Made by a program: the position numbers and the translations under genes. Of a stretch of DNA of 64,000 nucleotides, positions 1-64,000 are shown in pieces. The notes below the pieces were generated by a model. That model was not told the DNA's origin and did no database searches. It saw only the letters and a program-made list of their open reading frames with translations. The DNA comes from Giardia muris (lineage: Eukaryota > Fornicata > Diplomonadida > Hexamitidae). Each line of letters begins with the position of its first letter. Position 1 is the first letter of the stretch. The stretch spans positions 682,001-746,000 of the forward strand of contig CM016929.1 of the NCBI GenBank assembly GCA_006247105.1, read 5' to 3'.

Positions 1-2903
1 GTTGGGGGAACCTTGGCACAGACAGGCTCGGGTAGGCTTTCTAGATTGAAGATGAGGACGCTGCTGCACAACTCCAAGAGGGTTGAGAGCCGCATTACGC
101 AATAATCCAGTCGGACGGTGTCGTCCTCCTCGTACAAATCATCATCCCCAGCATCACAATACACCTCCTCGTAAACCCGCTTCCTGGGCTTCAGGACCGT
201 CTCATCAATGACCTTGTAGCCACGGATCTCCCGCCCCTTCGCCTTCCCCACGGTTGGAGTCTTTGCTGGCTTCAAAAGAACCTCAGGTGCGTCAAGTGAG
301 GAGGGTTCCCGTGGAAGGTTTAGAGGAGCCTCCGACTGTTCTGCTCCTGGACCACCTTCGGGAATATCCTCAAGTGGTTCTCCTCTCGTGCTTGGAAGAT
401 CTTGACTGCTGGAGGTGGTTCCACGGACCTGAAGCTTGGTTAGAAGAGACGTCGTCCGCATCAACCGTTCCTGCTCGTCAAGCGCTGCGATGACGTCATC
501 GCGCTTCATTGCCCGTAACTCATCCACCCCAAGCTTCAGGATATCGACGGTCTTCTTTGTTTCATCATCGTTCCAAGGCGATGGTGGAAGGCCCGCGGGG
601 AAGTTCGCAGGGTCAAAGGGCTTGAAGAGTACGAGCTTATGTCCTGGAAGGTAGCTCTGGTTTGCCAGAGAAACGCTTTGGCGCATCCTTTGGAGCTTGA
701 CAAGGGCCTTATGGGCGGTAGCGGCCTTACTCGTCATCCGTGTCTTGTTAGTCTTCGTTGTATGGATGGAGGGTGCACCCAGATGCTTTCCAAGCGTCAT
801 GGTGCCGTGAGGGTCATAAAAGGAGCCCATCCCAAGCCGGGTATGCATTCCCTCTCCAGTTGCACTGCCTTGCATCAAGGCGCGACTGGAGGAAAGGCCT
901 GATACACTACTGTTCGTTCCTAGACCAGGATTGATAAGGATTGGCCCGAACATCGTCGCCCCTTCTGTCGAACCAACGTTGTAACGACCAATGTTGTAGC
1001 GGGCGGGGTACTTGCGCTCAAGCAGGCGATAAAGCTTCAATTGGCGTTCGACCGCATAAGTCTGGACGAAATCTTGCTCGTGTTCATCCAAATCATCAGT
1101 CAGAAGAATGGAAAGGATGGGGTCTGGGGTGGACAATTTGACGAAGATCTGATCAATATTGAACTCCTCCAGCGTATCAAAGGGTGAGGAATCCATGGAA
1201 TCGCCAAGGGCCTCATGATGAAGGATTGATCTCAAAGCTTTCATGCGGTTAGGTGACCTTCCGAAAAGGCTCGGAGAGGGCTGGCGAATACTGGCTGCGA
1301 AGGATTCGATCTCGTCGAAGTCGCATGGGTGCGAGTCTTGAGTTCTTTGCTCCTGGGAACAGGTAGTGTTGCGTTGACGTGACCCAGTGGTTACCATATG
1401 ACGATCGAAATATTGCTTACGGGAGTACTCGCTTTCGTCCATTACTAGGACGTCAAGGATCCCGAGCGAGAGAGGATATTGAAGCGTCGTCTCCTTCGCA
1501 ATGGTCTCCTCGAAGAGATCAAGCAAGAAGATCGACGTTGGAGCCTCATCACTGCGTGCTTGGGAGCTAGGATTGTATACATCACGAGGACTAGAAGCCT
1601 CGTCGGCTAAGGAGCTACGCGCAAGCCGTAAGCTATAGATCTTATCCTGTCCCCCATCTGGTGCCGTCTCCTGACTTGTGTACGAACACTGTCCACGTGG
1701 GTTTGCCGTATGCATTTCATCGGCGCCCTCGTTGAGACTAAAGTCGTCGATCAAACGATGAAACAGAGGAGAGCGCCGAACCCCAACATTCTGAGATCGC
1801 AGAAAATGTTGACGATATCGATCACGAAGAACCCCGAACAACGTCGGGAACTCGAAAAATGATAGGACATTGCTCGGCGTCGGGGAGAAGTTTGAGAGGA
1901 AGATACGGACGGTATTCGCATCCACTGCCCCTAGGGTGAGTTTGAGACGATTGAAACGGCTGAAAGGACTGATCAGGAAGCTATAGGGGTCATTCGGAGA
2001 ACAGTCCATCCCCATGGCAAGCATGCTCGCCCAATGCAAGTCTGCGGTGTACGTAGCCTCTCCCTCATGTATCTTGACCTGCTGCATCAGATAGTAGTAA
2101 GAACAGGCGTGTGGGTCTGTAGGAAAGGGTGCGGGCTTACAAACCTGCGGAACCTCGGACTTCTCCTGCGATCCCGTCTGCTCCTCCTCCTGTGGAGGCT
2201 CCGCTCGCTTGTAATTGACTAGGGGCAGACAATATTTGTCTCCCCCATTCAACAAACCGAAGAGAAGGGTGCTCTTCTCCTTCGAGGTCGTCAAGGCCTC
2301 CAAGGGAGAGCCGAATAGGTCGCTGTTGCCCTTGAAGTATGTGGAAATGGAGAAATAAGGGAGACGCGCGGCCAGATATGGAAGGGTTAAGGAGAGTCTC
2401 AAGGATGCAAGGGAAAAGGAGACCCCATGGGGAATGGTGATTGGGTCTTCGGGATCGAGGTTCAAGAGGGTGGCGTACACGTGTTGGAAGAGGGTTGGAG
2501 CAAGAGACTGAAGAGCATCGGCTTCTTGAAAGGTGCTGTACTCCAGGCTCGGGTATTGGACCGCGTCTGAGAGGGCCGGAGTATATTCGTTGTTCCTAAG
2601 TGCCATTGATGGTGGTAAGATCATTGAGGCCATACCAGTACCGCCGACACTCTTCCCCCCTTTCGCGGGAGGGGCACGCATGTCACTAGGGACATCCGAC
2701 CGCGTCGAACACCGCTCGAGAGAGGTAGTATCCCCAGCTAATGGTAGGTATTGACGAACATCATTGACGATCAAAGGGTCACCGGAGGAGACTAGTACGG
2801 TGTGGGTTCCAAGCTCTCCCGAAACCCGGGCCTTCTGCAGGGCCAGAGTCTCGACTGCTAGGAGCAGCTCATTGGAAGATCCCGGTATGACTTTCTTCGA
2901 CAT
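1..2903 (-). CDS. Large hypothetical protein, 3' end outside the window
   Basis: The minus-strand frame starting at the ATG at 2901-2903 stays open to the left edge, so at least 967 residues are encoded and the C-terminus is missing. I checked the whole frame for stops and found none. The N-terminus begins MSKKVIPGSSNE. The middle is rich in Ser, Pro and acidic residues and the visible C-terminal part has basic and acidic patches. I see no signal peptide, convincing membrane segment or known domain. The start lies one base after the stop codon of the YbaK-like gene upstream on the same strand, so the two are packed head to tail. Function unknown; that it is a real gene rests on the long open frame. 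Confidence 0.75.
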   Translation of the reverse strand, partial: MSKKVIPGSSNELLLAVETLALQKARVSGELGTHTVLVSSGDPLIVNDVRQYLPLAGDTTSLERCSTRSDVPSDMRAPPAKGGKSVGGTGMASMILPPSMALRNNEYTPALSDAVQYPSLEYSTFQEADALQSLAPTLFQHVYATLLNLDPEDPITIPHGVSFSLASLRLSLTLPYLAARLPYFSISTYFKGNSDLFGSPLEALTTSKEKSTLLFGLLNGGDKYCLPLVNYKRAEPPQEEEQTGSQEKSEVPQVCKPAPFPTDPHACSYYYLMQQVKIHEGEATYTADLHWASMLAMGMDCSPNDPYSFLISPFSRFNRLKLTLGAVDANTVRIFLSNFSPTPSNVLSFFEFPTLFGVLRDRYRQHFLRSQNVGVRRSPLFHRLIDDFSLNEGADEMHTANPRGQCSYTSQETAPDGGQDKIYSLRLARSSLADEASSPRDVYNPSSQARSDEAPTSIFLLDLFEETIAKETTLQYPLSLGILDVLVMDESEYSRKQYFDRHMVTTGSRQRNTTCSQEQRTQDSHPCDFDEIESFAASIRQPSPSLFGRSPNRMKALRSILHHEALGDSMDSSPFDTLEEFNIDQIFVKLSTPDPILSILLTDDLDEHEQDFVQTYAVERQLKLYRLLERKYPARYNIGRYNVGSTEGATMFGPILINPGLGTNSSVSGLSSSRALMQGSATGEGMHTRLGMGSFYDPHGTMTLGKHLGAPSIHTTKTNKTRMTSKAATAHKALVKLQRMRQSVSLANQSYLPGHKLVLFKPFDPANFPAGLPPSPWNDDETKKTVDILKLGVDELRAMKRDDVIAALDEQERLMRTTSLLTKLQVRGTTSSSQDLPSTRGEPLEDIPEGGPGAEQSEAPLNLPREPSSLDAPEVLLKPAKTPTVGKAKGREIRGYKVIDETVLKPRKRVYEEVYCDAGDDDLYEEDDTVRLDYCVMRLSTLLELCSSVLIFNLESLPEPVCAKVPP

Positions 2904-2904
2904 T

Positions 2905-3564
2905 TTATTCGCGCTGGACACTTTCAGGAGTGTTGGCGTCAGAGTTGGCGTTATCCGCACAATTGATGATGATTGGTTGCAAGATATGAGAAAGGTCCGA
3001 GACGGATACCATGACCTTCGTCGTAGGCTCAAGTCCACCCACCCACACATAAGGAAGTTCCAATATGGCTGCGTCGACGACGACGGGGATGGGGGTGCGG
3101 AGCCCAATTGGTCCAATCCCATTGTGCGGAGCCCCAGTTAAAGCTGTAGCCGTCTCCTCATCTGCAAACCTCCAAGTAAAATCATTCTTTGTTAGGTTTG
3201 CATAGTTCGGATCTGTACGTGCCAATTGCCTCATGGCGGTGTGGAACCGTGCGCTTGAGAAGCGTCTTACATATTGAACGAGGATGAGATAGTACCTGGA
3301 AAAGATTGGGGCACGCGCATCAAGAGGCGCCTTGGTATTTTCGAGGACTATGCTCTTAATAAGGAACGCCGTGCTTGGACAAGGGTCAAGGAGAGAAGGC
3401 CTCCTCTCTAACGGTAAGTCGTAATAATTAGTGGGAGTCTTCATGGCCTTCAGCCTAGGAAACCCTTGCCGATACCCCAGGGCCAGGACGGAGAGGCAGT
3501 CCAGATCGTCGGGGACGCCGAGCAGACGCGTTAAGGCGCTCACCTTCTCCTGAAGCCGCTCCAT
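2905..3564 (-). CDS. YbaK/ProX-like (aminoacyl-tRNA deacylase-type) domain protein
   Basis: 219 residues from the ATG at 3562-3564; a GTG one codon upstream is less likely. The C-terminal half resembles the YbaK/EbsC/ProX fold: a stretch around NGIGPIGLRTPIPVVVDAAI, then LPYVWVGGLEPTTKVMVSVSDL, matches the family pattern of a Gly-Pro turn, a strand with a V-D pair and the VGGG-like loop followed by a 'dL' strand. Family members hydrolyse mischarged aminoacyl-tRNAs or are inactive relatives. The first 100 residues are helical and not part of the canonical domain. Lone eukaryotic copies are poorly characterised, so the substrate is unknown. The gene runs head to tail into the large unknown gene below it and diverges from the pseudokinase gene at 3623 across 58 bases. 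Confidence 0.6.
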   Translation of the reverse strand: MERLQEKVSALTRLLGVPDDLDCLSVLALGYRQGFPRLKAMKTPTNYYDLPLERRPSLLDPCPSTAFLIKSIVLENTKAPLDARAPIFSRYYLILVQYVRRFSSARFHTAMRQLARTDPNYANLTKNDFTWRFADEETATALTGAPHNGIGPIGLRTPIPVVVDAAILELPYVWVGGLEPTTKVMVSVSDLSHILQPIIINCADNANSDANTPESVQRE

Positions 3565-3622
3565 CACGCTTTCTTTCTTCTTCTATCTCAGAGTATTTAG
3601 GCTCGCTAAAATCATTCTAAGA

Positions 3623-6517
3623 ATGCCTCGTACGAAGCTGATGTGCGCCGCCCTCAAGGGAGACGTTGACGAAGTACGGGAGCACCTTCATGAGGTCCGG
3701 CAATCGGACGAGTATGGGAAGACCGCCCTCATGCTTGCCTTGACACATCGGCATGTGGAATGCGCCATGGTCCTTGCCCCCTTCGAGGTGGCTCGCCAGG
3801 ACGGCTTCAACTGGTCGGCCCTTCATTACGCCGCCAAATATAATGTCCCCGATGTCATCCCGATTCTTCTCCCTTGGGAGGCCAAAAATCTCGATAATAC
3901 TGGCCAGACGGCCTTGATGCGCGCTGCGTTTAATGGGAATCTCGAGTGCGCACGTCTACTCTTACCGGAGGCGGGAATGCAGCTGGCACAAGACGATATC
4001 TATGGAAACCCAGCCGGAACGACCGCTTTAGTGTTGGGTATTCGTTACAACCAGCTGGCAGTCGTGCAGCTTCTTCTTCCCTATGAGGGGGCTATCCATA
4101 ATCAGAGTTATCAAATGGCCTTGCACCACGCAAAGGCAAATAGGTACACAGAGGTTCTCGCTCTTCTGGGTTCTAGTTCCGAGGGTCGTACTCGCGTGTC
4201 TCCACCACCGATCCCATCACGACCGGAACCCTACCCTCCAGACCTTCTCGCCGCCGCCGAGCGTGGAGATGTCACGGCTGTCAAGAAGTGTCTGTTGCAA
4301 GCGGGTCGTAGAACCGTCGCTCGCCAGACCGCCCTGATGCTGGCCGCGCAGAGAGGCCACGTGGACTGTGTGCGTGTTTTGGCACGGCGTGAGGCCAAGT
4401 TGTTTGATAAGAATGGCTGGACGGCACTCATGCACGCTGCTCACCATGACCAGGTTGGTTGCGCCCGCCTGCTCATCATGGAGGCAGGACTGCAATCGCA
4501 TGTAAGGGTCGGGAGTCTCGAGGAGGGGGTGACCGCGTTGATGATTGCGGCATATCATGGGCACTTCGATATAGTGGAGTTACTATGGCAATATGAGTGC
4601 GGAATTGTCGACGCTTGGGGAGACCGTGCCTTTGCCTATGCCCAGAAGGATCATCCAACGTTGAAGCGTAGAGATAAGAAAATCCTCGATTTCCTCGGGC
4701 CCGAGACTGGCCATGTGCCCATGCATCGCTCGCCTCCAAGCATTGACTCGGTCCTGGGTTTTATGGAGGATGATAAGGTACTGCCAGTACAGCCGTCAGA
4801 AGAATTCTCCAGATCCATAGGTGTGGTAGGCTCGATAGCTCATAGTCCCAATACATCCTCGTCACAAATCCAGGTAAAGAGGCCTTTCTTGGCCTCAGAT
4901 TCTAAAGCACCCCCTACACATACCTCTTCATCATATGGACCAGCTAATTCAATCCGTGCGCCTATTATCCTCGTCGCATCTACTGAGCCTGACAAGGAGG
5001 TTTCACCACTCCCTCACCAGACCTCTCCATCGAGGAGACAGCTAACAGATGCACATGGCGCTACATCTGACCAAGATAGACCGAATCAAACAGCCGAAGA
5101 AGTAATGCAGCTTAGAACTCTCGTCTCCACCCTCCAGAAGAGTGAGAAAGAGCTCAAGGAACAGCTGGCTAGGGCCAATACCGAGATAGCTCGCTTGACC
5201 GATATTTGTGAGCAGCTGCAGCAAGATGCCCCAGTGGGCAAAAAGGTACCAGATCTCATACAGGCAGCCATTGTGGGCGACCTTTCCAGGGCTCGAATGT
5301 GTATCTCTCAAGCTAGGACGCGCGACAAGAGCGGAAGGACGGCCTTAATGCACGCGGCCGAGTATGGGCAGGCAGACTTGGTCAAGGTTCTTCGTCCTCT
5401 TGAGGCACGTCTTCGGGATATGAAGGGCTGGACCGCCTTGATGTATGCTGCCGTACATGGGCACAAGGAATGTGTCACGCTTCTGTTGCTTGAGGCGGAC
5501 CTCGTTAATGAAGACGGAGAGAAGGCCCGAGATGTCTATGCTCTTTCGGGGGGAGAGGACTCCGAAATCACCGAATTGCTTCGGAAGGATCCACGTTTCA
5601 CCTATCTCCCCGTGGGATTGGGTTGCAAGATCACGGGGCGTCTCGGATATAGGAACAGTGTCGTCTATTCAGTATACTCCGAAACATTAGGGAATTGTGC
5701 TTTGAAGATCGTTCTTTACTTCGGGAATGACCCTGAGCTATTGGAGCGACGTCTTGACGGCCTATTGAGCCTTCAGAAGCACGTCCACCCCAACCTCCTT
5801 CGCTACCATGTTGTTCACAACGATACGGACGATGATAGCGTGTACTTGATCATGGACATGTGTGTAGAGGCCCTATTGGAACAGTTGCGTGCCCGTCGAA
5901 GTCAAAGGGCCGAGTATAGCAACGACGAGGTCCTCAGATACCTCCAAGACATCGCTGCGGGCCTCAAATACTTGCACGACAAAGGCACTCTTCATAAGGA
6001 CCTCTGCCCCGATAACGTCCTCATCAACTCCGATGGAACCTGTATCCTTGCAAATACCGGCATCGTCCGAGACTCAAACAAGTCCGGCGTTTACGCGACC
6101 AACGAGCTGGGAGTGTGCAGAGCACCTGAGGTCGATAGAAAAAGCACAAATTGTACCCCAGCCTCTGACATCTGGTCCTTGGGGATCATTGCGTATAGAC
6201 TCTGCACTGGGGCATATCCCCCCTTCGATTTCGATAGCGAAAACCTTGTCGCACTCAACGATAGGCCTGAGAGGCTCCAAACCTTGATAAAGCGGATGCT
6301 TTCCAAGGATCCAAGCACTCGCCCTTCCATCCAGGAAGTCTCCCAGCACTTAACTGACTTAACCGCGACCTCATATAGCCATCAGCATATTAAACACCTT
6401 TTTCACGAACGCGACACGGCCCTCTCGGAATTAAGGGCCGCACGTCGGCAAATCTCCATTCTCGAGAGGTCGCTTGGTTCACAAGCCCTGGACCACGAGC
6501 CGAGAGCCTCTAAGTGA
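3623..6517 (+). CDS. Ankyrin-repeat NEK-family pseudokinase
   Basis: 964 residues. Order: ankyrin repeats (about 1-205 and 215-360, with the Giardia-style TALMxAA repeat core), a Ser/Pro-rich linker, a coiled coil (about 490-545), more ankyrin repeats (about 555-640), a protein-kinase fold (about 660-930) and a short coiled-coil tail. The kinase looks catalytically dead. The ATP-site Lys is kept (ALK, K695), but the HRDLKPEN loop reads HKDLCPDN (791-798), with Cys795 replacing the catalytic-loop Lys, and the DFG motif reads NTG (811-813), which removes the Mg-binding Asp. An APE-like CRAPE motif remains. Giardia is known for a greatly expanded NEK family, many members of which are inactive and ankyrin-fused. 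The likely role is scaffolding or localisation rather than phosphorylation. The stop codon overlaps an AGTGAA polyadenylation-type signal. Confidence 0.9.
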   Translation: MPRTKLMCAALKGDVDEVREHLHEVRQSDEYGKTALMLALTHRHVECAMVLAPFEVARQDGFNWSALHYAAKYNVPDVIPILLPWEAKNLDNTGQTALMRAAFNGNLECARLLLPEAGMQLAQDDIYGNPAGTTALVLGIRYNQLAVVQLLLPYEGAIHNQSYQMALHHAKANRYTEVLALLGSSSEGRTRVSPPPIPSRPEPYPPDLLAAAERGDVTAVKKCLLQAGRRTVARQTALMLAAQRGHVDCVRVLARREAKLFDKNGWTALMHAAHHDQVGCARLLIMEAGLQSHVRVGSLEEGVTALMIAAYHGHFDIVELLWQYECGIVDAWGDRAFAYAQKDHPTLKRRDKKILDFLGPETGHVPMHRSPPSIDSVLGFMEDDKVLPVQPSEEFSRSIGVVGSIAHSPNTSSSQIQVKRPFLASDSKAPPTHTSSSYGPANSIRAPIILVASTEPDKEVSPLPHQTSPSRRQLTDAHGATSDQDRPNQTAEEVMQLRTLVSTLQKSEKELKEQLARANTEIARLTDICEQLQQDAPVGKKVPDLIQAAIVGDLSRARMCISQARTRDKSGRTALMHAAEYGQADLVKVLRPLEARLRDMKGWTALMYAAVHGHKECVTLLLLEADLVNEDGEKARDVYALSGGEDSEITELLRKDPRFTYLPVGLGCKITGRLGYRNSVVYSVYSETLGNCALKIVLYFGNDPELLERRLDGLLSLQKHVHPNLLRYHVVHNDTDDDSVYLIMDMCVEALLEQLRARRSQRAEYSNDEVLRYLQDIAAGLKYLHDKGTLHKDLCPDNVLINSDGTCILANTGIVRDSNKSGVYATNELGVCRAPEVDRKSTNCTPASDIWSLGIIAYRLCTGAYPPFDFDSENLVALNDRPERLQTLIKRMLSKDPSTRPSIQEVSQHLTDLTATSYSHQHIKHLFHERDTALSELRAARRQISILERSLGSQALDHEPRASK

Positions 6518-6518
6518 A
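6513..6518 (+). terminator. AGTGAA polyadenylation-type signal overlapping the pseudokinase stop codon
   Basis: The gene ends TCTAAGTGAAAGG; the TGA stop is inside AGTGAA, matching AGTRAA. Confidence 0.55.
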
Positions 6519-6535
6519 AGGGTCGTTCATACGCC

Positions 6536-7891
6536 TCAGGCAGTGGCCGGCCTGAAGTGAGCGACGTCGGATACAACCCGGACGCTGTCCATGTCCATGT
6601 CTGTCCCATATGGCCGTACCAGGATGAGAGATCGGGTGTACTCGAGCGGAATGCCCGTGCCCGCGGGGGTACGCCGCGTACGTAGCTCAGCCCTTCCTGA
6701 ACACGAGAAGACAAACTGGATCAGGTGAGTCGAACCCTCACTGAACGCCTGTTGGCAGTAGGGGTTTTGCACGACGGCGCAGATGATCCCCGTGATCTCT
6801 GGTGCAGGCCCAGGGAAAATGATGCGCCCACCTAGGGCCGAGCTCATCTCGCGTAGATAGAGGTTTGCGGGTCCCCGCAATATATAAGCCTCCCGGTCTG
6901 AGAGGGTAATGACGTGGCAGACCTGAGAGACAGCATCTGCGGTAAGTCCAAACGCCGCGGCTTGAAGGGTGCAGCACGCGTCTAGGGCGGAGCTGTCTCC
7001 ATTGCAGACTGCGCCGCAGAGCCGCCCGTAAAACTCCTTAAAGAGTCGGTAGGGGCTCTGGCGCGGCAGAGAAGGTAGTTCTCGCGGAATAACGAGGAGC
7101 TTGAACGGATAGTTCCCCGCGGCCCGGACGAAGGCCTGGGTCTTCACCACGGGGTTGTCTGTCACGATGACGGAGGAGAGTTGCCGGACATATCGTAGCT
7201 TGTCAAGCTCGCGGACATCGCGGAGCTCGTTAGATGCGAGGGAGAGGTTTCGGAGGTCGCCAGCGTTCTTCAGGCCCGTCGGGCAAGTCAGGGCATGCAA
7301 GTCGCTCAGCTTATTCCCCTCGAGGAGAAGCGTATGGACCTTCTCCTGGGCCAAGTACTCAACTATAACATTCGTCTGCCCCAAGTCAACCAGAGAGAGG
7401 GCCCGCTTCTTCAGGTCCTGGACCAGCTGTGGTGCCAGCTGTCCCTCGTTGCAGCGGAGGTACTTCTCGACCCAGGCCTCATAGCGCTCTGCGCCATTGG
7501 AGAGGTCAAGGACAAGAACGCCGGTGAGGGCATTCCGCACGGTGCGGCTTCGAAGGAACGCCTTGAAGGCCGCGGCCTGTTCTGAAGGAAGTTCAACCCG
7601 AGAGATCTGCGAGACTTGAACCTCGGGAGCGGGCCCGAGCGCCGCAAGTTCCCTTGCCCGCGCTAACTCCTGTAGGCGTGCGGCAAGGGAGTCTGTGCAC
7701 GTGAAGCAGAGGGTATGCCCATGCGGGCGGACCGACGTGAAATGGCCGCGATAGGCGGCCCCGACAGCGGCGAGCACGGCGCCCGTCGCCTCCTCCCCGC
7801 CCGCAAACCGTGCCGCGTGGCGGACAGTCACCTTCTTGGTCCGGGGTAGGGTGGCTTCGGGGCTCGCGCTCGCGGTCAAGGCCTGCTCCAT
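6536..7891 (-). CDS. NXF1/Mex67-like mRNA export factor (LRR + NTF2-like)
   Basis: 451 residues from the ATG at 7889-7891; another in-frame ATG at 7910-7912 would add seven residues. The N-terminal ~100 residues may be a divergent RNA-binding fold. Residues about 165-290 hold leucine-rich repeats (VHTLLLEGNKLSDL, LRNLSLASNELRDV) ending in the LRR cap typical of TAP proteins. From about 300 to 445 an NTF2-like domain begins LFKEFYGRLCGAV. This order is the NXF1/Mex67 signature; the usual C-terminal UBA-like domain is not visible. The family exports mRNA through nuclear pores, with p15/Mtr2 binding the NTF2-like domain. The gene diverges from the dynein light chain gene across only 25 bases and ends 18 bases from the convergent pseudokinase gene. 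Confidence 0.75.
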   Translation of the reverse strand: MEQALTASASPEATLPRTKKVTVRHAARFAGGEEATGAVLAAVGAAYRGHFTSVRPHGHTLCFTCTDSLAARLQELARARELAALGPAPEVQVSQISRVELPSEQAAAFKAFLRSRTVRNALTGVLVLDLSNGAERYEAWVEKYLRCNEGQLAPQLVQDLKKRALSLVDLGQTNVIVEYLAQEKVHTLLLEGNKLSDLHALTCPTGLKNAGDLRNLSLASNELRDVRELDKLRYVRQLSSVIVTDNPVVKTQAFVRAAGNYPFKLLVIPRELPSLPRQSPYRLFKEFYGRLCGAVCNGDSSALDACCTLQAAAFGLTADAVSQVCHVITLSDREAYILRGPANLYLREMSSALGGRIIFPGPAPEITGIICAVVQNPYCQQAFSEGSTHLIQFVFSCSGRAELRTRRTPAGTGIPLEYTRSLILVRPYGTDMDMDSVRVVSDVAHFRPATA

Positions 7892-7916
7892 GAGTCTTTT
7901 TGAAATCTGCATTAAA
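7892..7916. promoter_or_regulatory. Short AT-rich divergent promoter
   Basis: The 25 bases between the NXF1-like and LC8 start codons are much more AT-rich than the surrounding sequence and must contain initiation sites for both strands unless one promoter lies inside the other gene. Short A/T-rich initiators next to the start codon are the known Giardia promoter style. No specific factor site can be named. Confidence 0.5.
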
Positions 7917-8216
7917 ATGAGCGACGACGAGGACAATTTCATCAACAGCACCAACTACCCGCTCCTCATCGACTGCGACATGAACGAAGAGGAGCGGGCA
8001 GAGGCGACGGAGGTTATCGTGACGGCTGTCGAGAAGTTCCCGGGAGATCCGGAACAGGCGGCACGATTCGTCAAAGAGGGCCTTGACAAGAAGTTTGGGC
8101 AGCATTTTCACGTCTGTGTCGGGAATTCCTTCGGGTACTCGATCGATAACGAGGTTGGGCACAAGATCGCGATGTCATACGGGATGACCGGGGTAATCGC
8201 CTTCAAGGCCTGTTGA
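7917..8216 (+). CDS. LC8/DNAL4-type dynein light chain
   Basis: 99 residues beginning MSDDEDNF. The sequence follows the LC8 family throughout: an acidic N-terminus, a helix with EATEVIVTAVEKF, a second helix with AARFVKEGLDKKFG, then the strand HFHVCVGNSFGYSI equivalent to the LC8 WHCIVGRNFGS segment, and a final hydrophobic strand ending VIAFKAC. LC8 proteins dimerise and bind short linear motifs in dynein intermediate chains and many other partners. The slightly long N-terminus and the divergent second half suggest the axonemal DNAL4-like branch rather than canonical LC8. I chose the start just after the AT-rich stretch ending ATTAAA; earlier in-frame codons would run into the NXF1-like gene on the other strand. 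Confidence 0.9.
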   Translation: MSDDEDNFINSTNYPLLIDCDMNEEERAEATEVIVTAVEKFPGDPEQAARFVKEGLDKKFGQHFHVCVGNSFGYSIDNEVGHKIAMSYGMTGVIAFKAC

Positions 8217-8274
8217 GCTCCTAGATGACGGCGTAGCTCTCCACGTCCTTCATCGCCGCTCCTGGAGTGAAAAA

Positions 8275-11200
8275 ATGGATCGTTTCAGCTTTTCCGTCCT
8301 TCATCTCGCTGAAAGGCGCAAGTTCCTTGTGACAGCGAAGAGGCAGGACATTCCGGTCCTCAGAGTCCGTACACTCAAGCGGGCTATTGCACGAGCGACC
8401 GGGATACCGGCTGAGAACCAATGCCTCTTCTTGAAGGGCCGTCTGTTGCGAGATAGCACGACTGGCGATGAAATCGACCTTTCTACGGAGACAGTCTTCA
8501 CCCTTCAACTCCAACCCACGCGGGAGCACAATGATAGCGCGGCCCCAGACGTTGATACCAACTACACTATCGCAAACGCAGACGCGGACTTCCTCCGTCT
8601 ATCTAGTGTCGATACTCAGCTGAGTAACCCACATATCGCTCGAGCAAAGGCTTATGCCGAGCCTGACCGCCTATCTGACACCGTCGCATATAACGTCCAC
8701 CGGGACCCACGTACGGCTCAGTCGAACTTCCGTGGAGGAATTGGTGAAAGCAGTGATGATTACTTGAGCGCTGCGGCGCTGGCAGCAACACAAGGCATAC
8801 CAGAAGGACGTGGTAGTCGATTGGGAAATGGTAGTCGATATCGCACACATATGGATGAGTCACGCGTCCATGGTGCTGGTCAACCCGCACTTCAAGGGAG
8901 TTCCATCCTTGGGACAACAGTTGGTCATGGAAACCCAGAAAGGATCAGTACGATCGCAATAGGTTCACTTCCTTCATCAATGTGCGAGACTCTTGCCGGG
9001 AACGATGGGGAGCAAACAAGTTCCGATGATCCTGACACGCCTAGCGTTATCTTGGGCACACGTCGGGGCCCTAGAAAACTTCACCTTTCACAATCACAAT
9101 CCGGCACTAAGCCAGCAAAGAGTTCTCCTCTTGGTATTGGGCATGTTGCACCACAGACATCTTCCGAAACCAGCGAGCTTCGGACCACATCGCCTCTGAC
9201 CATACGGCCTCCAGAACGGCTGCTAGAAGTTAGCGCCATCGATAAGGGTAAGGAGAAAGAGAAGGAGAGGGAGAAAAGCAGAGTCGTTGGGAAGTCACTC
9301 TTGACGACATCAGCCCTCGAGACGGTCGCGATGCCATCCTCTGAGCATGAGGCTCACAGCCTCCGGACTGACGAGCAAGGTATGGGATCCGTCGACATTT
9401 CAAATCGGCAGATGCACCGGACGCAACGACAACAGCAGGAGGCCATCACTCACATGGAACAGCAGATCCGCGACCTGCAGTCGCAACTGGGTGCCATGCA
9501 GGCGACCATCAGAGAGGTCAAGGAGCGGGAGAAGGAGCCCTCGGTGACCGAGCGGAGTAGCTTAGGGACGGATACCAGTGCCGTCGAGCTCGCCGAGTTC
9601 AGAGAGTACTACGAGGTTTGCCTTCGGGGGCTTCGAGAGGAGATAGAGGCGCTGAAGGTGGCACCGAAACCGGTCCAGTCTGGTAGTCCGCAGTATAATG
9701 AATCTCTTTTGGAGCCAAAGGCCGCCACCCCTCCAGAGGTGGGGACAAGCGGGGCTCCTAATATCCGGCGGTCAAGTGTCTTAGACGATAGTCGCAGATG
9801 GTCTGGATCGAGGCTTGGTCGATCCCAATTGAGTGCCGGGATGGTCACGACGATGACCCTTCAACAGCAGGTGTCGGAGGAGCAGGAGGCCCTTTCGCGC
9901 TTAATACAGCAAGAGGAACTTCACCTAATCATTGGGAGCTTCTTGGAAACCGAGCTGCAGATCGCGGACCTAGAGGAGCGTTCCTTGAATAAGACGATTC
10001 AGGACGCCCGCGCAGGCTTGGAGGATGCTCAGACGCGCCTTGCAGACGCACTGAGGCGAACGCCGACGTTTACCCAGGAAGTTAGGGCAAGTGTCGAAAT
10101 GAGTCAAGTATATGGCGCCCTTCTTCAGGAACGGGAACGCCTCCAAACGGCTCTTTATGCAGAAAATCGTCTTCGCCGGCACCTGCACAACACGCTCGAG
10201 GATCTGAAAGGGAATATTCGCGTCATTGTCCGTCTCCGCCCCATGCTTCGGCACGAGCAGGACGCATTAGCGGGCCCGAGGTTCGGCAACTTCGACTACC
10301 ACGAGGCCTTCATCTTCAAGGATGAGCACACACTCCAATTGAACCTCCCACCTGGGGTTGCGGCGCAAAGCCGGTACCAGTTCGAGTTCTACCGCGCCCT
10401 CAGCGACACGAGGACGCAAGAGGAGGTCTTCCAGGACATGTCCCATCTTCTGAAGTCGGTTATCGACGGGTATAACGTCTGCGTCCTCGCCTATGGCTGT
10501 ACAGGAAGTGGGAAGACCTTCACCCTGATTGGAGACGATGCAGATGCAGATACGGCGACTCCGGAGGAGCTGAGCGCACGGAACCCCTATGATCGTTTGG
10601 GGCTTCTGCCACGCTCGATCGTGGAGCTATACAACCTGATAGAAGCTGAGACCGTCGGAGGCCAACGGTTTGAGGTTCGATGCGCAATGCTTGAGCTATA
10701 TCTTGACCAGATTCTCGATTTGCTACACACCGACGACGGTCCAAACACGCAAACCCCGAACTTCAATTCTACGAAGCTCTCGGTACGTCAGTCTGCGAAG
10801 GGGAGCACGTACGTGCAGAACTTGTCGTACAAGCCGGTCCAAGACGCCGAGGAGCTTGTTGGGTATCTCGGGTACGGGCTTGAACGCCGCCATATTGCGT
10901 CGACAAGGCTTAACTCGTATTCTTCACGCTCACATACCGTCTTCTTCATTGAGGTGCATTCACATAAGCCGGCAGGGCCGGGAGGGGAGTCACGTACCAC
11001 CCGCTCGGTCCTCACCTTTGCAGACCTTGCGGGATCGGAGAACGTTTCGAAGTCCCAGAGCAATGGCTTGCGCTTTAAGGAGGCACAGCACATCAACTCA
11101 TCGCTTTGTGCGTTGGGGGACGTCATAGCGGCATTATCGCGCCGGACTCCGACGGGTCACGTCCCTTATCGGAACAATAAGCTCACGATGATCTTACAAC

Positions 11201-11355
11201 CGTCTCTGGGCCATAAGGCAAAGACACTCTTGTACGCCAACATTTCACCGCTTCCAACAATGCTTTTCGAGACCCTGTCGACGCTGAACTTCGCCTCTCG
11301 GGTGCGGAGCGTTCGGAACGTGCCCGTCAAGAACGTTCTTGGAACTGGGAAGTAA
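8275..11355 (+). CDS. Kinesin-14 (C-terminal motor) with N-terminal ubiquitin-like domain
   Basis: 1026 residues. The motor is at the C-terminus (about 640-1015), preceded by the kinesin-14-type neck ending NTLEDLKGNIRVIVRLRP. The P-loop is AYGCTGSGKT (739-748), switch I is SSRSHT, switch II is DLAGSE, and NNKLTMILQPSLGHKAKT follows. A coiled coil occupies about 385-460 and 530-640, and the region between about 85 and 385 is Ser-rich and probably disordered. Residues about 14-82 resemble a ubiquitin-like domain (VRTLKRAIARATGIPAENQC, then LFLKGRLLRD). Kinesin-14 motors move to microtubule minus ends and act in spindles and flagellar bases. The stop codon overlaps AGTAAA, and the next gene starts three bases later. 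Confidence 0.93.
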   Translation: MDRFSFSVLHLAERRKFLVTAKRQDIPVLRVRTLKRAIARATGIPAENQCLFLKGRLLRDSTTGDEIDLSTETVFTLQLQPTREHNDSAAPDVDTNYTIANADADFLRLSSVDTQLSNPHIARAKAYAEPDRLSDTVAYNVHRDPRTAQSNFRGGIGESSDDYLSAAALAATQGIPEGRGSRLGNGSRYRTHMDESRVHGAGQPALQGSSILGTTVGHGNPERISTIAIGSLPSSMCETLAGNDGEQTSSDDPDTPSVILGTRRGPRKLHLSQSQSGTKPAKSSPLGIGHVAPQTSSETSELRTTSPLTIRPPERLLEVSAIDKGKEKEKEREKSRVVGKSLLTTSALETVAMPSSEHEAHSLRTDEQGMGSVDISNRQMHRTQRQQQEAITHMEQQIRDLQSQLGAMQATIREVKEREKEPSVTERSSLGTDTSAVELAEFREYYEVCLRGLREEIEALKVAPKPVQSGSPQYNESLLEPKAATPPEVGTSGAPNIRRSSVLDDSRRWSGSRLGRSQLSAGMVTTMTLQQQVSEEQEALSRLIQQEELHLIIGSFLETELQIADLEERSLNKTIQDARAGLEDAQTRLADALRRTPTFTQEVRASVEMSQVYGALLQERERLQTALYAENRLRRHLHNTLEDLKGNIRVIVRLRPMLRHEQDALAGPRFGNFDYHEAFIFKDEHTLQLNLPPGVAAQSRYQFEFYRALSDTRTQEEVFQDMSHLLKSVIDGYNVCVLAYGCTGSGKTFTLIGDDADADTATPEELSARNPYDRLGLLPRSIVELYNLIEAETVGGQRFEVRCAMLELYLDQILDLLHTDDGPNTQTPNFNSTKLSVRQSAKGSTYVQNLSYKPVQDAEELVGYLGYGLERRHIASTRLNSYSSRSHTVFFIEVHSHKPAGPGGESRTTRSVLTFADLAGSENVSKSQSNGLRFKEAQHINSSLCALGDVIAALSRRTPTGHVPYRNNKLTMILQPSLGHKAKTLLYANISPLPTMLFETLSTLNFASRVRSVRNVPVKNVLGTGK

Positions 11356-11357
11356 AA
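11352..11357 (+). terminator. AGTAAA polyadenylation-type signal overlapping the kinesin stop codon
   Basis: The kinesin gene ends GGGAAGTAAAAG; the TAA stop is inside AGTAAA. The next gene starts at 11359, so the mature 3' end of the kinesin mRNA must lie within the next coding region. Confidence 0.55.
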
Positions 11358-11358
11358 G

Positions 11359-13296
11359 ATGTCGTATACCGGCTCCATCCTATGGCCAGATGCGCCTCAC
11401 CCCTTGGGAGTGGGGGCCCTATCGACGGACGACGAGCAGGACCTCATCTACGCGCGCCTTTTAGAGGAGAGGAGGCCCCTCGCCCTTCTCCTCTCCCAGG
11501 ACTTCATCGATCAGTTTGTTAGCCCTAGTGACGAGGTGATCGCGTTCTTCGCGCGCCCGGAGGTCCTCTCTGTCCTATATAACGCCGCCTTCCGCGGAGT
11601 GTTCGAGGAGGAGATGACCGATGCACAAAAGGCACATCTTACATCGGTCTTCCCAGTTGTCTTCCGCCGCTTCATCGCTTGCACCGACATGCGTCGAGCC
11701 TTGCTCGCGCTCCCGGCCTTCCGGGAGTGCATCAGGAACGGACTGAAGCAGTGCAACACTGACGTGCTGGTTCATGGTCATAGCCTTCAGATGGCCGAGC
11801 CGAAGCTTGCGATCCTCTTTGAGGTCTTCGGGCAGCTTACCCGTAGTGCTCCCCACGAATTGCTTGCGATCTTCGCCAATGATAAGTTTACCCCTTTGAC
11901 AGAGTCTCTTTACTATGATGGCTTCGTTGGGGCGTACCAAACGGTTGGAGATACCGATGGGCCGATCTCCGCCTTTGTCGAGGCTTTACTCGCACGCCTT
12001 CTCTTCATTCTTCAAGCCTCTGGTGATATCCCTTTCGGTACCGTTTCTAATATATGTGAGTGCATCCTAACACTCCTCGAGAAGCGAATCAGTCGAGACC
12101 CGGTCGTCGAGTACAGAGAACACATAAAGGCTATCACTCGGCAGCTTGGTCGTCTTCTCTGGTCTGGGTCCGGCTTTCTCTTTTATCTCCGCGACGTCTA
12201 CGACGTGATTTTCACATATGCGTCGATTCGCTTGTCAACAGAGTATGTTGAGGGAGTCTTGGACACATCATCCTTATCGACGAGCGAAAGCTCTACCCCG
12301 CGTCATAATTTGAGTGCCCTTGGGGAGCTGAAACAAGTTCTCGCCTCCTTCTTCGAGTTACAGACGTCCTTGAGCCGAGGTGCAGAACTCTCCTCGACAC
12401 AGGCCCATTTTAGCCTTCTTTTTGTCCTCCGATTATATGGATGCCTTGCAGACCTCAAAGAGGCAGCAATCATGCAGCGCGTCGATAGGTTATACGCCGA
12501 CGAGTACAACACGGGCTGTCTCGGCTATACTGATGTCGTCCCCGCCATTACACGGCAGCGTGGATCGCCAGGGTACACCGCATATAGTGGCCTGGGTGGG
12601 ATTTCCGAGTGGGAGACGTTCGTAGGGGCGAAGAGTAATGTCTTCTATCGAGTCATATTCGAGGACGCCTCCCAGCTCATCACGGACGAGGTACTTCACC
12701 TCGTCAACCTCTGCTCCACAGAACGCTTCATGTGGTGCACCCAGATTCAATACTTCCTGACCCGGATCCGGAACTCTGTTCTTGAACTCGCGTCCTACAA
12801 TGAGCGGCTTTACTCGACCTTCCTCAACGAGACTGGCCTTCTAGAACGAGTTACATATCACGTTCGACAGCACTCCCGAAGGCCTCCGCCCTCAAAGCGC
12901 CCGATCGAGATCGCGTTCCTTGCCTGTGCATTGCATTGTGCACTGGACGTGCTCGCCGGCGTCAATAGCAAGGCGGCATACAACTACCGATGTGAGCTCT
13001 TCGACCTTGAGATGGCCACGAGCATCAGTGATCATAAGCCTGTGTCCAGGCTTGATGAGCTGCCCGAGCGCGCACAGTCACACCCCTTGTACTCTCTCCT
13101 CTGTTCCAGTCCGTATTGCTGCCAGTTCCTCGACGTCTTCGATACCTTCTCGGCGATGGACCCTCTGGATAGGAGCAACTACGTCTTCCCGATCCCCTTC
13201 GCTAAGGAGACTTCCTACTCGTCCTTCATTGGGGGGAGAGCCATGAGGCCTGCGCACTGGGTCGATTCTCTTACCGACATCCCGAAAGGGTTGTGA
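11359..13296 (+). CDS. Possible SAPS-family protein (PP6 regulatory subunit-like)
   Basis: 645 residues, mostly helical, with no membrane segment. Near the N-terminus (about 33-75) the pattern LLEERRPLALLLSQDFIDQF then DEVIAFFARPEVLSVLYNAA resembles the opening of SAPS-domain proteins, where a 'LLDE..LiqE' helix is followed by 'L.dFL.rPe.L..L'. SAPS proteins are regulatory subunits of the Sit4/PP6 phosphatase. The rest looks like a helical-repeat solenoid, which is compatible but not diagnostic. It starts three bases after the kinesin stop codon and converges on the glutamate-cysteine ligase gene with 18 bases between. A generic helical-repeat protein is the main alternative. Confidence 0.5.
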   Translation: MSYTGSILWPDAPHPLGVGALSTDDEQDLIYARLLEERRPLALLLSQDFIDQFVSPSDEVIAFFARPEVLSVLYNAAFRGVFEEEMTDAQKAHLTSVFPVVFRRFIACTDMRRALLALPAFRECIRNGLKQCNTDVLVHGHSLQMAEPKLAILFEVFGQLTRSAPHELLAIFANDKFTPLTESLYYDGFVGAYQTVGDTDGPISAFVEALLARLLFILQASGDIPFGTVSNICECILTLLEKRISRDPVVEYREHIKAITRQLGRLLWSGSGFLFYLRDVYDVIFTYASIRLSTEYVEGVLDTSSLSTSESSTPRHNLSALGELKQVLASFFELQTSLSRGAELSSTQAHFSLLFVLRLYGCLADLKEAAIMQRVDRLYADEYNTGCLGYTDVVPAITRQRGSPGYTAYSGLGGISEWETFVGAKSNVFYRVIFEDASQLITDEVLHLVNLCSTERFMWCTQIQYFLTRIRNSVLELASYNERLYSTFLNETGLLERVTYHVRQHSRRPPPSKRPIEIAFLACALHCALDVLAGVNSKAAYNYRCELFDLEMATSISDHKPVSRLDELPERAQSHPLYSLLCSSPYCCQFLDVFDTFSAMDPLDRSNYVFPIPFAKETSYSSFIGGRAMRPAHWVDSLTDIPKGL

Positions 13297-13314
13297 AGGA
13301 GAGCACAAAAGGGG

Positions 13315-15018
13315 TCACCGATAGTAGTCAGACACTTCCTGCAGAGACATGTCACGTATCTTCCGCATGAAGACAACGATGTTATCTATCCCTTCTGAGA
13401 AGCTCTTACTCTGCTCAATGATGCACCTGGTCTGCTCGGCACACGTTCGAAGGACTCCGGAAGCCCTCTTGGCGAGGAAGCTCAAGCACTCTTCGATAAA
13501 CCTATAGCGTCTGCCTTGGCCTTCTAGCTCGACATAGAGCTGGACGATGGGGATCAGACCGACGTAGCGGTCACTCCCAAGCATGTACTCGCTCGCGGAG
13601 ACCCGAATGATTTGTGGCACGTTATCGTTGGGGCGGGACGCAATTGCATGACTGAGGATGGGGCGGAACCTTTCGACGAATGCAAGACGAAAGTTCTGAG
13701 GGATTTCTGAATGTATGTACGAGTGGAAGAGGGGGACGTCACGAGCCCAGAAGATGTCGGTACGGATGGCGCCTCTGCGTTCGGCGTCTTCCAGAGATGT
13801 CCTGATGAGGGCATGAGGGACTCGGAAATCCAACCCAAAACTGATGATTGCGCGGCCAAGTAAACAAATGAAGGCGCTGAACGCGGTATTCTCGGCCACG
13901 GAGCATTGCATCTCCATGGGCCGAAACTCGATCCTCCAGCCATCTTCTGGACGTGAGGGTGGCTTCCAACGGCATGTCTCCCAGGTGAAGGAGCTATAGG
14001 TCTGCCAATAGCTTTGGCAATTATCAGCACTATCCCCATCCTCGGGATAGAGGACAAGTGGCTCTCGTGACACGACGTGGCGGAAATAGTTGGTTGCATA
14101 CTCATCATATTCCTGTCCTGTTGGGAGTTCCACATCCTGGCCAAGAAGATATAGCTGGGAAGCGTCATAACGACTCCGTAGATGCTCTTCGCGTGAAGTC
14201 CGATCATCAACGGAAGCCGCGATGATTCCAAAACGAGTATCTGTCTCCAAGGAGTGACCTGCCAAGACCGGGGTGCATGCCGTCAAGGCGAGGAAGAGGG
14301 GAGCGAGTGGTTGTAACGAATCGTACAACAGACGAGATATCAATTCGTTTGGGGCTTGAAGAGTCACCTGAAGACCACAGAGCCCCATACCATGGAGAAC
14401 GCCTGGAAGAAAGCGTAGACCATCTCTGGTCCTAATAGGGATCCAGGGGAGGGCGCGACGACGTGCCATGATGTTCTTACTTAAGGCCTGGAAACGTGGG
14501 TGATCTGTAGTATGATGAAGCAGCTTGGCGTGGAGTCCTAAGGGATCAACGTTGCAACGACCCTCCCGGATATACTGCGTCCCAAAGAGGGGGTGTGTGA
14601 CCCCCAAGAGGATGTCAAGGCCGAAGTTAGTTGCCAGGGCGTACAGCTCCATCAGCTCGCTCCTCTTAGTCTCAAGGAGGCTGTCAACAGACGCCAAGTC
14701 TTGCGAGTACGGCTTTCGTGGAATCATTTCAATGACAAACCGAGCGAACTCCGGCATCAAGGAAATTCGCGTCGTGGTGGCCTCTAAAAGGCGAGCGTTC
14801 TCATCTGCAAGGACTAGGCGTGTCGAGGAGTCCTCACGCACGACCAAACACTCGAGCTCGTCTCCCCAAAGGAGTTGATCAAACGGGACGGTCAGGTTCC
14901 GATAAACTTTGTAAAGCAGGTGGGCCTCCTGGAGCGCCCGCCCGCGTATGTGCTCAAGGAAGGAGCGCGTCAGGTCCACCCAGCGCAATGGTAAACCGTT
15001 CAAAGCGAGATAACCCAT
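13315..15018 (-). CDS. Glutamate-cysteine ligase catalytic subunit
   Basis: 567 residues, starting at MGYLALNGLPLRWVDL, which aligns with the usual eukaryotic GCL N-terminus. An open extension of 105 residues upstream is in frame but would overlap the divergent gene and lacks family similarity. Recognisable blocks are LLWGDELECLVV (the glutamate-binding 'WGDE' segment), MPEFARFVIEMIPRKPY, and WRIEFRPMEMQCSVAENTAF, the family's conserved EFRPME motif. The enzyme joins glutamate and cysteine in an ATP-dependent reaction, the first step of glutathione synthesis. G. intestinalis is reported to use cysteine rather than glutathione as its main thiol, so the role here is open. The length is slightly below the ~640 residues of animal GCLC. 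Confidence 0.85.
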   Translation of the reverse strand: MGYLALNGLPLRWVDLTRSFLEHIRGRALQEAHLLYKVYRNLTVPFDQLLWGDELECLVVREDSSTRLVLADENARLLEATTTRISLMPEFARFVIEMIPRKPYSQDLASVDSLLETKRSELMELYALATNFGLDILLGVTHPLFGTQYIREGRCNVDPLGLHAKLLHHTTDHPRFQALSKNIMARRRALPWIPIRTRDGLRFLPGVLHGMGLCGLQVTLQAPNELISRLLYDSLQPLAPLFLALTACTPVLAGHSLETDTRFGIIAASVDDRTSREEHLRSRYDASQLYLLGQDVELPTGQEYDEYATNYFRHVVSREPLVLYPEDGDSADNCQSYWQTYSSFTWETCRWKPPSRPEDGWRIEFRPMEMQCSVAENTAFSAFICLLGRAIISFGLDFRVPHALIRTSLEDAERRGAIRTDIFWARDVPLFHSYIHSEIPQNFRLAFVERFRPILSHAIASRPNDNVPQIIRVSASEYMLGSDRYVGLIPIVQLYVELEGQGRRYRFIEECLSFLAKRASGVLRTCAEQTRCIIEQSKSFSEGIDNIVVFMRKIRDMSLQEVSDYYR

Positions 15019-15103
15019 TCTTTTTTCCGTACTCCGAATCGTTAAACACCAGGGCATGGACGTTTGTGGTAGACGAGAAGAAGAAGGGCGAGAGCACTGC
15101 AAA
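15019..15103. promoter_or_regulatory. Divergent intergenic region
   Basis: These 85 bases lie between the glutamate-cysteine ligase start and the Ser-rich gene start. A TTTTTT run sits at 15022-15027 and a GCAAA stretch directly precedes the plus-strand ATG. It probably serves as promoter for both genes. Confidence 0.4.
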
Positions 15104-17179
15104 ATGAAAAGCACATCGCAGCATGCTCGTTCCCACTCGACACAGGGCGGGCCTACTGGAGCCTCGGCGAAGGACGGGGGCCATGATCCCAAGAAACGCC
15201 GGGTGCGGGTTCCTGATGCCCCCGGTGGAAAGCCACAAAACCTAGCTGACAGGTATACGAGTGACGCCGACTTCCAGCGCCTCTTGGCCCAGCATCGCGA
15301 GGGCCTCGCCGCGCGTGGGACTAGCGGGACCACGCCGAAGCACCGGGCCTCCGTGGGTTCTTTGCGGCCGGACTCGGGGAGATTAGATAAGGCAACCCCA
15401 TCTCAGAAGGGCTCTGGAACGCCAAAGACGACAAAGGCCAAGAAGCGCACTACGGGGAAGTCGCCCAAGTCGTCTCGGAGAGCTTCCGTGGGGAAGAGCC
15501 CGGGGAAAAAGGCTAGTCAAAGCGAAGACGTCACTTCTACTCCCGATAACCTTCTGATACAGAGCCTGCAGGCGCACCTCTCGCCCCGGGTCTCTCAATT
15601 GCGCCATAGCCTAGTCGATTCGTCATCCCAACACTCCCGGGTGAGCTCTCCGACGATTTATAACCATCCTGGACGTACCTCCGTCAACCACATACTCGTC
15701 CGTTCACCACAGCTGGTCCGGACCCCCGATTCTCCTCGCTCTCCAAGGTCCTCGCGAACCTCGTCTCCAACCTCTCCTCACGTCTCCCCTAGACATAGAA
15801 ACCAGCTCCTGCTTGACGAGAGTAACCCCGAACATGGGAAACTGCTCAGATTGACGAAGAGCCACGTGGCCTCCATGGCACTTGGCGAGGAGCTCTCCAT
15901 CGATTATGCTGAACAACACCTCTCGCCACAAAGACCATTGCGGACTCGGTCTGAGGTTTGGAGCACTCATCGCCAATATTCCCGTCCCTGGACCACCAAC
16001 ATGAACCGCAGCAGCATCGATACCGAACAGGAGCGTTTCCACGAACTAAGAGCGCGTCCAGGTCCAGGATCACAACCTTCCACTTCCACAAATGCTCGAT
16101 GCTCTTCTGGGAGTGCCAAGCTCCGCCCCACCTCGGCTCGCCACCTTTCGGAAGACGAGATCGCCAAGGCTACTGGTGGTGAGTTTGTCAGAGCATATAG
16201 CATACAGACCATTCAGTACAACCGGTGTCCGGAACCCAAGTCTCCACCGGTCCAAATTCCGGCCCAGCCGCGAGCGGGGGAGTATCCGGATCTCATCGGT
16301 AATAGCTGGGTGAGGAACGACGAGCAGATACCTTTACCCCTACGTCGTCAAGCGAGCAACCCGCACATCCGCGCGGGAAGTACTGGGAAGGGCAAGTCCC
16401 CCGGGTTATCTATCCGCTCGACAACTTCAATGCAGAATGGGCAACCAACGTATACACTGGATGGGCGTGGATTGACTACCAGGTCGACTGGCTCACAGCC
16501 GCAATTGCCTCTCAGTCCGGAGCAGGTGGAGTACTCCTCACACTTCGTCCGCACGCGAACCCAAGGGTCGACGGGCCCCGCAGGCCAGTCGCATGCCAAG
16601 ATCGACATCTCCCCAATCGTCCCGACCGCCGACGTCACTCCACACCTTCCTGAGGGTCCAGCCCCGCATGAGAAGATAATCACGACCCTTTCGGCGGATC
16701 TTCAAGAAATCCTTCGAAGACGATCAAGATCGCACGTGGGCTCAGCAGCATCCCTGATCGACCCGCGAGAGCTGTTTTCCGAGTCCCAAGCGTCATCGGC
16801 AGTGCAGTCCTCGACTTTGGCCTCGTCGATCGTAGAACAGGAACCGAAGGCGCTAATACAGCATCAGCCCTCCAAGTTCGGCCTTGTCCAGAACGAGCAG
16901 CACAGTGCCGTCAGCATGGACTTCTCGACAATCGATCGAACACGGAGTGACATGATCGCAACGGCGATCCGCCAGACATATCGGCCGCGCTCGAGCGTTG
17001 CAGAGCTTGAAGCCCTTGATCACGAGGTTGGTCAAACCGAGCGCGAGGACCAGCACTCGGGGTTCACGACCGACCTCTTCAACGCTCTTTCACGCCAAGT
17101 GATCTCGAAGGCGACTAGCCTGGCTAGTAGTCTTACCGACCCTGAGACCGCGGGGACTAAACCCGGTGCTCCCGTATGA
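15104..17179 (+). CDS. Basic Ser/Pro-rich protein of unknown function
   Basis: 691 residues from the ATG at 15104 (MKSTSQHARSHS), which directly follows an AAAA run. An in-frame ATG at 15056 would add 16 residues. The protein is low-complexity, rich in Ser, Arg, Pro and Thr, with many SP/TP dipeptides (for example RTPDSPRSPRSSRTSSPTSP), so it is probably disordered and heavily phosphorylated. Only short stretches near the C-terminus (about 560-680) look able to form helix. No domain recognised. The style fits cytoskeleton-associated proteins, but that is a guess. Its last 23 bases overlap the 3' end of the convergent pseudouridine synthase gene. Confidence 0.7.
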   Translation: MKSTSQHARSHSTQGGPTGASAKDGGHDPKKRRVRVPDAPGGKPQNLADRYTSDADFQRLLAQHREGLAARGTSGTTPKHRASVGSLRPDSGRLDKATPSQKGSGTPKTTKAKKRTTGKSPKSSRRASVGKSPGKKASQSEDVTSTPDNLLIQSLQAHLSPRVSQLRHSLVDSSSQHSRVSSPTIYNHPGRTSVNHILVRSPQLVRTPDSPRSPRSSRTSSPTSPHVSPRHRNQLLLDESNPEHGKLLRLTKSHVASMALGEELSIDYAEQHLSPQRPLRTRSEVWSTHRQYSRPWTTNMNRSSIDTEQERFHELRARPGPGSQPSTSTNARCSSGSAKLRPTSARHLSEDEIAKATGGEFVRAYSIQTIQYNRCPEPKSPPVQIPAQPRAGEYPDLIGNSWVRNDEQIPLPLRRQASNPHIRAGSTGKGKSPGLSIRSTTSMQNGQPTYTLDGRGLTTRSTGSQPQLPLSPEQVEYSSHFVRTRTQGSTGPAGQSHAKIDISPIVPTADVTPHLPEGPAPHEKIITTLSADLQEILRRRSRSHVGSAASLIDPRELFSESQASSAVQSSTLASSIVEQEPKALIQHQPSKFGLVQNEQHSAVSMDFSTIDRTRSDMIATAIRQTYRPRSSVAELEALDHEVGQTEREDQHSGFTTDLFNALSRQVISKATSLASSLTDPETAGTKPGAPV

Positions 17180-17885
17180 ACTTTTCCTTGAGTACATGAA
17201 GGGAGGAACATACGGCGCTTGAATCGAAGTCGGTTCCCAAGACGTTCTGAAGACCAGTCAAGAAGTCGGTGAGTGGTGCCTCAAGCACCTCTGGGAGCTC
17301 GGCAAGGCGGCTGAAGTGTAGAAGCCAAGCATGTAAAAGCATCTGCGGCTCGGGAGTGTCAGAGATAGTAGGACCATAGGTCAGATCTCCAATGATAGGA
17401 CAACCAATAGAGGCCAAGTGTAGACGTAACTGGTGACGCCTCCCAGTGGTTGGTCTAAGCAAGACGAGCGTGAATGCGTCGTTCTGAAAGCTTTGTAGGG
17501 TAGTAATATCCGTTAGGGCCGACTTACCCGTATCGAGGTCAGAGATGCGCATACGAAAGCCATGTGGATCATCAGGATCAGTTCCGATGGGCTCTGACAC
17601 TTGAGAGACGTCTGGAACGCCCTGAACCAGGGCTAGGTACACTTTATGGACATGTCTCTGTGAAAACTCACGCCCCGCCCTCCCAGCGCTCCTACGATCA
17701 CGAGCTAGGACTATGAGGCCGGAGGTGGGGTAATCGAGCTGATTAACGAAACGTGGGGTCAGTCCATAACGAGCAATGAAAGCATTCCGAATCGTCCATG
17801 GGAACTCGCCGTCGAGATGGGTGTTGTAAGGCTTGTAAGCGATCACGAGCCCGGCCACCTCGTGACAAACTTGAAGTTCTGACAT
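17157..17885 (-). CDS. RluA-family RNA pseudouridine synthase
   Basis: 242 residues from the ATG at 17883-17885. The catalytic motif of the RluA/RluC/RluD family (HRLDxxTSG) appears as NQLDYPTSG with the catalytic Asp at 51, followed by LIVLARD. The later family motif TGRRHQLRLHLASIGCPIIG, then DLTYG, is intact. These enzymes isomerise uridine to pseudouridine in rRNA, tRNA or other RNA. There is no S4 or other RNA-binding extension, so it is a minimal catalytic domain. The target RNA and compartment cannot be told from the sequence. The 3' end overlaps the convergent gene by 23 bases, and the 5' end is 14 bases from the divergent SRP19 gene. Confidence 0.88.
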   Translation of the reverse strand: MSELQVCHEVAGLVIAYKPYNTHLDGEFPWTIRNAFIARYGLTPRFVNQLDYPTSGLIVLARDRRSAGRAGREFSQRHVHKVYLALVQGVPDVSQVSEPIGTDPDDPHGFRMRISDLDTGKSALTDITTLQSFQNDAFTLVLLRPTTGRRHQLRLHLASIGCPIIGDLTYGPTISDTPEPQMLLHAWLLHFSRLAELPEVLEAPLTDFLTGLQNVLGTDFDSSAVCSSLHVLKEKFIREHRV

Positions 17886-17899
17886 GAAGCGAAGATTAA

Positions 17900-18352
17900 A
17901 TGGCCTCTGTCATATACCCACGCTATCTTGACTCAACGGCACGAATACGTATGGGCCGTCGTGTCGGGATCGAGGATGGAGTCCCAAGGCCGTCGGTTGC
18001 GGAGATCGTCGCCGCCATCAAGGAGTTGTACCCGGAAGATGGGGTTGAACAGGATGAGGGTCGATATCCAAGAGGCGCCGTTGAGGAGTTCGAGCTTGGA
18101 CGTATCAAGGTTTCCAAGGAGCTCATCAAGAGGATGGGTGGGAAGGTCCCATTTCTTCGTAGTTTACGAGTCTCGATCCTTGATGCTCGTGAGAAGCTAA
18201 TTAGTCTTGCAAGTGAGGCGCAAGAGAAGGCTTCCTCAGCCGTGGAGGGGCAATCGGAGGCTAGTTCCGGAGCCCAAGGCCGAGCGCAACAACCTCAACG
18301 TCCAAAGACGCGTGGTGACGTCAAATCGCATCGCCACCGTCATCGGCACTAG
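17900..18352 (+). CDS. SRP19: Signal recognition particle 19 kDa protein (SRP19)
   Basis: 150 residues. The N-terminal half matches SRP19: VIYPRYLDSTARIRMGRRVG, then a conserved 'P..EI..A...L' helix (PSVAEIVAAIKELYPEDG), a YPRG element and a lysine/arginine-rich segment that contacts SRP RNA helices 6 and 8. SRP19 orders the RNA so SRP54 can bind, for co-translational targeting to the ER. The C-terminus is a low-complexity Gln/Ser tail ending in alternating His-Arg. The start follows the A-rich stretch AGATTAA. The bZIP-like gene starts nine bases downstream on the same strand. Confidence 0.9.
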   Translation: MASVIYPRYLDSTARIRMGRRVGIEDGVPRPSVAEIVAAIKELYPEDGVEQDEGRYPRGAVEEFELGRIKVSKELIKRMGGKVPFLRSLRVSILDAREKLISLASEAQEKASSAVEGQSEASSGAQGRAQQPQRPKTRGDVKSHRHRHRH

Positions 18353-18361
18353 CGAGCGTAA

Positions 18362-19312
18362 ATGGATTTCGGGTTCCTTCCAGACATGGGCGATTTACCG
18401 TTCGATCAAGAGCCTTATGGGGAGGAGGTCTTGACGTCCTCGGTCCCCACGACAGAGACGAAGGATAAACGGAATCGCGAACGGTTAGCCTCCCAGCGGT
18501 ACCGGGAGAAGCAGCGTGCCGCTAAGGCCAGGAACGAGGTGACCCTGGCACGACTATCCGAGCAGAATGCGCAATTGCAGGCTGAGAACGCTCTTCTTCG
18601 TAATCAGGTTCAAGGTATTTTCAGGGAGCTAATATACTCGATCGATAGCTTACGAACAGCAGTCCTTGGCGCCTCTGGGGAGAAGGCTGCAGACTTGAAT
18701 TACGTCTATTCCGAGTCCCCACAAGCGCTTGCAAGCTATACCCTTCCACATACCAGTTACGATGTTATCCCCACTCATAGCCCCACAACGACTATTGATA
18801 GCCCGGCTAGCACAGGGCATCAAGCGTATAGCATCCTTCTGCTCTTTCTTCTCTTTGTCATTCCCTCAACCCTGTTTCCATACTTACAAGGTGGTCGTAA
18901 TTGGTCTCGAACCCCGATGGTCGAAAGCCTCACCAACGTTTACTCCAACGATCTATTGACTCCACCAACGGGAACGGCAGCAACGGCAACGGGCACCAGA
19001 CCTGGGGAATACGGATACACCATCAGTTCCAGTCACATGGTTTCCGATACTTGCGACGATAAAGGCCTCCTAGCCCCCTTGACAACGGTCCCCTTGTTAG
19101 GCCTCAAGACGGACATGACTGAGCGCGCCTTATGTACGGAGCTGTCAGTAAGCGACAAGATCCACGTCGATGTCGCACGTAAGATCTGCGAGGAAGTTAA
19201 TGCCAGTGATCCCGCCGCTGTGGATACTCTTGCCCTCATCATCCGCGCACAGTTACAGGCGACATGCTCCAAAGAGGAGGGGATGAGCGTCACATTACGA
19301 AAGACTGACTGA
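18362..19312 (+). CDS. bZIP-like protein with a transmembrane segment
   Basis: 316 residues. After an acidic N-terminus (1-30), residues 34-57 form a basic region (KDKRNRERLASQRYREKQRA) resembling bZIP DNA-contact helices (compare the NTAASARFR-type pattern). A coiled coil with leucines at 65, 72 and 79 follows in heptad spacing, in register with the basic region. In that alignment the usually invariant Asn is Glu40, although Asn38 is two residues away. A hydrophobic stretch at about 156-175 (SILLLFLLFVIPSTLFPYL) looks like a single membrane span, followed by ~140 residues with several cysteines. There is no signal peptide, so the bZIP part should face the cytoplasm. The layout recalls ATF6/CREB3-type factors released by proteolysis. 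An unrelated coiled-coil membrane protein is possible. Confidence 0.65.
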   Translation: MDFGFLPDMGDLPFDQEPYGEEVLTSSVPTTETKDKRNRERLASQRYREKQRAAKARNEVTLARLSEQNAQLQAENALLRNQVQGIFRELIYSIDSLRTAVLGASGEKAADLNYVYSESPQALASYTLPHTSYDVIPTHSPTTTIDSPASTGHQAYSILLLFLLFVIPSTLFPYLQGGRNWSRTPMVESLTNVYSNDLLTPPTGTAATATGTRPGEYGYTISSSHMVSDTCDDKGLLAPLTTVPLLGLKTDMTERALCTELSVSDKIHVDVARKICEEVNASDPAAVDTLALIIRAQLQATCSKEEGMSVTLRKTD

Positions 19313-19330
19313 AAGGAACTGACTAACTGA

Positions 19331-22300
19331 CTAGCATAGTGAGAGTCTTCGCGTTCGAGTCTGGGATGGCGTCAGTAGCTGTTGGAAATGCACCATGACG
19401 TTCTGGTTGAAGGCGGCGATTCGTTGTAGCCGTTGTAACCGCCCTGTCAACCAAACGAGGATAACAACCATGACGGTCCAAACAAGGACTATCACGAACA
19501 ATATCCCGAAGGTCGTCCCCACGGTCTGTTGCATGCTCTCCCGGATCTCCTGGGTTATGTTTTGGGTTAGGAGGCTCAAGTACCGTATCCGAGGGAGTAT
19601 GAGGATAGCATCGTCGGTACTCTTCGGAGGAGAGGTCAAGGCTGTGAAATAACGTTCTAGCTGGTTATAGGTGACACTGATGGCTTGTCCTTGGGTCATC
19701 ACTAGAGTCTGGTATTGCAGAAGACTATCAACGTACTGATAGGTCCCTTCGTTTATGTGGAGGGCCAATAAGGTCGGCAATACTATTTCCGCGTGGGGCC
19801 AATTGGCCATGAAGTAGGTACGGAAGTCCGCATGCCACGGGTTAATGGTTTCGGACTGCGCAAAGCTCAGGTCTGTCTCTGCCAAGGCACCACTGAAGGA
19901 CGTGTTTAGGCGGACATAGGGGCTTCCGTATTGCAGAAGATAATGTGTCCCATACGTGAGGCCCTCCATTGTGAGACGAATCGCCCCAAAGAACTGTCTG
20001 AAGCGGTACTCGAACACGGTTTGTCTCGCGGACTTACTTAAGGCGTCGAGCTTCTCCATAAGGCCGAACTTGTCCTGGTAGGGGTATGAAAAGTCGACAG
20101 ACTGGATCTTACCGGTCATATCGGCATGTTCCGATAAACGTACCGCGATAAGGTGGTACAAGAGATCTATCAAGAAGGAGAGGTTGTAGGAGTGAAAGAT
20201 GAGGCCATAGAGTCTAGCATAGACGTGTAATAACCCGACCGCGGCGCCGAGGAAAATCAGTCCCAACAGAGCGATTGAAATGGGGATGACGATATAAGAC
20301 AAGACCTCTCCGCTGAAGAAGGGTCGAAACCCGGTGATGGAGAGCTGGCGTGGCCAGCGTCGAAAGAGCGGTGCATATTGCTTTTGGATCCCCTGAAGGT
20401 CCCTTCTGGTCCTGGGTTGCGGATGGACGTTTCTGATCAGCCTTCCACAATACTCTAGGTGAGTACCAAGCTGAAGGGTTGAGACCTCCTTCGGGTCGGG
20501 CTGGGACGGGGTGCAAAAGCCGTTAACCGCCTGAGTATACGCTAAGTAGATGGAATTGGTCGAGATGAGCGTCACAAACCCAAGCGATGCCATGAAGACC
20601 GTCGATAACAGGATTGCAAGCACGGTCGAGAAGTTGTAGCGCGTGGTGTGGTAATGCTGGATGTTGGTGAAGAGCTTGCCTAGACTGTCGTGATATCGGG
20701 TGAAGGCGCGGTTCATCAGGAAGGTAACATCGCGGAGATCGGTATGGAGCTCCCAAGCCTCTTTGGAAAGGCCAAGAGGTATTCCTGAAGTGCTGGTCGC
20801 GTTGTACCGGATCTTCGCCTCACCAAGCATATGCCAGACGATAAGAATTGTGAGTGAAAGCTCCTCCATGTACTGGTAGTACGCTTGAATAATCTCCTCG
20901 GCCTCATCATTGACCATTTGAATGCCATGTAACTGGTGTCTCGTGTTGAAGGCAAAAGGATGATCATAAAGAGACTTTTCGGCCCGAATAAACTCCGAAA
21001 AGTGAAGCTTTGGCATATAGAAGCAGGTTTGGGGGAGGGTTTCAAGCATCCCCGACTCAAAGATAGTGCAGTCATATATCCCACAGTTCTCTTGGCTAAG
21101 CCTGGAGAGTTCCTTTGAATCAAAGTAGAGGCGTTGCAATTTCTTTGGTGTCGAGCGCCCATAATATCTCAAAGCCGTTAGGGACGGATAGAAGATCTCA
21201 TCTAAGAACTGTTGGTCATCCCCCTTCAGAACTGTCCCATCTGAGTACGTGATCGTCCTCAACACCAGGGAACGATATAGCTGGGTCCGATACGTGTAAT
21301 GCTGCGTGCTGAGGAGATACGCGTTCTTGAGGGTGTCGAACTCGTCATGAAGGAGGCTGGGAGTCATCATCATTGTGATATAGACGTATAATAGGAGTAA
21401 GGCGCAGGTTCCGAAAAGAGAGGCCCCAAGGGCCTTGAAGAGATAGGAGAAGCGGCGAACTCGACGCGTCTCAAGGACGGAGTTCTCCCCACGCGCATAG
21501 GTATGGTAATGGAACCCCCAGATCGTGTAGAACCCGAGGAAAAAGAAGAGGGGAAGGAAGATGCAGGCGAAAATCATGCCCGAGACCCAAACCATGATGT
21601 TGTATGCATCTGCAAGGCCGTAACCCATGGTTAAAAGGCCTGGGGGCTCGAGAAGCATATGGGACCGCAAGTCGTCAACGAAAAGGAGCTGAAGAGCCCG
21701 TTTGACGCTCTTCCCATTGGACGGGAGTAATTCCTTGTCAGGAGAGATGAAAACTGACTCGAACTCGTGGCTAGTAAGATTTAGAAACTCGTCAACGTAA
21801 TGTCTGAAGAGAGCGCTCTGCAAGATACGGTTGGCCATATCCACGAGTGCCTTCTGAACGTCAGGAGAGTTTTGAGCCTTTAGATAATCAGCCTCCGGAT
21901 CTGTGAAGAGAACGGTACCATCCAGGTCGATATTGATGTCATTCCCGTAAATTAAATTATCTTGTGTCACGTTGTAAAGGAGGACGGCGGCCCCGTTGTT
22001 CTCTTTGGCCTGGGTGATCGTGTGCAGGTTCAGAATGGTATTTGCAACGCCAGTGTAATACGCACACATGTCAAAAGCGGAAACCGCGTCTCGATTGAAG
22101 TCTGCATTGATGATCCGCTCGTTATATTGGAGGTTATGGCCGGAAGGGTTATCTCCCTCCTCTGCGGCCGTTATTGAAGCCGTCCTGACGCTGAACAATA
22201 CAATTACCGGCCAAAGAGAAATCTTAACGACGGAGACAACGAAATAGAAGAGCCGGATAATCACGAAGACAAACGCATGCAGAATGTTAGCGGCATCCAC

Positions 22301-25300
22301 GAAGACATGGGAGTACTCCGCTGCAGGAGCCGAGTAGATGGTTGTCGTACGGAGGTCCGACAGGACGTTACGGAAGGTCCCATATAGGATGTACTGATAA
22401 GAGCCATCGTACCTCTTTTGTAGCTCCTCGAAAGAGCCTGCCAGGCGGACGTTCCAAAGCCCATCATATAGATAATCGAGCATCTCCTGACACATTCGGA
22501 CCAGACGCGTGAGGGAGGTGTAGGCGGTTATCCCATTCGTCCTAAGCACCAATCCGAACGTTGAGAGACCACAGACGTGGATGGTCATGATGACCGTCAA
22601 GATGAAGAGCGCCACGAGGCACATGTAGAGCTTCCATGGGCTAATTGTGTCCAGCCAGCGCTCCAGCCGCTGGTACCGCCACTGGAGCCTATAGATCTCG
22701 TTGAGAAGCTCCGGCGGTGGAATTACGCGCTCGAGCTTATAAAAGGCGTACTCCTCAAGCCGGACGGAGATCCCATAGAGAAGCGCGTGCTGTCTGGCTG
22801 GGTACGAGAGGAGAGGCCCCCAGAAGCACGACCGGATGTACCAGGACTGCAAGCAGCCAACGTGTGGGACGGCGTTGCGATAGAGCATGTTCATCTGCTT
22901 CAGACGCTCGCAGACGTCGTCGGCGTTGACGACCACCCTCGTGGACGGGGCCTTGGCCTGATACTTCCTTTGGACGCCGAGCATCTCCTGAAGCCTCCGC
23001 ATCTGATCATACCTTTGAGCCCTTCGGAGACGCCTTTCATGCCATGCCCTGGTGAAGAGGAAAGGGTGTATGCGAGATGGAACCCCAACCTCAATGGCTT
23101 GGAATAGGATGGTGTCTATATCGATCGCGCCAACGTCCTCAGATGGAGATGGAAGAATCGATTCTCGTGGGTATCTAGGGGGTGGTATCCCTTCTGTTAG
23201 GGCCGAATGGGAACAAGGAGAAGGAAGTACTTGTGAGTTATCAAGTCTTCCACTTGGATAATAGGAATTAAGATGGTCTGATGAGTCAGCAGCACTCATA
23301 TCAAGCAGGGCGCCCCGTAAGGTCTCGGGAGGGATAGGGGCATTGGTAGAAGAAATCGATTGATTCGCCTCTTCATACAACGTTCTCGCAAGCTTACTGA
23401 CGGCCATATCGAAGTATCTCGATATGTAATCCTGTGCGAAGTGACACGAGAGACGAATCAGGCCGACAAGATCGGCGTAGGTGAGCTTACGGTAATGGCT
23501 AAGAAGGACGTGCATCGTCCGCACAAGAGTTTGGAACTGGAGTGTTCGAAGGACTGCCAACAAGGCTGCAAGACAGGAGATGTAGAGTATGGCACGGACG
23601 GTCCCTTCAAATCGGAATAGGTACTGACTAAACACCTTCGAGAGCGCTAAGGAGTAGGCTGTCAGACGTGGGATGAGCTTCTCCGTCCCTTGATAAAAGG
23701 AGTGATAGTAGGGGGCGATTGGCAGGCCTTGTTCATTGAGCCGGATCCGATAGCGATTATCTTGGAGAATCCGCATACGGTTTGTGATGAGATACGTTGA
23801 AGCATCAAGAAAGTCGTCGAAGGATAGCTTGAGAGCGCGAGGTGGTAGAAGACAGGACGAGACATCAAAGAACGGAGCCTGCAGGAGGATGAACGGTGTG
23901 TATCGATTTAGCTCGCTGATGTACTTCCACTGCTCCTGAACTGTGCTGGAGAAGCCAAAGAAGATGTCAAGGAACCGCATCCCGGAGGAGAGGACGGGGG
24001 CGCTCCCACTCCCCTCGGAGAGAGAGTGGATGTAGAGGATGTTATTCAGGTCTGAGACGTTATTGAAGATGTGTTTAAGCGTGAAGACCGCATACGTATC
24101 AGAGAAGTATGTGTTGCTATTAGGCTCGCCCAGCGAGTCAGTTGCATCATCAGCCGGTTGCAATCCTGCTCCATCATGTATCGAGCGGAGGCCTAGGCTT
24201 TCCAAGTCCGCGAAAATCTGCGAAAGGTAGAGATCCTGAGAGAGGAGTATCTTCCGCGCCTTCGTCTGGCTTCGAACCTCTTGGTTCTCCTTCCAAAGCT
24301 CCAGGACATATTGCAGCCGTCTGAAGTGTCGGTCAAGAAACTCGATGACGACGAAGCCACGGACCCACTCTGGCCCCAAGAAGGTATAGCATAGATGATA
24401 GACCATCCCAAGAAACATGACGGTGGAGAGCCCAGAGAGGACAAGGTAGACTATGGTCCCTTGCCTGGATGCCGCTGTCCTGAAGATCCTGGGGATCTGG
24501 AAATGCTTATAAATAGTGTCGAAGGCTCTCGAAAATCTTTGGGAGAGGTTGGACTCCGAGCGTGAATAAACCTCCTCAAAGTCCTGAATGGACGACTCGG
24601 TCTCCTTGCTAGACTCATCATCGAATACGATGTGTTGGGTCTCGGTTGGTCCCATCATAAAGAGTTTGGCCTTTCTTTGGTCATCCTTGAATCGAAACTC
24701 CGAAGGATAGTCAAGAAGAGAAATATGAGTCGATTCCTGCGCCTGATCAGTATCCTGAAACTGGTGACGTGATAAGTGTTCTTCTTGATCAAGATCGAAC
24801 GTCCTTTGTCCTCTCCTCTGCTCTATTACGGCCGTGTGCGTCTCAGAAAGAGGATGACGTCTCCCTTGGGTCGTCCTAGAGGAACTACTATGTGCAGACG
24901 TAGTGGAAGAGAGATACCTTCGAGAAAGAGATGTGCATCGTGCTCCCCCGGCACCTCTGGCCCTAGACTCGCCATGTGACAATGACAGTGACGATTCCAA
25001 CTGCTCTTTTGTAAGCTCCGCACTCGCCTCCTTTGAGATCTCCTGCAAGGTGGTGTATTCTTGAACGGGCGGCTCATACTCCTCAGGGTTGATGTTCAAC
25101 GTGCGACACATCTTGTAGATCGTCGACGTCCGTCTAGAAAGGAAATTGAAGCGGGAGAGGAAACTCAAATACATGACCAGTACCGAATGGTCTTTGCTTG
25201 GAGAAGAGATCAGGCGATGAAAGTAGCTATCTATGACATCGAATTCCTGATGGAGGAGCTGAAGGGCTGGCATGACAAGGGTGTTGTCAATGGAAAGGAT

Positions 25301-28300
25301 CTGGCCCACTCCAATCGGATACGTGTAGTCGTAGCACATGTGCGGCTGTGCATCCTGCCAGCATGGAACCAGGTTCCCTAGGAAACCAATGAAGAGGTAA
25401 AACGCGTAGGAGATGTGCTCGAGGAACAAGACCTCGAGTGTCTTTTGGTCCTCCTGATCTAAGACCCGTGATCCATCTAGAGTCGTCGGTTCCATCATCC
25501 AAATGACGTCGACGATATCGGAAAGCGCAAGAAGGGTCGGGTAGCTCAACAATGCACGGGACATCCCGTAGACGCGTACGAGAAGAGGTGCCTTAACAGC
25601 CTGGCCTGCGGGACGATGCTCCAATAGGGCTTGATTTGTCCCAAGCTCAGCGATCGAATATCCTCGTAATGGGTGCTCGGAAGACTCACCTTCTTGAGAA
25701 CCCAGTGACCCGGCCCTCAGATTTGGGCTAACCTCGTGGTCGTTCTCAAAGAGACTGAGGAGGTTTTGCTCAAGAGAGCCGAGGGGCCCACGACTATGCG
25801 ATCGCGAGTCCCGATGGGTCGAGGTATTACTTGACCTATGAGATACTCCATGCGCCATCTGCGAACGGGTCCCACTAAGCGTGTCAGCAGGCGTCACATC
25901 CCAGCACTCCAACTGTATCATTCGACTATTTCGAACGTAATGGTAAATCAGGCGTGTGACTAGAGATGCTGGGGAGATATCATAGGAGACGGATGGGATG
26001 ACGTTCGGGGTATCAGGTAAGCTCCCCCACATGTATGGTTCGCCACTCCGGGCTAAATACTGCTTGTTCGTTATGTATCGCGAGGCACTCAGAAGCTCGT
26101 ACTCATGAGACCACTGTCCCAGATCGGAGGCGGTGCCATATTGAGGCGTCACATACGGATCCTGACCGTTATAGGTCGAGATCGTGACGAGAGTTCCCGC
26201 CTCATACCGACTGAACTGCATGGGCATGTAAGGGATCGTCTGCTTGACCGTTGCTGTCGTAACAAGAGGGTTAATGACGCGGGCGCTTGGCTTGAGGTTC
26301 TTTTCTGTCGAGGGCTCCATGTCTCGGGGCTCTATGCTCGTCCAGGTGACGAATGGGGCGAAGAGACTAAGCAGGATGGAGATGCGAGGCATCTCCGCGA
26401 ACAGAGTTGCGATACTAAAGACCTTCAGGTCGGTGTGGGCGAAGAGGGGTAGGAAGTGGTACCGTAGGTAGTGCTGGGCGGGCTGAAAGCGCCGCACGAG
26501 GAGAATAGTCTCCGATCCCGTCCCTTTTTCCGTTACCTCTTGCTCCCGGTAGACGATATGGTCGAACATACTCTCGAAGATATTAGCCATCACCAGATGG
26601 ATCCACGGGTCTGCGAGGTTATGCCAAGACAGGTCGATGTACGCCGTCAACTCTGCACTAGCTAGGAAGTGCGTCGGGGAGAGGGGTGTTTGGCCCTTAC
26701 AGACGTGGACTATCACCTGGGCGAACTCTGTGACAGAAGGACGGTTATGGGGAATCGTGTAAGAAAAGGTAAGAGCGGTCATCTTTTCGATCATCCGAAC
26801 GGAATATTGCCTCTCTTTTGAGTCTGTCCAATCGGGCACAAATATTTTATCTAGTCTAGCAAGTTGAAAGCATCCAGTATGGACAAGCATGTCGTGCAAC
26901 ACCTTCAAATCTGCTCGTGATTGGAGGCTAGCCTTCGCGAGGATGTAGACATAACCAACGAGTGCCAACTCGATGTCATGAATGCGGTCAAAGGCATGCT
27001 TCAGAAGTAGTTTGATGTATATTCGATCGGCCACGGTATCCATCCCATTGGTCCGTAGCTCAAAGAGACGAGCAAGCATAGGGCTATGCTGAGCGAGCAC
27101 TGAGAGGAGCCCACTGGGATACGTATCGCGGGGGAACAGCTCGATATCATAGTCCGGAAGGATCCGGTACGCTTTGGCACTCTTCTCATACTGGCGACTC
27201 CTATCAAGCCGTCTTCCCCCAAATAAGGAGATGAGTCCAAGAAGATAGATGGTCGGGTAATAGATGCACCAGTGGTAGAGGAAGATGTGCAGGGGCGGCA
27301 AGAGGAGAGCATATCCGAAGCGTTCGTTGAACTGTCGGGTTGCCACGCTTGGAGAGACGCTGGAGGCCTCGAAACGGTGGATGGGAACTCTATCGCGAAG
27401 GTTGGCGTTACGAGTGAGAGTACAAATTAGATGAAGGAAGTCACCAGTTCTTCGCCCAAGAAACAAGCCACCCTCGAGCGCACGGATGAAGGTTATCGAC
27501 CTACTGAAGCGTTCGAAGGCGCGGTAGAAGCGCGTGTACTGGTAGAATGAGAAGGAAACCCCGGAGACTATCGAGACTATGCTAAGAAGCAGGTACTTCC
27601 AGGGTGGGTCGTCCTCCCTCACCAGGAGGTTGGAGAGGAAGACGAGGATGAAGACCGAGGACAGGCAGCCTATCGAGACGATGCTGCTGACTAGAGAGAC
27701 AAAGAAGTCGGAAAGGACCAGCTTGTAAAGCAGGAGGAGGCTATGAGCCAGGGCTAGACTTCTCCAGGCACTAGGGAAGATATGGATGACGAGATTCCCA
27801 AGGGAGCAGAGCTTGATCAGCCCTATCAAGGGCTCCGGACGCACGATAGTGGACACGCTTAACGCATTTGTGTTGGCGATGTTAAAGCGCGCGATAACGT
27901 TGATATCGATGAGCTGCTTGGCTATCCAGACGCTGAGGATTAGGATTAAGAGCACGACACGGATTGCAAGGGGTTCCACTAGGGCAGTATGAGCCAGATA
28001 GCCCAGGAATCCAGCCAGGGGTATATCGGTGACGATAATGACGTTGATGGCCAGCCCGTACGAAAGCCAATATGCAAAGGAGTGTTGAAAGTATGTTCTG
28101 CTCCATTTTGCAGTGACCAGGTACGCCACGACGGCCGCAACGTACGATATTACGTGGACAGCCGCCAGCCAAAGGGAGATCGGCCCGTGGAACGCTAGGA
28201 CTCGAGCGAGCTTAAGAGGGACGGTGGTCCAGGCGTAGGAGGTGGACCCCGCCCGGGCCTCCGAAAGAAGCTGGAGGAGGAGGAAGGCGCATAAGGTGAA

Positions 28301-28387
28301 GAAGAGGGTTGAGATCGATATGTACAGAGACGTTATCCCACGCCAGCGACTGAAAAGGCGTGAGATGAAGAGGATTTGAGAAAACAT
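19331..28387 (-). CDS. Giant multi-pass membrane protein
   Basis: About 3018 residues from the ATG at 28385-28387 (MFSQILFISRLF). The frame stays open 57 bases further upstream without an ATG. Many strongly hydrophobic segments occur in clusters: about nine in the first 350 residues, and more around 1350, 1680, 1950, 2080, 2290, 2570, 2670 and near the C-terminus (GILFVIVLVWTVMVVILVWL). Long soluble stretches lie between them, including a charged low-complexity part (about 880-960 and 1150-1250). The alternation of membrane clusters with helical soluble regions recalls large protist membrane proteins such as the tiny-macrocyst (Tmc) type, but I see no diagnostic motif. It diverges from the giant gene at 28514 across 126 bases. 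Function unknown. Confidence 0.75.
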   Translation of the reverse strand: MFSQILFISRLFSRWRGITSLYISISTLFFTLCAFLLLQLLSEARAGSTSYAWTTVPLKLARVLAFHGPISLWLAAVHVISYVAAVVAYLVTAKWSRTYFQHSFAYWLSYGLAINVIIVTDIPLAGFLGYLAHTALVEPLAIRVVLLILILSVWIAKQLIDINVIARFNIANTNALSVSTIVRPEPLIGLIKLCSLGNLVIHIFPSAWRSLALAHSLLLLYKLVLSDFFVSLVSSIVSIGCLSSVFILVFLSNLLVREDDPPWKYLLLSIVSIVSGVSFSFYQYTRFYRAFERFSRSITFIRALEGGLFLGRRTGDFLHLICTLTRNANLRDRVPIHRFEASSVSPSVATRQFNERFGYALLLPPLHIFLYHWCIYYPTIYLLGLISLFGGRRLDRSRQYEKSAKAYRILPDYDIELFPRDTYPSGLLSVLAQHSPMLARLFELRTNGMDTVADRIYIKLLLKHAFDRIHDIELALVGYVYILAKASLQSRADLKVLHDMLVHTGCFQLARLDKIFVPDWTDSKERQYSVRMIEKMTALTFSYTIPHNRPSVTEFAQVIVHVCKGQTPLSPTHFLASAELTAYIDLSWHNLADPWIHLVMANIFESMFDHIVYREQEVTEKGTGSETILLVRRFQPAQHYLRYHFLPLFAHTDLKVFSIATLFAEMPRISILLSLFAPFVTWTSIEPRDMEPSTEKNLKPSARVINPLVTTATVKQTIPYMPMQFSRYEAGTLVTISTYNGQDPYVTPQYGTASDLGQWSHEYELLSASRYITNKQYLARSGEPYMWGSLPDTPNVIPSVSYDISPASLVTRLIYHYVRNSRMIQLECWDVTPADTLSGTRSQMAHGVSHRSSNTSTHRDSRSHSRGPLGSLEQNLLSLFENDHEVSPNLRAGSLGSQEGESSEHPLRGYSIAELGTNQALLEHRPAGQAVKAPLLVRVYGMSRALLSYPTLLALSDIVDVIWMMEPTTLDGSRVLDQEDQKTLEVLFLEHISYAFYLFIGFLGNLVPCWQDAQPHMCYDYTYPIGVGQILSIDNTLVMPALQLLHQEFDVIDSYFHRLISSPSKDHSVLVMYLSFLSRFNFLSRRTSTIYKMCRTLNINPEEYEPPVQEYTTLQEISKEASAELTKEQLESSLSLSHGESRARGAGGARCTSLSRRYLSSTTSAHSSSSRTTQGRRHPLSETHTAVIEQRRGQRTFDLDQEEHLSRHQFQDTDQAQESTHISLLDYPSEFRFKDDQRKAKLFMMGPTETQHIVFDDESSKETESSIQDFEEVYSRSESNLSQRFSRAFDTIYKHFQIPRIFRTAASRQGTIVYLVLSGLSTVMFLGMVYHLCYTFLGPEWVRGFVVIEFLDRHFRRLQYVLELWKENQEVRSQTKARKILLSQDLYLSQIFADLESLGLRSIHDGAGLQPADDATDSLGEPNSNTYFSDTYAVFTLKHIFNNVSDLNNILYIHSLSEGSGSAPVLSSGMRFLDIFFGFSSTVQEQWKYISELNRYTPFILLQAPFFDVSSCLLPPRALKLSFDDFLDASTYLITNRMRILQDNRYRIRLNEQGLPIAPYYHSFYQGTEKLIPRLTAYSLALSKVFSQYLFRFEGTVRAILYISCLAALLAVLRTLQFQTLVRTMHVLLSHYRKLTYADLVGLIRLSCHFAQDYISRYFDMAVSKLARTLYEEANQSISSTNAPIPPETLRGALLDMSAADSSDHLNSYYPSGRLDNSQVLPSPCSHSALTEGIPPPRYPRESILPSPSEDVGAIDIDTILFQAIEVGVPSRIHPFLFTRAWHERRLRRAQRYDQMRRLQEMLGVQRKYQAKAPSTRVVVNADDVCERLKQMNMLYRNAVPHVGCLQSWYIRSCFWGPLLSYPARQHALLYGISVRLEEYAFYKLERVIPPPELLNEIYRLQWRYQRLERWLDTISPWKLYMCLVALFILTVIMTIHVCGLSTFGLVLRTNGITAYTSLTRLVRMCQEMLDYLYDGLWNVRLAGSFEELQKRYDGSYQYILYGTFRNVLSDLRTTTIYSAPAAEYSHVFVDAANILHAFVFVIIRLFYFVVSVVKISLWPVIVLFSVRTASITAAEEGDNPSGHNLQYNERIINADFNRDAVSAFDMCAYYTGVANTILNLHTITQAKENNGAAVLLYNVTQDNLIYGNDINIDLDGTVLFTDPEADYLKAQNSPDVQKALVDMANRILQSALFRHYVDEFLNLTSHEFESVFISPDKELLPSNGKSVKRALQLLFVDDLRSHMLLEPPGLLTMGYGLADAYNIMVWVSGMIFACIFLPLFFFLGFYTIWGFHYHTYARGENSVLETRRVRRFSYLFKALGASLFGTCALLLLYVYITMMMTPSLLHDEFDTLKNAYLLSTQHYTYRTQLYRSLVLRTITYSDGTVLKGDDQQFLDEIFYPSLTALRYYGRSTPKKLQRLYFDSKELSRLSQENCGIYDCTIFESGMLETLPQTCFYMPKLHFSEFIRAEKSLYDHPFAFNTRHQLHGIQMVNDEAEEIIQAYYQYMEELSLTILIVWHMLGEAKIRYNATSTSGIPLGLSKEAWELHTDLRDVTFLMNRAFTRYHDSLGKLFTNIQHYHTTRYNFSTVLAILLSTVFMASLGFVTLISTNSIYLAYTQAVNGFCTPSQPDPKEVSTLQLGTHLEYCGRLIRNVHPQPRTRRDLQGIQKQYAPLFRRWPRQLSITGFRPFFSGEVLSYIVIPISIALLGLIFLGAAVGLLHVYARLYGLIFHSYNLSFLIDLLYHLIAVRLSEHADMTGKIQSVDFSYPYQDKFGLMEKLDALSKSARQTVFEYRFRQFFGAIRLTMEGLTYGTHYLLQYGSPYVRLNTSFSGALAETDLSFAQSETINPWHADFRTYFMANWPHAEIVLPTLLALHINEGTYQYVDSLLQYQTLVMTQGQAISVTYNQLERYFTALTSPPKSTDDAILILPRIRYLSLLTQNITQEIRESMQQTVGTTFGILFVIVLVWTVMVVILVWLTGRLQRLQRIAAFNQNVMVHFQQLLTPSQTRTRRLSLC

Positions 28388-28513
28388 TTTCCAGCCCCAC
28401 AATGGCCTTGTCCATAACCATAGGGTCACCGTCCGTAGTCCCAAGGCCGTGCGGATGGAGCCTTGCGCCCGGAGAGCATAACCTTTTCAAGCCTCTCAAT
28501 ATGGCACTCAAAA
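28388..28513. promoter_or_regulatory. Divergent promoter region between two giant genes
   Basis: These 126 bases separate the start codons of the ~3018-aa and ~3828-aa genes. The plus-strand ATG is preceded by CTCAAAA and the minus-strand ATG by CTGGAA. No further motif can be named. Confidence 0.4.
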
Positions 28514-31500
28514 ATGGCCGAGCACTTAGATATTCAAGACCTTGGCCAACCCTCCGGTCCACCCACGACACGGCCGCTCCGCCTCCAGTGTCGAATATCC
28601 GATGACCTGGTCGACTTCGATACGTCTCCTCGCTACGCCCTCCTCGCGTCGGCCCACCGTGCCACGCTCTTCTACGCCCAGTCCTCCGCCGTGGTCCGGT
28701 CCCTCGACTTCCGGGCGGCCATCCTGCGAGTCGTCCTCGCGCCTACAGATGTCTTCGCTTGCATTATAACAGACGATGCCGTCGCATATCTCATCGACCT
28801 ACAGCTCCCCTTAGCGGCCGAGCCCGTCTACAATGCCGTCGATCTCATTGCCTCTGCGCAGGCAGGGCGGCCGATCGCCGCCATTGCATCCGCCCGTCGA
28901 GGCTTGCTATTCCTCCCTAAAGAACTTCCTCGACGCATATCAAAGGCGACTATAAGCTTTGCGGGTACAGAAACGCCTGAATTCCTCGTCGGGTTTGTCC
29001 CCTGCACAGGAGATACCATTCTTGGGCGTTCTCTCCTTTACTTCAGAAGTCTTGACCTACTCGTCACATATCGGCTCCGTAATACCTTTGCCATCGTCCG
29101 TTACAGCCCGGTGGGCCTTTCGGTTGTTGGAGATACAGCAGGCTTCATCTACTTGCTGGCGACTTCTGCAGACTTGACACTAGTTATTCAAGACGTTTGT
29201 AGTTCAGATGCTGACGCCCCGGCGCTTTTCGAGCTGGGGCAGGTGTATCCGGAGCCCCCTGTCTCTCTACATATCCTCACTCCCCGCTCCATCCTCCTCG
29301 CATATGCCGACGGTCTGATGCTAGAGTATGACGCATTCAATCGTCAAATCGTCAAGCATGAGATTGTGGGGATCTCGCCTGGGATGGAGGGAAGCAATGA
29401 GCTTGTTTCTCGACAGCATGAGAGAGTGTTCCAAAGCATTCGAGGAGTGCCTCCTAGAGATCACGATGCCATTACACGCGAGGCACGGTCAAGGTTCTCA
29501 CGCATTTCACCTTCGGAATCCTTAACACACCAAGCGATCTTCCAAGAAAGTCTTTATCGCGAAAGTCTTATGGATGCAACTAACGTCGTCGTGGATGAGG
29601 TTCGGGGGAGGACAATTGGAGAGGCGGGGACGACTTATCCCGGGGCACTCGATATCCTCCCCTATGCGTCAAGAAGGGTTGGCGTCGTCCATGACCATAC
29701 CTTTGTGCGAGGCTTTGGGTCATCCCAGGTTGTCGTCGTTGACCACTACCTTATCCTCTTTGTCGTCGTCCATGGATACCTTCTCGCATATAATCTGACC
29801 GCATATCCGAACTCCTATCCCCCGCCGATCTTCGTCGCGTACATCCCACGAATGGGGATCACCGTCACTGAGACCGCGGCCGTGCGGGTGGCGAACCGTG
29901 ACGTCGACACGAAGAGCCGCACGCGACAGTTCTCGCATATGAAGCTCCGCCTTCATGGCCATCGCCTGATCCTTAGCACTCGAAATGCCCTTCATACCCT
30001 CAGTCTCCCACAATTCTTACTGCCCTTATCAGAGTATCGCATATCGGTCGTAGCACCGCAAATCCTACATCACATCCCTCGGATCAGCAAAGACGACCTT
30101 CTCCATAACGTACAGGAGCTGGCGGCAGAGCTGTTGCACTCGAAGGATGGACGTAGATGCGGATCCCGGATGATTCGGTCTCAAAGTGCCCCATTAGATC
30201 GAGTCCCACATAGTCCTTCGCATCAGAAACCTCGGGCACGATCAGCGCAACGCTCCATGCCCTTGCACCCGGAGGATATCGTCGCCATTGATGCGCACAT
30301 CCAGCAGGCGAAGGAGCGATATATCCGTGAGCGCGTGCTCTCGCGCATCCTGTCTCGAATTGAGTATGGTCACCAACCACCTGGGACATTCATCCAGGTT
30401 CCAAATCCACACTCCGACTCCCCTGCTGCAGTAGTGTCGGACGCTGCCCCACGATCTAACCTGCCCTTGCAAGGCAGAGGCAATCAGGGGAAATATCCAC
30501 ACTCCTTCAGTGCGTCCACAAGCTCGGATGGATCCGACAAGGATAACGATCATGTAGAATACACATCATCTCTACAACTCCGAGCGCGAAGAAGTGCTCG
30601 GATGGCTAGCACAGCTCCAGAACGCCAAAGCTGTCCCTCAGAACGGAGCATAGTTCACCCCCTTCATGTGCGCGAGGCATCTAATATCAGTGCCATTGGG
30701 TCCGTCTCAAGTCTTTGTCCAGAAGTGCAGCTTCCACCAGATCAACTTGATGAGTCATCAGGAGCGAGTCATATTCAGTCTATGGAGGTCCTGGTACAGC
30801 CGGAACCAGAAGAATCTGTGCTGCCGTCGCGATTGTATCATAACTCCCTTCATGGATTCCCACGTATCTCAGCACCAGGGATGCGATCTTTCGATGCATC
30901 TCTAGGAGACCTTTTAGACTTCATTCTTACTCCCTCGCGCGGTTCCTCACCAACACAGAACGTGCTCCCGTCACCGAGTCAGCCTTTATGTGCGTCTTCA
31001 CCGTCTGTTGCGTTTGGAGCGCTCCTTGTTGGGAAAGGAGCTCCAAATATTCGCAGAGTCGTAGAGTTACGACGAGCGTCGCGCCTCCTTCAGGGAAATG
31101 CTCGGGCGGCACATGTCGCTTCGGACCTTATGACTGTTCTCCAGCTTTCTCGGACCGGAGAGCGCGTAAAAACTACCCAGCGTATCCCTGTCACTGATGC
31201 CGAGGATGTTCTCGCATCTGGCTTCTTCACGGCCGACGAGCAGTTGGAAATCCGAGGGGCTCTTTATAGATGTCCAGGTAGACCATCTGACGTTCTGGCG
31301 GCATCTACTGGCGTTCGACCGAGGCGAAAGTCGGCATACTTCGCCCGGCCGGAACGCAATGAGACTAGTAGCCTGACGGCCCAGTATCTGCCAAATAGCT
31401 TCGGTTCACACCCAACTTCTTCACGGAGACCGACGACCAAGGAGACAGTCAGCGCAGGGTCTGGTCCTGAGGTGCAGCCTCTCCCTGTGCCAAGTACGGC

Positions 31501-34500
31501 ATCACCCACTCGAACAGATTCACGACAATTAGACTTTCGTAGCGGAGACTTCATCAGTCAAAGACCCTTCGCTCCGCATAAGGCCATTTCGCCTAAGCAG
31601 GTGCGACCAGCCCCAAGAATTGTCATGAAACCTGTCGCTGCTCTTGAGGAGTCACCTGAAAACGTATATCCCCTGGCAATTGAACCAAAAGAACAGGATG
31701 TGCAACCTTCACCCAGAGACACTCGTTCATCCCGTGCACGCCCCTCATCCAGCGTTCCCGTGTTTACCTCGAGTGTCGTATTTGAAGATTTAGAGGAACT
31801 CTTCCCACCCGAACAGATGGGTTCCGGAAGACCATCTACACAGTCCCAACCTCAGCCTCATTCTACTTCCGCCTTGAGAAGGCAATCGCATACAGAAGCA
31901 GCCCCCGTAGAGCGGAAGGCAAAATCTGTGATGGGGACGCGAAAGGAACCCTTGACACGCCAGCCGACCCATCATGAGTGGCTGAAGTCTCGAGCAAAGA
32001 GCAGCGACAATGTGCGAATCACGGTCTTCTCAGGGATCCCGAAGTACTACAACAGGCAGACGCATATCATCTACCCCCATCAGAACGCAAAGGAAGAGCG
32101 TTCACCACAGCTGAATCCCCGCTACATTTCCTTCGCGAAGGCGCTTCCCCGGCCCTCGTCCGCAGAGGATGTTGTGCCACGACAGCATGGAGTCCATGGA
32201 GGCAAGGATAGAAGGACTACCACCCCCGAGACACCTAAGAGAGATTCAACGCGTGCATTGCGCTTGGAAGCACCTACGGCCACCTCACAGGAACCCGAGT
32301 GCTCCAATATAGATATGTTTTCGCAGCTACATAAGGCCTTTGATGCAATCGACGCCTTGGAGTTTGCAGAGGCAGACCGTAGTCTGATCCATCGATATAC
32401 CCAAACCATATCCAGTATTATTGGGGGGCAAGAATATGCACCAGAACGCCCAGCCCTTTTGGTCCGCTCACTTCCTCCGACCACGCTTGCTAAACTAACC
32501 ACCGCCATCGGGTCTCTGGTATATAATCTTAGCGTCAGCAGTGCGGCATCGGATGATGTTTCCGTTGAGCGACCAGCTCCAGGGGCTCTCCGGGCGGCAT
32601 TGGATGAGTTGAATAGAGCATTCCCGAGTATGATAGCTGTACAACCGGAAAGCCGAGGTTCGGAGGCATCCCACCTGCCTCGGAGCACCTTTGACACAGG
32701 ATCTTATCAATCATTCACAACTCTACCTCAGAGGAAGAGCCTGATTGCGCGCAGTAGTACCCTCAACACTCCCGCCAAAGGCTTGTCTCGCCAGTCAACC
32801 CAATCGTATATGGCATCACTTCCGTCCCAAAGACCCTCGGAGAACATATTCTCTCTCAAGGACGTCCTCAATGTCTTCTCTAATCTCGGTGTGCATGTAG
32901 ACGCAAGCGGCGCGATCCTACCAATGGAGCTGGAACGAAGACAGAAGCGGCGACATAGAGTAGAAGTCCCTTGTGGCCTTGCAGACGTTGAGGACGCATC
33001 CGACGACGAGGCTAACGTTTATACCTGCCAGGTCAAGGAGCTTACTATGAGCGCCCTCAATACCCCTTCTCCGGAGCGAAAGGAGCCGCGTACACGTCGA
33101 GATCCTGCTCAACGAAGCAAACGGCTTCATGATCAGTACGTTGTTAAAAGGCATTTGAGTTCCGCAGAGTACCTACCACCAAGACGTGAGCTTCGGCAGC
33201 TTTCCGAGAAATACGCTGCAATCTACCACTATCCCTTCGGAGAAGGTTCTCCTGGGCGGCAAAGCCCACTTCTCCGAGTGTCGAAATGCGACGAGCCACC
33301 AGCCCCACAGGCGTCGTCAATAAGTACACACCACTATGACAGGAGCGTCTCCCTCGTCCAATCGGTGCTCACAGATCTTGATCTCCTTCCTCAAGCACAA
33401 TCCTTCGAGACATCCATCGAAGGATATCGCTACACAATCGGACAAGCGGATTTGACTCGCATGCTCCTTGCCACATCCGAGCAATCCGAGAGTCACTCGG
33501 CGCAAGCGATCATGGCTCTTCTCCCCGAGTCCATGCGTGAGGATGAGGTCTTCGTCCAATCGCTATCCGACTTTCTTGGAGAGCGACTTGTAGCGATCCG
33601 TGAGAACCAGGTTCAGCTGGGTAGGCTTTTCCATTCTCGTAGGCATGGGTATCCCGAGCGCAAGACCCCTGTGAGGTGTAGAATCACTGGAAACGACGAG
33701 GATATCCGGGTGCATAAGAAAGAACAACGGCATAGTCAGGACAGAGAGCAGTGGAGTCAGGAACAACTCACAAAGCCGAGTCTTGAGGCATCTCAGGATG
33801 AACTGGAAGAGAGTCAAGTATTACGTGCCCCCAGTCCCATTCAGGACGTCTCAGAGCTTTCTATCATTTCTCCTCGGAAGATCAGTCAAGGTCGGTGCAG
33901 AGCCCAAGATACGTGTAGGACGGCTAGTCCTGGGACGGACATTCTCATCACCCCATCAGCCCTCGCATCTGGTCACTTCCAGCATAAACCCACGAAGAAG
34001 GCCATTTCCATTGAGCCCACGACGAAGATTCGCCAGCCGGTCACTAACTTCAGTATCATACAGACAGAAGAATCTCCGAAGCAGGTGTCGGCTCAATCGG
34101 CGCATATCAAAGTCTTCATGCCGAACGTAACAAGACAGCAGCCCGACGATATCTCGATCCAGAGCGCTCGGACCAGCGAGGTCAGCGGTCCTAGCACCCA
34201 TTCCTTCCGGCTGTTTTCGGCAACGCACGATCGGATTCGTCCTCGATCCGCCTTAGCAATTCAGGAACTGACCTTCGACGATACTCGCACGATCCCACCC
34301 GAGGTGGCGGGGAGCGTTTCAAGGTTGCGGAGTGCATCTCGTGGGTGGTCTTCGCGTCTATCCAGCGCTCGGACGGAGAACATCCTCGGAAACGATAGCG
34401 AAAGCGACTCGGGCCTCCCCATGGCCTCATCACAGCGCTCGCTTACTTCCTCCCACCTCACCATCTCCCTGGTTGACTTTGGCACTCCTTCTCCAGTTAG

Positions 34501-37500
34501 GCACATACGTCATGATCCCGATAAACTTGACTTCCAGAGAGTCGTTTCGGCGAGACGCCCGGGTAGCGGCAGACTGGCAGTAAGCTTCGTGAATCAAGTC
34601 ACGCAGTCGCCTCTCCGTCATCCTTCACCCATGACTAGCCCTCTCAAGCCAACCTCAGAGATTACCGAGTTCAACGAGTCCCAATGCCCTTCTACTGCCC
34701 AAGCTCTCCGTCTGGAGCAGAGTCTGATTGCAGATGCTCCTGCGACAGATATGACACAGGACTCGTTGGAGTTGCCAACGCCAGACCTGCGCTTCCTGGA
34801 ACGTGATCAAGCGCTCGTCAAATCGTGTGTTGCAAGGGATCCCTATCGTCTTCGTAGCGCCCGCGGCACGTCCGGCTTATCAACCTCGCCATCGGGAATC
34901 CCGCTTAGAACTCAACGTCGGATGAACTCAGCATCTAAGCACTCCGACCTTGTAGAGACTTCCGCTGGGTCACAACCCTCCGGTCACTATACTGGTTTGC
35001 AGAAACGCTATCGCTACGGGACATTGACACCGGAAGAGGGGTTTCCAGCACATCCTGGCCGCTCGCGCTCCTGCCTCGGCCTCCGGAGGCACGTGCATGA
35101 TGGTTACATGAGTGTTCTGCAGGTTGTGCTCCACGATTTTACATATCAAGGGTCTAGTCTTGAATCTTCTAGACCGACGATCCGAGAGACAGTCTGGAAG
35201 ATGATTCAGGCGGCCACTGATGCATCCGCATCTCCACAGAAAGCGAGAGAGGTTCATGGCCGTTCTATGAGCCGGCTCCTTGCACCCTTGCCAAGCACTT
35301 TACCATACCCTCAATTCGCGAGTTACATATCGCCCCCTCCCCAGATTCAAATATCCCCAGGACTTTTCTTTAGTAAGGCGTCTCCAGTACCAGCCAGCAT
35401 ATCTTATATCCCAGAAAGCAATACTAGTGCATATTCGCGGGTGTCTATGACAGCTGAAAGCGCGACTAGGCCCGGTTCTGGAAGGAGTTCTAAGCTTGCC
35501 GCTGTCATTTCGGGAGACCCCGTTTTTCAGCAACACGACGAGGAGTTTCAGGCGCAACAGCTTCTGAACATCGCCTCGGCTGGCTCCCCACTCTCTGGGT
35601 TTCTTTACAGAGATACCCTTCGACTCATTCATTCGGCGTACTACGACTCTTCGGGTGCCTACACATACGCCGAGGCCCAGGCTCGGAGCACAGGGCTCCG
35701 TCTACACGCGACAAGCATGTTTTATAACCTTCCCGCATGTTTTCGGGCATCCTGTATCTTCGGACACACTGCCATTGATAAAGATCCGCCCTCGCAGCTC
35801 GTTGCGGTTGAGGATGCGCGCTTCTGGCAACTCGAAGATAAGGCTTCGCCACTTGAGCACCTTGCATTTGCCGTGAATATGGATACACCCTTCGTCGGGG
35901 ATATTAATGCGAGCACGGATTCTCCATTTTCGGATAGCAAGGACGTGTCAGACCTCGCAATCTCTGCAATTATTTTCCCCTCGGGACGCACACAGCTCGT
36001 TAGATATATTCCCAGCTCGTTGGCACACTCCGCAGATGCCTCAGAGGGTTACGAGAGCCAGCTGACTGCGCTTCAACGGGTTGTGAGTCAAAGTGTGCGA
36101 GTCCTTTTACTTTCTCCCAGATCTAAGTCCGCTCAGCATTGTACCTACACACGGACCCGTCGTCCCCATCGGCCCACAAGTCCTCATGGGGGCCAAAGGA
36201 CTAACCGCTGGACCCTGAAGCTCTACCAACTTGAAGCCGAGTTGCAACGGGTTGATCGCTTCGGCGTGCGTTCTCTTCCCCGTACGCTTATTGACGATTG
36301 TAGTCCAGGTTTTCTGGCTCAGCATTGGCTCAATACCATTGGTCGACACTGTCAGAGTCGATCTCAGCGTCCCTTCCTCATGCAGACAGGACAAAACGTC
36401 GCACTATCACGCTTCAGGCAGCGTAAAGGCTCGTTTGTTACCACCTTCGAAGGAACCCCATATATCCCAACCGCACGGCCTCACTATATCCTCTTACGAC
36501 ATGAGATAGAACTCCTACATACACCGTATTACCTAGAGCGGTGTGTCTCGGATGATGAACTGATGCACAAGGGGATCTATGAGCATAGGCACAATCCCGA
36601 CTCTGCCAAGGATCTCGCTTATGCTTGCGAGGAAAGCCTCTCCCTGGTCACCCACAAGGTTGACCTGCTTTGCAGTCTCGTTCCGTCTGTGATGAATCTC
36701 CCTCTTACAACTAAGCCCAATGAAGAGGCTAGCGTCCTGGCTAACGAGCAGCATATTTGTGAGGAGCTCGAGAGGACAGAAGTAGCCCCTGCGGAGTTGC
36801 AGCTTGAGGTCTTCCCTGAGGGGCTCCAAATCTTCAAGTATACGCCCTTCACGACGATCGTCGAAGGTTCCTTCCTTCTGCTCGCACACGAGCGTATTTG
36901 GAGCTTCACAACATCATGGGATCGCATTCTGGCGAGCCCGAACGGTATGGTCCCGAGTGTTGCACAGGCGTCAGCCATTGTACTCGAGGAGAAGGGAGAA
37001 CGCGTAAAGCGTACTCCGAGCTTCACCTTACCCACGGATGTGGAAGCGCATCTTTTTGAGACGGGTTATGAGCGGTATAAGAGAAATGTGTGGCAACGGA
37101 AGAAGCAACAGATTCAGACCATGTATCAGTTATCATGGGAAGCCGTCGAGAAGATGTCACGGAGACGGATTCGTAAGTTGCTTCGGCAGCAGAAGAGTAT
37201 CGGGAAAGTCCGTGGATCTTTTCTGATGGAACGGCGCTCCTCTAATCCGTCGACTCTGACTCCATTCTCTCCTGACGAAGATGAGAGTCGCATTCTCATG
37301 TTTGGTAATCCTCGTGGCTATGAGGCTGACATGAGTGGTCAAAGAGATGGTAGGGTTTATAGTCTCGATATTCATGCGATTATTGCTCAACATCGTCGGG
37401 CATCCACACCAGGCTCTTACCGACCGAGTAGTGCGGGCCCGTCCATTTCCAGTATTCATGACGAGTCCTTTGCAACAGTCACTCCTCTCCAGCCACGGAC

Positions 37501-40000
37501 AGCACGAGTTCATGTTATTAGAGACCCACCAACTGAGATCATGCCGGGGAACTCGTTCCTCCTGCCATCCCGTCGGATTCCTGCATACGGACTGCAGCTT
37601 TTGCTGTTACAAGAGGTGGAGAAACTTCAGCTTGGTCTCCGACGCGTCTTCCGTCCAGATACGTTTCTCTTCCGAGTTCTCGCCTACTTCGAACGCTACT
37701 TTGTGGCGACAGTCTCTTCTGCCACGTCCAGCCTAGTAGAGTCTGAAAGGCTAGTACCAACAGCAGGTTTCGCCCACTGTGTCTATGGTGGCGCTGCACC
37801 TCCGGCGAAATACTCCGTTGTGGAGCGGAAGGGAGACTTCGAACCGCTTTACTGCGCACGTGATGCCACTCGTGCCATCTTCACTCCCATTTTTGCAATT
37901 GATCAGCGTGGGTTCTTGATGAAGCTTCGAGCTATTGATGCGCATTTTACTGACATTGGGACTGAAATACGCGTACATATGGAACAGGAGTATGCTAATA
38001 AGCTGCAAGCCGTATCCCAGAAGCTCCTTACTGAGGCACGAGAGCACTCGGACGAAGAGTGTGATATCCATGATCTAATCAATCGTGTGTTTTTCCATAC
38101 CCGTCATAGCCTCGCCCTTGATGCAGTTCTCAGATACAGTACGGCGTCCGAGAACATCTTCATGAAGAATGGATGTGACTTCGACCTGTTCATGGAAGCT
38201 ACCCTTGACAATAACTATGCCTTGCATCCGGAGCTTGAGCCTCTGTTGCAACAGTACAGAGTGCAACGTCACAACCGTGAGAGACTCGTTCAAGAGGAGC
38301 TGGAACGGCTTCGACTTCTGATCCAGACCATACTCGGGGGCTGGCGATCAAAGGGCTTAGCATACAACCTTGCCGGGCTCCAGCTGATAGAAGCAATGAA
38401 GAGCCCTCTTTACCAACGGGCTATACGGCTTTTCCTTCCGGTTCCAGGTGATGAGGAGGATGATAGTCTTGGGGAGCATGACCTCGTTGATGATCAGTAC
38501 CGCGTCAGGCATATGTTCCTCTCGCGTCTAAATCTCATCGAGTTCTCTGCACGGCTCTTCGAGCGGCAATACCGCGATGGCCTAGTTGGCCGTATCACCC
38601 TTAACCCCGAAGGACTGAGGCGCGTCCTTGACGTGGTCTCCCAAGGTTCAAGAGCGTTACCCCTCGCTCGTGCGGCACTCTGCTGCCTTAATGAAGGTCG
38701 CTCGACAATAGGTTTCTACGATTATGGGAAACGTCCCGAAAGCCCCAAAAAGGTATCCGCAACACGACATGCCATGCATTCTCCCGAGTTTGCCGTGCAT
38801 GCCCTGGTTAGTTTGGTCTCTGCTCTTCCTGTAAGCTCACCTAGTATGGACCTTGTCCAGAACGACCTACCAGGACCCGTAGAACCAGATACTCCCCCAC
38901 AGCCGACTATAATTGCGCGAGATGCGCTTGAGAGAGATGATTTAGTTGTCTTCCAACATGATCTGGAGAAACGAATGGAGGCAGTAGAAACCGGAGAGCT
39001 TGACAAGTTCGATGTTCTGACGCGGACTGAGACGAGCACGGACACGCTCTTCACGACGGCGACGGAAGTGACGTCGGAGTCAGACATCGTCGCGGATCCA
39101 AGTACGACGGCGACCACAGTGCGGACTGGGCGGTCGAAGCGAGTGATTTCCGAGCAGGTCCGCAGGCGTGGAGCTGCACGAGCAGCAGACACCCTCCGCT
39201 CACAAGGCCATATTGTTCCTTCAAAGGATAAGGACCTGCAACGCGTTTTTGCTAAGCTCGTCCATGCAGGCACGGGAGAACAAAAGAGGCCTGAGCGGTC
39301 GGAGGCCTCGCGTCTCGACTCTTCGTTGACCCAGAACGTGGTTCGACCCGTCCTGAAGCCCCTTTCTGCCCAGGTAGCTGCAAAGAGCATTCCGCGTATT
39401 CCTGGACGCCTCGTCCCCCCACCTCGGCATGCTCCGCAGATAAAGCTGTCAAACGTCTCTCTCGACTCAAGTATCCTGTCCAGAAGCTCTTCCTCCATGC
39501 TAGAAGACTTGCCACAGGAACACTCAGGAGGACAGGCACACTTAAGAAAGCGTCCACAAGGAAGTTACTCTCAGCAGAATCACGATGTTGCCACGCGATA
39601 TCAGCCTCCAGGTGCCCTTATGCTAAGCGGTAAGTCCATTGCTCCACGGTCCAGCATACCAGATAGATCAATGTCAATGTACTCTTCTTCAACCCGTTTA
39701 TCGAGTGCAACTGGAACTCGGGGCTCTCAGCGGAAGTCAGCGAATAGCCGTCGGAGCAGTATCAGTAGCTCAGAGGAGCTCCCAACTCCGAATCTACCTC
39801 ATTCCGTAGTACAGCCACGCCGACCAGTAACAACTGGTCAGACGCACATGCTGCTGACTGATGACGACCTTAAGAGTATTGAGCAACTTGGGCGGCGAGC
39901 AATTACTGCATCGAATAACAGTACTTGGACAGTTATAGGAGGTATCGCACGCCCTGGGAGTGGGATAGGGATTAAATCCCGCTCGACAAGAAACCACTGA
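28514..40000 (+). CDS. Giant protein with propeller-like N-terminus and long disordered middle
   Basis: About 3828 residues from the ATG at 28514 (MAEHLDIQDL), which follows an AAAA run. The first ~560 residues have repeating hydrophobic strand patterns like a WD40/beta-propeller (for example YALLASAHRATLFYAQ) without clear WD dipeptides. The next ~1700 residues are low complexity, rich in Ser, Arg, Pro and Gln, with recurring RPGSGR and SARS-type elements. From about 2250 to 3480 the sequence looks folded and helical, with charged helices such as RERLVQEELERLRLLIQTI. The C-terminus is again Ser/Arg-rich. No enzyme motif seen; a scaffold role in the cytoskeleton is a guess. The last 1001 bases (39000-40000) lie inside the left arm of the inverted repeat and recur, inverted, at 55161-56161. 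Confidence 0.75.
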   Translation: MAEHLDIQDLGQPSGPPTTRPLRLQCRISDDLVDFDTSPRYALLASAHRATLFYAQSSAVVRSLDFRAAILRVVLAPTDVFACIITDDAVAYLIDLQLPLAAEPVYNAVDLIASAQAGRPIAAIASARRGLLFLPKELPRRISKATISFAGTETPEFLVGFVPCTGDTILGRSLLYFRSLDLLVTYRLRNTFAIVRYSPVGLSVVGDTAGFIYLLATSADLTLVIQDVCSSDADAPALFELGQVYPEPPVSLHILTPRSILLAYADGLMLEYDAFNRQIVKHEIVGISPGMEGSNELVSRQHERVFQSIRGVPPRDHDAITREARSRFSRISPSESLTHQAIFQESLYRESLMDATNVVVDEVRGRTIGEAGTTYPGALDILPYASRRVGVVHDHTFVRGFGSSQVVVVDHYLILFVVVHGYLLAYNLTAYPNSYPPPIFVAYIPRMGITVTETAAVRVANRDVDTKSRTRQFSHMKLRLHGHRLILSTRNALHTLSLPQFLLPLSEYRISVVAPQILHHIPRISKDDLLHNVQELAAELLHSKDGRRCGSRMIRSQSAPLDRVPHSPSHQKPRARSAQRSMPLHPEDIVAIDAHIQQAKERYIRERVLSRILSRIEYGHQPPGTFIQVPNPHSDSPAAVVSDAAPRSNLPLQGRGNQGKYPHSFSASTSSDGSDKDNDHVEYTSSLQLRARRSARMASTAPERQSCPSERSIVHPLHVREASNISAIGSVSSLCPEVQLPPDQLDESSGASHIQSMEVLVQPEPEESVLPSRLYHNSLHGFPRISAPGMRSFDASLGDLLDFILTPSRGSSPTQNVLPSPSQPLCASSPSVAFGALLVGKGAPNIRRVVELRRASRLLQGNARAAHVASDLMTVLQLSRTGERVKTTQRIPVTDAEDVLASGFFTADEQLEIRGALYRCPGRPSDVLAASTGVRPRRKSAYFARPERNETSSLTAQYLPNSFGSHPTSSRRPTTKETVSAGSGPEVQPLPVPSTASPTRTDSRQLDFRSGDFISQRPFAPHKAISPKQVRPAPRIVMKPVAALEESPENVYPLAIEPKEQDVQPSPRDTRSSRARPSSSVPVFTSSVVFEDLEELFPPEQMGSGRPSTQSQPQPHSTSALRRQSHTEAAPVERKAKSVMGTRKEPLTRQPTHHEWLKSRAKSSDNVRITVFSGIPKYYNRQTHIIYPHQNAKEERSPQLNPRYISFAKALPRPSSAEDVVPRQHGVHGGKDRRTTTPETPKRDSTRALRLEAPTATSQEPECSNIDMFSQLHKAFDAIDALEFAEADRSLIHRYTQTISSIIGGQEYAPERPALLVRSLPPTTLAKLTTAIGSLVYNLSVSSAASDDVSVERPAPGALRAALDELNRAFPSMIAVQPESRGSEASHLPRSTFDTGSYQSFTTLPQRKSLIARSSTLNTPAKGLSRQSTQSYMASLPSQRPSENIFSLKDVLNVFSNLGVHVDASGAILPMELERRQKRRHRVEVPCGLADVEDASDDEANVYTCQVKELTMSALNTPSPERKEPRTRRDPAQRSKRLHDQYVVKRHLSSAEYLPPRRELRQLSEKYAAIYHYPFGEGSPGRQSPLLRVSKCDEPPAPQASSISTHHYDRSVSLVQSVLTDLDLLPQAQSFETSIEGYRYTIGQADLTRMLLATSEQSESHSAQAIMALLPESMREDEVFVQSLSDFLGERLVAIRENQVQLGRLFHSRRHGYPERKTPVRCRITGNDEDIRVHKKEQRHSQDREQWSQEQLTKPSLEASQDELEESQVLRAPSPIQDVSELSIISPRKISQGRCRAQDTCRTASPGTDILITPSALASGHFQHKPTKKAISIEPTTKIRQPVTNFSIIQTEESPKQVSAQSAHIKVFMPNVTRQQPDDISIQSARTSEVSGPSTHSFRLFSATHDRIRPRSALAIQELTFDDTRTIPPEVAGSVSRLRSASRGWSSRLSSARTENILGNDSESDSGLPMASSQRSLTSSHLTISLVDFGTPSPVRHIRHDPDKLDFQRVVSARRPGSGRLAVSFVNQVTQSPLRHPSPMTSPLKPTSEITEFNESQCPSTAQALRLEQSLIADAPATDMTQDSLELPTPDLRFLERDQALVKSCVARDPYRLRSARGTSGLSTSPSGIPLRTQRRMNSASKHSDLVETSAGSQPSGHYTGLQKRYRYGTLTPEEGFPAHPGRSRSCLGLRRHVHDGYMSVLQVVLHDFTYQGSSLESSRPTIRETVWKMIQAATDASASPQKAREVHGRSMSRLLAPLPSTLPYPQFASYISPPPQIQISPGLFFSKASPVPASISYIPESNTSAYSRVSMTAESATRPGSGRSSKLAAVISGDPVFQQHDEEFQAQQLLNIASAGSPLSGFLYRDTLRLIHSAYYDSSGAYTYAEAQARSTGLRLHATSMFYNLPACFRASCIFGHTAIDKDPPSQLVAVEDARFWQLEDKASPLEHLAFAVNMDTPFVGDINASTDSPFSDSKDVSDLAISAIIFPSGRTQLVRYIPSSLAHSADASEGYESQLTALQRVVSQSVRVLLLSPRSKSAQHCTYTRTRRPHRPTSPHGGQRTNRWTLKLYQLEAELQRVDRFGVRSLPRTLIDDCSPGFLAQHWLNTIGRHCQSRSQRPFLMQTGQNVALSRFRQRKGSFVTTFEGTPYIPTARPHYILLRHEIELLHTPYYLERCVSDDELMHKGIYEHRHNPDSAKDLAYACEESLSLVTHKVDLLCSLVPSVMNLPLTTKPNEEASVLANEQHICEELERTEVAPAELQLEVFPEGLQIFKYTPFTTIVEGSFLLLAHERIWSFTTSWDRILASPNGMVPSVAQASAIVLEEKGERVKRTPSFTLPTDVEAHLFETGYERYKRNVWQRKKQQIQTMYQLSWEAVEKMSRRRIRKLLRQQKSIGKVRGSFLMERRSSNPSTLTPFSPDEDESRILMFGNPRGYEADMSGQRDGRVYSLDIHAIIAQHRRASTPGSYRPSSAGPSISSIHDESFATVTPLQPRTARVHVIRDPPTEIMPGNSFLLPSRRIPAYGLQLLLLQEVEKLQLGLRRVFRPDTFLFRVLAYFERYFVATVSSATSSLVESERLVPTAGFAHCVYGGAAPPAKYSVVERKGDFEPLYCARDATRAIFTPIFAIDQRGFLMKLRAIDAHFTDIGTEIRVHMEQEYANKLQAVSQKLLTEAREHSDEECDIHDLINRVFFHTRHSLALDAVLRYSTASENIFMKNGCDFDLFMEATLDNNYALHPELEPLLQQYRVQRHNRERLVQEELERLRLLIQTILGGWRSKGLAYNLAGLQLIEAMKSPLYQRAIRLFLPVPGDEEDDSLGEHDLVDDQYRVRHMFLSRLNLIEFSARLFERQYRDGLVGRITLNPEGLRRVLDVVSQGSRALPLARAALCCLNEGRSTIGFYDYGKRPESPKKVSATRHAMHSPEFAVHALVSLVSALPVSSPSMDLVQNDLPGPVEPDTPPQPTIIARDALERDDLVVFQHDLEKRMEAVETGELDKFDVLTRTETSTDTLFTTATEVTSESDIVADPSTTATTVRTGRSKRVISEQVRRRGAARAADTLRSQGHIVPSKDKDLQRVFAKLVHAGTGEQKRPERSEASRLDSSLTQNVVRPVLKPLSAQVAAKSIPRIPGRLVPPPRHAPQIKLSNVSLDSSILSRSSSSMLEDLPQEHSGGQAHLRKRPQGSYSQQNHDVATRYQPPGALMLSGKSIAPRSSIPDRSMSMYSSSTRLSSATGTRGSQRKSANSRRSSISSSEELPTPNLPHSVVQPRRPVTTGQTHMLLTDDDLKSIEQLGRRAITASNNSTWTVIGGIARPGSGIGIKSRSTRNH

Positions 40001-40760
40001 ATACTGCATTTGAAATCATCATAAGATATATCGTCTAGTCGTTCAGGAACTATGAAGCTTAGGGAGTCGACCCTCTTCTGACCCTAATCAAGGTATCTTA
40101 TATGAACTCATCGTTGCAGATCACAGGCCTATTTGTGGATACTTCTACTTCGTAGCTGGTTTATACTTGCAGAAAGAAAGGTGATACCAGATTTCACCAG
40201 GTCTTTTGGCGGTGGGTATGGGATACTATAGATCCTATATGCTTCTGAACTTGGGACCATCCATGATAGACTCGTTCCCACCTTTAAGCAGCAATACTGA
40301 GCTTGATATGAGAGACCTGTTCGGTAGGGTTTGCCTCATGCTAGCCGATCCGTCACTAACTCGAAGTCGATATGGGGTTAACTAGAGAAAGAGCCTGGAT
40401 AGGGATTTCTTAACCGGTATACTGCTCTCTTTCTATGGGTAAGACTTGATAACTCCTTAGGAGACGTCTACCTCACCGAGCTTTTAGATTGCTAGTCTAT
40501 TTTATAAGATCCAGTAACGGGCGAATATCCGAGCCTACCAGTCTTCGGGCTTGTAAATGTGCTTTGATAAACCATACACTTCATATGCTGCTTTTCGTCA
40601 GACGATTAGACCGGCGATGGATATATCTTTCGCGCAGAACATGCAGGAAAGATACAACTGATATGGTCGCTTACAGATCAGAACTGTAATTCGTTCGTCC
40701 TCCTCTACATCCAGATCACTGCTCAAGGACAAGAACTCAATCCGATGAATGGTATCGCTT
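40001..40760. other. Apparently non-coding spacer, left arm
   Basis: 760 bases between the end of the 3828-aa gene and the VSP fragment. It is clearly more AT-rich than the rest of the arm, has no open frame longer than about 66 codons, and I recognise no tRNA, rRNA or other structured RNA. Identical on the other strand at 54401-55160. Confidence 0.6.
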
Positions 40761-42128
40761 TCACGCACCTCGGCATCTTCGAGGAGCAGGAAGTAAGCTG
40801 GGTCCCCTCAAGGAGGAAGGGGCTGTCCTGGGCCGTCCGGGTGCAGGCCCATCTAAGGTCGTTGAGCAGATATTGTTCCCAAGGGAGCCCGCATTGCTCG
40901 TTCCTGCGGGGTAGCAGCCCCCGTTGAGGAGGAAGTAGTTTGTTCCTCCATTCGTCCCGCACTTGTCGCAGGACGTCGAGGAGGCGTCGACGGGGCTGTC
41001 GTCACTCTTCTTGCAGACATCTTCGATGTTCGCCCTCGAGAGAGCCGACCCGACCTCGACACACGCCCCATCGATCGGGACGGTCCCGGCCTTACACTTG
41101 GAGCAGGCCCGCTGGTCTCCGACGAGGAAGGACGAGGCGCAGATCCCGAGGGAGGCAGCTCTGGAGGAGGAGTAGCACCCGCCCTCGTAGAGCATGAAGC
41201 CGTTCTTGCAGGAGGCGCACTTGTTGCCATTGGAGGTGCAGATGTTGCTGGCGGGGGCAGTGGTGCTCGACTGGCAGACACCGTCCACGGGGACGAAGCC
41301 TGCTTGGCACTCCTTGCAGATCGCAAAGGTCCCGTTCAGAGCGAGAGCCGAGGCGGTCGAGCAGTGGGGGTCCTTGACGTCCGCTCCTCCGACCGGGACA
41401 CACTTTGTATTGGTCCCCGTTCCTGTCTTCGCATATCCATCGAGGCAGACGGTACATCCATCGGCTGTGCATGTCCTGCAGTTCTCGACAGAACACTTCG
41501 TGCAGGTGATAGGAGTGCCAGTGGAGTAGTATCCTTCGAGGCACTCCGAGCAGCCGCTGGAGTCGCACACCTTACAGCCCGAGGAGCAGGTGTCAGCATT
41601 GGTCACCAGGAGGCAGTGCTGGAGGGAGGACTGGATGCATTCTGACTTGTCCTGGTCCGGGAGGAAGCCCGTCCTGCACGCATTGCACTTGGGCTTGTTG
41701 GTGGCGGGGGAGGTGCAGGTCTTGCAGTTGGGAACCCCGTTCGTCTCGTCGTCGCAGGTGTAGAGGCCTGTTGGAGCATCCTTGCTCCCCTTCACGAAGA
41801 TGCCTGTCGCATCGCTGGCCCTCTCTGAGCACTTCCCGTTCGATGCCGCCGAGCAGAGAGCAGCGCCCTCGCCTCCACTGGCCTGGTTGTAGCACCCCCC
41901 GTAGAAGAGGAAGTAGGTCCCTGTGCATGCCGTGCAGACACCAGTGGTTGTGTCCTTCGTACAATCGTTGGCTGTTGGGGCCTTGCACGTCCCGTCGATC
42001 GAGGCCTCGGTCGCAGTCGCGCACTCCTTGCAGACCTTCCCCAGCGTCCCGAGGTCGAGGCAGCTCCCCGCCTTGCAGTTGCCTGATGTCTCTCCTTCCG
42101 TACACGAGAGGACTCTCGCGTTCTTCAC
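40761..42128 (-). pseudogene. VSP fragment without start, signal peptide or tail (left copy)
   Basis: An open frame of 455 codons that opens just after a TGA and has only a GTG (42126-42128) as possible start. It encodes cysteine-rich VSP-type sequence with many CxxC motifs (CKEC, CTAC, CNAC, CSKC, CDKC) and the VSP hallmark GGCY three times (GGCYNQ, GGCYSS, GGCYPA). There is no signal peptide. After GNNICSTTLDG the sequence turns into a Pro/Arg-rich stretch of non-VSP character and stops, so the membrane segment and GCRGK tail are missing. It lies 13 bases downstream of the intact VSP on the same strand. It is probably not made as a surface protein but could donate sequence in gene conversion. 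It differs from the right copy at 41126 (Leu here, Ile there) and silently at 41139. Confidence 0.85.
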
Positions 42129-42141
42129 CTCCCCTCACCAT

Positions 42142-44001
42142 TTACTTCCCCCTGCATCCGAACCACCAACCGAGGAAGCCCCCGAGGCCTCCCAGGACCA
42201 GAAGGACGGCAATGACGATCCCCGCAATGGCGCCCCCAGAGAGCCCCGAGGAGCTGGAGGAGGGGGGAGAGGGGCAGACATCCTTGGTGGGAGTGGAGCC
42301 GTCCCAGCAGAGGGTGCACTTCCCATTTGGACAGGAGGTGCACCCACTGGGACAGGCCGTGCAGTCGGAGGGGCTGGTCACAGTAGTGGTCGTGTTGTAG
42401 TACCCAAGGGCGCAGGAGCTGCAGACGGTCGAGGAGGTGCACTTCCCACATCCAGCAGGACAGGGGCTGAAGGTCTTCGTGTTTGAGTCGTATATGATGG
42501 GGGAGCCACTGGCAGGGGTATCGCACTTCCCATCAGTGGCCGCTGAACAGAGCTGACTTCCGACCGAAGTCCCGGGGGTCGAGTCTGCAGGATAGCACCC
42601 GCCCTCGAAGAGGAAGTAGCTGACGCTCCCAACAGTCGAGCAGTTCTCGCACTTCGTGGCGGTCTTCTCGACAGGAGTCCCGTCCGCCTGCATGCAGACG
42701 TTGTCCCCGGCTGCTCTCGTCGTCCCCGTGTTGACGTCCCCGATCGGGGTGCAGGTCCCATCAATCGGGACGAACCCGGCCTTGCACTCCTTGCAGACGA
42801 GGGCCTCCCCGACGAGGAACTGGTTGTCCTTGGAGCAGATCCCCATCGAGCTCGCCTTGTAGGGGGAGAGGCAGGCCCCGTGGTAGAACATGTATCCATT
42901 GAGGCAGGAGGCGCAGGAGCCGGAGGAGGGGTCCTTTGTGCACACCTTGTCGTTCACGTCGACGCACTCGTCGTCGACCGGGACCTGGCTGCTGTTCGAA
43001 CACACGTCGCAGACGAGCCCGAGGCCGAGGTTGAGGCAGCTCTCGCATCCCGTCGAGCACTGGTTGCAGGCCGTGATGGCGGAGCCGTTCTTGACAGGCC
43101 CGAATCCCGCCTTGCAGCCCGTGCACTTGGTCACGTCGTCGTTACAGATCCCGCAATTCTGGACGGTGCAGGCGGTGCAGGTCTTAGCGGTGTCTCCGAC
43201 GAGGCCGAAGCCCTCCTTGCAGGCGGTGCAGGCTGTAGATGAGCAGGTTTTGCAGTTCTCAACGGTGCACTTCGTGCAGGTTCCGTAGTTCTTGGTCGTA
43301 TCGCTGTCAGCAGTATAGAAGAACCCTTCAGAGCACTTGTCGGTATCACAGTTTTGATGATTCGTGTCGGTGTCGCACTGATCGCACCCAGTGGGGCAAG
43401 TCCCACAGGTTGCCGAGGTGCCCGACCCCGAAAGGAAGAAGGCGAGCCCGCACTTGGAGCAGGCGTTGGCAGCACTCGCCTGGACGCAGTTGGGGACTGA
43501 ACAGGAGTAGCAGTTGGCCTTGTTCGCATCTGGGAGGTAGCCCGAGGCGCAGGCGTCGCACTTCCCGGTCCCAACAGCGTATCCAGTTGCGCACGTCTTG
43601 CAGGTGTTGGCCTGGCTCGCCTCGGTGCAGTGGTCGCAGCTCGTGCACTCGAAGCACTGAGTCATGGAGGTCGAGCTGTCGGGTTTGTAGTCCGAGGCGC
43701 AGGTGTTGCACTTACTGGCTGGAGTGGCATATCCAGTCTTGCAGGTGTCGCAGGTGTTGTCAGAACTCGCCGTGGCACAGTTGGTGCAAGCGGCGCAGGA
43801 GTAGCAGGCGGTCTTGTCTTCCTTGGGAAGGAAGCCGTCGTTGCAGGCGTCGCACCCCGAGTTGTCTGCATTGCACGTCTTGCAGTTGTTGATGGAACAA
43901 GTGTCGCTCCTGACTTTTCGGAGCTCGTTGTCGCCGGGAAAAGAGGCCCTTACTTGGGCAGCGAGGACGGCATTCACCACGAGCAGGAGTGAAACGAACA
44001 T
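42142..44001 (-). CDS. Variant-specific surface protein, intact (left copy)
   Basis: 619 residues from the ATG at 43999-44001. Residues 1-18 are a signal peptide (MFVSLLLVVNAVLAAQ). The ectodomain is dominated by CxxC motifs (CKTC, CDAC, CSKC, CTAC) with a GGCY motif near residue 510. A Ser/Gly-rich stretch leads into one membrane span (AIAGIVIAVLLVLGGLGGFL) and the short tail GCRGK. This is the complete VSP plan: a dense cysteine coat on the trophozoite surface, normally one type per cell, switched for antigenic variation. The tail lacks the final Ala of G. intestinalis. An in-frame ATG 47 codons upstream would bury the signal peptide and is rejected. The stop overlaps AGTAAA. It differs from the right copy at 43445 (Leu here, Pro there) and 43308 (Asp here, Asn there). 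Confidence 0.95.
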   Translation of the reverse strand: MFVSLLLVVNAVLAAQVRASFPGDNELRKVRSDTCSINNCKTCNADNSGCDACNDGFLPKEDKTACYSCAACTNCATASSDNTCDTCKTGYATPASKCNTCASDYKPDSSTSMTQCFECTSCDHCTEASQANTCKTCATGYAVGTGKCDACASGYLPDANKANCYSCSVPNCVQASAANACSKCGLAFFLSGSGTSATCGTCPTGCDQCDTDTNHQNCDTDKCSEGFFYTADSDTTKNYGTCTKCTVENCKTCSSTACTACKEGFGLVGDTAKTCTACTVQNCGICNDDVTKCTGCKAGFGPVKNGSAITACNQCSTGCESCLNLGLGLVCDVCSNSSQVPVDDECVDVNDKVCTKDPSSGSCASCLNGYMFYHGACLSPYKASSMGICSKDNQFLVGEALVCKECKAGFVPIDGTCTPIGDVNTGTTRAAGDNVCMQADGTPVEKTATKCENCSTVGSVSYFLFEGGCYPADSTPGTSVGSQLCSAATDGKCDTPASGSPIIYDSNTKTFSPCPAGCGKCTSSTVCSSCALGYYNTTTTVTSPSDCTACPSGCTSCPNGKCTLCWDGSTPTKDVCPSPPSSSSSGLSGGAIAGIVIAVLLVLGGLGGFLGWWFGCRGK

Positions 44002-45901
44002 TCTACCGGTAGAGGGTCGAAGCGGGATTCCGGGTGTGCTGGTGCCGGACAGAGGGCTCGGAAGGACTGTCGGGATGTGGGAAGGAGTCGAGAGCGGGCC
44101 GTGGGAAGAGGCGTTCGAGGTCGTCCAGAGGGGTCGCGGCATTGTCAGGAGGGAAGGGACATCCCGCAGGACGGGGCAGATCCGACTTGGGAATAGTCCG
44201 AAGGTCCATCCCCCGTCCTGGACTCACTCCCCCCGTGGATCTGGAGGACATCGGACGCCTTTGAGTTGAGGGGAGAGGTCGTTCTGCAGGCAGGTTCATG
44301 ACCTCATGTGGCCGTCTGCCCTCAGGGACAAGCCCGGCCATGACAGGGTCCGGGGGTCCGCTTCGACGGGGAGCATGTGATCACATCCCTCGGCACTGGA
44401 CAACTCTACCAGCACCCCGGTTGTCCCGGCCCCACTTGTGCGAGTGCTACGTGGACCAGTCCAGGACCACGCTGGTGGACGAGGAGCACGGCTGATAGTT
44501 GATATGGCGTGCCGATCCCTGACAGGGGACTCGCAGCATCCGGAAGTCCTGAGCAGTCTCGCATGCCTCAAGACGCCTCTGGTGGGGGAACGTCCTGGGC
44601 ATCGATCCGCCTGGGGACTGCACAGGGAGGCAGTGTCCTTGGCGTACTCGGTCAGGACTGGACCGACGACGATGCTCAGACGAAGGCCCGGTCCTCGTCT
44701 TCGGGGCTGATGGTCTGGGACGTTAGAGGGCTCGTATGCCACTGACTCCACTCTGAAGGACAGACTTCATCGCTTCCAGCCGGCACAGAAGACCCCGTGG
44801 CCGCCCCGTTGCTCGTCTACCAGTCCGAAAGGAGACCGGTCGAAGGTTTCCTCAATGCTGTGCTTCCGTCCAGACATCCCACGCCTCTGAGGTCAACGGT
44901 CATCCCAGCTCGGATCGTGGGAGCCAGCAGGACGTCCTGGACCACAGAGAACCGAGGGGCAGGGGGGTTCCGAAGACGCCCAGGAAGTCCCATTGGGCGG
45001 CTGTGCAGTCCAACAAGAAGCGCCCAGCCGACACGATCCTCCGGGGCCGGCCTGGCCTACGACTTGCGGGCTCTTTGGTGGTCGGTTCCTGCAGCCTCCT
45101 CTGCGTACTGAGAAGTCAGAAGCGTCCTTCTGCTCCCCGATGGCTCGGCCCCAGGCCATGTAGATCTTCTACCCTCTCTGTGACTACAAAGACGAGGAGG
45201 GGGAAACAGGGAGGCCAAGAGGTCGCTTGTGGAGGACTTCATCGTGCAACCCCGGGCCCAAGGGACTGCTCGACTGTCCTTACCTCCGGGGTATCGTACA
45301 TCGGCCATCGAGAGGAGATGAGCCACGCCCGGGGCGGTTTCAGGTCGTGAGGAACAGATCCCGGCAGTTATGCTCCGCTCGGGGCCGCAGGCAGGAGTCC
45401 TTCCGAGTGGTCGTGGCTCCCTCCGGCTTCCAACCGACGAGGAACGGGGTCAGACGTGCGTCCCACCGGAGCTCTCCGAAAGGATGGTGCGTCGTTCCTT
45501 GACAGGTTGAGAGGCAGATCGATGCTCGTGGTTCGGGCCTGCTCTCCAGGACATCCTGGTCCGTTCTGGTTGTTCCTGGGCACCTCAGGAGAACGGGATA
45601 ACCACACAGCTCCCCGGCCTGAGCCCACCAGCTGCTCGGGGAGGGGCCGATCGGACGGACTGCTATCACCAACGGACAATGGACGAGCCCCCACCATCCC
45701 CTTGCCCGGATATCCCGGAGCGAGTCTTCCCCTCTCCCTTCTCTGAGGAGAAGGACCGAAGGGCTCCAAGCACATCGGCCTTCTTGTCGAAAGAGCCTCC
45801 AGCCCCCGGTCGACTGGAGGCATGGGACGAGGGTGCTCCTCCCCAGCTATTCACACGTCCTTCGTCCGTCCGTCCTGGTGGGGCACGATCCCCAGGACTC
45901 G
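44002..45901. other. VSP upstream region without recognisable gene, left
   Basis: 1.9 kb between the VSP start and the 3' end of the ankyrin-kinase gene. GC-rich and poor in stop codons, so several overlapping frames of 90-150 codons are open on both strands, but none has a signal peptide, domain, VSP, ankyrin or kinase motif. Up to 45871 it is duplicated in the right arm, with two of the six arm differences (44522, 44635). It presumably contains the VSP promoter; the bases around the VSP ATG read GAATGTT, sharing the ATGTT of the G. intestinalis VSP initiator but with G where that has a pyrimidine. Confidence 0.5.
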
Positions 45902-46837
45902 TCACTGGTGCCTCTCCGCCTCCTCGAGGACCTCCCGTGCTGCCGGACGGTCTTTGGGGTCCTTCGAGAGCATCCGGAAGATGAGGGTAACGAGCCCCCC
46001 ATCCCTGTTCTCGATGGCCGGAGGGCCTCTCTCAAGAATTGCGGGCACTGTAGAGAAGGGGCGCATCCCAGTGCACATCTCATATCCCACCACCCCCAGG
46101 GCCCAGACGTCGACGGACTTGTTGTAGTTCTCCCCTTGGTGGATCTCGGGGGCCATGTACAAGAGTGTTCCCAATATCGTACTCATCCGAGACGAGTCCT
46201 CGAGCACCTTTGCTAGCCCAAAGTCTGCGAGGACACACTTGCCGTCAGAAGCGACAAGGATATTCGCGGGCTTCAGGTCTCTGTGGACGATCCTCTTCTC
46301 GTGGAGGTACGCGAGGGCGGCGGCCACCTCTCGGATCGTCTTCCAGACCTCCCGGTCGGTGTAGGGACGTCCTGCCCTTCTCCGTTCCTTCATTTCGTCA
46401 CGAAGGTCCCCACAGCAGAGTTCTGTCACGAGCGCAAAGGTGTTCTCGAGGCTGTCCTCTCCTGTCTCGAGGCACCGGAGAACGTTCGGATGGTTGAGGG
46501 AGAGGAGTATCTCCACTTCTTTGCGAAGCTTCTCCCTTCCTTCTTCGCTATATCCTCCGAGGTTGACGACCTTAACCGCCACGTTCCAGCCGCTCTTGTG
46601 GGCCGCGTAGACAACTCCGAACGTCCCTTCTCCGAGCACGGCGGTCAGGTGGTACCCCGAGAGGCTGTCTGGAAGCCTCGGAAGCGTGGGTTGGTGCATG
46701 AGTACCCGTCGCATCTTCTCGTCTACCGCGTGCTCGGCTGCCGTCCTGCCCTCCCCGTCCTTCAGGTCCCTCTCCAGAAGGAGGAGGCCGACGCACTCCT
46801 CGTGTCCTCCCCCCACTGCATGCATCAGGGCCGTCAT
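45902..46837 (-). CDS. Short ankyrin NEK-type kinase with intact catalytic residues
   Basis: 311 residues from the first ATG (46835-46837); the frame is open upstream to a GTG at 46894 without family sequence. It begins inside an ankyrin repeat (MTALMHAVGGGHEECVGLLL), so the N-terminal ankyrin array normal for this family is absent or cut off. The kinase domain spans about 60-308: glycine loop GEGTFG (69-74), K89, E107, catalytic loop HRDLKPAN (185-192), DFG (205-207), MAPE (228-231) and the Arg of the RPAA segment near the end. All catalytic residues are present, unlike the pseudokinase at 3623. It is a probable Ser/Thr kinase of the NEK type. The stop codon lies where similarity between the two repeat arms ends. 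The missing 5' part suggests a truncated gene that may or may not be expressed. Confidence 0.85.
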   Translation of the reverse strand: MTALMHAVGGGHEECVGLLLLERDLKDGEGRTAAEHAVDEKMRRVLMHQPTLPRLPDSLSGYHLTAVLGEGTFGVVYAAHKSGWNVAVKVVNLGGYSEEGREKLRKEVEILLSLNHPNVLRCLETGEDSLENTFALVTELCCGDLRDEMKERRRAGRPYTDREVWKTIREVAAALAYLHEKRIVHRDLKPANILVASDGKCVLADFGLAKVLEDSSRMSTILGTLLYMAPEIHQGENYNKSVDVWALGVVGYEMCTGMRPFSTVPAILERGPPAIENRDGGLVTLIFRMLSKDPKDRPAAREVLEEAERHQ

Positions 46838-47032
46838 GCCTGGAGAGACTTGAAGAGGAGTCCGAATAGCCCTGGGTCTTCTCGGTTGGACCACAGACCC
46901 TCTCCAGGCACGCCCATGTGGGGGAGCGAAGAGATCATCCCCTGGCCTCCAGGACCGAGTCCAATCGTCCCGGGGTTCGGGCTCACCACAGACCTCCAGC
47001 TCATCTGGATGGACGGAGAGGGGGTCATATGG

Positions 47033-47690
47033 CTACGCATCCGGCCACTCAGGATACTCGACGACAAGGGCCTCGTCAGTCTTCCCCCGGCAGTACGGAC
47101 AGCAGTGCTCGATCCGGTCCGCACATACCTCACAGACGACGAGGTGCCGGCAGGGAAGGATGACCGCGTCCTTCTGGCGTGAGAGGCAGACGACGCACCC
47201 ATCAATCATCTCGTCATCACAGAAGGCGTCGTCCAGTGCTCCGGGCTCGCAGAGGAGTGCCGACCAGACCATCTCTCCGAGCTCCAGGGCTTCCGACTGC
47301 TCGAACGACCGCTCGATCGGGGACAGGAGGGCAAGGACGTGGTGCGGGCTGAGCATCTCCAGCCTCTCCCGTACCTTCCGCATGACCGCCTCCTCCAGGG
47401 CATCTGCAACTGCTCGATACGTCCTTGATAGGAGTGAGTCAGGCCGCTCCCGAACAAGCCCTCGGATCCCCTCGATGTGCATTCTTCCGTCCTCTTCGTG
47501 GACTGCCGCCTCGTCCGCCAGGAGTCTTGCACTCGACCCGGCCCTCCTGGAGTGCAAGCAGAAGGGCCGTCTCCTTCCGGTTGTTGAACAGCCCCCTCGA
47601 GTGGGAGGAGCAGGGGGACAGATGCGGGACGTCCGTGAGAGGCGGCCATCATCAGGGCTGCATCCCATGAGCCTCGATGCCCACGTGTAG
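47033..47690 (-). pseudogene. Decayed ankyrin-RING gene with frame breaks
   Basis: The 3' part encodes a clear C-terminal RING finger: CVVCLSRQKDAVILPC, then RHLVVCEVCADRI and CCPYC. Upstream in the same frame is a helical stretch (SRTYRAVADALEEAVMRKVR). Ankyrin pieces are scattered over other frames: ALMMAASHGRPASVPLLLPL lies around 47600-47660, ETALLLALQEGRVEC around 47560 in a second frame, and LLADEAAVHEEDG around 47510 in the RING frame. At least two frame changes are therefore needed to link ankyrin repeats to the RING. The intact gene at 48383 shows the expected ankyrin-RING layout. Sequencing errors could mimic this, but several breaks within 150 bases suggest real decay. The upstream boundary is approximate. 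Confidence 0.7.
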
Positions 47691-47699
47691 TGTTCCTGA

Positions 47700-48382
47700 C
47701 TCCAAGGACGTCGGTGGCTCCCTGGAGGGGGATGGGTCTGTCCCCTCTTGAGGAGCCTCCTGTCCCCAGACCACCATTCCCGTGCCCCTCGGAGTCCTCC
47801 ACTCCTCGCTCGTGGGGAGGAGGGCTCGACGACCTCGGGGTGGTCGTGGAATGTTGGGAGCATGGGGGCGGTCCGGGAGGGAGTCCACTCCTTCCTCGTC
47901 CGCCTCTGAGAGGAGGAAGCAGTCTGTGCAGTCCGTCCACCTTCTTCCTCTCCCCGACCTCATCGAGATCGTCCTTCCCTCTCGATGTCTCAAAGGAGTG
48001 GGGGATGTTTCCGAACCCCAGCTCCCTCTCCTCCGGTCCAAGAGGCCGACCCGCCATCTCACATCCCCTCAACAACAGAGGGGCGTCCAGATCAGTGCAC
48101 CCGTCCCCGGGAAGCCAGTGGGCTCCTCTCTCCGTCTGGCACGGCTCTCGTCAGAGACCATTCGTCCTCGAGAGGGGAACGGGTCCGACCCTCACCAGGG
48201 GGTTGGGGAGCCATAAGGGGAGACCGATGACCAGTGGGAGCTCATCCAGGGACGAGAGCACCCCGAGGAGGGCTGCGGGCCTCCCGTCCTCGGGGCAGGT
48301 CGTTGGTAGCGGTTAGATGCCCAGAGTGTCAGATGGGGGCCTCAGTGGAAGGCTGATGAAAGTGGACACTTAATGTTCAAAA
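47700..48382. other. GC-rich spacer without recognised gene
   Basis: About 680 bases between the decayed ankyrin-RING gene and the intact one. Open frames on both strands are low-complexity and match nothing I know. The last ~25 bases before the ATG at 48383 become AT-rich (TTAATGTTCAAAA) and probably hold the promoter of the plus-strand gene. Confidence 0.45.
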
Positions 48383-49186
48383 ATGTCCGTTACGGCTTTG
48401 ATGGAGGCGGCCCGGAACGGGGACCTCGAGGGCGTGAAAAGGAACCTCAATCAGGTTGGGGAGAAGGACAGAAATGGTCAGACGGCCCTGATGCTGGCTG
48501 CAGAATGCGGCCACGCCAAATGCATTCCCCTCCTCGAGAAGGAGATTGGGATACAGAGCAACCGTGGATGGACCGCACTGATGAATGCTGCCCTCAATGG
48601 CCGCACAACTTGCGCCCGACTCCTCCTCCCTGAGGCCGGGAAGCAGACGACGAAGGAATATACAATCACTTCAGATGGCGTTGTGGTGACTTTTCCTCCC
48701 GGAACAACTGCTCTCATGATGGCAGCCTGCAGGAACTATCCCGAGGTCGTCCGGCTTCTCATTCCTTATGAACAGGGATTGATTAATTCTAGTGGCTACA
48801 GGGCCCAATGGTGTGCGGCGGAGAGCCCATGGGTAGGAAGATTTTCCCAGGTCTGCAAGCTCCTTGAGAGAGAGGACATGCATCGCCTCCCTCCGCCACA
48901 TAACCCCGGTGAAGTGCCTGGGCTCCGGGATCGTGTTAGCGAACTCACTGCCGAGAACGAGTATCTCAAGAAGAAACTCTCTTTATTCAGGAATTCAAAC
49001 GATGAGGTGGAGAATAGTATTTCAGATCCCCTGACCTGCATTGTCTGCCTCAGGAACCCGAAGGACACGCTCCTCCAGCCCTGTGGCCACCTCTGCGTCT
49101 GCTCTACTTGTGCAAAGCAGATCATGAACCAGACCTGCCCGCTCTGCAGGACTCCCATCGAGAGCACTGTCAAGGTGCACCTCTAG
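48383..49186 (+). CDS. Ankyrin-repeat RING finger protein
   Basis: 267 residues from the ATG after TTCAAAA. Ankyrin repeats occupy about 1-160, with the Giardia-style core TALMxAA at about 4-10, 34-40, 64-70 and 108-114. A short coiled coil follows (about 180-205, LRDRVSELTAENEYLKKKLS). A C-terminal RING begins at C219: CIVC, C-x-H in QPCGHLCVC, STC and CPLC, ending at about 257. This is the ankyrin-coiled coil-RING layout seen in some Giardia '21.1'-like proteins. The RING type resembles E3 ubiquitin ligases such as IAP/MUL1. Ubiquitin-ligase activity is inferred, not shown. It points away from the spacer centre towards the right arm, whose exact repeat begins 103 bases after its stop. Confidence 0.88.
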   Translation: MSVTALMEAARNGDLEGVKRNLNQVGEKDRNGQTALMLAAECGHAKCIPLLEKEIGIQSNRGWTALMNAALNGRTTCARLLLPEAGKQTTKEYTITSDGVVVTFPPGTTALMMAACRNYPEVVRLLIPYEQGLINSSGYRAQWCAAESPWVGRFSQVCKLLEREDMHRLPPPHNPGEVPGLRDRVSELTAENEYLKKKLSLFRNSNDEVENSISDPLTCIVCLRNPKDTLLQPCGHLCVCSTCAKQIMNQTCPLCRTPIESTVKVHL

Positions 49187-51159
49187 GACTCTCATATCTT
49201 ACACCCATTGTCTTAGATATCAACGAACTATGTGGAGTGCCTGACTGGACACTCTCAACTCCCCGAGTCCTGGGAGTCGTGCTCCATCAGGACGGACGAA
49301 GGACGTGTGAATAGCTGGGGAGGAGCACCCTCGTCCCATGCCTCCAGTCGACCGGGGGCTGGAGGCTCTTTCGACAAGAAGGCCGATGTGCTTGGAGCCC
49401 TTCGGTCCTTCTCCTCAGAGAAGGGAGAGGGGAAGACTCGCTCCGGGATATCCGGGCAAGGGGATGGTGGGGGCTCGTCCATTGTCCGTTGGTGATAGCA
49501 GTCCGTCCGATCGGCCCCTCCCCGAGCAGCTGGTGGGCTCAGGCCGGGGAGCTGTGTGGTTATCCCGTTCTCCTGAGGTGCCCAGGAACAACCAGAACGG
49601 ACCAGGATGTCCTGGAGAGCAGGCCCGAACCACGAGCATCGATCTGCCTCTCAACCTGTCAAGGAACGACGCACCATCCTTTCGGAGAGCTCCGGTGGGA
49701 CGCACGTCTGACCCCGTTCCTCGTCGGTTGGAAGCCGGAGGGAGCCACGACCACTCGGAAGGACTCCTGCCTGCGGCCCCGAGCGGAGCATAACTGCCGG
49801 GATCTGTTCCTCACGACCTGAAACCGCCCCGGGCGTGGCTCATCTCCTCTCGATGGCCGATGTACGATACCCCGGAGGTAAGGACAGTCGAGCAGTCCCT
49901 TGGGCCCGGGGTTGCACGATGAAGTCCTCCACAAGCGACCTCTTGGCCTCCCTGTTTCCCCCTCCTCGTCTTTGTAGTCACAGAGAGGGTAGAAGATCTA
50001 CATGGCCTGGGGCCGAGCCATCGGGGAGCAGAAGGACGCTTCTGACTTCTCAGTACGCAGAGGAGGCTGCAGGAACCGACCACCAAAGAGCCCGCAAGTC
50101 GTAGGCCAGGCCGGCCCCGGAGGATCGTGTCGGCTGGGCGCTTCTTGTTGGACTGCACAGCCGCCCAATGGGACTTCCTGGGCGTCTTCGGAACCCCCCT
50201 GCCCCTCGGTTCTCTGTGGTCCAGGACGTCCTGCTGGCTCCCACGATCCGAGCTGGGATGACCGTTGACCTCAGAGGCGTGGGATGTCTGGACGGAAGCA
50301 CAGCATTGAGGAAACCTTCGACCGGTCTCCTTTCGGACTGGTAGACGAGCAACGGGGCGGCCACGGGGTCTTCTGTGCCGGCTGGAAGCGATGAAGTCTG
50401 TCCTTCAGAGTGGAGTCAGTGGCATACGAGCCCTCTAACGTCCCAGACCATCAGCCCCGAAGACGAGGACCGGGCCTTCGTCTGAGCATCGTCGTCGGTC
50501 CAGTCCTGACCGAGTACGCCAAGGATACTGCCTCCCTGTGCAGTCCCCAGGCGGATCGATGCCCAGGACGTTCCCCCACCAGAGGCGTCTTGAGGCATGC
50601 GAGACTGCTCAGGACTTCCGGATGCTGCGAGTCCCCTGCCAGGGATCGGCACGCCATATCAACTATCAGCCGTGCTCCTCGTCCACCAGCGTGGTCCTGG
50701 ACTGGTCCACGTAGCACTCGCACAAGTGGGGCCGGGACAACCGGGGTGCTGGTAGAGTTGTCCAGTGCCGAGGGATGTGATCACATGCTCCCCGTCGAAG
50801 CGGACCCCCGGACCCTGTCATGGCCGGGCTTGTCCCTGAGGGCAGACGGCCACATGAGGTCATGAACCTGCCTGCAGAACGACCTCTCCCCTCAACTCAA
50901 AGGCGTCCGATGTCCTCCAGATCCACGGGGGGAGTGAGTCCAGGACGGGGGATGGACCTTCGGACTATTCCCAAGTCGGATCTGCCCCGTCCTGCGGGAT
51001 GTCCCTTCCCTCCTGACAATGCCGCGACCCCTCTGGACGACCTCGAACGCCTCTTCCCACGGCCCGCTCTCGACTCCTTCCCACATCCCGACAGTCCTTC
51101 CGAGCCCTCTGTCCGGCACCAGCACACCCGGAATCCCGCTTCGACCCTCTACCGGTAGA
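49187..51159. other. VSP upstream region without recognisable gene, right
   Basis: The first ~80 bases are unique; weak similarity to the left arm begins near 49265 and exact repeat at 49290. The rest mirrors 44002-45871, with differences at 50526 and 50639. Overlapping open frames on both strands, none with a recognisable domain. Probable site of the right VSP promoter. Confidence 0.5.
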
Positions 51160-53019
51160 ATGTTCGTTTCACTCCTGCTCGTGGTGAATGCCGTCCTCGC
51201 TGCCCAAGTAAGGGCCTCTTTTCCCGGCGACAACGAGCTCCGAAAAGTCAGGAGCGACACTTGTTCCATCAACAACTGCAAGACGTGCAATGCAGACAAC
51301 TCGGGGTGCGACGCCTGCAACGACGGCTTCCTTCCCAAGGAAGACAAGACCGCCTGCTACTCCTGCGCCGCTTGCACCAACTGTGCCACGGCGAGTTCTG
51401 ACAACACCTGCGACACCTGCAAGACTGGATATGCCACTCCAGCCAGTAAGTGCAACACCTGCGCCTCGGACTACAAACCCGACAGCTCGACCTCCATGAC
51501 TCAGTGCTTCGAGTGCACGAGCTGCGACCACTGCACCGAGGCGAGCCAGGCCAACACCTGCAAGACGTGCGCAACTGGATACGCTGTTGGGACCGGGAAG
51601 TGCGACGCCTGCGCCTCGGGCTACCTCCCAGATGCGAACAAGGCCAACTGCTACTCCTGTTCAGTCCCCAACTGCGTCCAGGCGAGTGCTGCCAACGCCT
51701 GCTCCAAGTGCGGGCCCGCCTTCTTCCTTTCGGGGTCGGGCACCTCGGCAACCTGTGGGACTTGCCCCACTGGGTGCGATCAGTGCGACACCGACACGAA
51801 TCATCAAAACTGTGATACCGACAAGTGCTCTGAAGGGTTCTTCTATACTGCTAACAGCGATACGACCAAGAACTACGGAACCTGCACGAAGTGCACCGTT
51901 GAGAACTGCAAAACCTGCTCATCTACAGCCTGCACCGCCTGCAAGGAGGGCTTCGGCCTCGTCGGAGACACCGCTAAGACCTGCACCGCCTGCACCGTCC
52001 AGAATTGCGGGATCTGTAACGACGACGTGACCAAGTGCACGGGCTGCAAGGCGGGATTCGGGCCTGTCAAGAACGGCTCCGCCATCACGGCCTGCAACCA
52101 GTGCTCGACGGGATGCGAGAGCTGCCTCAACCTCGGCCTCGGGCTCGTCTGCGACGTGTGTTCGAACAGCAGCCAGGTCCCGGTCGACGACGAGTGCGTC
52201 GACGTGAACGACAAGGTGTGCACAAAGGACCCCTCCTCCGGCTCCTGCGCCTCCTGCCTCAATGGATACATGTTCTACCACGGGGCCTGCCTCTCCCCCT
52301 ACAAGGCGAGCTCGATGGGGATCTGCTCCAAGGACAACCAGTTCCTCGTCGGGGAGGCCCTCGTCTGCAAGGAGTGCAAGGCCGGGTTCGTCCCGATTGA
52401 TGGGACCTGCACCCCGATCGGGGACGTCAACACGGGGACGACGAGAGCAGCCGGGGACAACGTCTGCATGCAGGCGGACGGGACTCCTGTCGAGAAGACC
52501 GCCACGAAGTGCGAGAACTGCTCGACTGTTGGGAGCGTCAGCTACTTCCTCTTCGAGGGCGGGTGCTATCCTGCAGACTCGACCCCCGGGACTTCGGTCG
52601 GAAGTCAGCTCTGTTCAGCGGCCACTGATGGGAAGTGCGATACCCCTGCCAGTGGCTCCCCCATCATATACGACTCAAACACGAAGACCTTCAGCCCCTG
52701 TCCTGCTGGATGTGGGAAGTGCACCTCCTCGACCGTCTGCAGCTCCTGCGCCCTTGGGTACTACAACACGACCACTACTGTGACCAGCCCCTCCGACTGC
52801 ACGGCCTGTCCCAGTGGGTGCACCTCCTGTCCAAATGGGAAGTGCACCCTCTGCTGGGACGGCTCCACTCCCACCAAGGATGTCTGCCCCTCTCCCCCCT
52901 CCTCCAGCTCCTCGGGGCTCTCTGGGGGCGCCATTGCGGGGATCGTCATTGCCGTCCTTCTGGTCCTGGGAGGCCTCGGGGGCTTCCTCGGTTGGTGGTT
53001 CGGATGCAGGGGGAAGTAA
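51160..53019 (+). CDS. Variant-specific surface protein, intact (right copy)
   Basis: 619 residues with the same layout as the left copy: signal peptide 1-18, cysteine-rich ectodomain of CxxC motifs, one membrane span near 589-613 and the GCRGK tail (615-619). Two amino-acid differences from the left copy were found: Pro for Leu in CSKCGPAFFLS (base 51716) and Asn for Asp in YTANSDT (base 51853). Both are coding changes in the ectodomain, yet the frame is intact, so both copies could be expressed. The stop codon sits in GGAAGTAAATG, giving an overlapping AGTAAA signal. Transcription runs outward, away from the spacer, as in the left arm. Confidence 0.95.
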   Translation: MFVSLLLVVNAVLAAQVRASFPGDNELRKVRSDTCSINNCKTCNADNSGCDACNDGFLPKEDKTACYSCAACTNCATASSDNTCDTCKTGYATPASKCNTCASDYKPDSSTSMTQCFECTSCDHCTEASQANTCKTCATGYAVGTGKCDACASGYLPDANKANCYSCSVPNCVQASAANACSKCGPAFFLSGSGTSATCGTCPTGCDQCDTDTNHQNCDTDKCSEGFFYTANSDTTKNYGTCTKCTVENCKTCSSTACTACKEGFGLVGDTAKTCTACTVQNCGICNDDVTKCTGCKAGFGPVKNGSAITACNQCSTGCESCLNLGLGLVCDVCSNSSQVPVDDECVDVNDKVCTKDPSSGSCASCLNGYMFYHGACLSPYKASSMGICSKDNQFLVGEALVCKECKAGFVPIDGTCTPIGDVNTGTTRAAGDNVCMQADGTPVEKTATKCENCSTVGSVSYFLFEGGCYPADSTPGTSVGSQLCSAATDGKCDTPASGSPIIYDSNTKTFSPCPAGCGKCTSSTVCSSCALGYYNTTTTVTSPSDCTACPSGCTSCPNGKCTLCWDGSTPTKDVCPSPPSSSSSGLSGGAIAGIVIAVLLVLGGLGGFLGWWFGCRGK

Positions 53020-53021
53020 AT
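53016..53021 (+). terminator. AGTAAA polyadenylation-type signal overlapping the VSP stop codon
   Basis: The VSP ends GGGAAGTAAATGG, so the stop TAA lies inside AGTAAA, the known Giardia AGTRAA signal. The left VSP copy has the same arrangement (42140-42145 on the minus strand). Confidence 0.6.
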
Positions 53022-53032
53022 GGTGAGGGGAG

Positions 53033-54400
53033 GTGAAGAACGCGAGAGTCCTCTCGTGTACGGAAGGAGAGACATCAGGCAACTGCAAGGCGGGGAGCTG
53101 CCTCGACCTCGGGACGCTGGGGAAGGTCTGCAAGGAGTGCGCGACTGCGACCGAGGCCTCGATCGACGGGACGTGCAAGGCCCCAACAGCCAACGATTGT
53201 ACGAAGGACACAACCACTGGTGTCTGCACGGCATGCACAGGGACCTACTTCCTCTTCTACGGGGGGTGCTACAACCAGGCCAGTGGAGGCGAGGGCGCTG
53301 CTCTCTGCTCGGCGGCATCGAACGGGAAGTGCTCAGAGAGGGCCAGCGATGCGACAGGCATCTTCGTGAAGGGGAGCAAGGATGCTCCAACAGGCCTCTA
53401 CACCTGCGACGACGAGACGAACGGGGTTCCCAACTGCAAGACCTGCACCTCCCCCGCCACCAACAAGCCCAAGTGCAATGCGTGCAGGACGGGCTTCCTC
53501 CCGGACCAGGACAAGTCAGAATGCATCCAGTCCTCCCTCCAGCACTGCCTCCTGGTGACCAATGCTGACACCTGCTCCTCGGGCTGTAAGGTGTGCGACT
53601 CCAGCGGCTGCTCGGAGTGCCTCGAAGGATACTACTCCACTGGCACTCCTATCACCTGCACGAAGTGTTCTGTCGAGAACTGCAGGACATGCACAGCCGA
53701 TGGATGTACCGTCTGCCTCGATGGATATGCGAAGACAGGAACGGGGACCAATACAAAGTGTGTCCCGGTCGGAGGAGCGGACGTCAAGGACCCCCACTGC
53801 TCGACCGCCTCGGCTCTCGCTCTGAACGGGACCTTTGCGATCTGCAAGGAGTGCCAAGCAGGCTTCGTCCCCGTGGACGGTGTCTGCCAGTCGAGCACCA
53901 CTGCCCCCGCCAGCAACATCTGCACCTCCAATGGCAACAAGTGCGCCTCCTGCAAGAACGGCTTCATGCTCTACGAGGGCGGGTGCTACTCCTCCTCCAG
54001 AGCTGCCTCCCTCGGGATCTGTGCCTCGTCCTTCATCGTCGGAGACCAGCGGGCCTGCTCCAAGTGTAAGGCCGGGACCGTCCCGATCGATGGGGCGTGT
54101 GTCGAGGTCGGGTCGGCTCTCTCGAGGGCGAACATCGAAGATGTCTGCAAGAAGAGTGACGACAGCCCCGTCGACGCCTCCTCGACGTCCTGCGACAAGT
54201 GCGGGACGAATGGAGGAACAAACTACTTCCTCCTCAACGGGGGCTGCTACCCCGCAGGAACGAGCAATGCGGGCTCCCTTGGGAACAATATCTGCTCAAC
54301 GACCTTAGATGGGCCTGCACCCGGACGGCCCAGGACAGCCCCTTCCTCCTTGAGGGGACCCAGCTTACTTCCTGCTCCTCGAAGATGCCGAGGTGCGTGA
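53033..54400 (+). pseudogene. VSP fragment without start, signal peptide or tail (right copy)
   Basis: Mirror image of the fragment at 40761-42128: an open frame of 455 codons beginning after a TGA with only GTG as possible start, VSP-type CxxC and GGCY motifs, no signal peptide, no membrane span and no GCRGK. It differs by Ile for Leu in ASSFIVGDQ (base 54035) and a silent change at 54022. The 3' end leaves VSP homology after GNNICSTTLDG, about 80-100 residues before a membrane segment would be expected. Confidence 0.85.
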
Positions 54401-55160
54401 AAGCGATACCATTCATCGGATTGAGTTCTTGTCCTTGAGCAGTGATCTGGATGTAGAGGAGGACGAACGAATTACAGTTCTGATCTGTAAGCGACCATAT
54501 CAGTTGTATCTTTCCTGCATGTTCTGCGCGAAAGATATATCCATCGCCGGTCTAATCGTCTGACGAAAAGCAGCATATGAAGTGTATGGTTTATCAAAGC
54601 ACATTTACAAGCCCGAAGACTGGTAGGCTCGGATATTCGCCCGTTACTGGATCTTATAAAATAGACTAGCAATCTAAAAGCTCGGTGAGGTAGACGTCTC
54701 CTAAGGAGTTATCAAGTCTTACCCATAGAAAGAGAGCAGTATACCGGTTAAGAAATCCCTATCCAGGCTCTTTCTCTAGTTAACCCCATATCGACTTCGA
54801 GTTAGTGACGGATCGGCTAGCATGAGGCAAACCCTACCGAACAGGTCTCTCATATCAAGCTCAGTATTGCTGCTTAAAGGTGGGAACGAGTCTATCATGG
54901 ATGGTCCCAAGTTCAGAAGCATATAGGATCTATAGTATCCCATACCCACCGCCAAAAGACCTGGTGAAATCTGGTATCACCTTTCTTTCTGCAAGTATAA
55001 ACCAGCTACGAAGTAGAAGTATCCACAAATAGGCCTGTGATCTGCAACGATGAGTTCATATAAGATACCTTGATTAGGGTCAGAAGAGGGTCGACTCCCT
55101 AAGCTTCATAGTTCCTGAACGACTAGACGATATATCTTATGATGATTTCAAATGCAGTAT
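54401..55160. other. Apparently non-coding spacer, right arm
   Basis: 760 bases identical on the opposite strand to 40001-40760. AT-rich relative to its surroundings, no long frame and no recognised RNA gene. Here it separates the VSP fragment from the convergent 3' tail fragment of the giant gene. Confidence 0.6.
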
Positions 55161-56161
55161 TCAGTGGTTTCTTGTCGAGCGGGATTTAATCCCTATCCCA
55201 CTCCCAGGGCGTGCGATACCTCCTATAACTGTCCAAGTACTGTTATTCGATGCAGTAATTGCTCGCCGCCCAAGTTGCTCAATACTCTTAAGGTCGTCAT
55301 CAGTCAGCAGCATGTGCGTCTGACCAGTTGTTACTGGTCGGCGTGGCTGTACTACGGAATGAGGTAGATTCGGAGTTGGGAGCTCCTCTGAGCTACTGAT
55401 ACTGCTCCGACGGCTATTCGCTGACTTCCGCTGAGAGCCCCGAGTTCCAGTTGCACTCGATAAACGGGTTGAAGAAGAGTACATTGACATTGATCTATCT
55501 GGTATGCTGGACCGTGGAGCAATGGACTTACCGCTTAGCATAAGGGCACCTGGAGGCTGATATCGCGTGGCAACATCGTGATTCTGCTGAGAGTAACTTC
55601 CTTGTGGACGCTTTCTTAAGTGTGCCTGTCCTCCTGAGTGTTCCTGTGGCAAGTCTTCTAGCATGGAGGAAGAGCTTCTGGACAGGATACTTGAGTCGAG
55701 AGAGACGTTTGACAGCTTTATCTGCGGAGCATGCCGAGGTGGGGGGACGAGGCGTCCAGGAATACGCGGAATGCTCTTTGCAGCTACCTGGGCAGAAAGG
55801 GGCTTCAGGACGGGTCGAACCACGTTCTGGGTCAACGAAGAGTCGAGACGCGAGGCCTCCGACCGCTCAGGCCTCTTTTGTTCTCCCGTGCCTGCATGGA
55901 CGAGCTTAGCAAAAACGCGTTGCAGGTCCTTATCCTTTGAAGGAACAATATGGCCTTGTGAGCGGAGGGTGTCTGCTGCTCGTGCAGCTCCACGCCTGCG
56001 GACCTGCTCGGAAATCACTCGCTTCGACCGCCCAGTCCGCACTGTGGTCGCCGTCGTACTTGGATCCGCGACGATGTCTGACTCCGACGTCACTTCCGTC
56101 GCCGTCGTGAAGAGCGTGTCCGTGCTCGTCTCAGTCCGCGTCAGAACATCGAACTTGTCAA
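55161..56161 (-). pseudogene. Truncated 3' fragment of the 3828-aa gene
   Basis: Encodes the C-terminal ~333 residues of the giant gene from DKFDVLTRTETS to the shared stop. At 56161 the similarity ends abruptly and the frame runs on for about 44 codons antisense to APC11 with no relation to the giant protein. It has no native start or promoter and lacks over 90 percent of the gene. Clearly a by-product of the inverted duplication; it may still be transcribed as antisense if the VSP transcript reads through. Confidence 0.93.
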
Positions 56162-56193
56162 AAGTGAGAGCGAGGGGAAAGAGGCAAAAAAGC

Positions 56194-56466
56194 ATGGAAC
56201 CATGCCAATCACAGCCACATATCGAAGTTATCTCATGGTTCTGCGCCATCCATTGGGCGTATGATCCAAGTGAGTCCAACTGTGCAATTTGCAAGAGTCC
56301 GTTAGCCGAGCCCTGCCCGGATTGTGCGGACAGCCTGCTACTAGCCTGTCCGCCAGTGACAGGCGCGTGTAGTCATAAGTTTCACGTACACTGCATTGAG
56401 CATTGGCTCGTCTCGGGGGAACTGTGCCCCCTGTGCGCGACGGCCTGGGTGGTCGAGGAAAAATGA
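56194..56466 (+). CDS. APC11: Anaphase-promoting complex RING subunit APC11
   Basis: 90 residues beginning MEPCQSQPHIEVISW. It is a small RING-H2 protein of the APC11/RBX1 family: NCAIC (C30, C33), CPDC (C41, C44), CSHKFHVHC (H61, H64, H66, C67) and CPLC (C78, C81). RBX1 has Asp at the last metal position (CPLD); Cys here and the CPDC insert favour APC11, the ubiquitin-ligase module that drives mitotic exit. The frame is open far upstream into the repeat arm, but that part is antisense to the giant-gene fragment and does not belong to the protein. The ATG is 32 bases beyond the repeat end, so its promoter spans or touches the junction. Its stop overlaps the next start codon (ATGA). Confidence 0.85.
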   Translation: MEPCQSQPHIEVISWFCAIHWAYDPSESNCAICKSPLAEPCPDCADSLLLACPPVTGACSHKFHVHCIEHWLVSGELCPLCATAWVVEEK

Positions 56467-58028
56467 ACGAGGCACTGAAACGCCTTGACCAGCTCTATTC
56501 GGCAACTGGGTCTGAGAATGACACAGAATACGTCGCCGAGGCAACCGCCTTTCTCGCCTCCTGGCCATATTGCTTCAACATTTGGGGGAAGCTTGCCTTT
56601 ACCACCCTGCGTACAGAAGGGATACAGTCGGCTCTGGACGTGTTTGGGAGGGCGATTGAGATGGCCCCGCACTGTGTACAGATCTGGGAAAAGTATTCGG
56701 AGTTTCTTAATTCTCAACACGACAAGCTTGGGGAGCATGGGATTGATGGGGACGAGACGTTTCGAGGCGTGTGTGAGGCGGGCTTGCGGATGGTGGGGGA
56801 TCAGTTCTACTCAACAGGGCTCTGGGCCGAATATCTTCGTTGTCTCCCACCTGAGCGTGCCATCAGGATATCTCTTGCACTTCTGTCAGGGGTGCCGGGA
56901 GTGGGGAGGCTATTAGAGGAGGGCTCAATACCAATCACCAATGGGGGAGAAGGAGTCATTCGAGCTAATATGAAGGGTATCTTTGATTATCTGAATACTC
57001 TAACGTCCGAGAGCTCGGAAGAAGGGAAACTGGGGGCCAAATATTATCGAGAGAGGTACCTAGCTCCTGATAGTACGTATTCTACGTGGAAGGTGCTAGA
57101 AAAGCGCTCCTTCTATACCGACTTGCCTCTCAGGACACATACCCTTCAAGACTTCCGGTCCATCTTCGACTCCATATTGCAACGGTTGACCGGCCTGGAG
57201 TGTCCCACCCTGACAAACGTAGAAGGCCTCATAGGTATTTGTGCAGATTATGTCGATTTCTGGCTTGGTTTCTGTAACCGCCTATCCGCCCTGAGCGTGA
57301 CATCCACCAGAGAAACACAGAAAGAACTCCTGTTGAAGTGCCGGTACGTTCTAGAGGAGGCCATCCAGCGATGCCATCCCCCTCTCGAGCCCACAGTCCT
57401 TCGTTGCGATCGACTCATCCTCCAGGAGGTGCTTGAGGAAATGTTCCCCGATGAAACCTTCAATGGTCTTGCAATGGCAGAGACCCTCGTTCAAGAGCTA
57501 CGTCTTGAGTCGTCGGCTCCGGAGCTCCTCGTCGCCGCAGCACATTATTACAACAGACGAGAAGCACGCGAAGACGTGTCCTGGTGTTGTTATCGGATCT
57601 TAGAGCGTCCAGTGGGCACCGTCTCCACGATCGTACTTTGCGGCGCGGCACAGGCCCTTCTGACCTCAACAAGCTCACAGGATCAAGTCTCCACCACAAT
57701 CAGGGATATACTTACCGCCCCTGCTATAGGACCGGATCTTGACATCGTGGCAGACGCCTGTTCGAGCCTCCTTATACACCGAGATATGATGAAGGGGGAG
57801 ACATGTTCTAGTACTCTCGCCATTCTCGAACGTCTCCATGACGAGAAAGCCCTCTCAGACGAAGCCTTATCAGCAGCAGTTCTACCAATCTTACAAGAAA
57901 TACAGCTCTGTGGAACGGCCTCCCAGGTCTGGGCCGCCATCTGCCTGTATCGCCGACATCGGGATCTTGTTGCCGCCTATGCTGACGCGCTCTTCGCCGT
58001 TAAGGGGACGGCTGTTGGGCAGGAGTAA
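56463..58028 (+). CDS. PRP39-like U1 snRNP/HAT-repeat protein
   Basis: 521 residues from the ATG at 56463, which overlaps the APC11 stop in an ATGA. HAT (half-a-TPR) repeats cover most of the protein: W-x-x-L/Y patterns such as YCFNIWGKLAFTTLRTEG, then ALDVFGRAIEMAPHCVQIWE, and later YVDFWLGFCNRLSAL. The order and first repeats match PRP39/PRPF39, a U1 snRNP component that helps recognise 5' splice sites. Giardia has few introns but a working spliceosome. Other HAT proteins (CFT1-associated, PRP42, CstF-77) are alternatives, though the N-terminal repeat fits PRP39 best. The stop codon overlaps AGTAAA. Confidence 0.7.
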   Translation: MNEALKRLDQLYSATGSENDTEYVAEATAFLASWPYCFNIWGKLAFTTLRTEGIQSALDVFGRAIEMAPHCVQIWEKYSEFLNSQHDKLGEHGIDGDETFRGVCEAGLRMVGDQFYSTGLWAEYLRCLPPERAIRISLALLSGVPGVGRLLEEGSIPITNGGEGVIRANMKGIFDYLNTLTSESSEEGKLGAKYYRERYLAPDSTYSTWKVLEKRSFYTDLPLRTHTLQDFRSIFDSILQRLTGLECPTLTNVEGLIGICADYVDFWLGFCNRLSALSVTSTRETQKELLLKCRYVLEEAIQRCHPPLEPTVLRCDRLILQEVLEEMFPDETFNGLAMAETLVQELRLESSAPELLVAAAHYYNRREAREDVSWCCYRILERPVGTVSTIVLCGAAQALLTSTSSQDQVSTTIRDILTAPAIGPDLDIVADACSSLLIHRDMMKGETCSSTLAILERLHDEKALSDEALSAAVLPILQEIQLCGTASQVWAAICLYRRHRDLVAAYADALFAVKGTAVGQE

Positions 58029-58030
58029 AA
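58025..58030 (+). terminator. AGTAAA polyadenylation-type signal overlapping the PRP39-like stop codon
   Basis: The gene ends CAGGAGTAAAATT; the TAA stop is inside AGTAAA, matching the Giardia AGTRAA consensus. The CFAP251 start is only about 17 bases further on. Confidence 0.55.
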
Positions 58031-58046
58031 TTTGAAAGGGACGCAT

Positions 58047-61000
58047 ATGGCGACACACTGCCTCAACATCACGGCCGCGTTCGGATTCAACAAGGATCTG
58101 ATTGGGGGTGTCCATTCACTCTTCGACGAGACCCGCGAGGCCATCCTTTTCCCCTCTTCTCACACCTTGATATACCATGATTGTCGGAGCGGGTCTCAGC
58201 GGTTTCTTCAGGGCCACTCGAACATAATTTCGGCCGTTTGCGTCTCAAATGATAAGCGGTGGATCATTTCCGCAGACTTCGGGGGTCAGGACACTATGAT
58301 CGTTGTCTGGGACTCTACTACTCTGTTTCCTATTCGAACAATCGTCGACCAAGTTCCAGGAGGCGTTGTTCGGATGGACCTCTCAGACGACGGGGCGCTC
58401 CTTGCTGTTCTCTCAGGAGCCACACCAAATGCCGATAAGGTCATGGTGCAGACGTTGATGATCTTTGAGTGGTCACACCCGGATGAGACCCCGATCGTTT
58501 CTGCTGAGATCCCGTCGAACCTTGGCTTCCAACGGGACGTCCACTTTAATCCCGCAGATTACCGAGAGCTTGTCACCAACTCGGCGTATCGGACGGTTTT
58601 CTGGACGTGGGAGGAGCAGGAACGCGAGAAGCAGATCGTGAATCTTCTGCGCCATTACTCGCCCATCATTCGCGTTGGGGAGTTCAAGACTCTTCCCTCT
58701 GCCTTCACTGTGAGCTGCTTCTTACCGGGGACTACGGCGGCCTTGACGGGGACCGTCGCGGGAGAGGTCGTTCTATATGATGTTAGCGGGCAAAATGGTC
58801 CTGCTGGTCCAGGACAGTTTGTTGAGCGCTATCCGATTAAGATCCTCACCTTACATGCGAGCTCTGGCAATGTCCAGTCTATCGCCTCGACTGACGAGAT
58901 CCTTGAGAAGGATGAGACGATCATTCGAGAGAGTTACACCGCGTCAGGAGAGTTCGGGACCTACCCGTATCTTATCCCGGGCCAGGCCTTCTTCCAGGCC
59001 CTCGTCTCTGGCAACAAACTGCAACAGCGGTCGGCGTTTTACAAGTATCTGACGGCCGCCCAGCAAGCGGCGGGTCAGATGACCTCCTCGCCGACGGCGG
59101 CATTTGCACAGGCGATCACCTACTTGCATGCGCGCTCAGATGGGTTCATCATCAGCGGGGGACTTGATGGCTGCGTTCGGATGTTCGATTTCCGGTTACG
59201 CCTTCTTTCCTGGTACGAAAACCTCTCCTGTGGACCTATTACATCCATCTCCATTGCGATGCCTCAAACGGCGTCTAAGGACGGTGGAGGAGATGCAGAC
59301 ATCAGCATCTCGGCAGTCGCACTAATGCCAGGCTCAACGCCTCGGGAATACACCAGCAAGGCTGATGCCTTGCATGCGAAGTTTGGAAGCGTCGTCCTTC
59401 GAGACTTCATCGTTGGGACGAGCCGTGGCTCAATCGTCCTTGTCCCGGCCGCCCTCTTCGAGTTTGTTGATCCTAACAAGCGGCGAGGGACGTTGCTGTA
59501 CCAGGGGCTCCCCCATTCTGTTTCGTGCGTGTACACTCCAAAGGATACGCGTGACCTTCCGATTCGGCTTAATTACAACCTTAGAACCCAGGCCTCACTC
59601 CCCTTGAGTTGGGTTGCGACAGCGCGTGGGGATTTGCTACTCTTCGACTTCACGAGTAACAAGATCCTTCGATCCGTCTCCCTAGCAGGGGCCATTTCCG
59701 CCACGGAGTCAGGGGCAAAGAAGTTGACTGGTACTCTTGCACAGAGGCATGCAGAAGGGTTTGAGCAAGCTTGTTACCTCGTCGGGGAGCATCCGTTGGC
59801 CCCGATCAAGACGCAGCACTATGCGCATGTTACGACCTTGTCGCTCTTTTGTCCTACGGATGCGAACAGGCCGGTGCTCTTGGCGGGAACATCTGTTGGA
59901 AGCTGTCTATTGATGGACCCATTCACCTTGCAAGTTCTCAGTACGTTCCGTCACCTAAGTCGCACCACTTCCATCAGCCTCGGTTGCCCCTTCCTCAAGC
60001 GAAAGAGCATCACGCTCCCCGCGCAGATTACCCACGCTAAGTTCAGTCGGGAGGGTGATATCATCGCGGTGGTCGACGAGACGTCCTTCCTGACGATCCT
60101 AACGAAGTCGACAAACGATGAGCCGGCTAAGGACTTGACGACGGGAAAGGTCACGGGAGGGCCAGAGGCGGGTGAGAAGGCCTTCAATTATAGTGCATAT
60201 TCCGATATTTTTCTGACGTCTCTCATTGCCCCATTGCAGGCCCCTCCACTCTTTATTACGGAGTCTGATGAAATGACTGAGGAGGAAAGCCGGAAGGAAC
60301 GGGAGACGCGGACCGCTTCTGGCGTTCGCCTTCAACCCGCAGCCCTATTGGCACGCGCCTCGCAAAAGAAGCGCATAGATGCATCAACCACGGGCCAGTG
60401 GACGTCTCTTGGCCGCCTTGTCGTTACGAGTGGGGCGATTGCACGCTCCGTCATCTATTGCGATTTCCTCCCTGCGAAGCTGACTGATGGAGGACGTGAC
60501 CCCTTGATTCTTCTTTCCAAAGATCGTTTCTTTACGGTGATTGACCTTGACCGAACCCTTGAAAGCCATGATGTCATTGTTGTTCATTGCCGCTTCCGCG
60601 CCGAACAGAGCGCAACCCCAACCGCCGTCTGCTTCTTACCTCGCCCCCCATGCTATGTCTCGACACTCACCGATGACGAACGTTCAGCCGAGATCGCGCG
60701 CCTTAGTGCGGAGCCGGATCCCATGACCCGCTCACTTAAAGAGGCGATCTTCAGTCTTCAGTCCGAGGATAGTGGTGCTCTTTGTGCGAAGTGCCGTCCA
60801 GACCTCCAGCCTGTTGACCAGCGAAACCTCCTACTCCTGGCAAATAGTCAGTACAAGCTCCGCATCCACGAGATTGAGGCGCTGCCAGGAGCTCTTGAGC
60901 TCTCGAATCGTACGGTCTTTTCGGCGCAACTCTTGACGACCGCGCCGCAGCAATACGCGTACTTTACGGGGGGTTATGCACCACAAGGGCAGTTGCCTCC

Positions 61001-62429
61001 CGCACCAATCCTTCAAGGCCCACAGTATTGTGTCAACCCTAGCCTAGCAGGTCCCTATCCTCTCCGGCGTACGGTCTTGGCTCCCACTTATGGCCTACCC
61101 CTCTCAATCCTTCGGCCGATCGCTTCTTACATGAGTAGCAGTAAGCATGATCTCTCCAGCTGTACCCCCATCATACAGGTTGGTGGCTCCGAGGAGGAGC
61201 GGTACCGCTACCGGACGCGGTATGAGATACTGAACAGTACGGGGTCGATCCGGCACGTCTCACAGTACGTCGCGTTTGCAACGCCGCGGAAGATCATCGG
61301 GTTGATGCGGACCCCGCTCGATGGAGCGTCCCATCGCTATGTCGGCTTGATCGGGCATGCCGGCGAGATTCTTAGCCTTGACGTCTGCTTCTGCTTTAGT
61401 CCCGGGTTGGATGCAGGAAACACCTTCCTTGTCAGTGCAGGAGTATCCGACTGCGTCCTTTTCCTGTGGGGTGTCGACTATCCGACGATGGACTTAATGA
61501 TTGATAGCGCCGTCACGGTTTCTCAGAACCCGGCGATTCATGGACAAGCCAGTGATGTGCAGGCGGGGACCGTAACAGATTTCGCGGCTTTCGATCCCTT
61601 TACAGCTCAGCTCGAGGGAGGCCCAGCGGGGCAATTCCATGCCGAGATCCAGGACTACTTCAGCTATGCGCAGATCAGTGACTCGGAGGAAAGAGGAGTC
61701 TCACCGAACGAGAACGCGCGGGCCCCGGTCCACATGCTCGACGATATTCTTCGAGCCCTCGGGATCTTCATCTCCAACGCCGCGATGGAAGACGCGAAGG
61801 CCGAGATCATTGAAGAGGCGGTTCGCTCCGCCCGTCTTCGTTTCTTCCTCTCGCGCCTGAGTGCCGCGATCAAGGAGGGGAAGCCGCCCATCTTGGTGGA
61901 GGCGACTTCCTTCGGGTTCAACCCTCTTGAAGACTCGAATCAAGAGGCACGAGTGATGCTTGAGATGAGCCAGTACGAGCAGTGTGAGTCTGGTCTTTGG
62001 GAACTTGTTGGGTCGGACGGAGTGACTCTTGGGCTTCAGGACTTCATCAGAATCCTCGTCAATCATCGGCCGATCGTCCCCTATAAGCTGGACGACATCA
62101 TCCGTGCCTTCGCAGCCTTCGGGGCGGACGAGACCGTTGGAGTTCTGGACAAGACTACGCTCATTAGCGCCCTGGTCAACAACTCCGAGGCTTTCACAGG
62201 CGGGGAGTTGATGGATGCATTGACGATCCTCGCAGGAGGGTCGGGTAGCCAGGAGGCTATGCTTGGCGCCGGTGGCCTTCTACCAGACCAGGTCTCGGTT
62301 ATTGATTTCGCTCGTAACATCCTTGGCTTCGAGGTGGAAGGGCGAACGCTTCCAGGGTTTGAGGATGATGAGGAGAACGAAGAAGGAGAAGAGATGGATA
62401 AAGACTACGAGCTTGAGGAGCTAGAGTAA
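58047..62429 (+). CDS. CFAP251: Flagellar WD40 protein CFAP251/WDR66
   Basis: 1460 residues from the ATG at 58047 (MATHCLNITAAFGFNKDLIG). WD40 repeats extend through about 1200 residues, and the first repeats match WDR66 closely: AFGFNKDLIGGVHSLF, GHSNIISAVCVSNDKRWI, then TMIVVWDSTTLFPIRTI. An EF-hand-like helical region lies at about 1230-1420 (VGSDGVTLGLQDFIRIL) and the last ~30 residues are acidic. CFAP251 is part of the calmodulin- and spoke-associated complex at the base of radial spoke 3 and regulates dynein-driven bending. The length suits the family. An in-frame TTG 15 bases upstream is not needed. The gene lies 18 bases after the PRP39-like stop and 48 bases before the convergent eS19 gene end. 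Confidence 0.88.
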   Translation: MATHCLNITAAFGFNKDLIGGVHSLFDETREAILFPSSHTLIYHDCRSGSQRFLQGHSNIISAVCVSNDKRWIISADFGGQDTMIVVWDSTTLFPIRTIVDQVPGGVVRMDLSDDGALLAVLSGATPNADKVMVQTLMIFEWSHPDETPIVSAEIPSNLGFQRDVHFNPADYRELVTNSAYRTVFWTWEEQEREKQIVNLLRHYSPIIRVGEFKTLPSAFTVSCFLPGTTAALTGTVAGEVVLYDVSGQNGPAGPGQFVERYPIKILTLHASSGNVQSIASTDEILEKDETIIRESYTASGEFGTYPYLIPGQAFFQALVSGNKLQQRSAFYKYLTAAQQAAGQMTSSPTAAFAQAITYLHARSDGFIISGGLDGCVRMFDFRLRLLSWYENLSCGPITSISIAMPQTASKDGGGDADISISAVALMPGSTPREYTSKADALHAKFGSVVLRDFIVGTSRGSIVLVPAALFEFVDPNKRRGTLLYQGLPHSVSCVYTPKDTRDLPIRLNYNLRTQASLPLSWVATARGDLLLFDFTSNKILRSVSLAGAISATESGAKKLTGTLAQRHAEGFEQACYLVGEHPLAPIKTQHYAHVTTLSLFCPTDANRPVLLAGTSVGSCLLMDPFTLQVLSTFRHLSRTTSISLGCPFLKRKSITLPAQITHAKFSREGDIIAVVDETSFLTILTKSTNDEPAKDLTTGKVTGGPEAGEKAFNYSAYSDIFLTSLIAPLQAPPLFITESDEMTEEESRKERETRTASGVRLQPAALLARASQKKRIDASTTGQWTSLGRLVVTSGAIARSVIYCDFLPAKLTDGGRDPLILLSKDRFFTVIDLDRTLESHDVIVVHCRFRAEQSATPTAVCFLPRPPCYVSTLTDDERSAEIARLSAEPDPMTRSLKEAIFSLQSEDSGALCAKCRPDLQPVDQRNLLLLANSQYKLRIHEIEALPGALELSNRTVFSAQLLTTAPQQYAYFTGGYAPQGQLPPAPILQGPQYCVNPSLAGPYPLRRTVLAPTYGLPLSILRPIASYMSSSKHDLSSCTPIIQVGGSEEERYRYRTRYEILNSTGSIRHVSQYVAFATPRKIIGLMRTPLDGASHRYVGLIGHAGEILSLDVCFCFSPGLDAGNTFLVSAGVSDCVLFLWGVDYPTMDLMIDSAVTVSQNPAIHGQASDVQAGTVTDFAAFDPFTAQLEGGPAGQFHAEIQDYFSYAQISDSEERGVSPNENARAPVHMLDDILRALGIFISNAAMEDAKAEIIEEAVRSARLRFFLSRLSAAIKEGKPPILVEATSFGFNPLEDSNQEARVMLEMSQYEQCESGLWELVGSDGVTLGLQDFIRILVNHRPIVPYKLDDIIRAFAAFGADETVGVLDKTTLISALVNNSEAFTGGELMDALTILAGGSGSQEAMLGAGGLLPDQVSVIDFARNILGFEVEGRTLPGFEDDEENEEGEEMDKDYELEELE

Positions 62430-62477
62430 TGACCGAGGGTAAACAAGAACGACATGTGCCGGTCTCCTCTTTACAGA

Positions 62478-62930
62478 TCAATCCTTCCTCTCCAACAGGG
62501 AATTGGCGAACTCCTCAACCATTTTCCTCCCATTCGGTGAGATGTGGCGCGCCTCGCCGTCCCTAGTCAGGAGCAAGTTCTGGCCGGCGAACTGTTGGAC
62601 AATGGACCTGATGACCTTGCGCGACGCATCCCTCGTGTGATGTGGTGTCGAGCGGCCGGACGCGGGGTGGCTATACTTCCCTGCGAGGGTCGAGACCCCG
62701 AGTGGGGTGGTCCCGCTCACGTAGAAATGCCTCATGACCGAGGCGGCCTTGATGTAGAACCAGTCGGCACAAGCCGGTGCATTCTTGCGAGAGCAGCCCG
62801 TCTTTACGAAGTTGGCGAAGTTGGGGACCTTGATCGTCCCTTCGTTCTTCAAATGGGCCGCGAAGGCCGCGATGAACCTGTCCGCAGGGACGCGCATAAC
62901 GGATGTGACCGACATTCCCTTCCCGAGCAT
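62478..62930 (-). CDS. RPS19: Ribosomal protein eS19
   Basis: 150 residues from the ATG at 62928-62930; a second ATG at 62913-62915 (MSVTSVMRVPADRF) fits the usual eS19 N-terminus equally well. Family motifs include RFIAAFAAHLKNEGTIKVP, DWFYIKAASVMRHFYV, the basic loop YSHPASGRSTPHHTRDASRK and LLLTRDGEARHISPNGRKM. It belongs to the 40S small subunit, near the head, and is needed for 18S rRNA maturation. The downstream flank contains TGTAAA, close to the Giardia polyadenylation consensus. Confidence 0.95.
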   Translation of the reverse strand: MLGKGMSVTSVMRVPADRFIAAFAAHLKNEGTIKVPNFANFVKTGCSRKNAPACADWFYIKAASVMRHFYVSGTTPLGVSTLAGKYSHPASGRSTPHHTRDASRKVIRSIVQQFAGQNLLLTRDGEARHISPNGRKMVEEFANSLLERKD

Positions 62931-63076
62931 TTTCAAGCCTGAGATTCCAAATTGATTTGCTCGGGCGGAGCAGAGTCTAAGGTGTCTGAGCCATCAACGG
63001 AGGTATGCTCCCTCCTAGATCATGGCTGGCCTGCAAGGAGGCAAGGAGTAGGTCGTAACGTCAGCCCGGTCCAAAA
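62931..63076. promoter_or_regulatory. Divergent promoter region eS19 / TOG gene
   Basis: 146 bases between the two start codons. The part near eS19 is AT-rich (CAAATTGATTTG-like) and the part before the plus-strand ATG ends CCAAAA. No other signal recognised. Confidence 0.4.
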
Positions 63077-64000
63077 ATGGCTGATCAGGATGACTCGCAA
63101 AGCAAGAGTGAGTGGAAGACGCGACTCGAGTTCATCCAGGCGCTGAACGCCGGGAGCACCGAGGACGCCGTCATGCAACTGAGCCACGTGTTCCCCCAGG
63201 CACTGCGGGACTCGAATGTCCTCTGTCTTACTGCAGCTCTCCAACTTCTAGACAAGGTGAAAGACTCCGACGTCCTACATGCGTGGCCGGTCCTCCAGGA
63301 GCTGGCCGGGCTCCTCGTCTACCCCTGTTCCGTTAACGCGAAAGCCGGAATTCGCGCGAAGGCGATCCAGTTGGTCCTCGACCTCTCCGTGTCAGCGCGC
63401 GACGTCATGCTCGGGGCGATCACGGGGGCGATCCAGAGCACGAACCCCGGTCAGGTGAGGGCTGGTTTACAAGTCCTGACGCAGCTTGTCAAGGAGCGCG
63501 GCACTGGCGCTTTCGACGTGTCAGATGTCGTCTTCCTCGTCGTTCACACCCTCCAGGCGAAGGAGGCGGACGTGCGTAAGGCGTCTCAGGAGGCCATAGC
63601 CCAGATCATGGAGGCCGATACTCAAGAAACTCGTGATTTGATGGTCATGCTTGAATCGGAGCTTCCCAAGGCGCACTTCCAAGCACTGGTGGCGGCCGTG
63701 GCCGAGAAGGTATCGGGAACTGTCCCCAATGCAACGAAGAACAAGGCCGCCGTACACGCCTCGGCGCAGAATGCCAATACTCGTCGTGCAAAGAGTACCG
63801 AGCAAGGGGCTCTTGACGTTGCTTCCACAGAAATCCCATTCCTACAAATTGAGCCTGGTTGGGAGGTAGTCCTCTCGACAGCTTCGTCGAAATGGGAAGA
63901 GAAGCAGCTTGTGCTCAAGCAGCTATCCGATGAGCTTCTTAACACTACCCTTCCCCGGGTGCCCAATTCAACTTCGTGGCAAAACTTATGCCGTACATTG
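63077..64000 (+). CDS. XMAP215/ch-TOG-type TOG-domain protein, 3' end outside the window
   Basis: 308 residues visible from the ATG at 63077 (MADQDDSQSKSEWKTRLEFI). The first ~235 residues form helical HEAT-like repeats with the hallmark of a TOG domain: an early W-K-x-R helix (SEWKTRLEFIQALN) and loops such as NAKAGIRAKAIQLV. After a linker, a second unit begins (SSKWEEKQLVLKQLSDELLN), again a TOG start. Two TOG domains in tandem near the N-terminus indicate the XMAP215/Dis1/CKAP5 family, microtubule polymerases that bind tubulin dimers. CLASP is the alternative, but its first TOG is usually preceded differently. The window ends before any MAP-specific C-terminal region. Confidence 0.8.
   Translation, partial: MADQDDSQSKSEWKTRLEFIQALNAGSTEDAVMQLSHVFPQALRDSNVLCLTAALQLLDKVKDSDVLHAWPVLQELAGLLVYPCSVNAKAGIRAKAIQLVLDLSVSARDVMLGAITGAIQSTNPGQVRAGLQVLTQLVKERGTGAFDVSDVVFLVVHTLQAKEADVRKASQEAIAQIMEADTQETRDLMVMLESELPKAHFQALVAAVAEKVSGTVPNATKNKAAVHASAQNANTRRAKSTEQGALDVASTEIPFLQIEPGWEVVLSTASSKWEEKQLVLKQLSDELLNTTLPRVPNSTSWQNLCRTL

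Follow-up and report, generated by a model that had tools for sequence, protein, structure and literature searches.

A 17-kb palindrome around an inverted VSP pair in Giardia muris, a probable member of a family of loci homogenised by homologous copying

Why do near-identical VSP genes of Giardia stand in inverted pairs, and by what process do the two halves of such a locus come to be alike? In the parts of the two genome papers covered here, every identical pair is inverted. This holds for 14 of 14 pairs in G. lamblia WB (4 head-to-head and 10 tail-to-tail; Adam et al. 2010, PMC2996952) and, in the mouse parasite G. muris, for the seven listed in Table 3 of Xu et al. 2020 (PMC7641422), from which a four-copy VSP cluster on chr2 is set apart. 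Identical pairs were called 'an interesting, but cryptic observation' by Adam et al., who ascribed those of G. lamblia to gene duplication and transposition. Xu et al. reported the identical genes together with the content between them and suggested that VSPs and psi-VSPs recombine or undergo gene conversion with one another; the sections of that paper covered here do not describe a palindrome, arm lengths, edges, common spacers or arm-to-arm copying.

We analysed a 64,000-nucleotide stretch of a G. muris PacBio RS II assembly (contig CM016929.1, positions 682,001 to 746,000), hereafter the window; the reads behind the assembly belong to project PRJNA524057. A repeat scan of the entire window (repeats of at least 200 bp) found one inverted pair and no direct repeats. 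This pair is the 17-kb palindrome with 6.87-kb, about 99.9% identical arms that a sequence-only reading had proposed, and the proposal was confirmed: the paired coordinates sum to 95161, and the arms are 99.913% (99.91%) identical, with 6 mismatches (left-arm positions 41126, 41139, 43308, 43445, 44522 and 44635) and no indel over 6,872 bp. Past both arm ends, the mismatch density leaps to background. The arms and their VSP sequences are as follows.

39000..45871, + strand: left palindrome arm, 6,872 bp, 6 mismatches against the reverse complement of the right arm
49290..56161, - strand: right palindrome arm, 6,872 bp
42142..44001, - strand: intact VSP, left copy, 619 aa, GCRGK tail; PF03302, 3e-21; published pair 24787/24792, chr5
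51160..53019, + strand: intact VSP, right copy, 619 aa, GCRGK tail; differs from the left copy at residues 186 and 232
40761..42134, - strand: VSP fragment (psi-VSP), left, 457 open codons and a stop; PF03302, 4.9e-15
53027..54400, + strand: VSP fragment (psi-VSP), right, one residue unlike the left fragment
44002..45871, - strand: VSP upstream region, left copy, inside the arm
49290..51159, + strand: VSP upstream region, right copy, inside the arm

Such a structure might also come from the PacBio assembly itself, through a fold-back or a mis-join, and the flank linkage and spacer orientation of VSP palindromes, which span 16-26 kb, do depend on reads longer than an arm. A fold-back would have nothing distinct between or beyond its arms, whereas here arms more than 99% alike surround a 3.4-kb spacer that has no mirror copy and two distinct ends, the two outer flanks are distinct, and the arms differ at six positions. 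The outer right junction is single-copy in the genome, its arm half being found elsewhere only in the left arm, and identical inverted pairs are published for another Giardia species in the parts of PMC2996952 covered. With spacer and flanks distinct, an artefact is very unlikely and was set aside. The two-copy palindrome is taken as real, the likeness of its arms coming from recombination or recent copying, and all seven published VSP pairs have such arms.

The frames bear out the earlier claim that each arm carries one outward-pointing intact VSP and one VSP fragment, and the left copies match PF03302; the fragments are open frames without a VSP-type start or tail. The two full VSPs, differing at residues 186 (L/P) and 232 (D/N), lie head-to-head a few kilobases (7,158 bp) apart. 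This gene pair is already known: its size and distance are those of the chr5 row in Table 3 of Xu et al. (head-to-head, 619 aa, 7,158 bp apart, with NEK, zinc and ARP-2 between; PMC7641422), although the pair is listed there as identical. Near-identity of the flanks extends from the VSPs for 1,870 bp on the upstream side and for 3,142 bp on the downstream side, and then breaks off abruptly. In the covered parts of PMC2996952, the flanks of the G. lamblia WB pairs are likewise alike up to an abrupt point, but there the likeness stops 139-729 bp from the genes, which are 2.2-3.8 kb apart, whereas the seven G. muris palindromes have 5.8-11.4-kb arms that can include neighbouring genes. The gene pair is thus in print, but the arms extend far past the gene, and such loci form a family in the genome.

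The position of the upstream regions bears on whether the palindrome is a switch, in which arm-to-arm recombination inverts the spacer and thereby alters which VSP is expressed. Long near-identical inverted repeats can recombine, and the human palindrome P6 has inversions, rare compared with conversions, according to the parts of PMC3723533 covered. Each VSP has 1.87 kb of upstream sequence within the arm, the same in both orientations, so that a flip would leave the directly upstream sequence unchanged. The VSP pairs of G. muris moreover occur both head-to-head and tail-to-tail in the published Table 3, and the outer and inner direction marks described below fit the present orientation, if weakly. 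A spacer flip as expression switch was rejected as the main function and is very unlikely. The 1,900 nt upstream are 90-97% identical among eight of the nine VSP loci compared (P2b left out), the exception being P1d. The VSP bodies are mosaic between loci, which makes the earlier suggestion that the arms supply donor sequence plausible.

The outer edges of the palindrome involve the following genes.

28514..40000, + strand: 3,828-aa neighbour gene, whole, left; last 1,001 bp inside the arm
55161..56161, - strand: 3' fragment of the 3,828-aa gene, right, at the outer end of the right arm; last 333 codons
56194..56466, + strand: RBX1/APC11-like RING-H2 gene (PF12678, PF12861), its first base 33 bp beyond the arm end

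Translated, the 333-codon fragment matches the C-terminal end of the whole gene's product without a difference; no Pfam family was found for that gene. Given that the 3,828-aa gene is whole on the left and represented on the right by its last 333 codons, copying at this locus probably ran from left to right, as judged from the sequence. Two other palindromes (P4 and P1c) likewise have a long frame across one outer edge only, giving one-sided outer edges at three loci.

The spacer and its ends were then compared with other loci; their features are listed here.

45872..49289, no strand: spacer, 3,418 bp; holds genes for a NEK-type kinase and an ankyrin-RING protein (ARP-2 type), and a RING remnant
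45902..46837, - strand: NEK-type kinase with a weak ankyrin match (PF00069, 2.3e-58), 3' end towards the left arm; the NEK name is taken from the spacer contents in Table 3 of Xu et al.
47033..47863, - strand: RING-containing frame (remnant); PF13920, 6.7e-13
48383..49186, + strand: ankyrin-RING protein (ARP-2 type), 3' end towards the right arm
45815..45901, no strand: inner-edge block, left, common to NEK-type and ARP2-type VSP flanks; proposed inverted homology stretch
49264..49346, no strand: inner-edge block, right, the same block as 45815..45901

The spacer had been called unique, which holds in that its full length occurs only here among the matches listed; its parts are common to dispersed loci, with at least 148 genome matches including itself. 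At the left spacer edge, collinearity continues with P4 and with a NEK-type VSP locus at C1:2.766 Mb; at the right edge it continues with ARP2-type loci (S5, P2 and P1c). The arm ends at the point where NEK-type and ARP2-type loci part. Between loci, the inner-edge block gives 80-88-bp matches at 83-93%, and the innermost 53-57 bp of the arm are also present at at least 32 other places. The last 26 bp of the right block, which lie past the arm, are alike to the left block at 22 of 26 positions after a 4-bp offset. A short linker provides the second direction mark; not every NEK-type locus carries it, P4 having a longer one.

These observations suggest that the palindrome is a member of a family of inverted VSP loci whose halves are homogenised by homologous copying that starts at short inverted blocks and proceeds outward, an explanation that we regard as probable. 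The arms, the homology-limited inner edge, the incomplete second copy of the 3,828-aa gene and the comparable palindromes at the six other published pairs are seen directly. In the proposed course of events, a short block at the 3' flank of NEK-type and ankyrin-RING genes would stand inverted at the two spacer ends, and recombination at this block would have replaced the right VSP locus by a copy of the left. From there the copy tract would extend outward, taking in first the upstream region, then the VSP together with the VSP fragment, and finally the terminal kilobase of the 3,828-aa gene; the RBX1/APC11-like gene would lie just beyond its end. The process may be break-induced replication or long-tract gene conversion, and the left-to-right direction is likewise inferred. 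Inverted pairs may persist in that exchange between inverted arms would flip the spacer and delete no copy. The earlier wording, 'very recent duplication or continuing gene conversion', can be narrowed for this locus: an inner edge set by the limit of homology and an outer edge that is one-sided both favour homologous copying, but a single event would suffice; the inner edge of this palindrome was not found in the other palindromes compared, so that one event and repeated conversion are indistinguishable here.

An alternative account is that the left locus was duplicated once, very recently and in inverted orientation, with no later exchange between the arms and the six differences as ordinary mutations. 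The six differences resemble new point mutations and fall on both arms; five of them look like one-arm changes, two being common to one relative. The 1,236 bp next to the inner edge are free of mismatches, which fits this account, as does the one-sided copy of the 3,828-aa gene. Nothing in such a duplication, however, would require it to stop at the point where two other locus types diverge or to leave the 22/26-bp similarity past its edge, and the high likeness at all seven pairs would demand seven recent duplications. Inner edges that are ends of dispersed family blocks, and near-identical spacers with different antigens, also argue against plain inverted duplication, which we consider unlikely.

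Homologous copying was further considered at the other loci, a chosen sample selected by inverted hits or a recurring edge, with the chr2 four-copy VSP cluster, C1:221 kb and several places at the ends of C2 and at C4:830 kb, C5:835 kb, C2:325 kb, C4:205 kb and C3:145 kb left out. All seven VSP pairs of Table 3 in Xu et al. lie in palindromes, with arms of 5.8-11.4 kb and a divergence of 0-0.23%. P1c and P2b have a spacer in common at 97%, and P1a matches both at 96-97% in two end parts, but the VSPs of these three palindromes have 45-56% amino acid identity between loci and 99.8-100% between arms. A locus with a P1c-type spacer and a single VSP (T2) was also found. A second spacer is common to P4, P1d and T1 (96-97%); the T1 arms are 337 bp long and 100% alike, with only the inner 159 bp matching the arms of P4 and P1d, which diverge by 5.1-5.4% between loci and by 0.19 and 0.40% within.

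The inner edges of P4 and P1d are dispersed modules. Among the best 40 of 81 candidates, the left edge of P4 is present at full or nearly full length at at least 7 further places and its right edge at at least 31, P1d and T1 included in both counts. The P2b edge occurs at at least four further places (P1a, P1c, C2:896 kb and C1:221 kb), and the 3' half of the P2b VSP recurs at many more places than its edge among the matches listed. Because these edge sequences are themselves dispersed, common edges are no proof of old palindromes, and the base-exact common edges of P4 and P1d were downgraded as such proof.

Pooling seven VSP palindromes gave 51 mismatches over 60,535 bp. Eight were within 150 bp of an inner edge, against 0.9 expected if uniform, five of the eight coming from the single palindrome P4, and none within 150 bp of an outer edge. 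Mismatches were clustered in all four palindromes with at least three (P5, P = 0.02; P4, P1a and P1d, 0 of 20,000 simulations). In a donor search against the loci compared here, the clusters of P4, P1a and P1d mostly combined states present elsewhere, and those of P5 resembled new mutations.

Given these data, we tentatively suggest that the palindromes may act as copying frames, in which a new VSP body enters one arm by conversion and spreads with its flanks to the other; we hold this to be possible, though rather doubtful. If so, an antigen would be exchanged in both copies with the spacer unchanged, and housekeeping neighbours such as PGK would be swept along; the arms do carry bystander genes, and the only two PGK matches of the genome are in one such palindrome. 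Antigens would also have a two-copy back-up in Giardia, a genus for which we know of no reported mating or meiosis.

Mammalian sex-chromosome palindromes also have arms more than 99% alike around a spacer, ascribed to arm-to-arm gene conversion, with P6 inversions rare, in the covered parts of PMC3723533 and PMC8981503. There, conversion was demonstrated across individuals or species, whereas one G. muris assembly was used here, and the G. muris arms are shorter and belong to a protist. Full-text literature searches (subscription papers and supplements being outside their reach) found no Giardia paper on VSP palindromes, nor was anything on them found in the available parts of PMC11169602 and PMC7048089, the latter giving 2, 14 and 0 inverted duplications in three isolates. 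With the G. muris pairs placed inside long palindromes that have homology-limited inner edges, common spacers and exchanged antigens, the puzzle of the pairs turns into testable questions on recombination. Shorter NEK-type palindromes, named so by frame likeness for C5b and C2c and with one C5a gene covered by the profile scan, are also present in the genome.

The palindrome read from sequence alone was recovered exactly. P5, as we name it, has arms of 6,872 bp with 6 mismatches and no indels around a 3,418-bp spacer, and the outward-pointing intact VSP (surface-antigen gene) and the VSP fragment claimed for each arm were both present. The window corresponds to C5:682001-746000 of an assembly that comprises 9.74 Mb in 52 contigs. 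The features are as follows, in window positions.

28514-40000, complete 3,828-aa gene, left side of P5
39000-45871, left arm
42142-44001, (-) strand, left VSP
45872-49289, spacer
49290-56161, right arm
51160-53019, (+) strand, right VSP
56194 (start), RBX1/APC11-like RING gene, 33 bp beyond the right arm

From the spacer outward, each arm consists of a 1.87-kb upstream region, the 619-aa VSP, the VSP fragment, which is without a VSP-type start or tail, and the 1,001-bp end of the 3,828-aa gene. The spacer carries a NEK-type kinase gene, a RING remnant and an ankyrin-RING gene.

When the genome was searched with the upstream end of the P5 arm, at least 58 matches were found. Among the matches listed, 11 long ones lay beyond the window, and 8 of them formed four inverted pairs with equal scores. 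Loci were fetched around those pairs and other inverted-looking hits, and are thus a chosen rather than a blind sample. All seven VSP pairs lay in palindromes, with spacers of 1.6-4.2 kb. For G. muris, seven identical-VSP pairs and one four-copy cluster have been tabulated (Table 3, Xu et al. 2020, PMC7641422), and the VSP sizes and gene distances measured here, the latter by hand subtraction of frame coordinates, equal the tabulated values in all seven pairs; the P5 gene pair is therefore already in print. The palindromes around all seven go beyond the published account as represented by that table. A 2010 study of G. lamblia (PMC2996952) described 14 identical VSP pairs, every one of them inverted. 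At P1a, the left VSP (C1:837211-839001) has a CRRK ending and the right one CRGK, in a pair published as identical (PMC7641422).

Palindromes at the seven VSP pairs (arm length; mismatches between arms; VSP size; distance between VSPs; sizes and distances equal Table 3, PMC7641422)
P1a; 11,158 bp; 17; 596 aa; 2025 bp
P1c; 9,056 bp; 0; 594 aa; 1658 bp
P1d; 6,575 bp; 15; 620 aa; 8400 bp
P2; 5,795 bp; 1; 624 aa; 8794 bp
P2b; 9,644 bp; 0; 523 aa; 1656 bp
P4; 11,435 bp; 12; 623 aa; 8303 bp
P5 (window); 6,872 bp; 6; 619 aa; 7158 bp

Bystander genes also lie in the arms: at P2b a beta-CASP nuclease-like gene and PGK, whose only two matches in the genome (C2:1185860-1187089 and C2:1198638-1199867) fall one per arm, at P1a a peroxiredoxin-like gene, and at P4 the C-terminal part of a tubulin gene. 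Three shorter palindromes contain NEK-like frames, confirmed by Pfam for one gene, and no intact VSP frame in the stretch examined; the one of 2.04 kb has 7 mismatches and a single gap, that of 1.35 kb has 14 mismatches and that of 2.02 kb has 1. At C1:1593448-1604720 a lone VSP is enclosed by 1,219-bp arms of 100% identity, and no long palindrome was seen at the single-VSP places S5 and S1e. P1a is flanked by direct repeats of 1,777 bp, 100% identical (C1:825985-827761 and C1:852776-854552), each containing most of a 580-aa gene with different final residues. Two NEK-type palindromes at C5:122-132 kb and C5:176-186 kb, about 54 kb apart and mutually inverted, have their outer edges in common, as well as an adjacent 397-aa gene that is 99.75% identical.

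Over the seven VSP palindromes, 8 of 51 mismatches lay no more than 150 bp from an inner edge, where a uniform spread would place 0.9, and none lay that close to an outer edge; five of the eight come from P4 alone, and at P5 the first 1,236 bp from the inner edge are free of mismatches. Clustering was seen in each of the four palindromes that have at least three mismatches (P = 0.02 for P5; 0 of 20,000 simulations for P4, P1a and P1d). Compared with the fetched relatives, the right arm of P5 seems changed at 41126, 44522 and 44635 and the left arm at 43308 and 43445, while 41139 is assignable to neither; the changed states at 43308 and 44635 each occur in one relative. New changes look to be present on both arms. 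No foreign tract was apparent among the six P5 differences when they were compared with the same relatives; ten P1d differences that fall in 193 bp combine states found at other loci.

Past the outer edges, similarity did not rise above shuffles at the six loci tested (all but P2b). Three of the seven palindromes (P5, P4 and P1c) have a long frame that extends across one outer edge and is truncated at the opposite one; no such frame was seen at P1a, P1d, P2 and P2b. At P5 the 3,828-aa gene is whole on the left and reduced to its last 333 codons on the right, which points to the left arm as the source. The short linker between the P5 upstream region and spacer resembles that of a NEK-type VSP locus at C1:2.766 Mb, and a longer linker occurs at S5, P2, P1c and also the NEK-type P4; the P5 linker is a second, weaker mark agreeing with the left arm as source.

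The sequence left of the P5 spacer edge is collinear with the same C1:2.766 Mb locus (82%, 749 columns) and with P4 (81%), and that on the right side with the ARP2-type (ankyrin-RING) loci S5, P2 and P1c (86.6-88.3%); the arm ends where NEK-type and ARP2-type loci part. P2 shows a similar arrangement, one side matching the locus type of P1c and the other that of S5. Directly past the P5 inner edge, the two sides still agree at 22 of 26 bp once a 4-bp offset is allowed (score 32; best of 200 shuffles, 29), and the innermost 53-57 bp of the arm were found at no fewer than 32 other places. The inner edges of P4 and P1d coincide with the end of a dispersed coiled-coil-coding block, and those of P1a, P1c and P2b with the end of the conserved VSP 3' end, also dispersed. 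We consider it probable that short blocks in inverted orientation at VSP loci provided the start, from which homologous copying between the inverted loci, at P5 from left arm to right, would have made the palindrome and perhaps kept it. A single recent duplication at P5 without later exchange seems less likely to us. We infer that the lasting identity of inverted pairs comes from exchange flipping inverted copies but deleting direct ones; a spacer flip would not move the 1.87 kb that precedes each VSP.

Spacers are shared between loci with different antigens. The P1c and P2b spacers are 97% alike, and the two end parts of the P1a spacer are 96-97% identical to both, a value that falls to 71-72% in part of the middle; from one of these three palindromes to another the VSPs share 45-56% identity, and the two copies of a locus share 99.8-100%. 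A second spacer is common to P4, P1d and a further place, T1 (C1:1282422-1286235), at 96-97%. The T1 arms are 337 bp long and mutually 100% alike, and only their inner 159 bp match the P4 and P1d arms. The inner arms of P4 differ from those of P1d by 5.1-5.4%; inside the two loci the figures are 0.19 and 0.40%. On sequence comparison, both sides of one spacer evidently changed together, whatever the order of events. A P1c-type spacer beside a single VSP at T2 (C2:893.5-898.5 kb) counts against a simple story, and given the dispersal of the edge blocks, palindromes arising anew time after time at one block would explain the pattern as well as old palindromes under steady conversion.

The approximately 1.9 kb upstream of the VSP (window 44002-45871) is 90-97% identical in eight of the nine VSP loci compared, a set that leaves out P2b; in the exception, P1d, the shared part is limited to the final few hundred bases. 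Such a conserved region is striking beside the median intergenic distance of 37 bp in G. muris (PMC7641422). In seven of eight comparisons, likeness to the window VSP extends as far as roughly nt 500 of the gene, and the remainder is mosaic.
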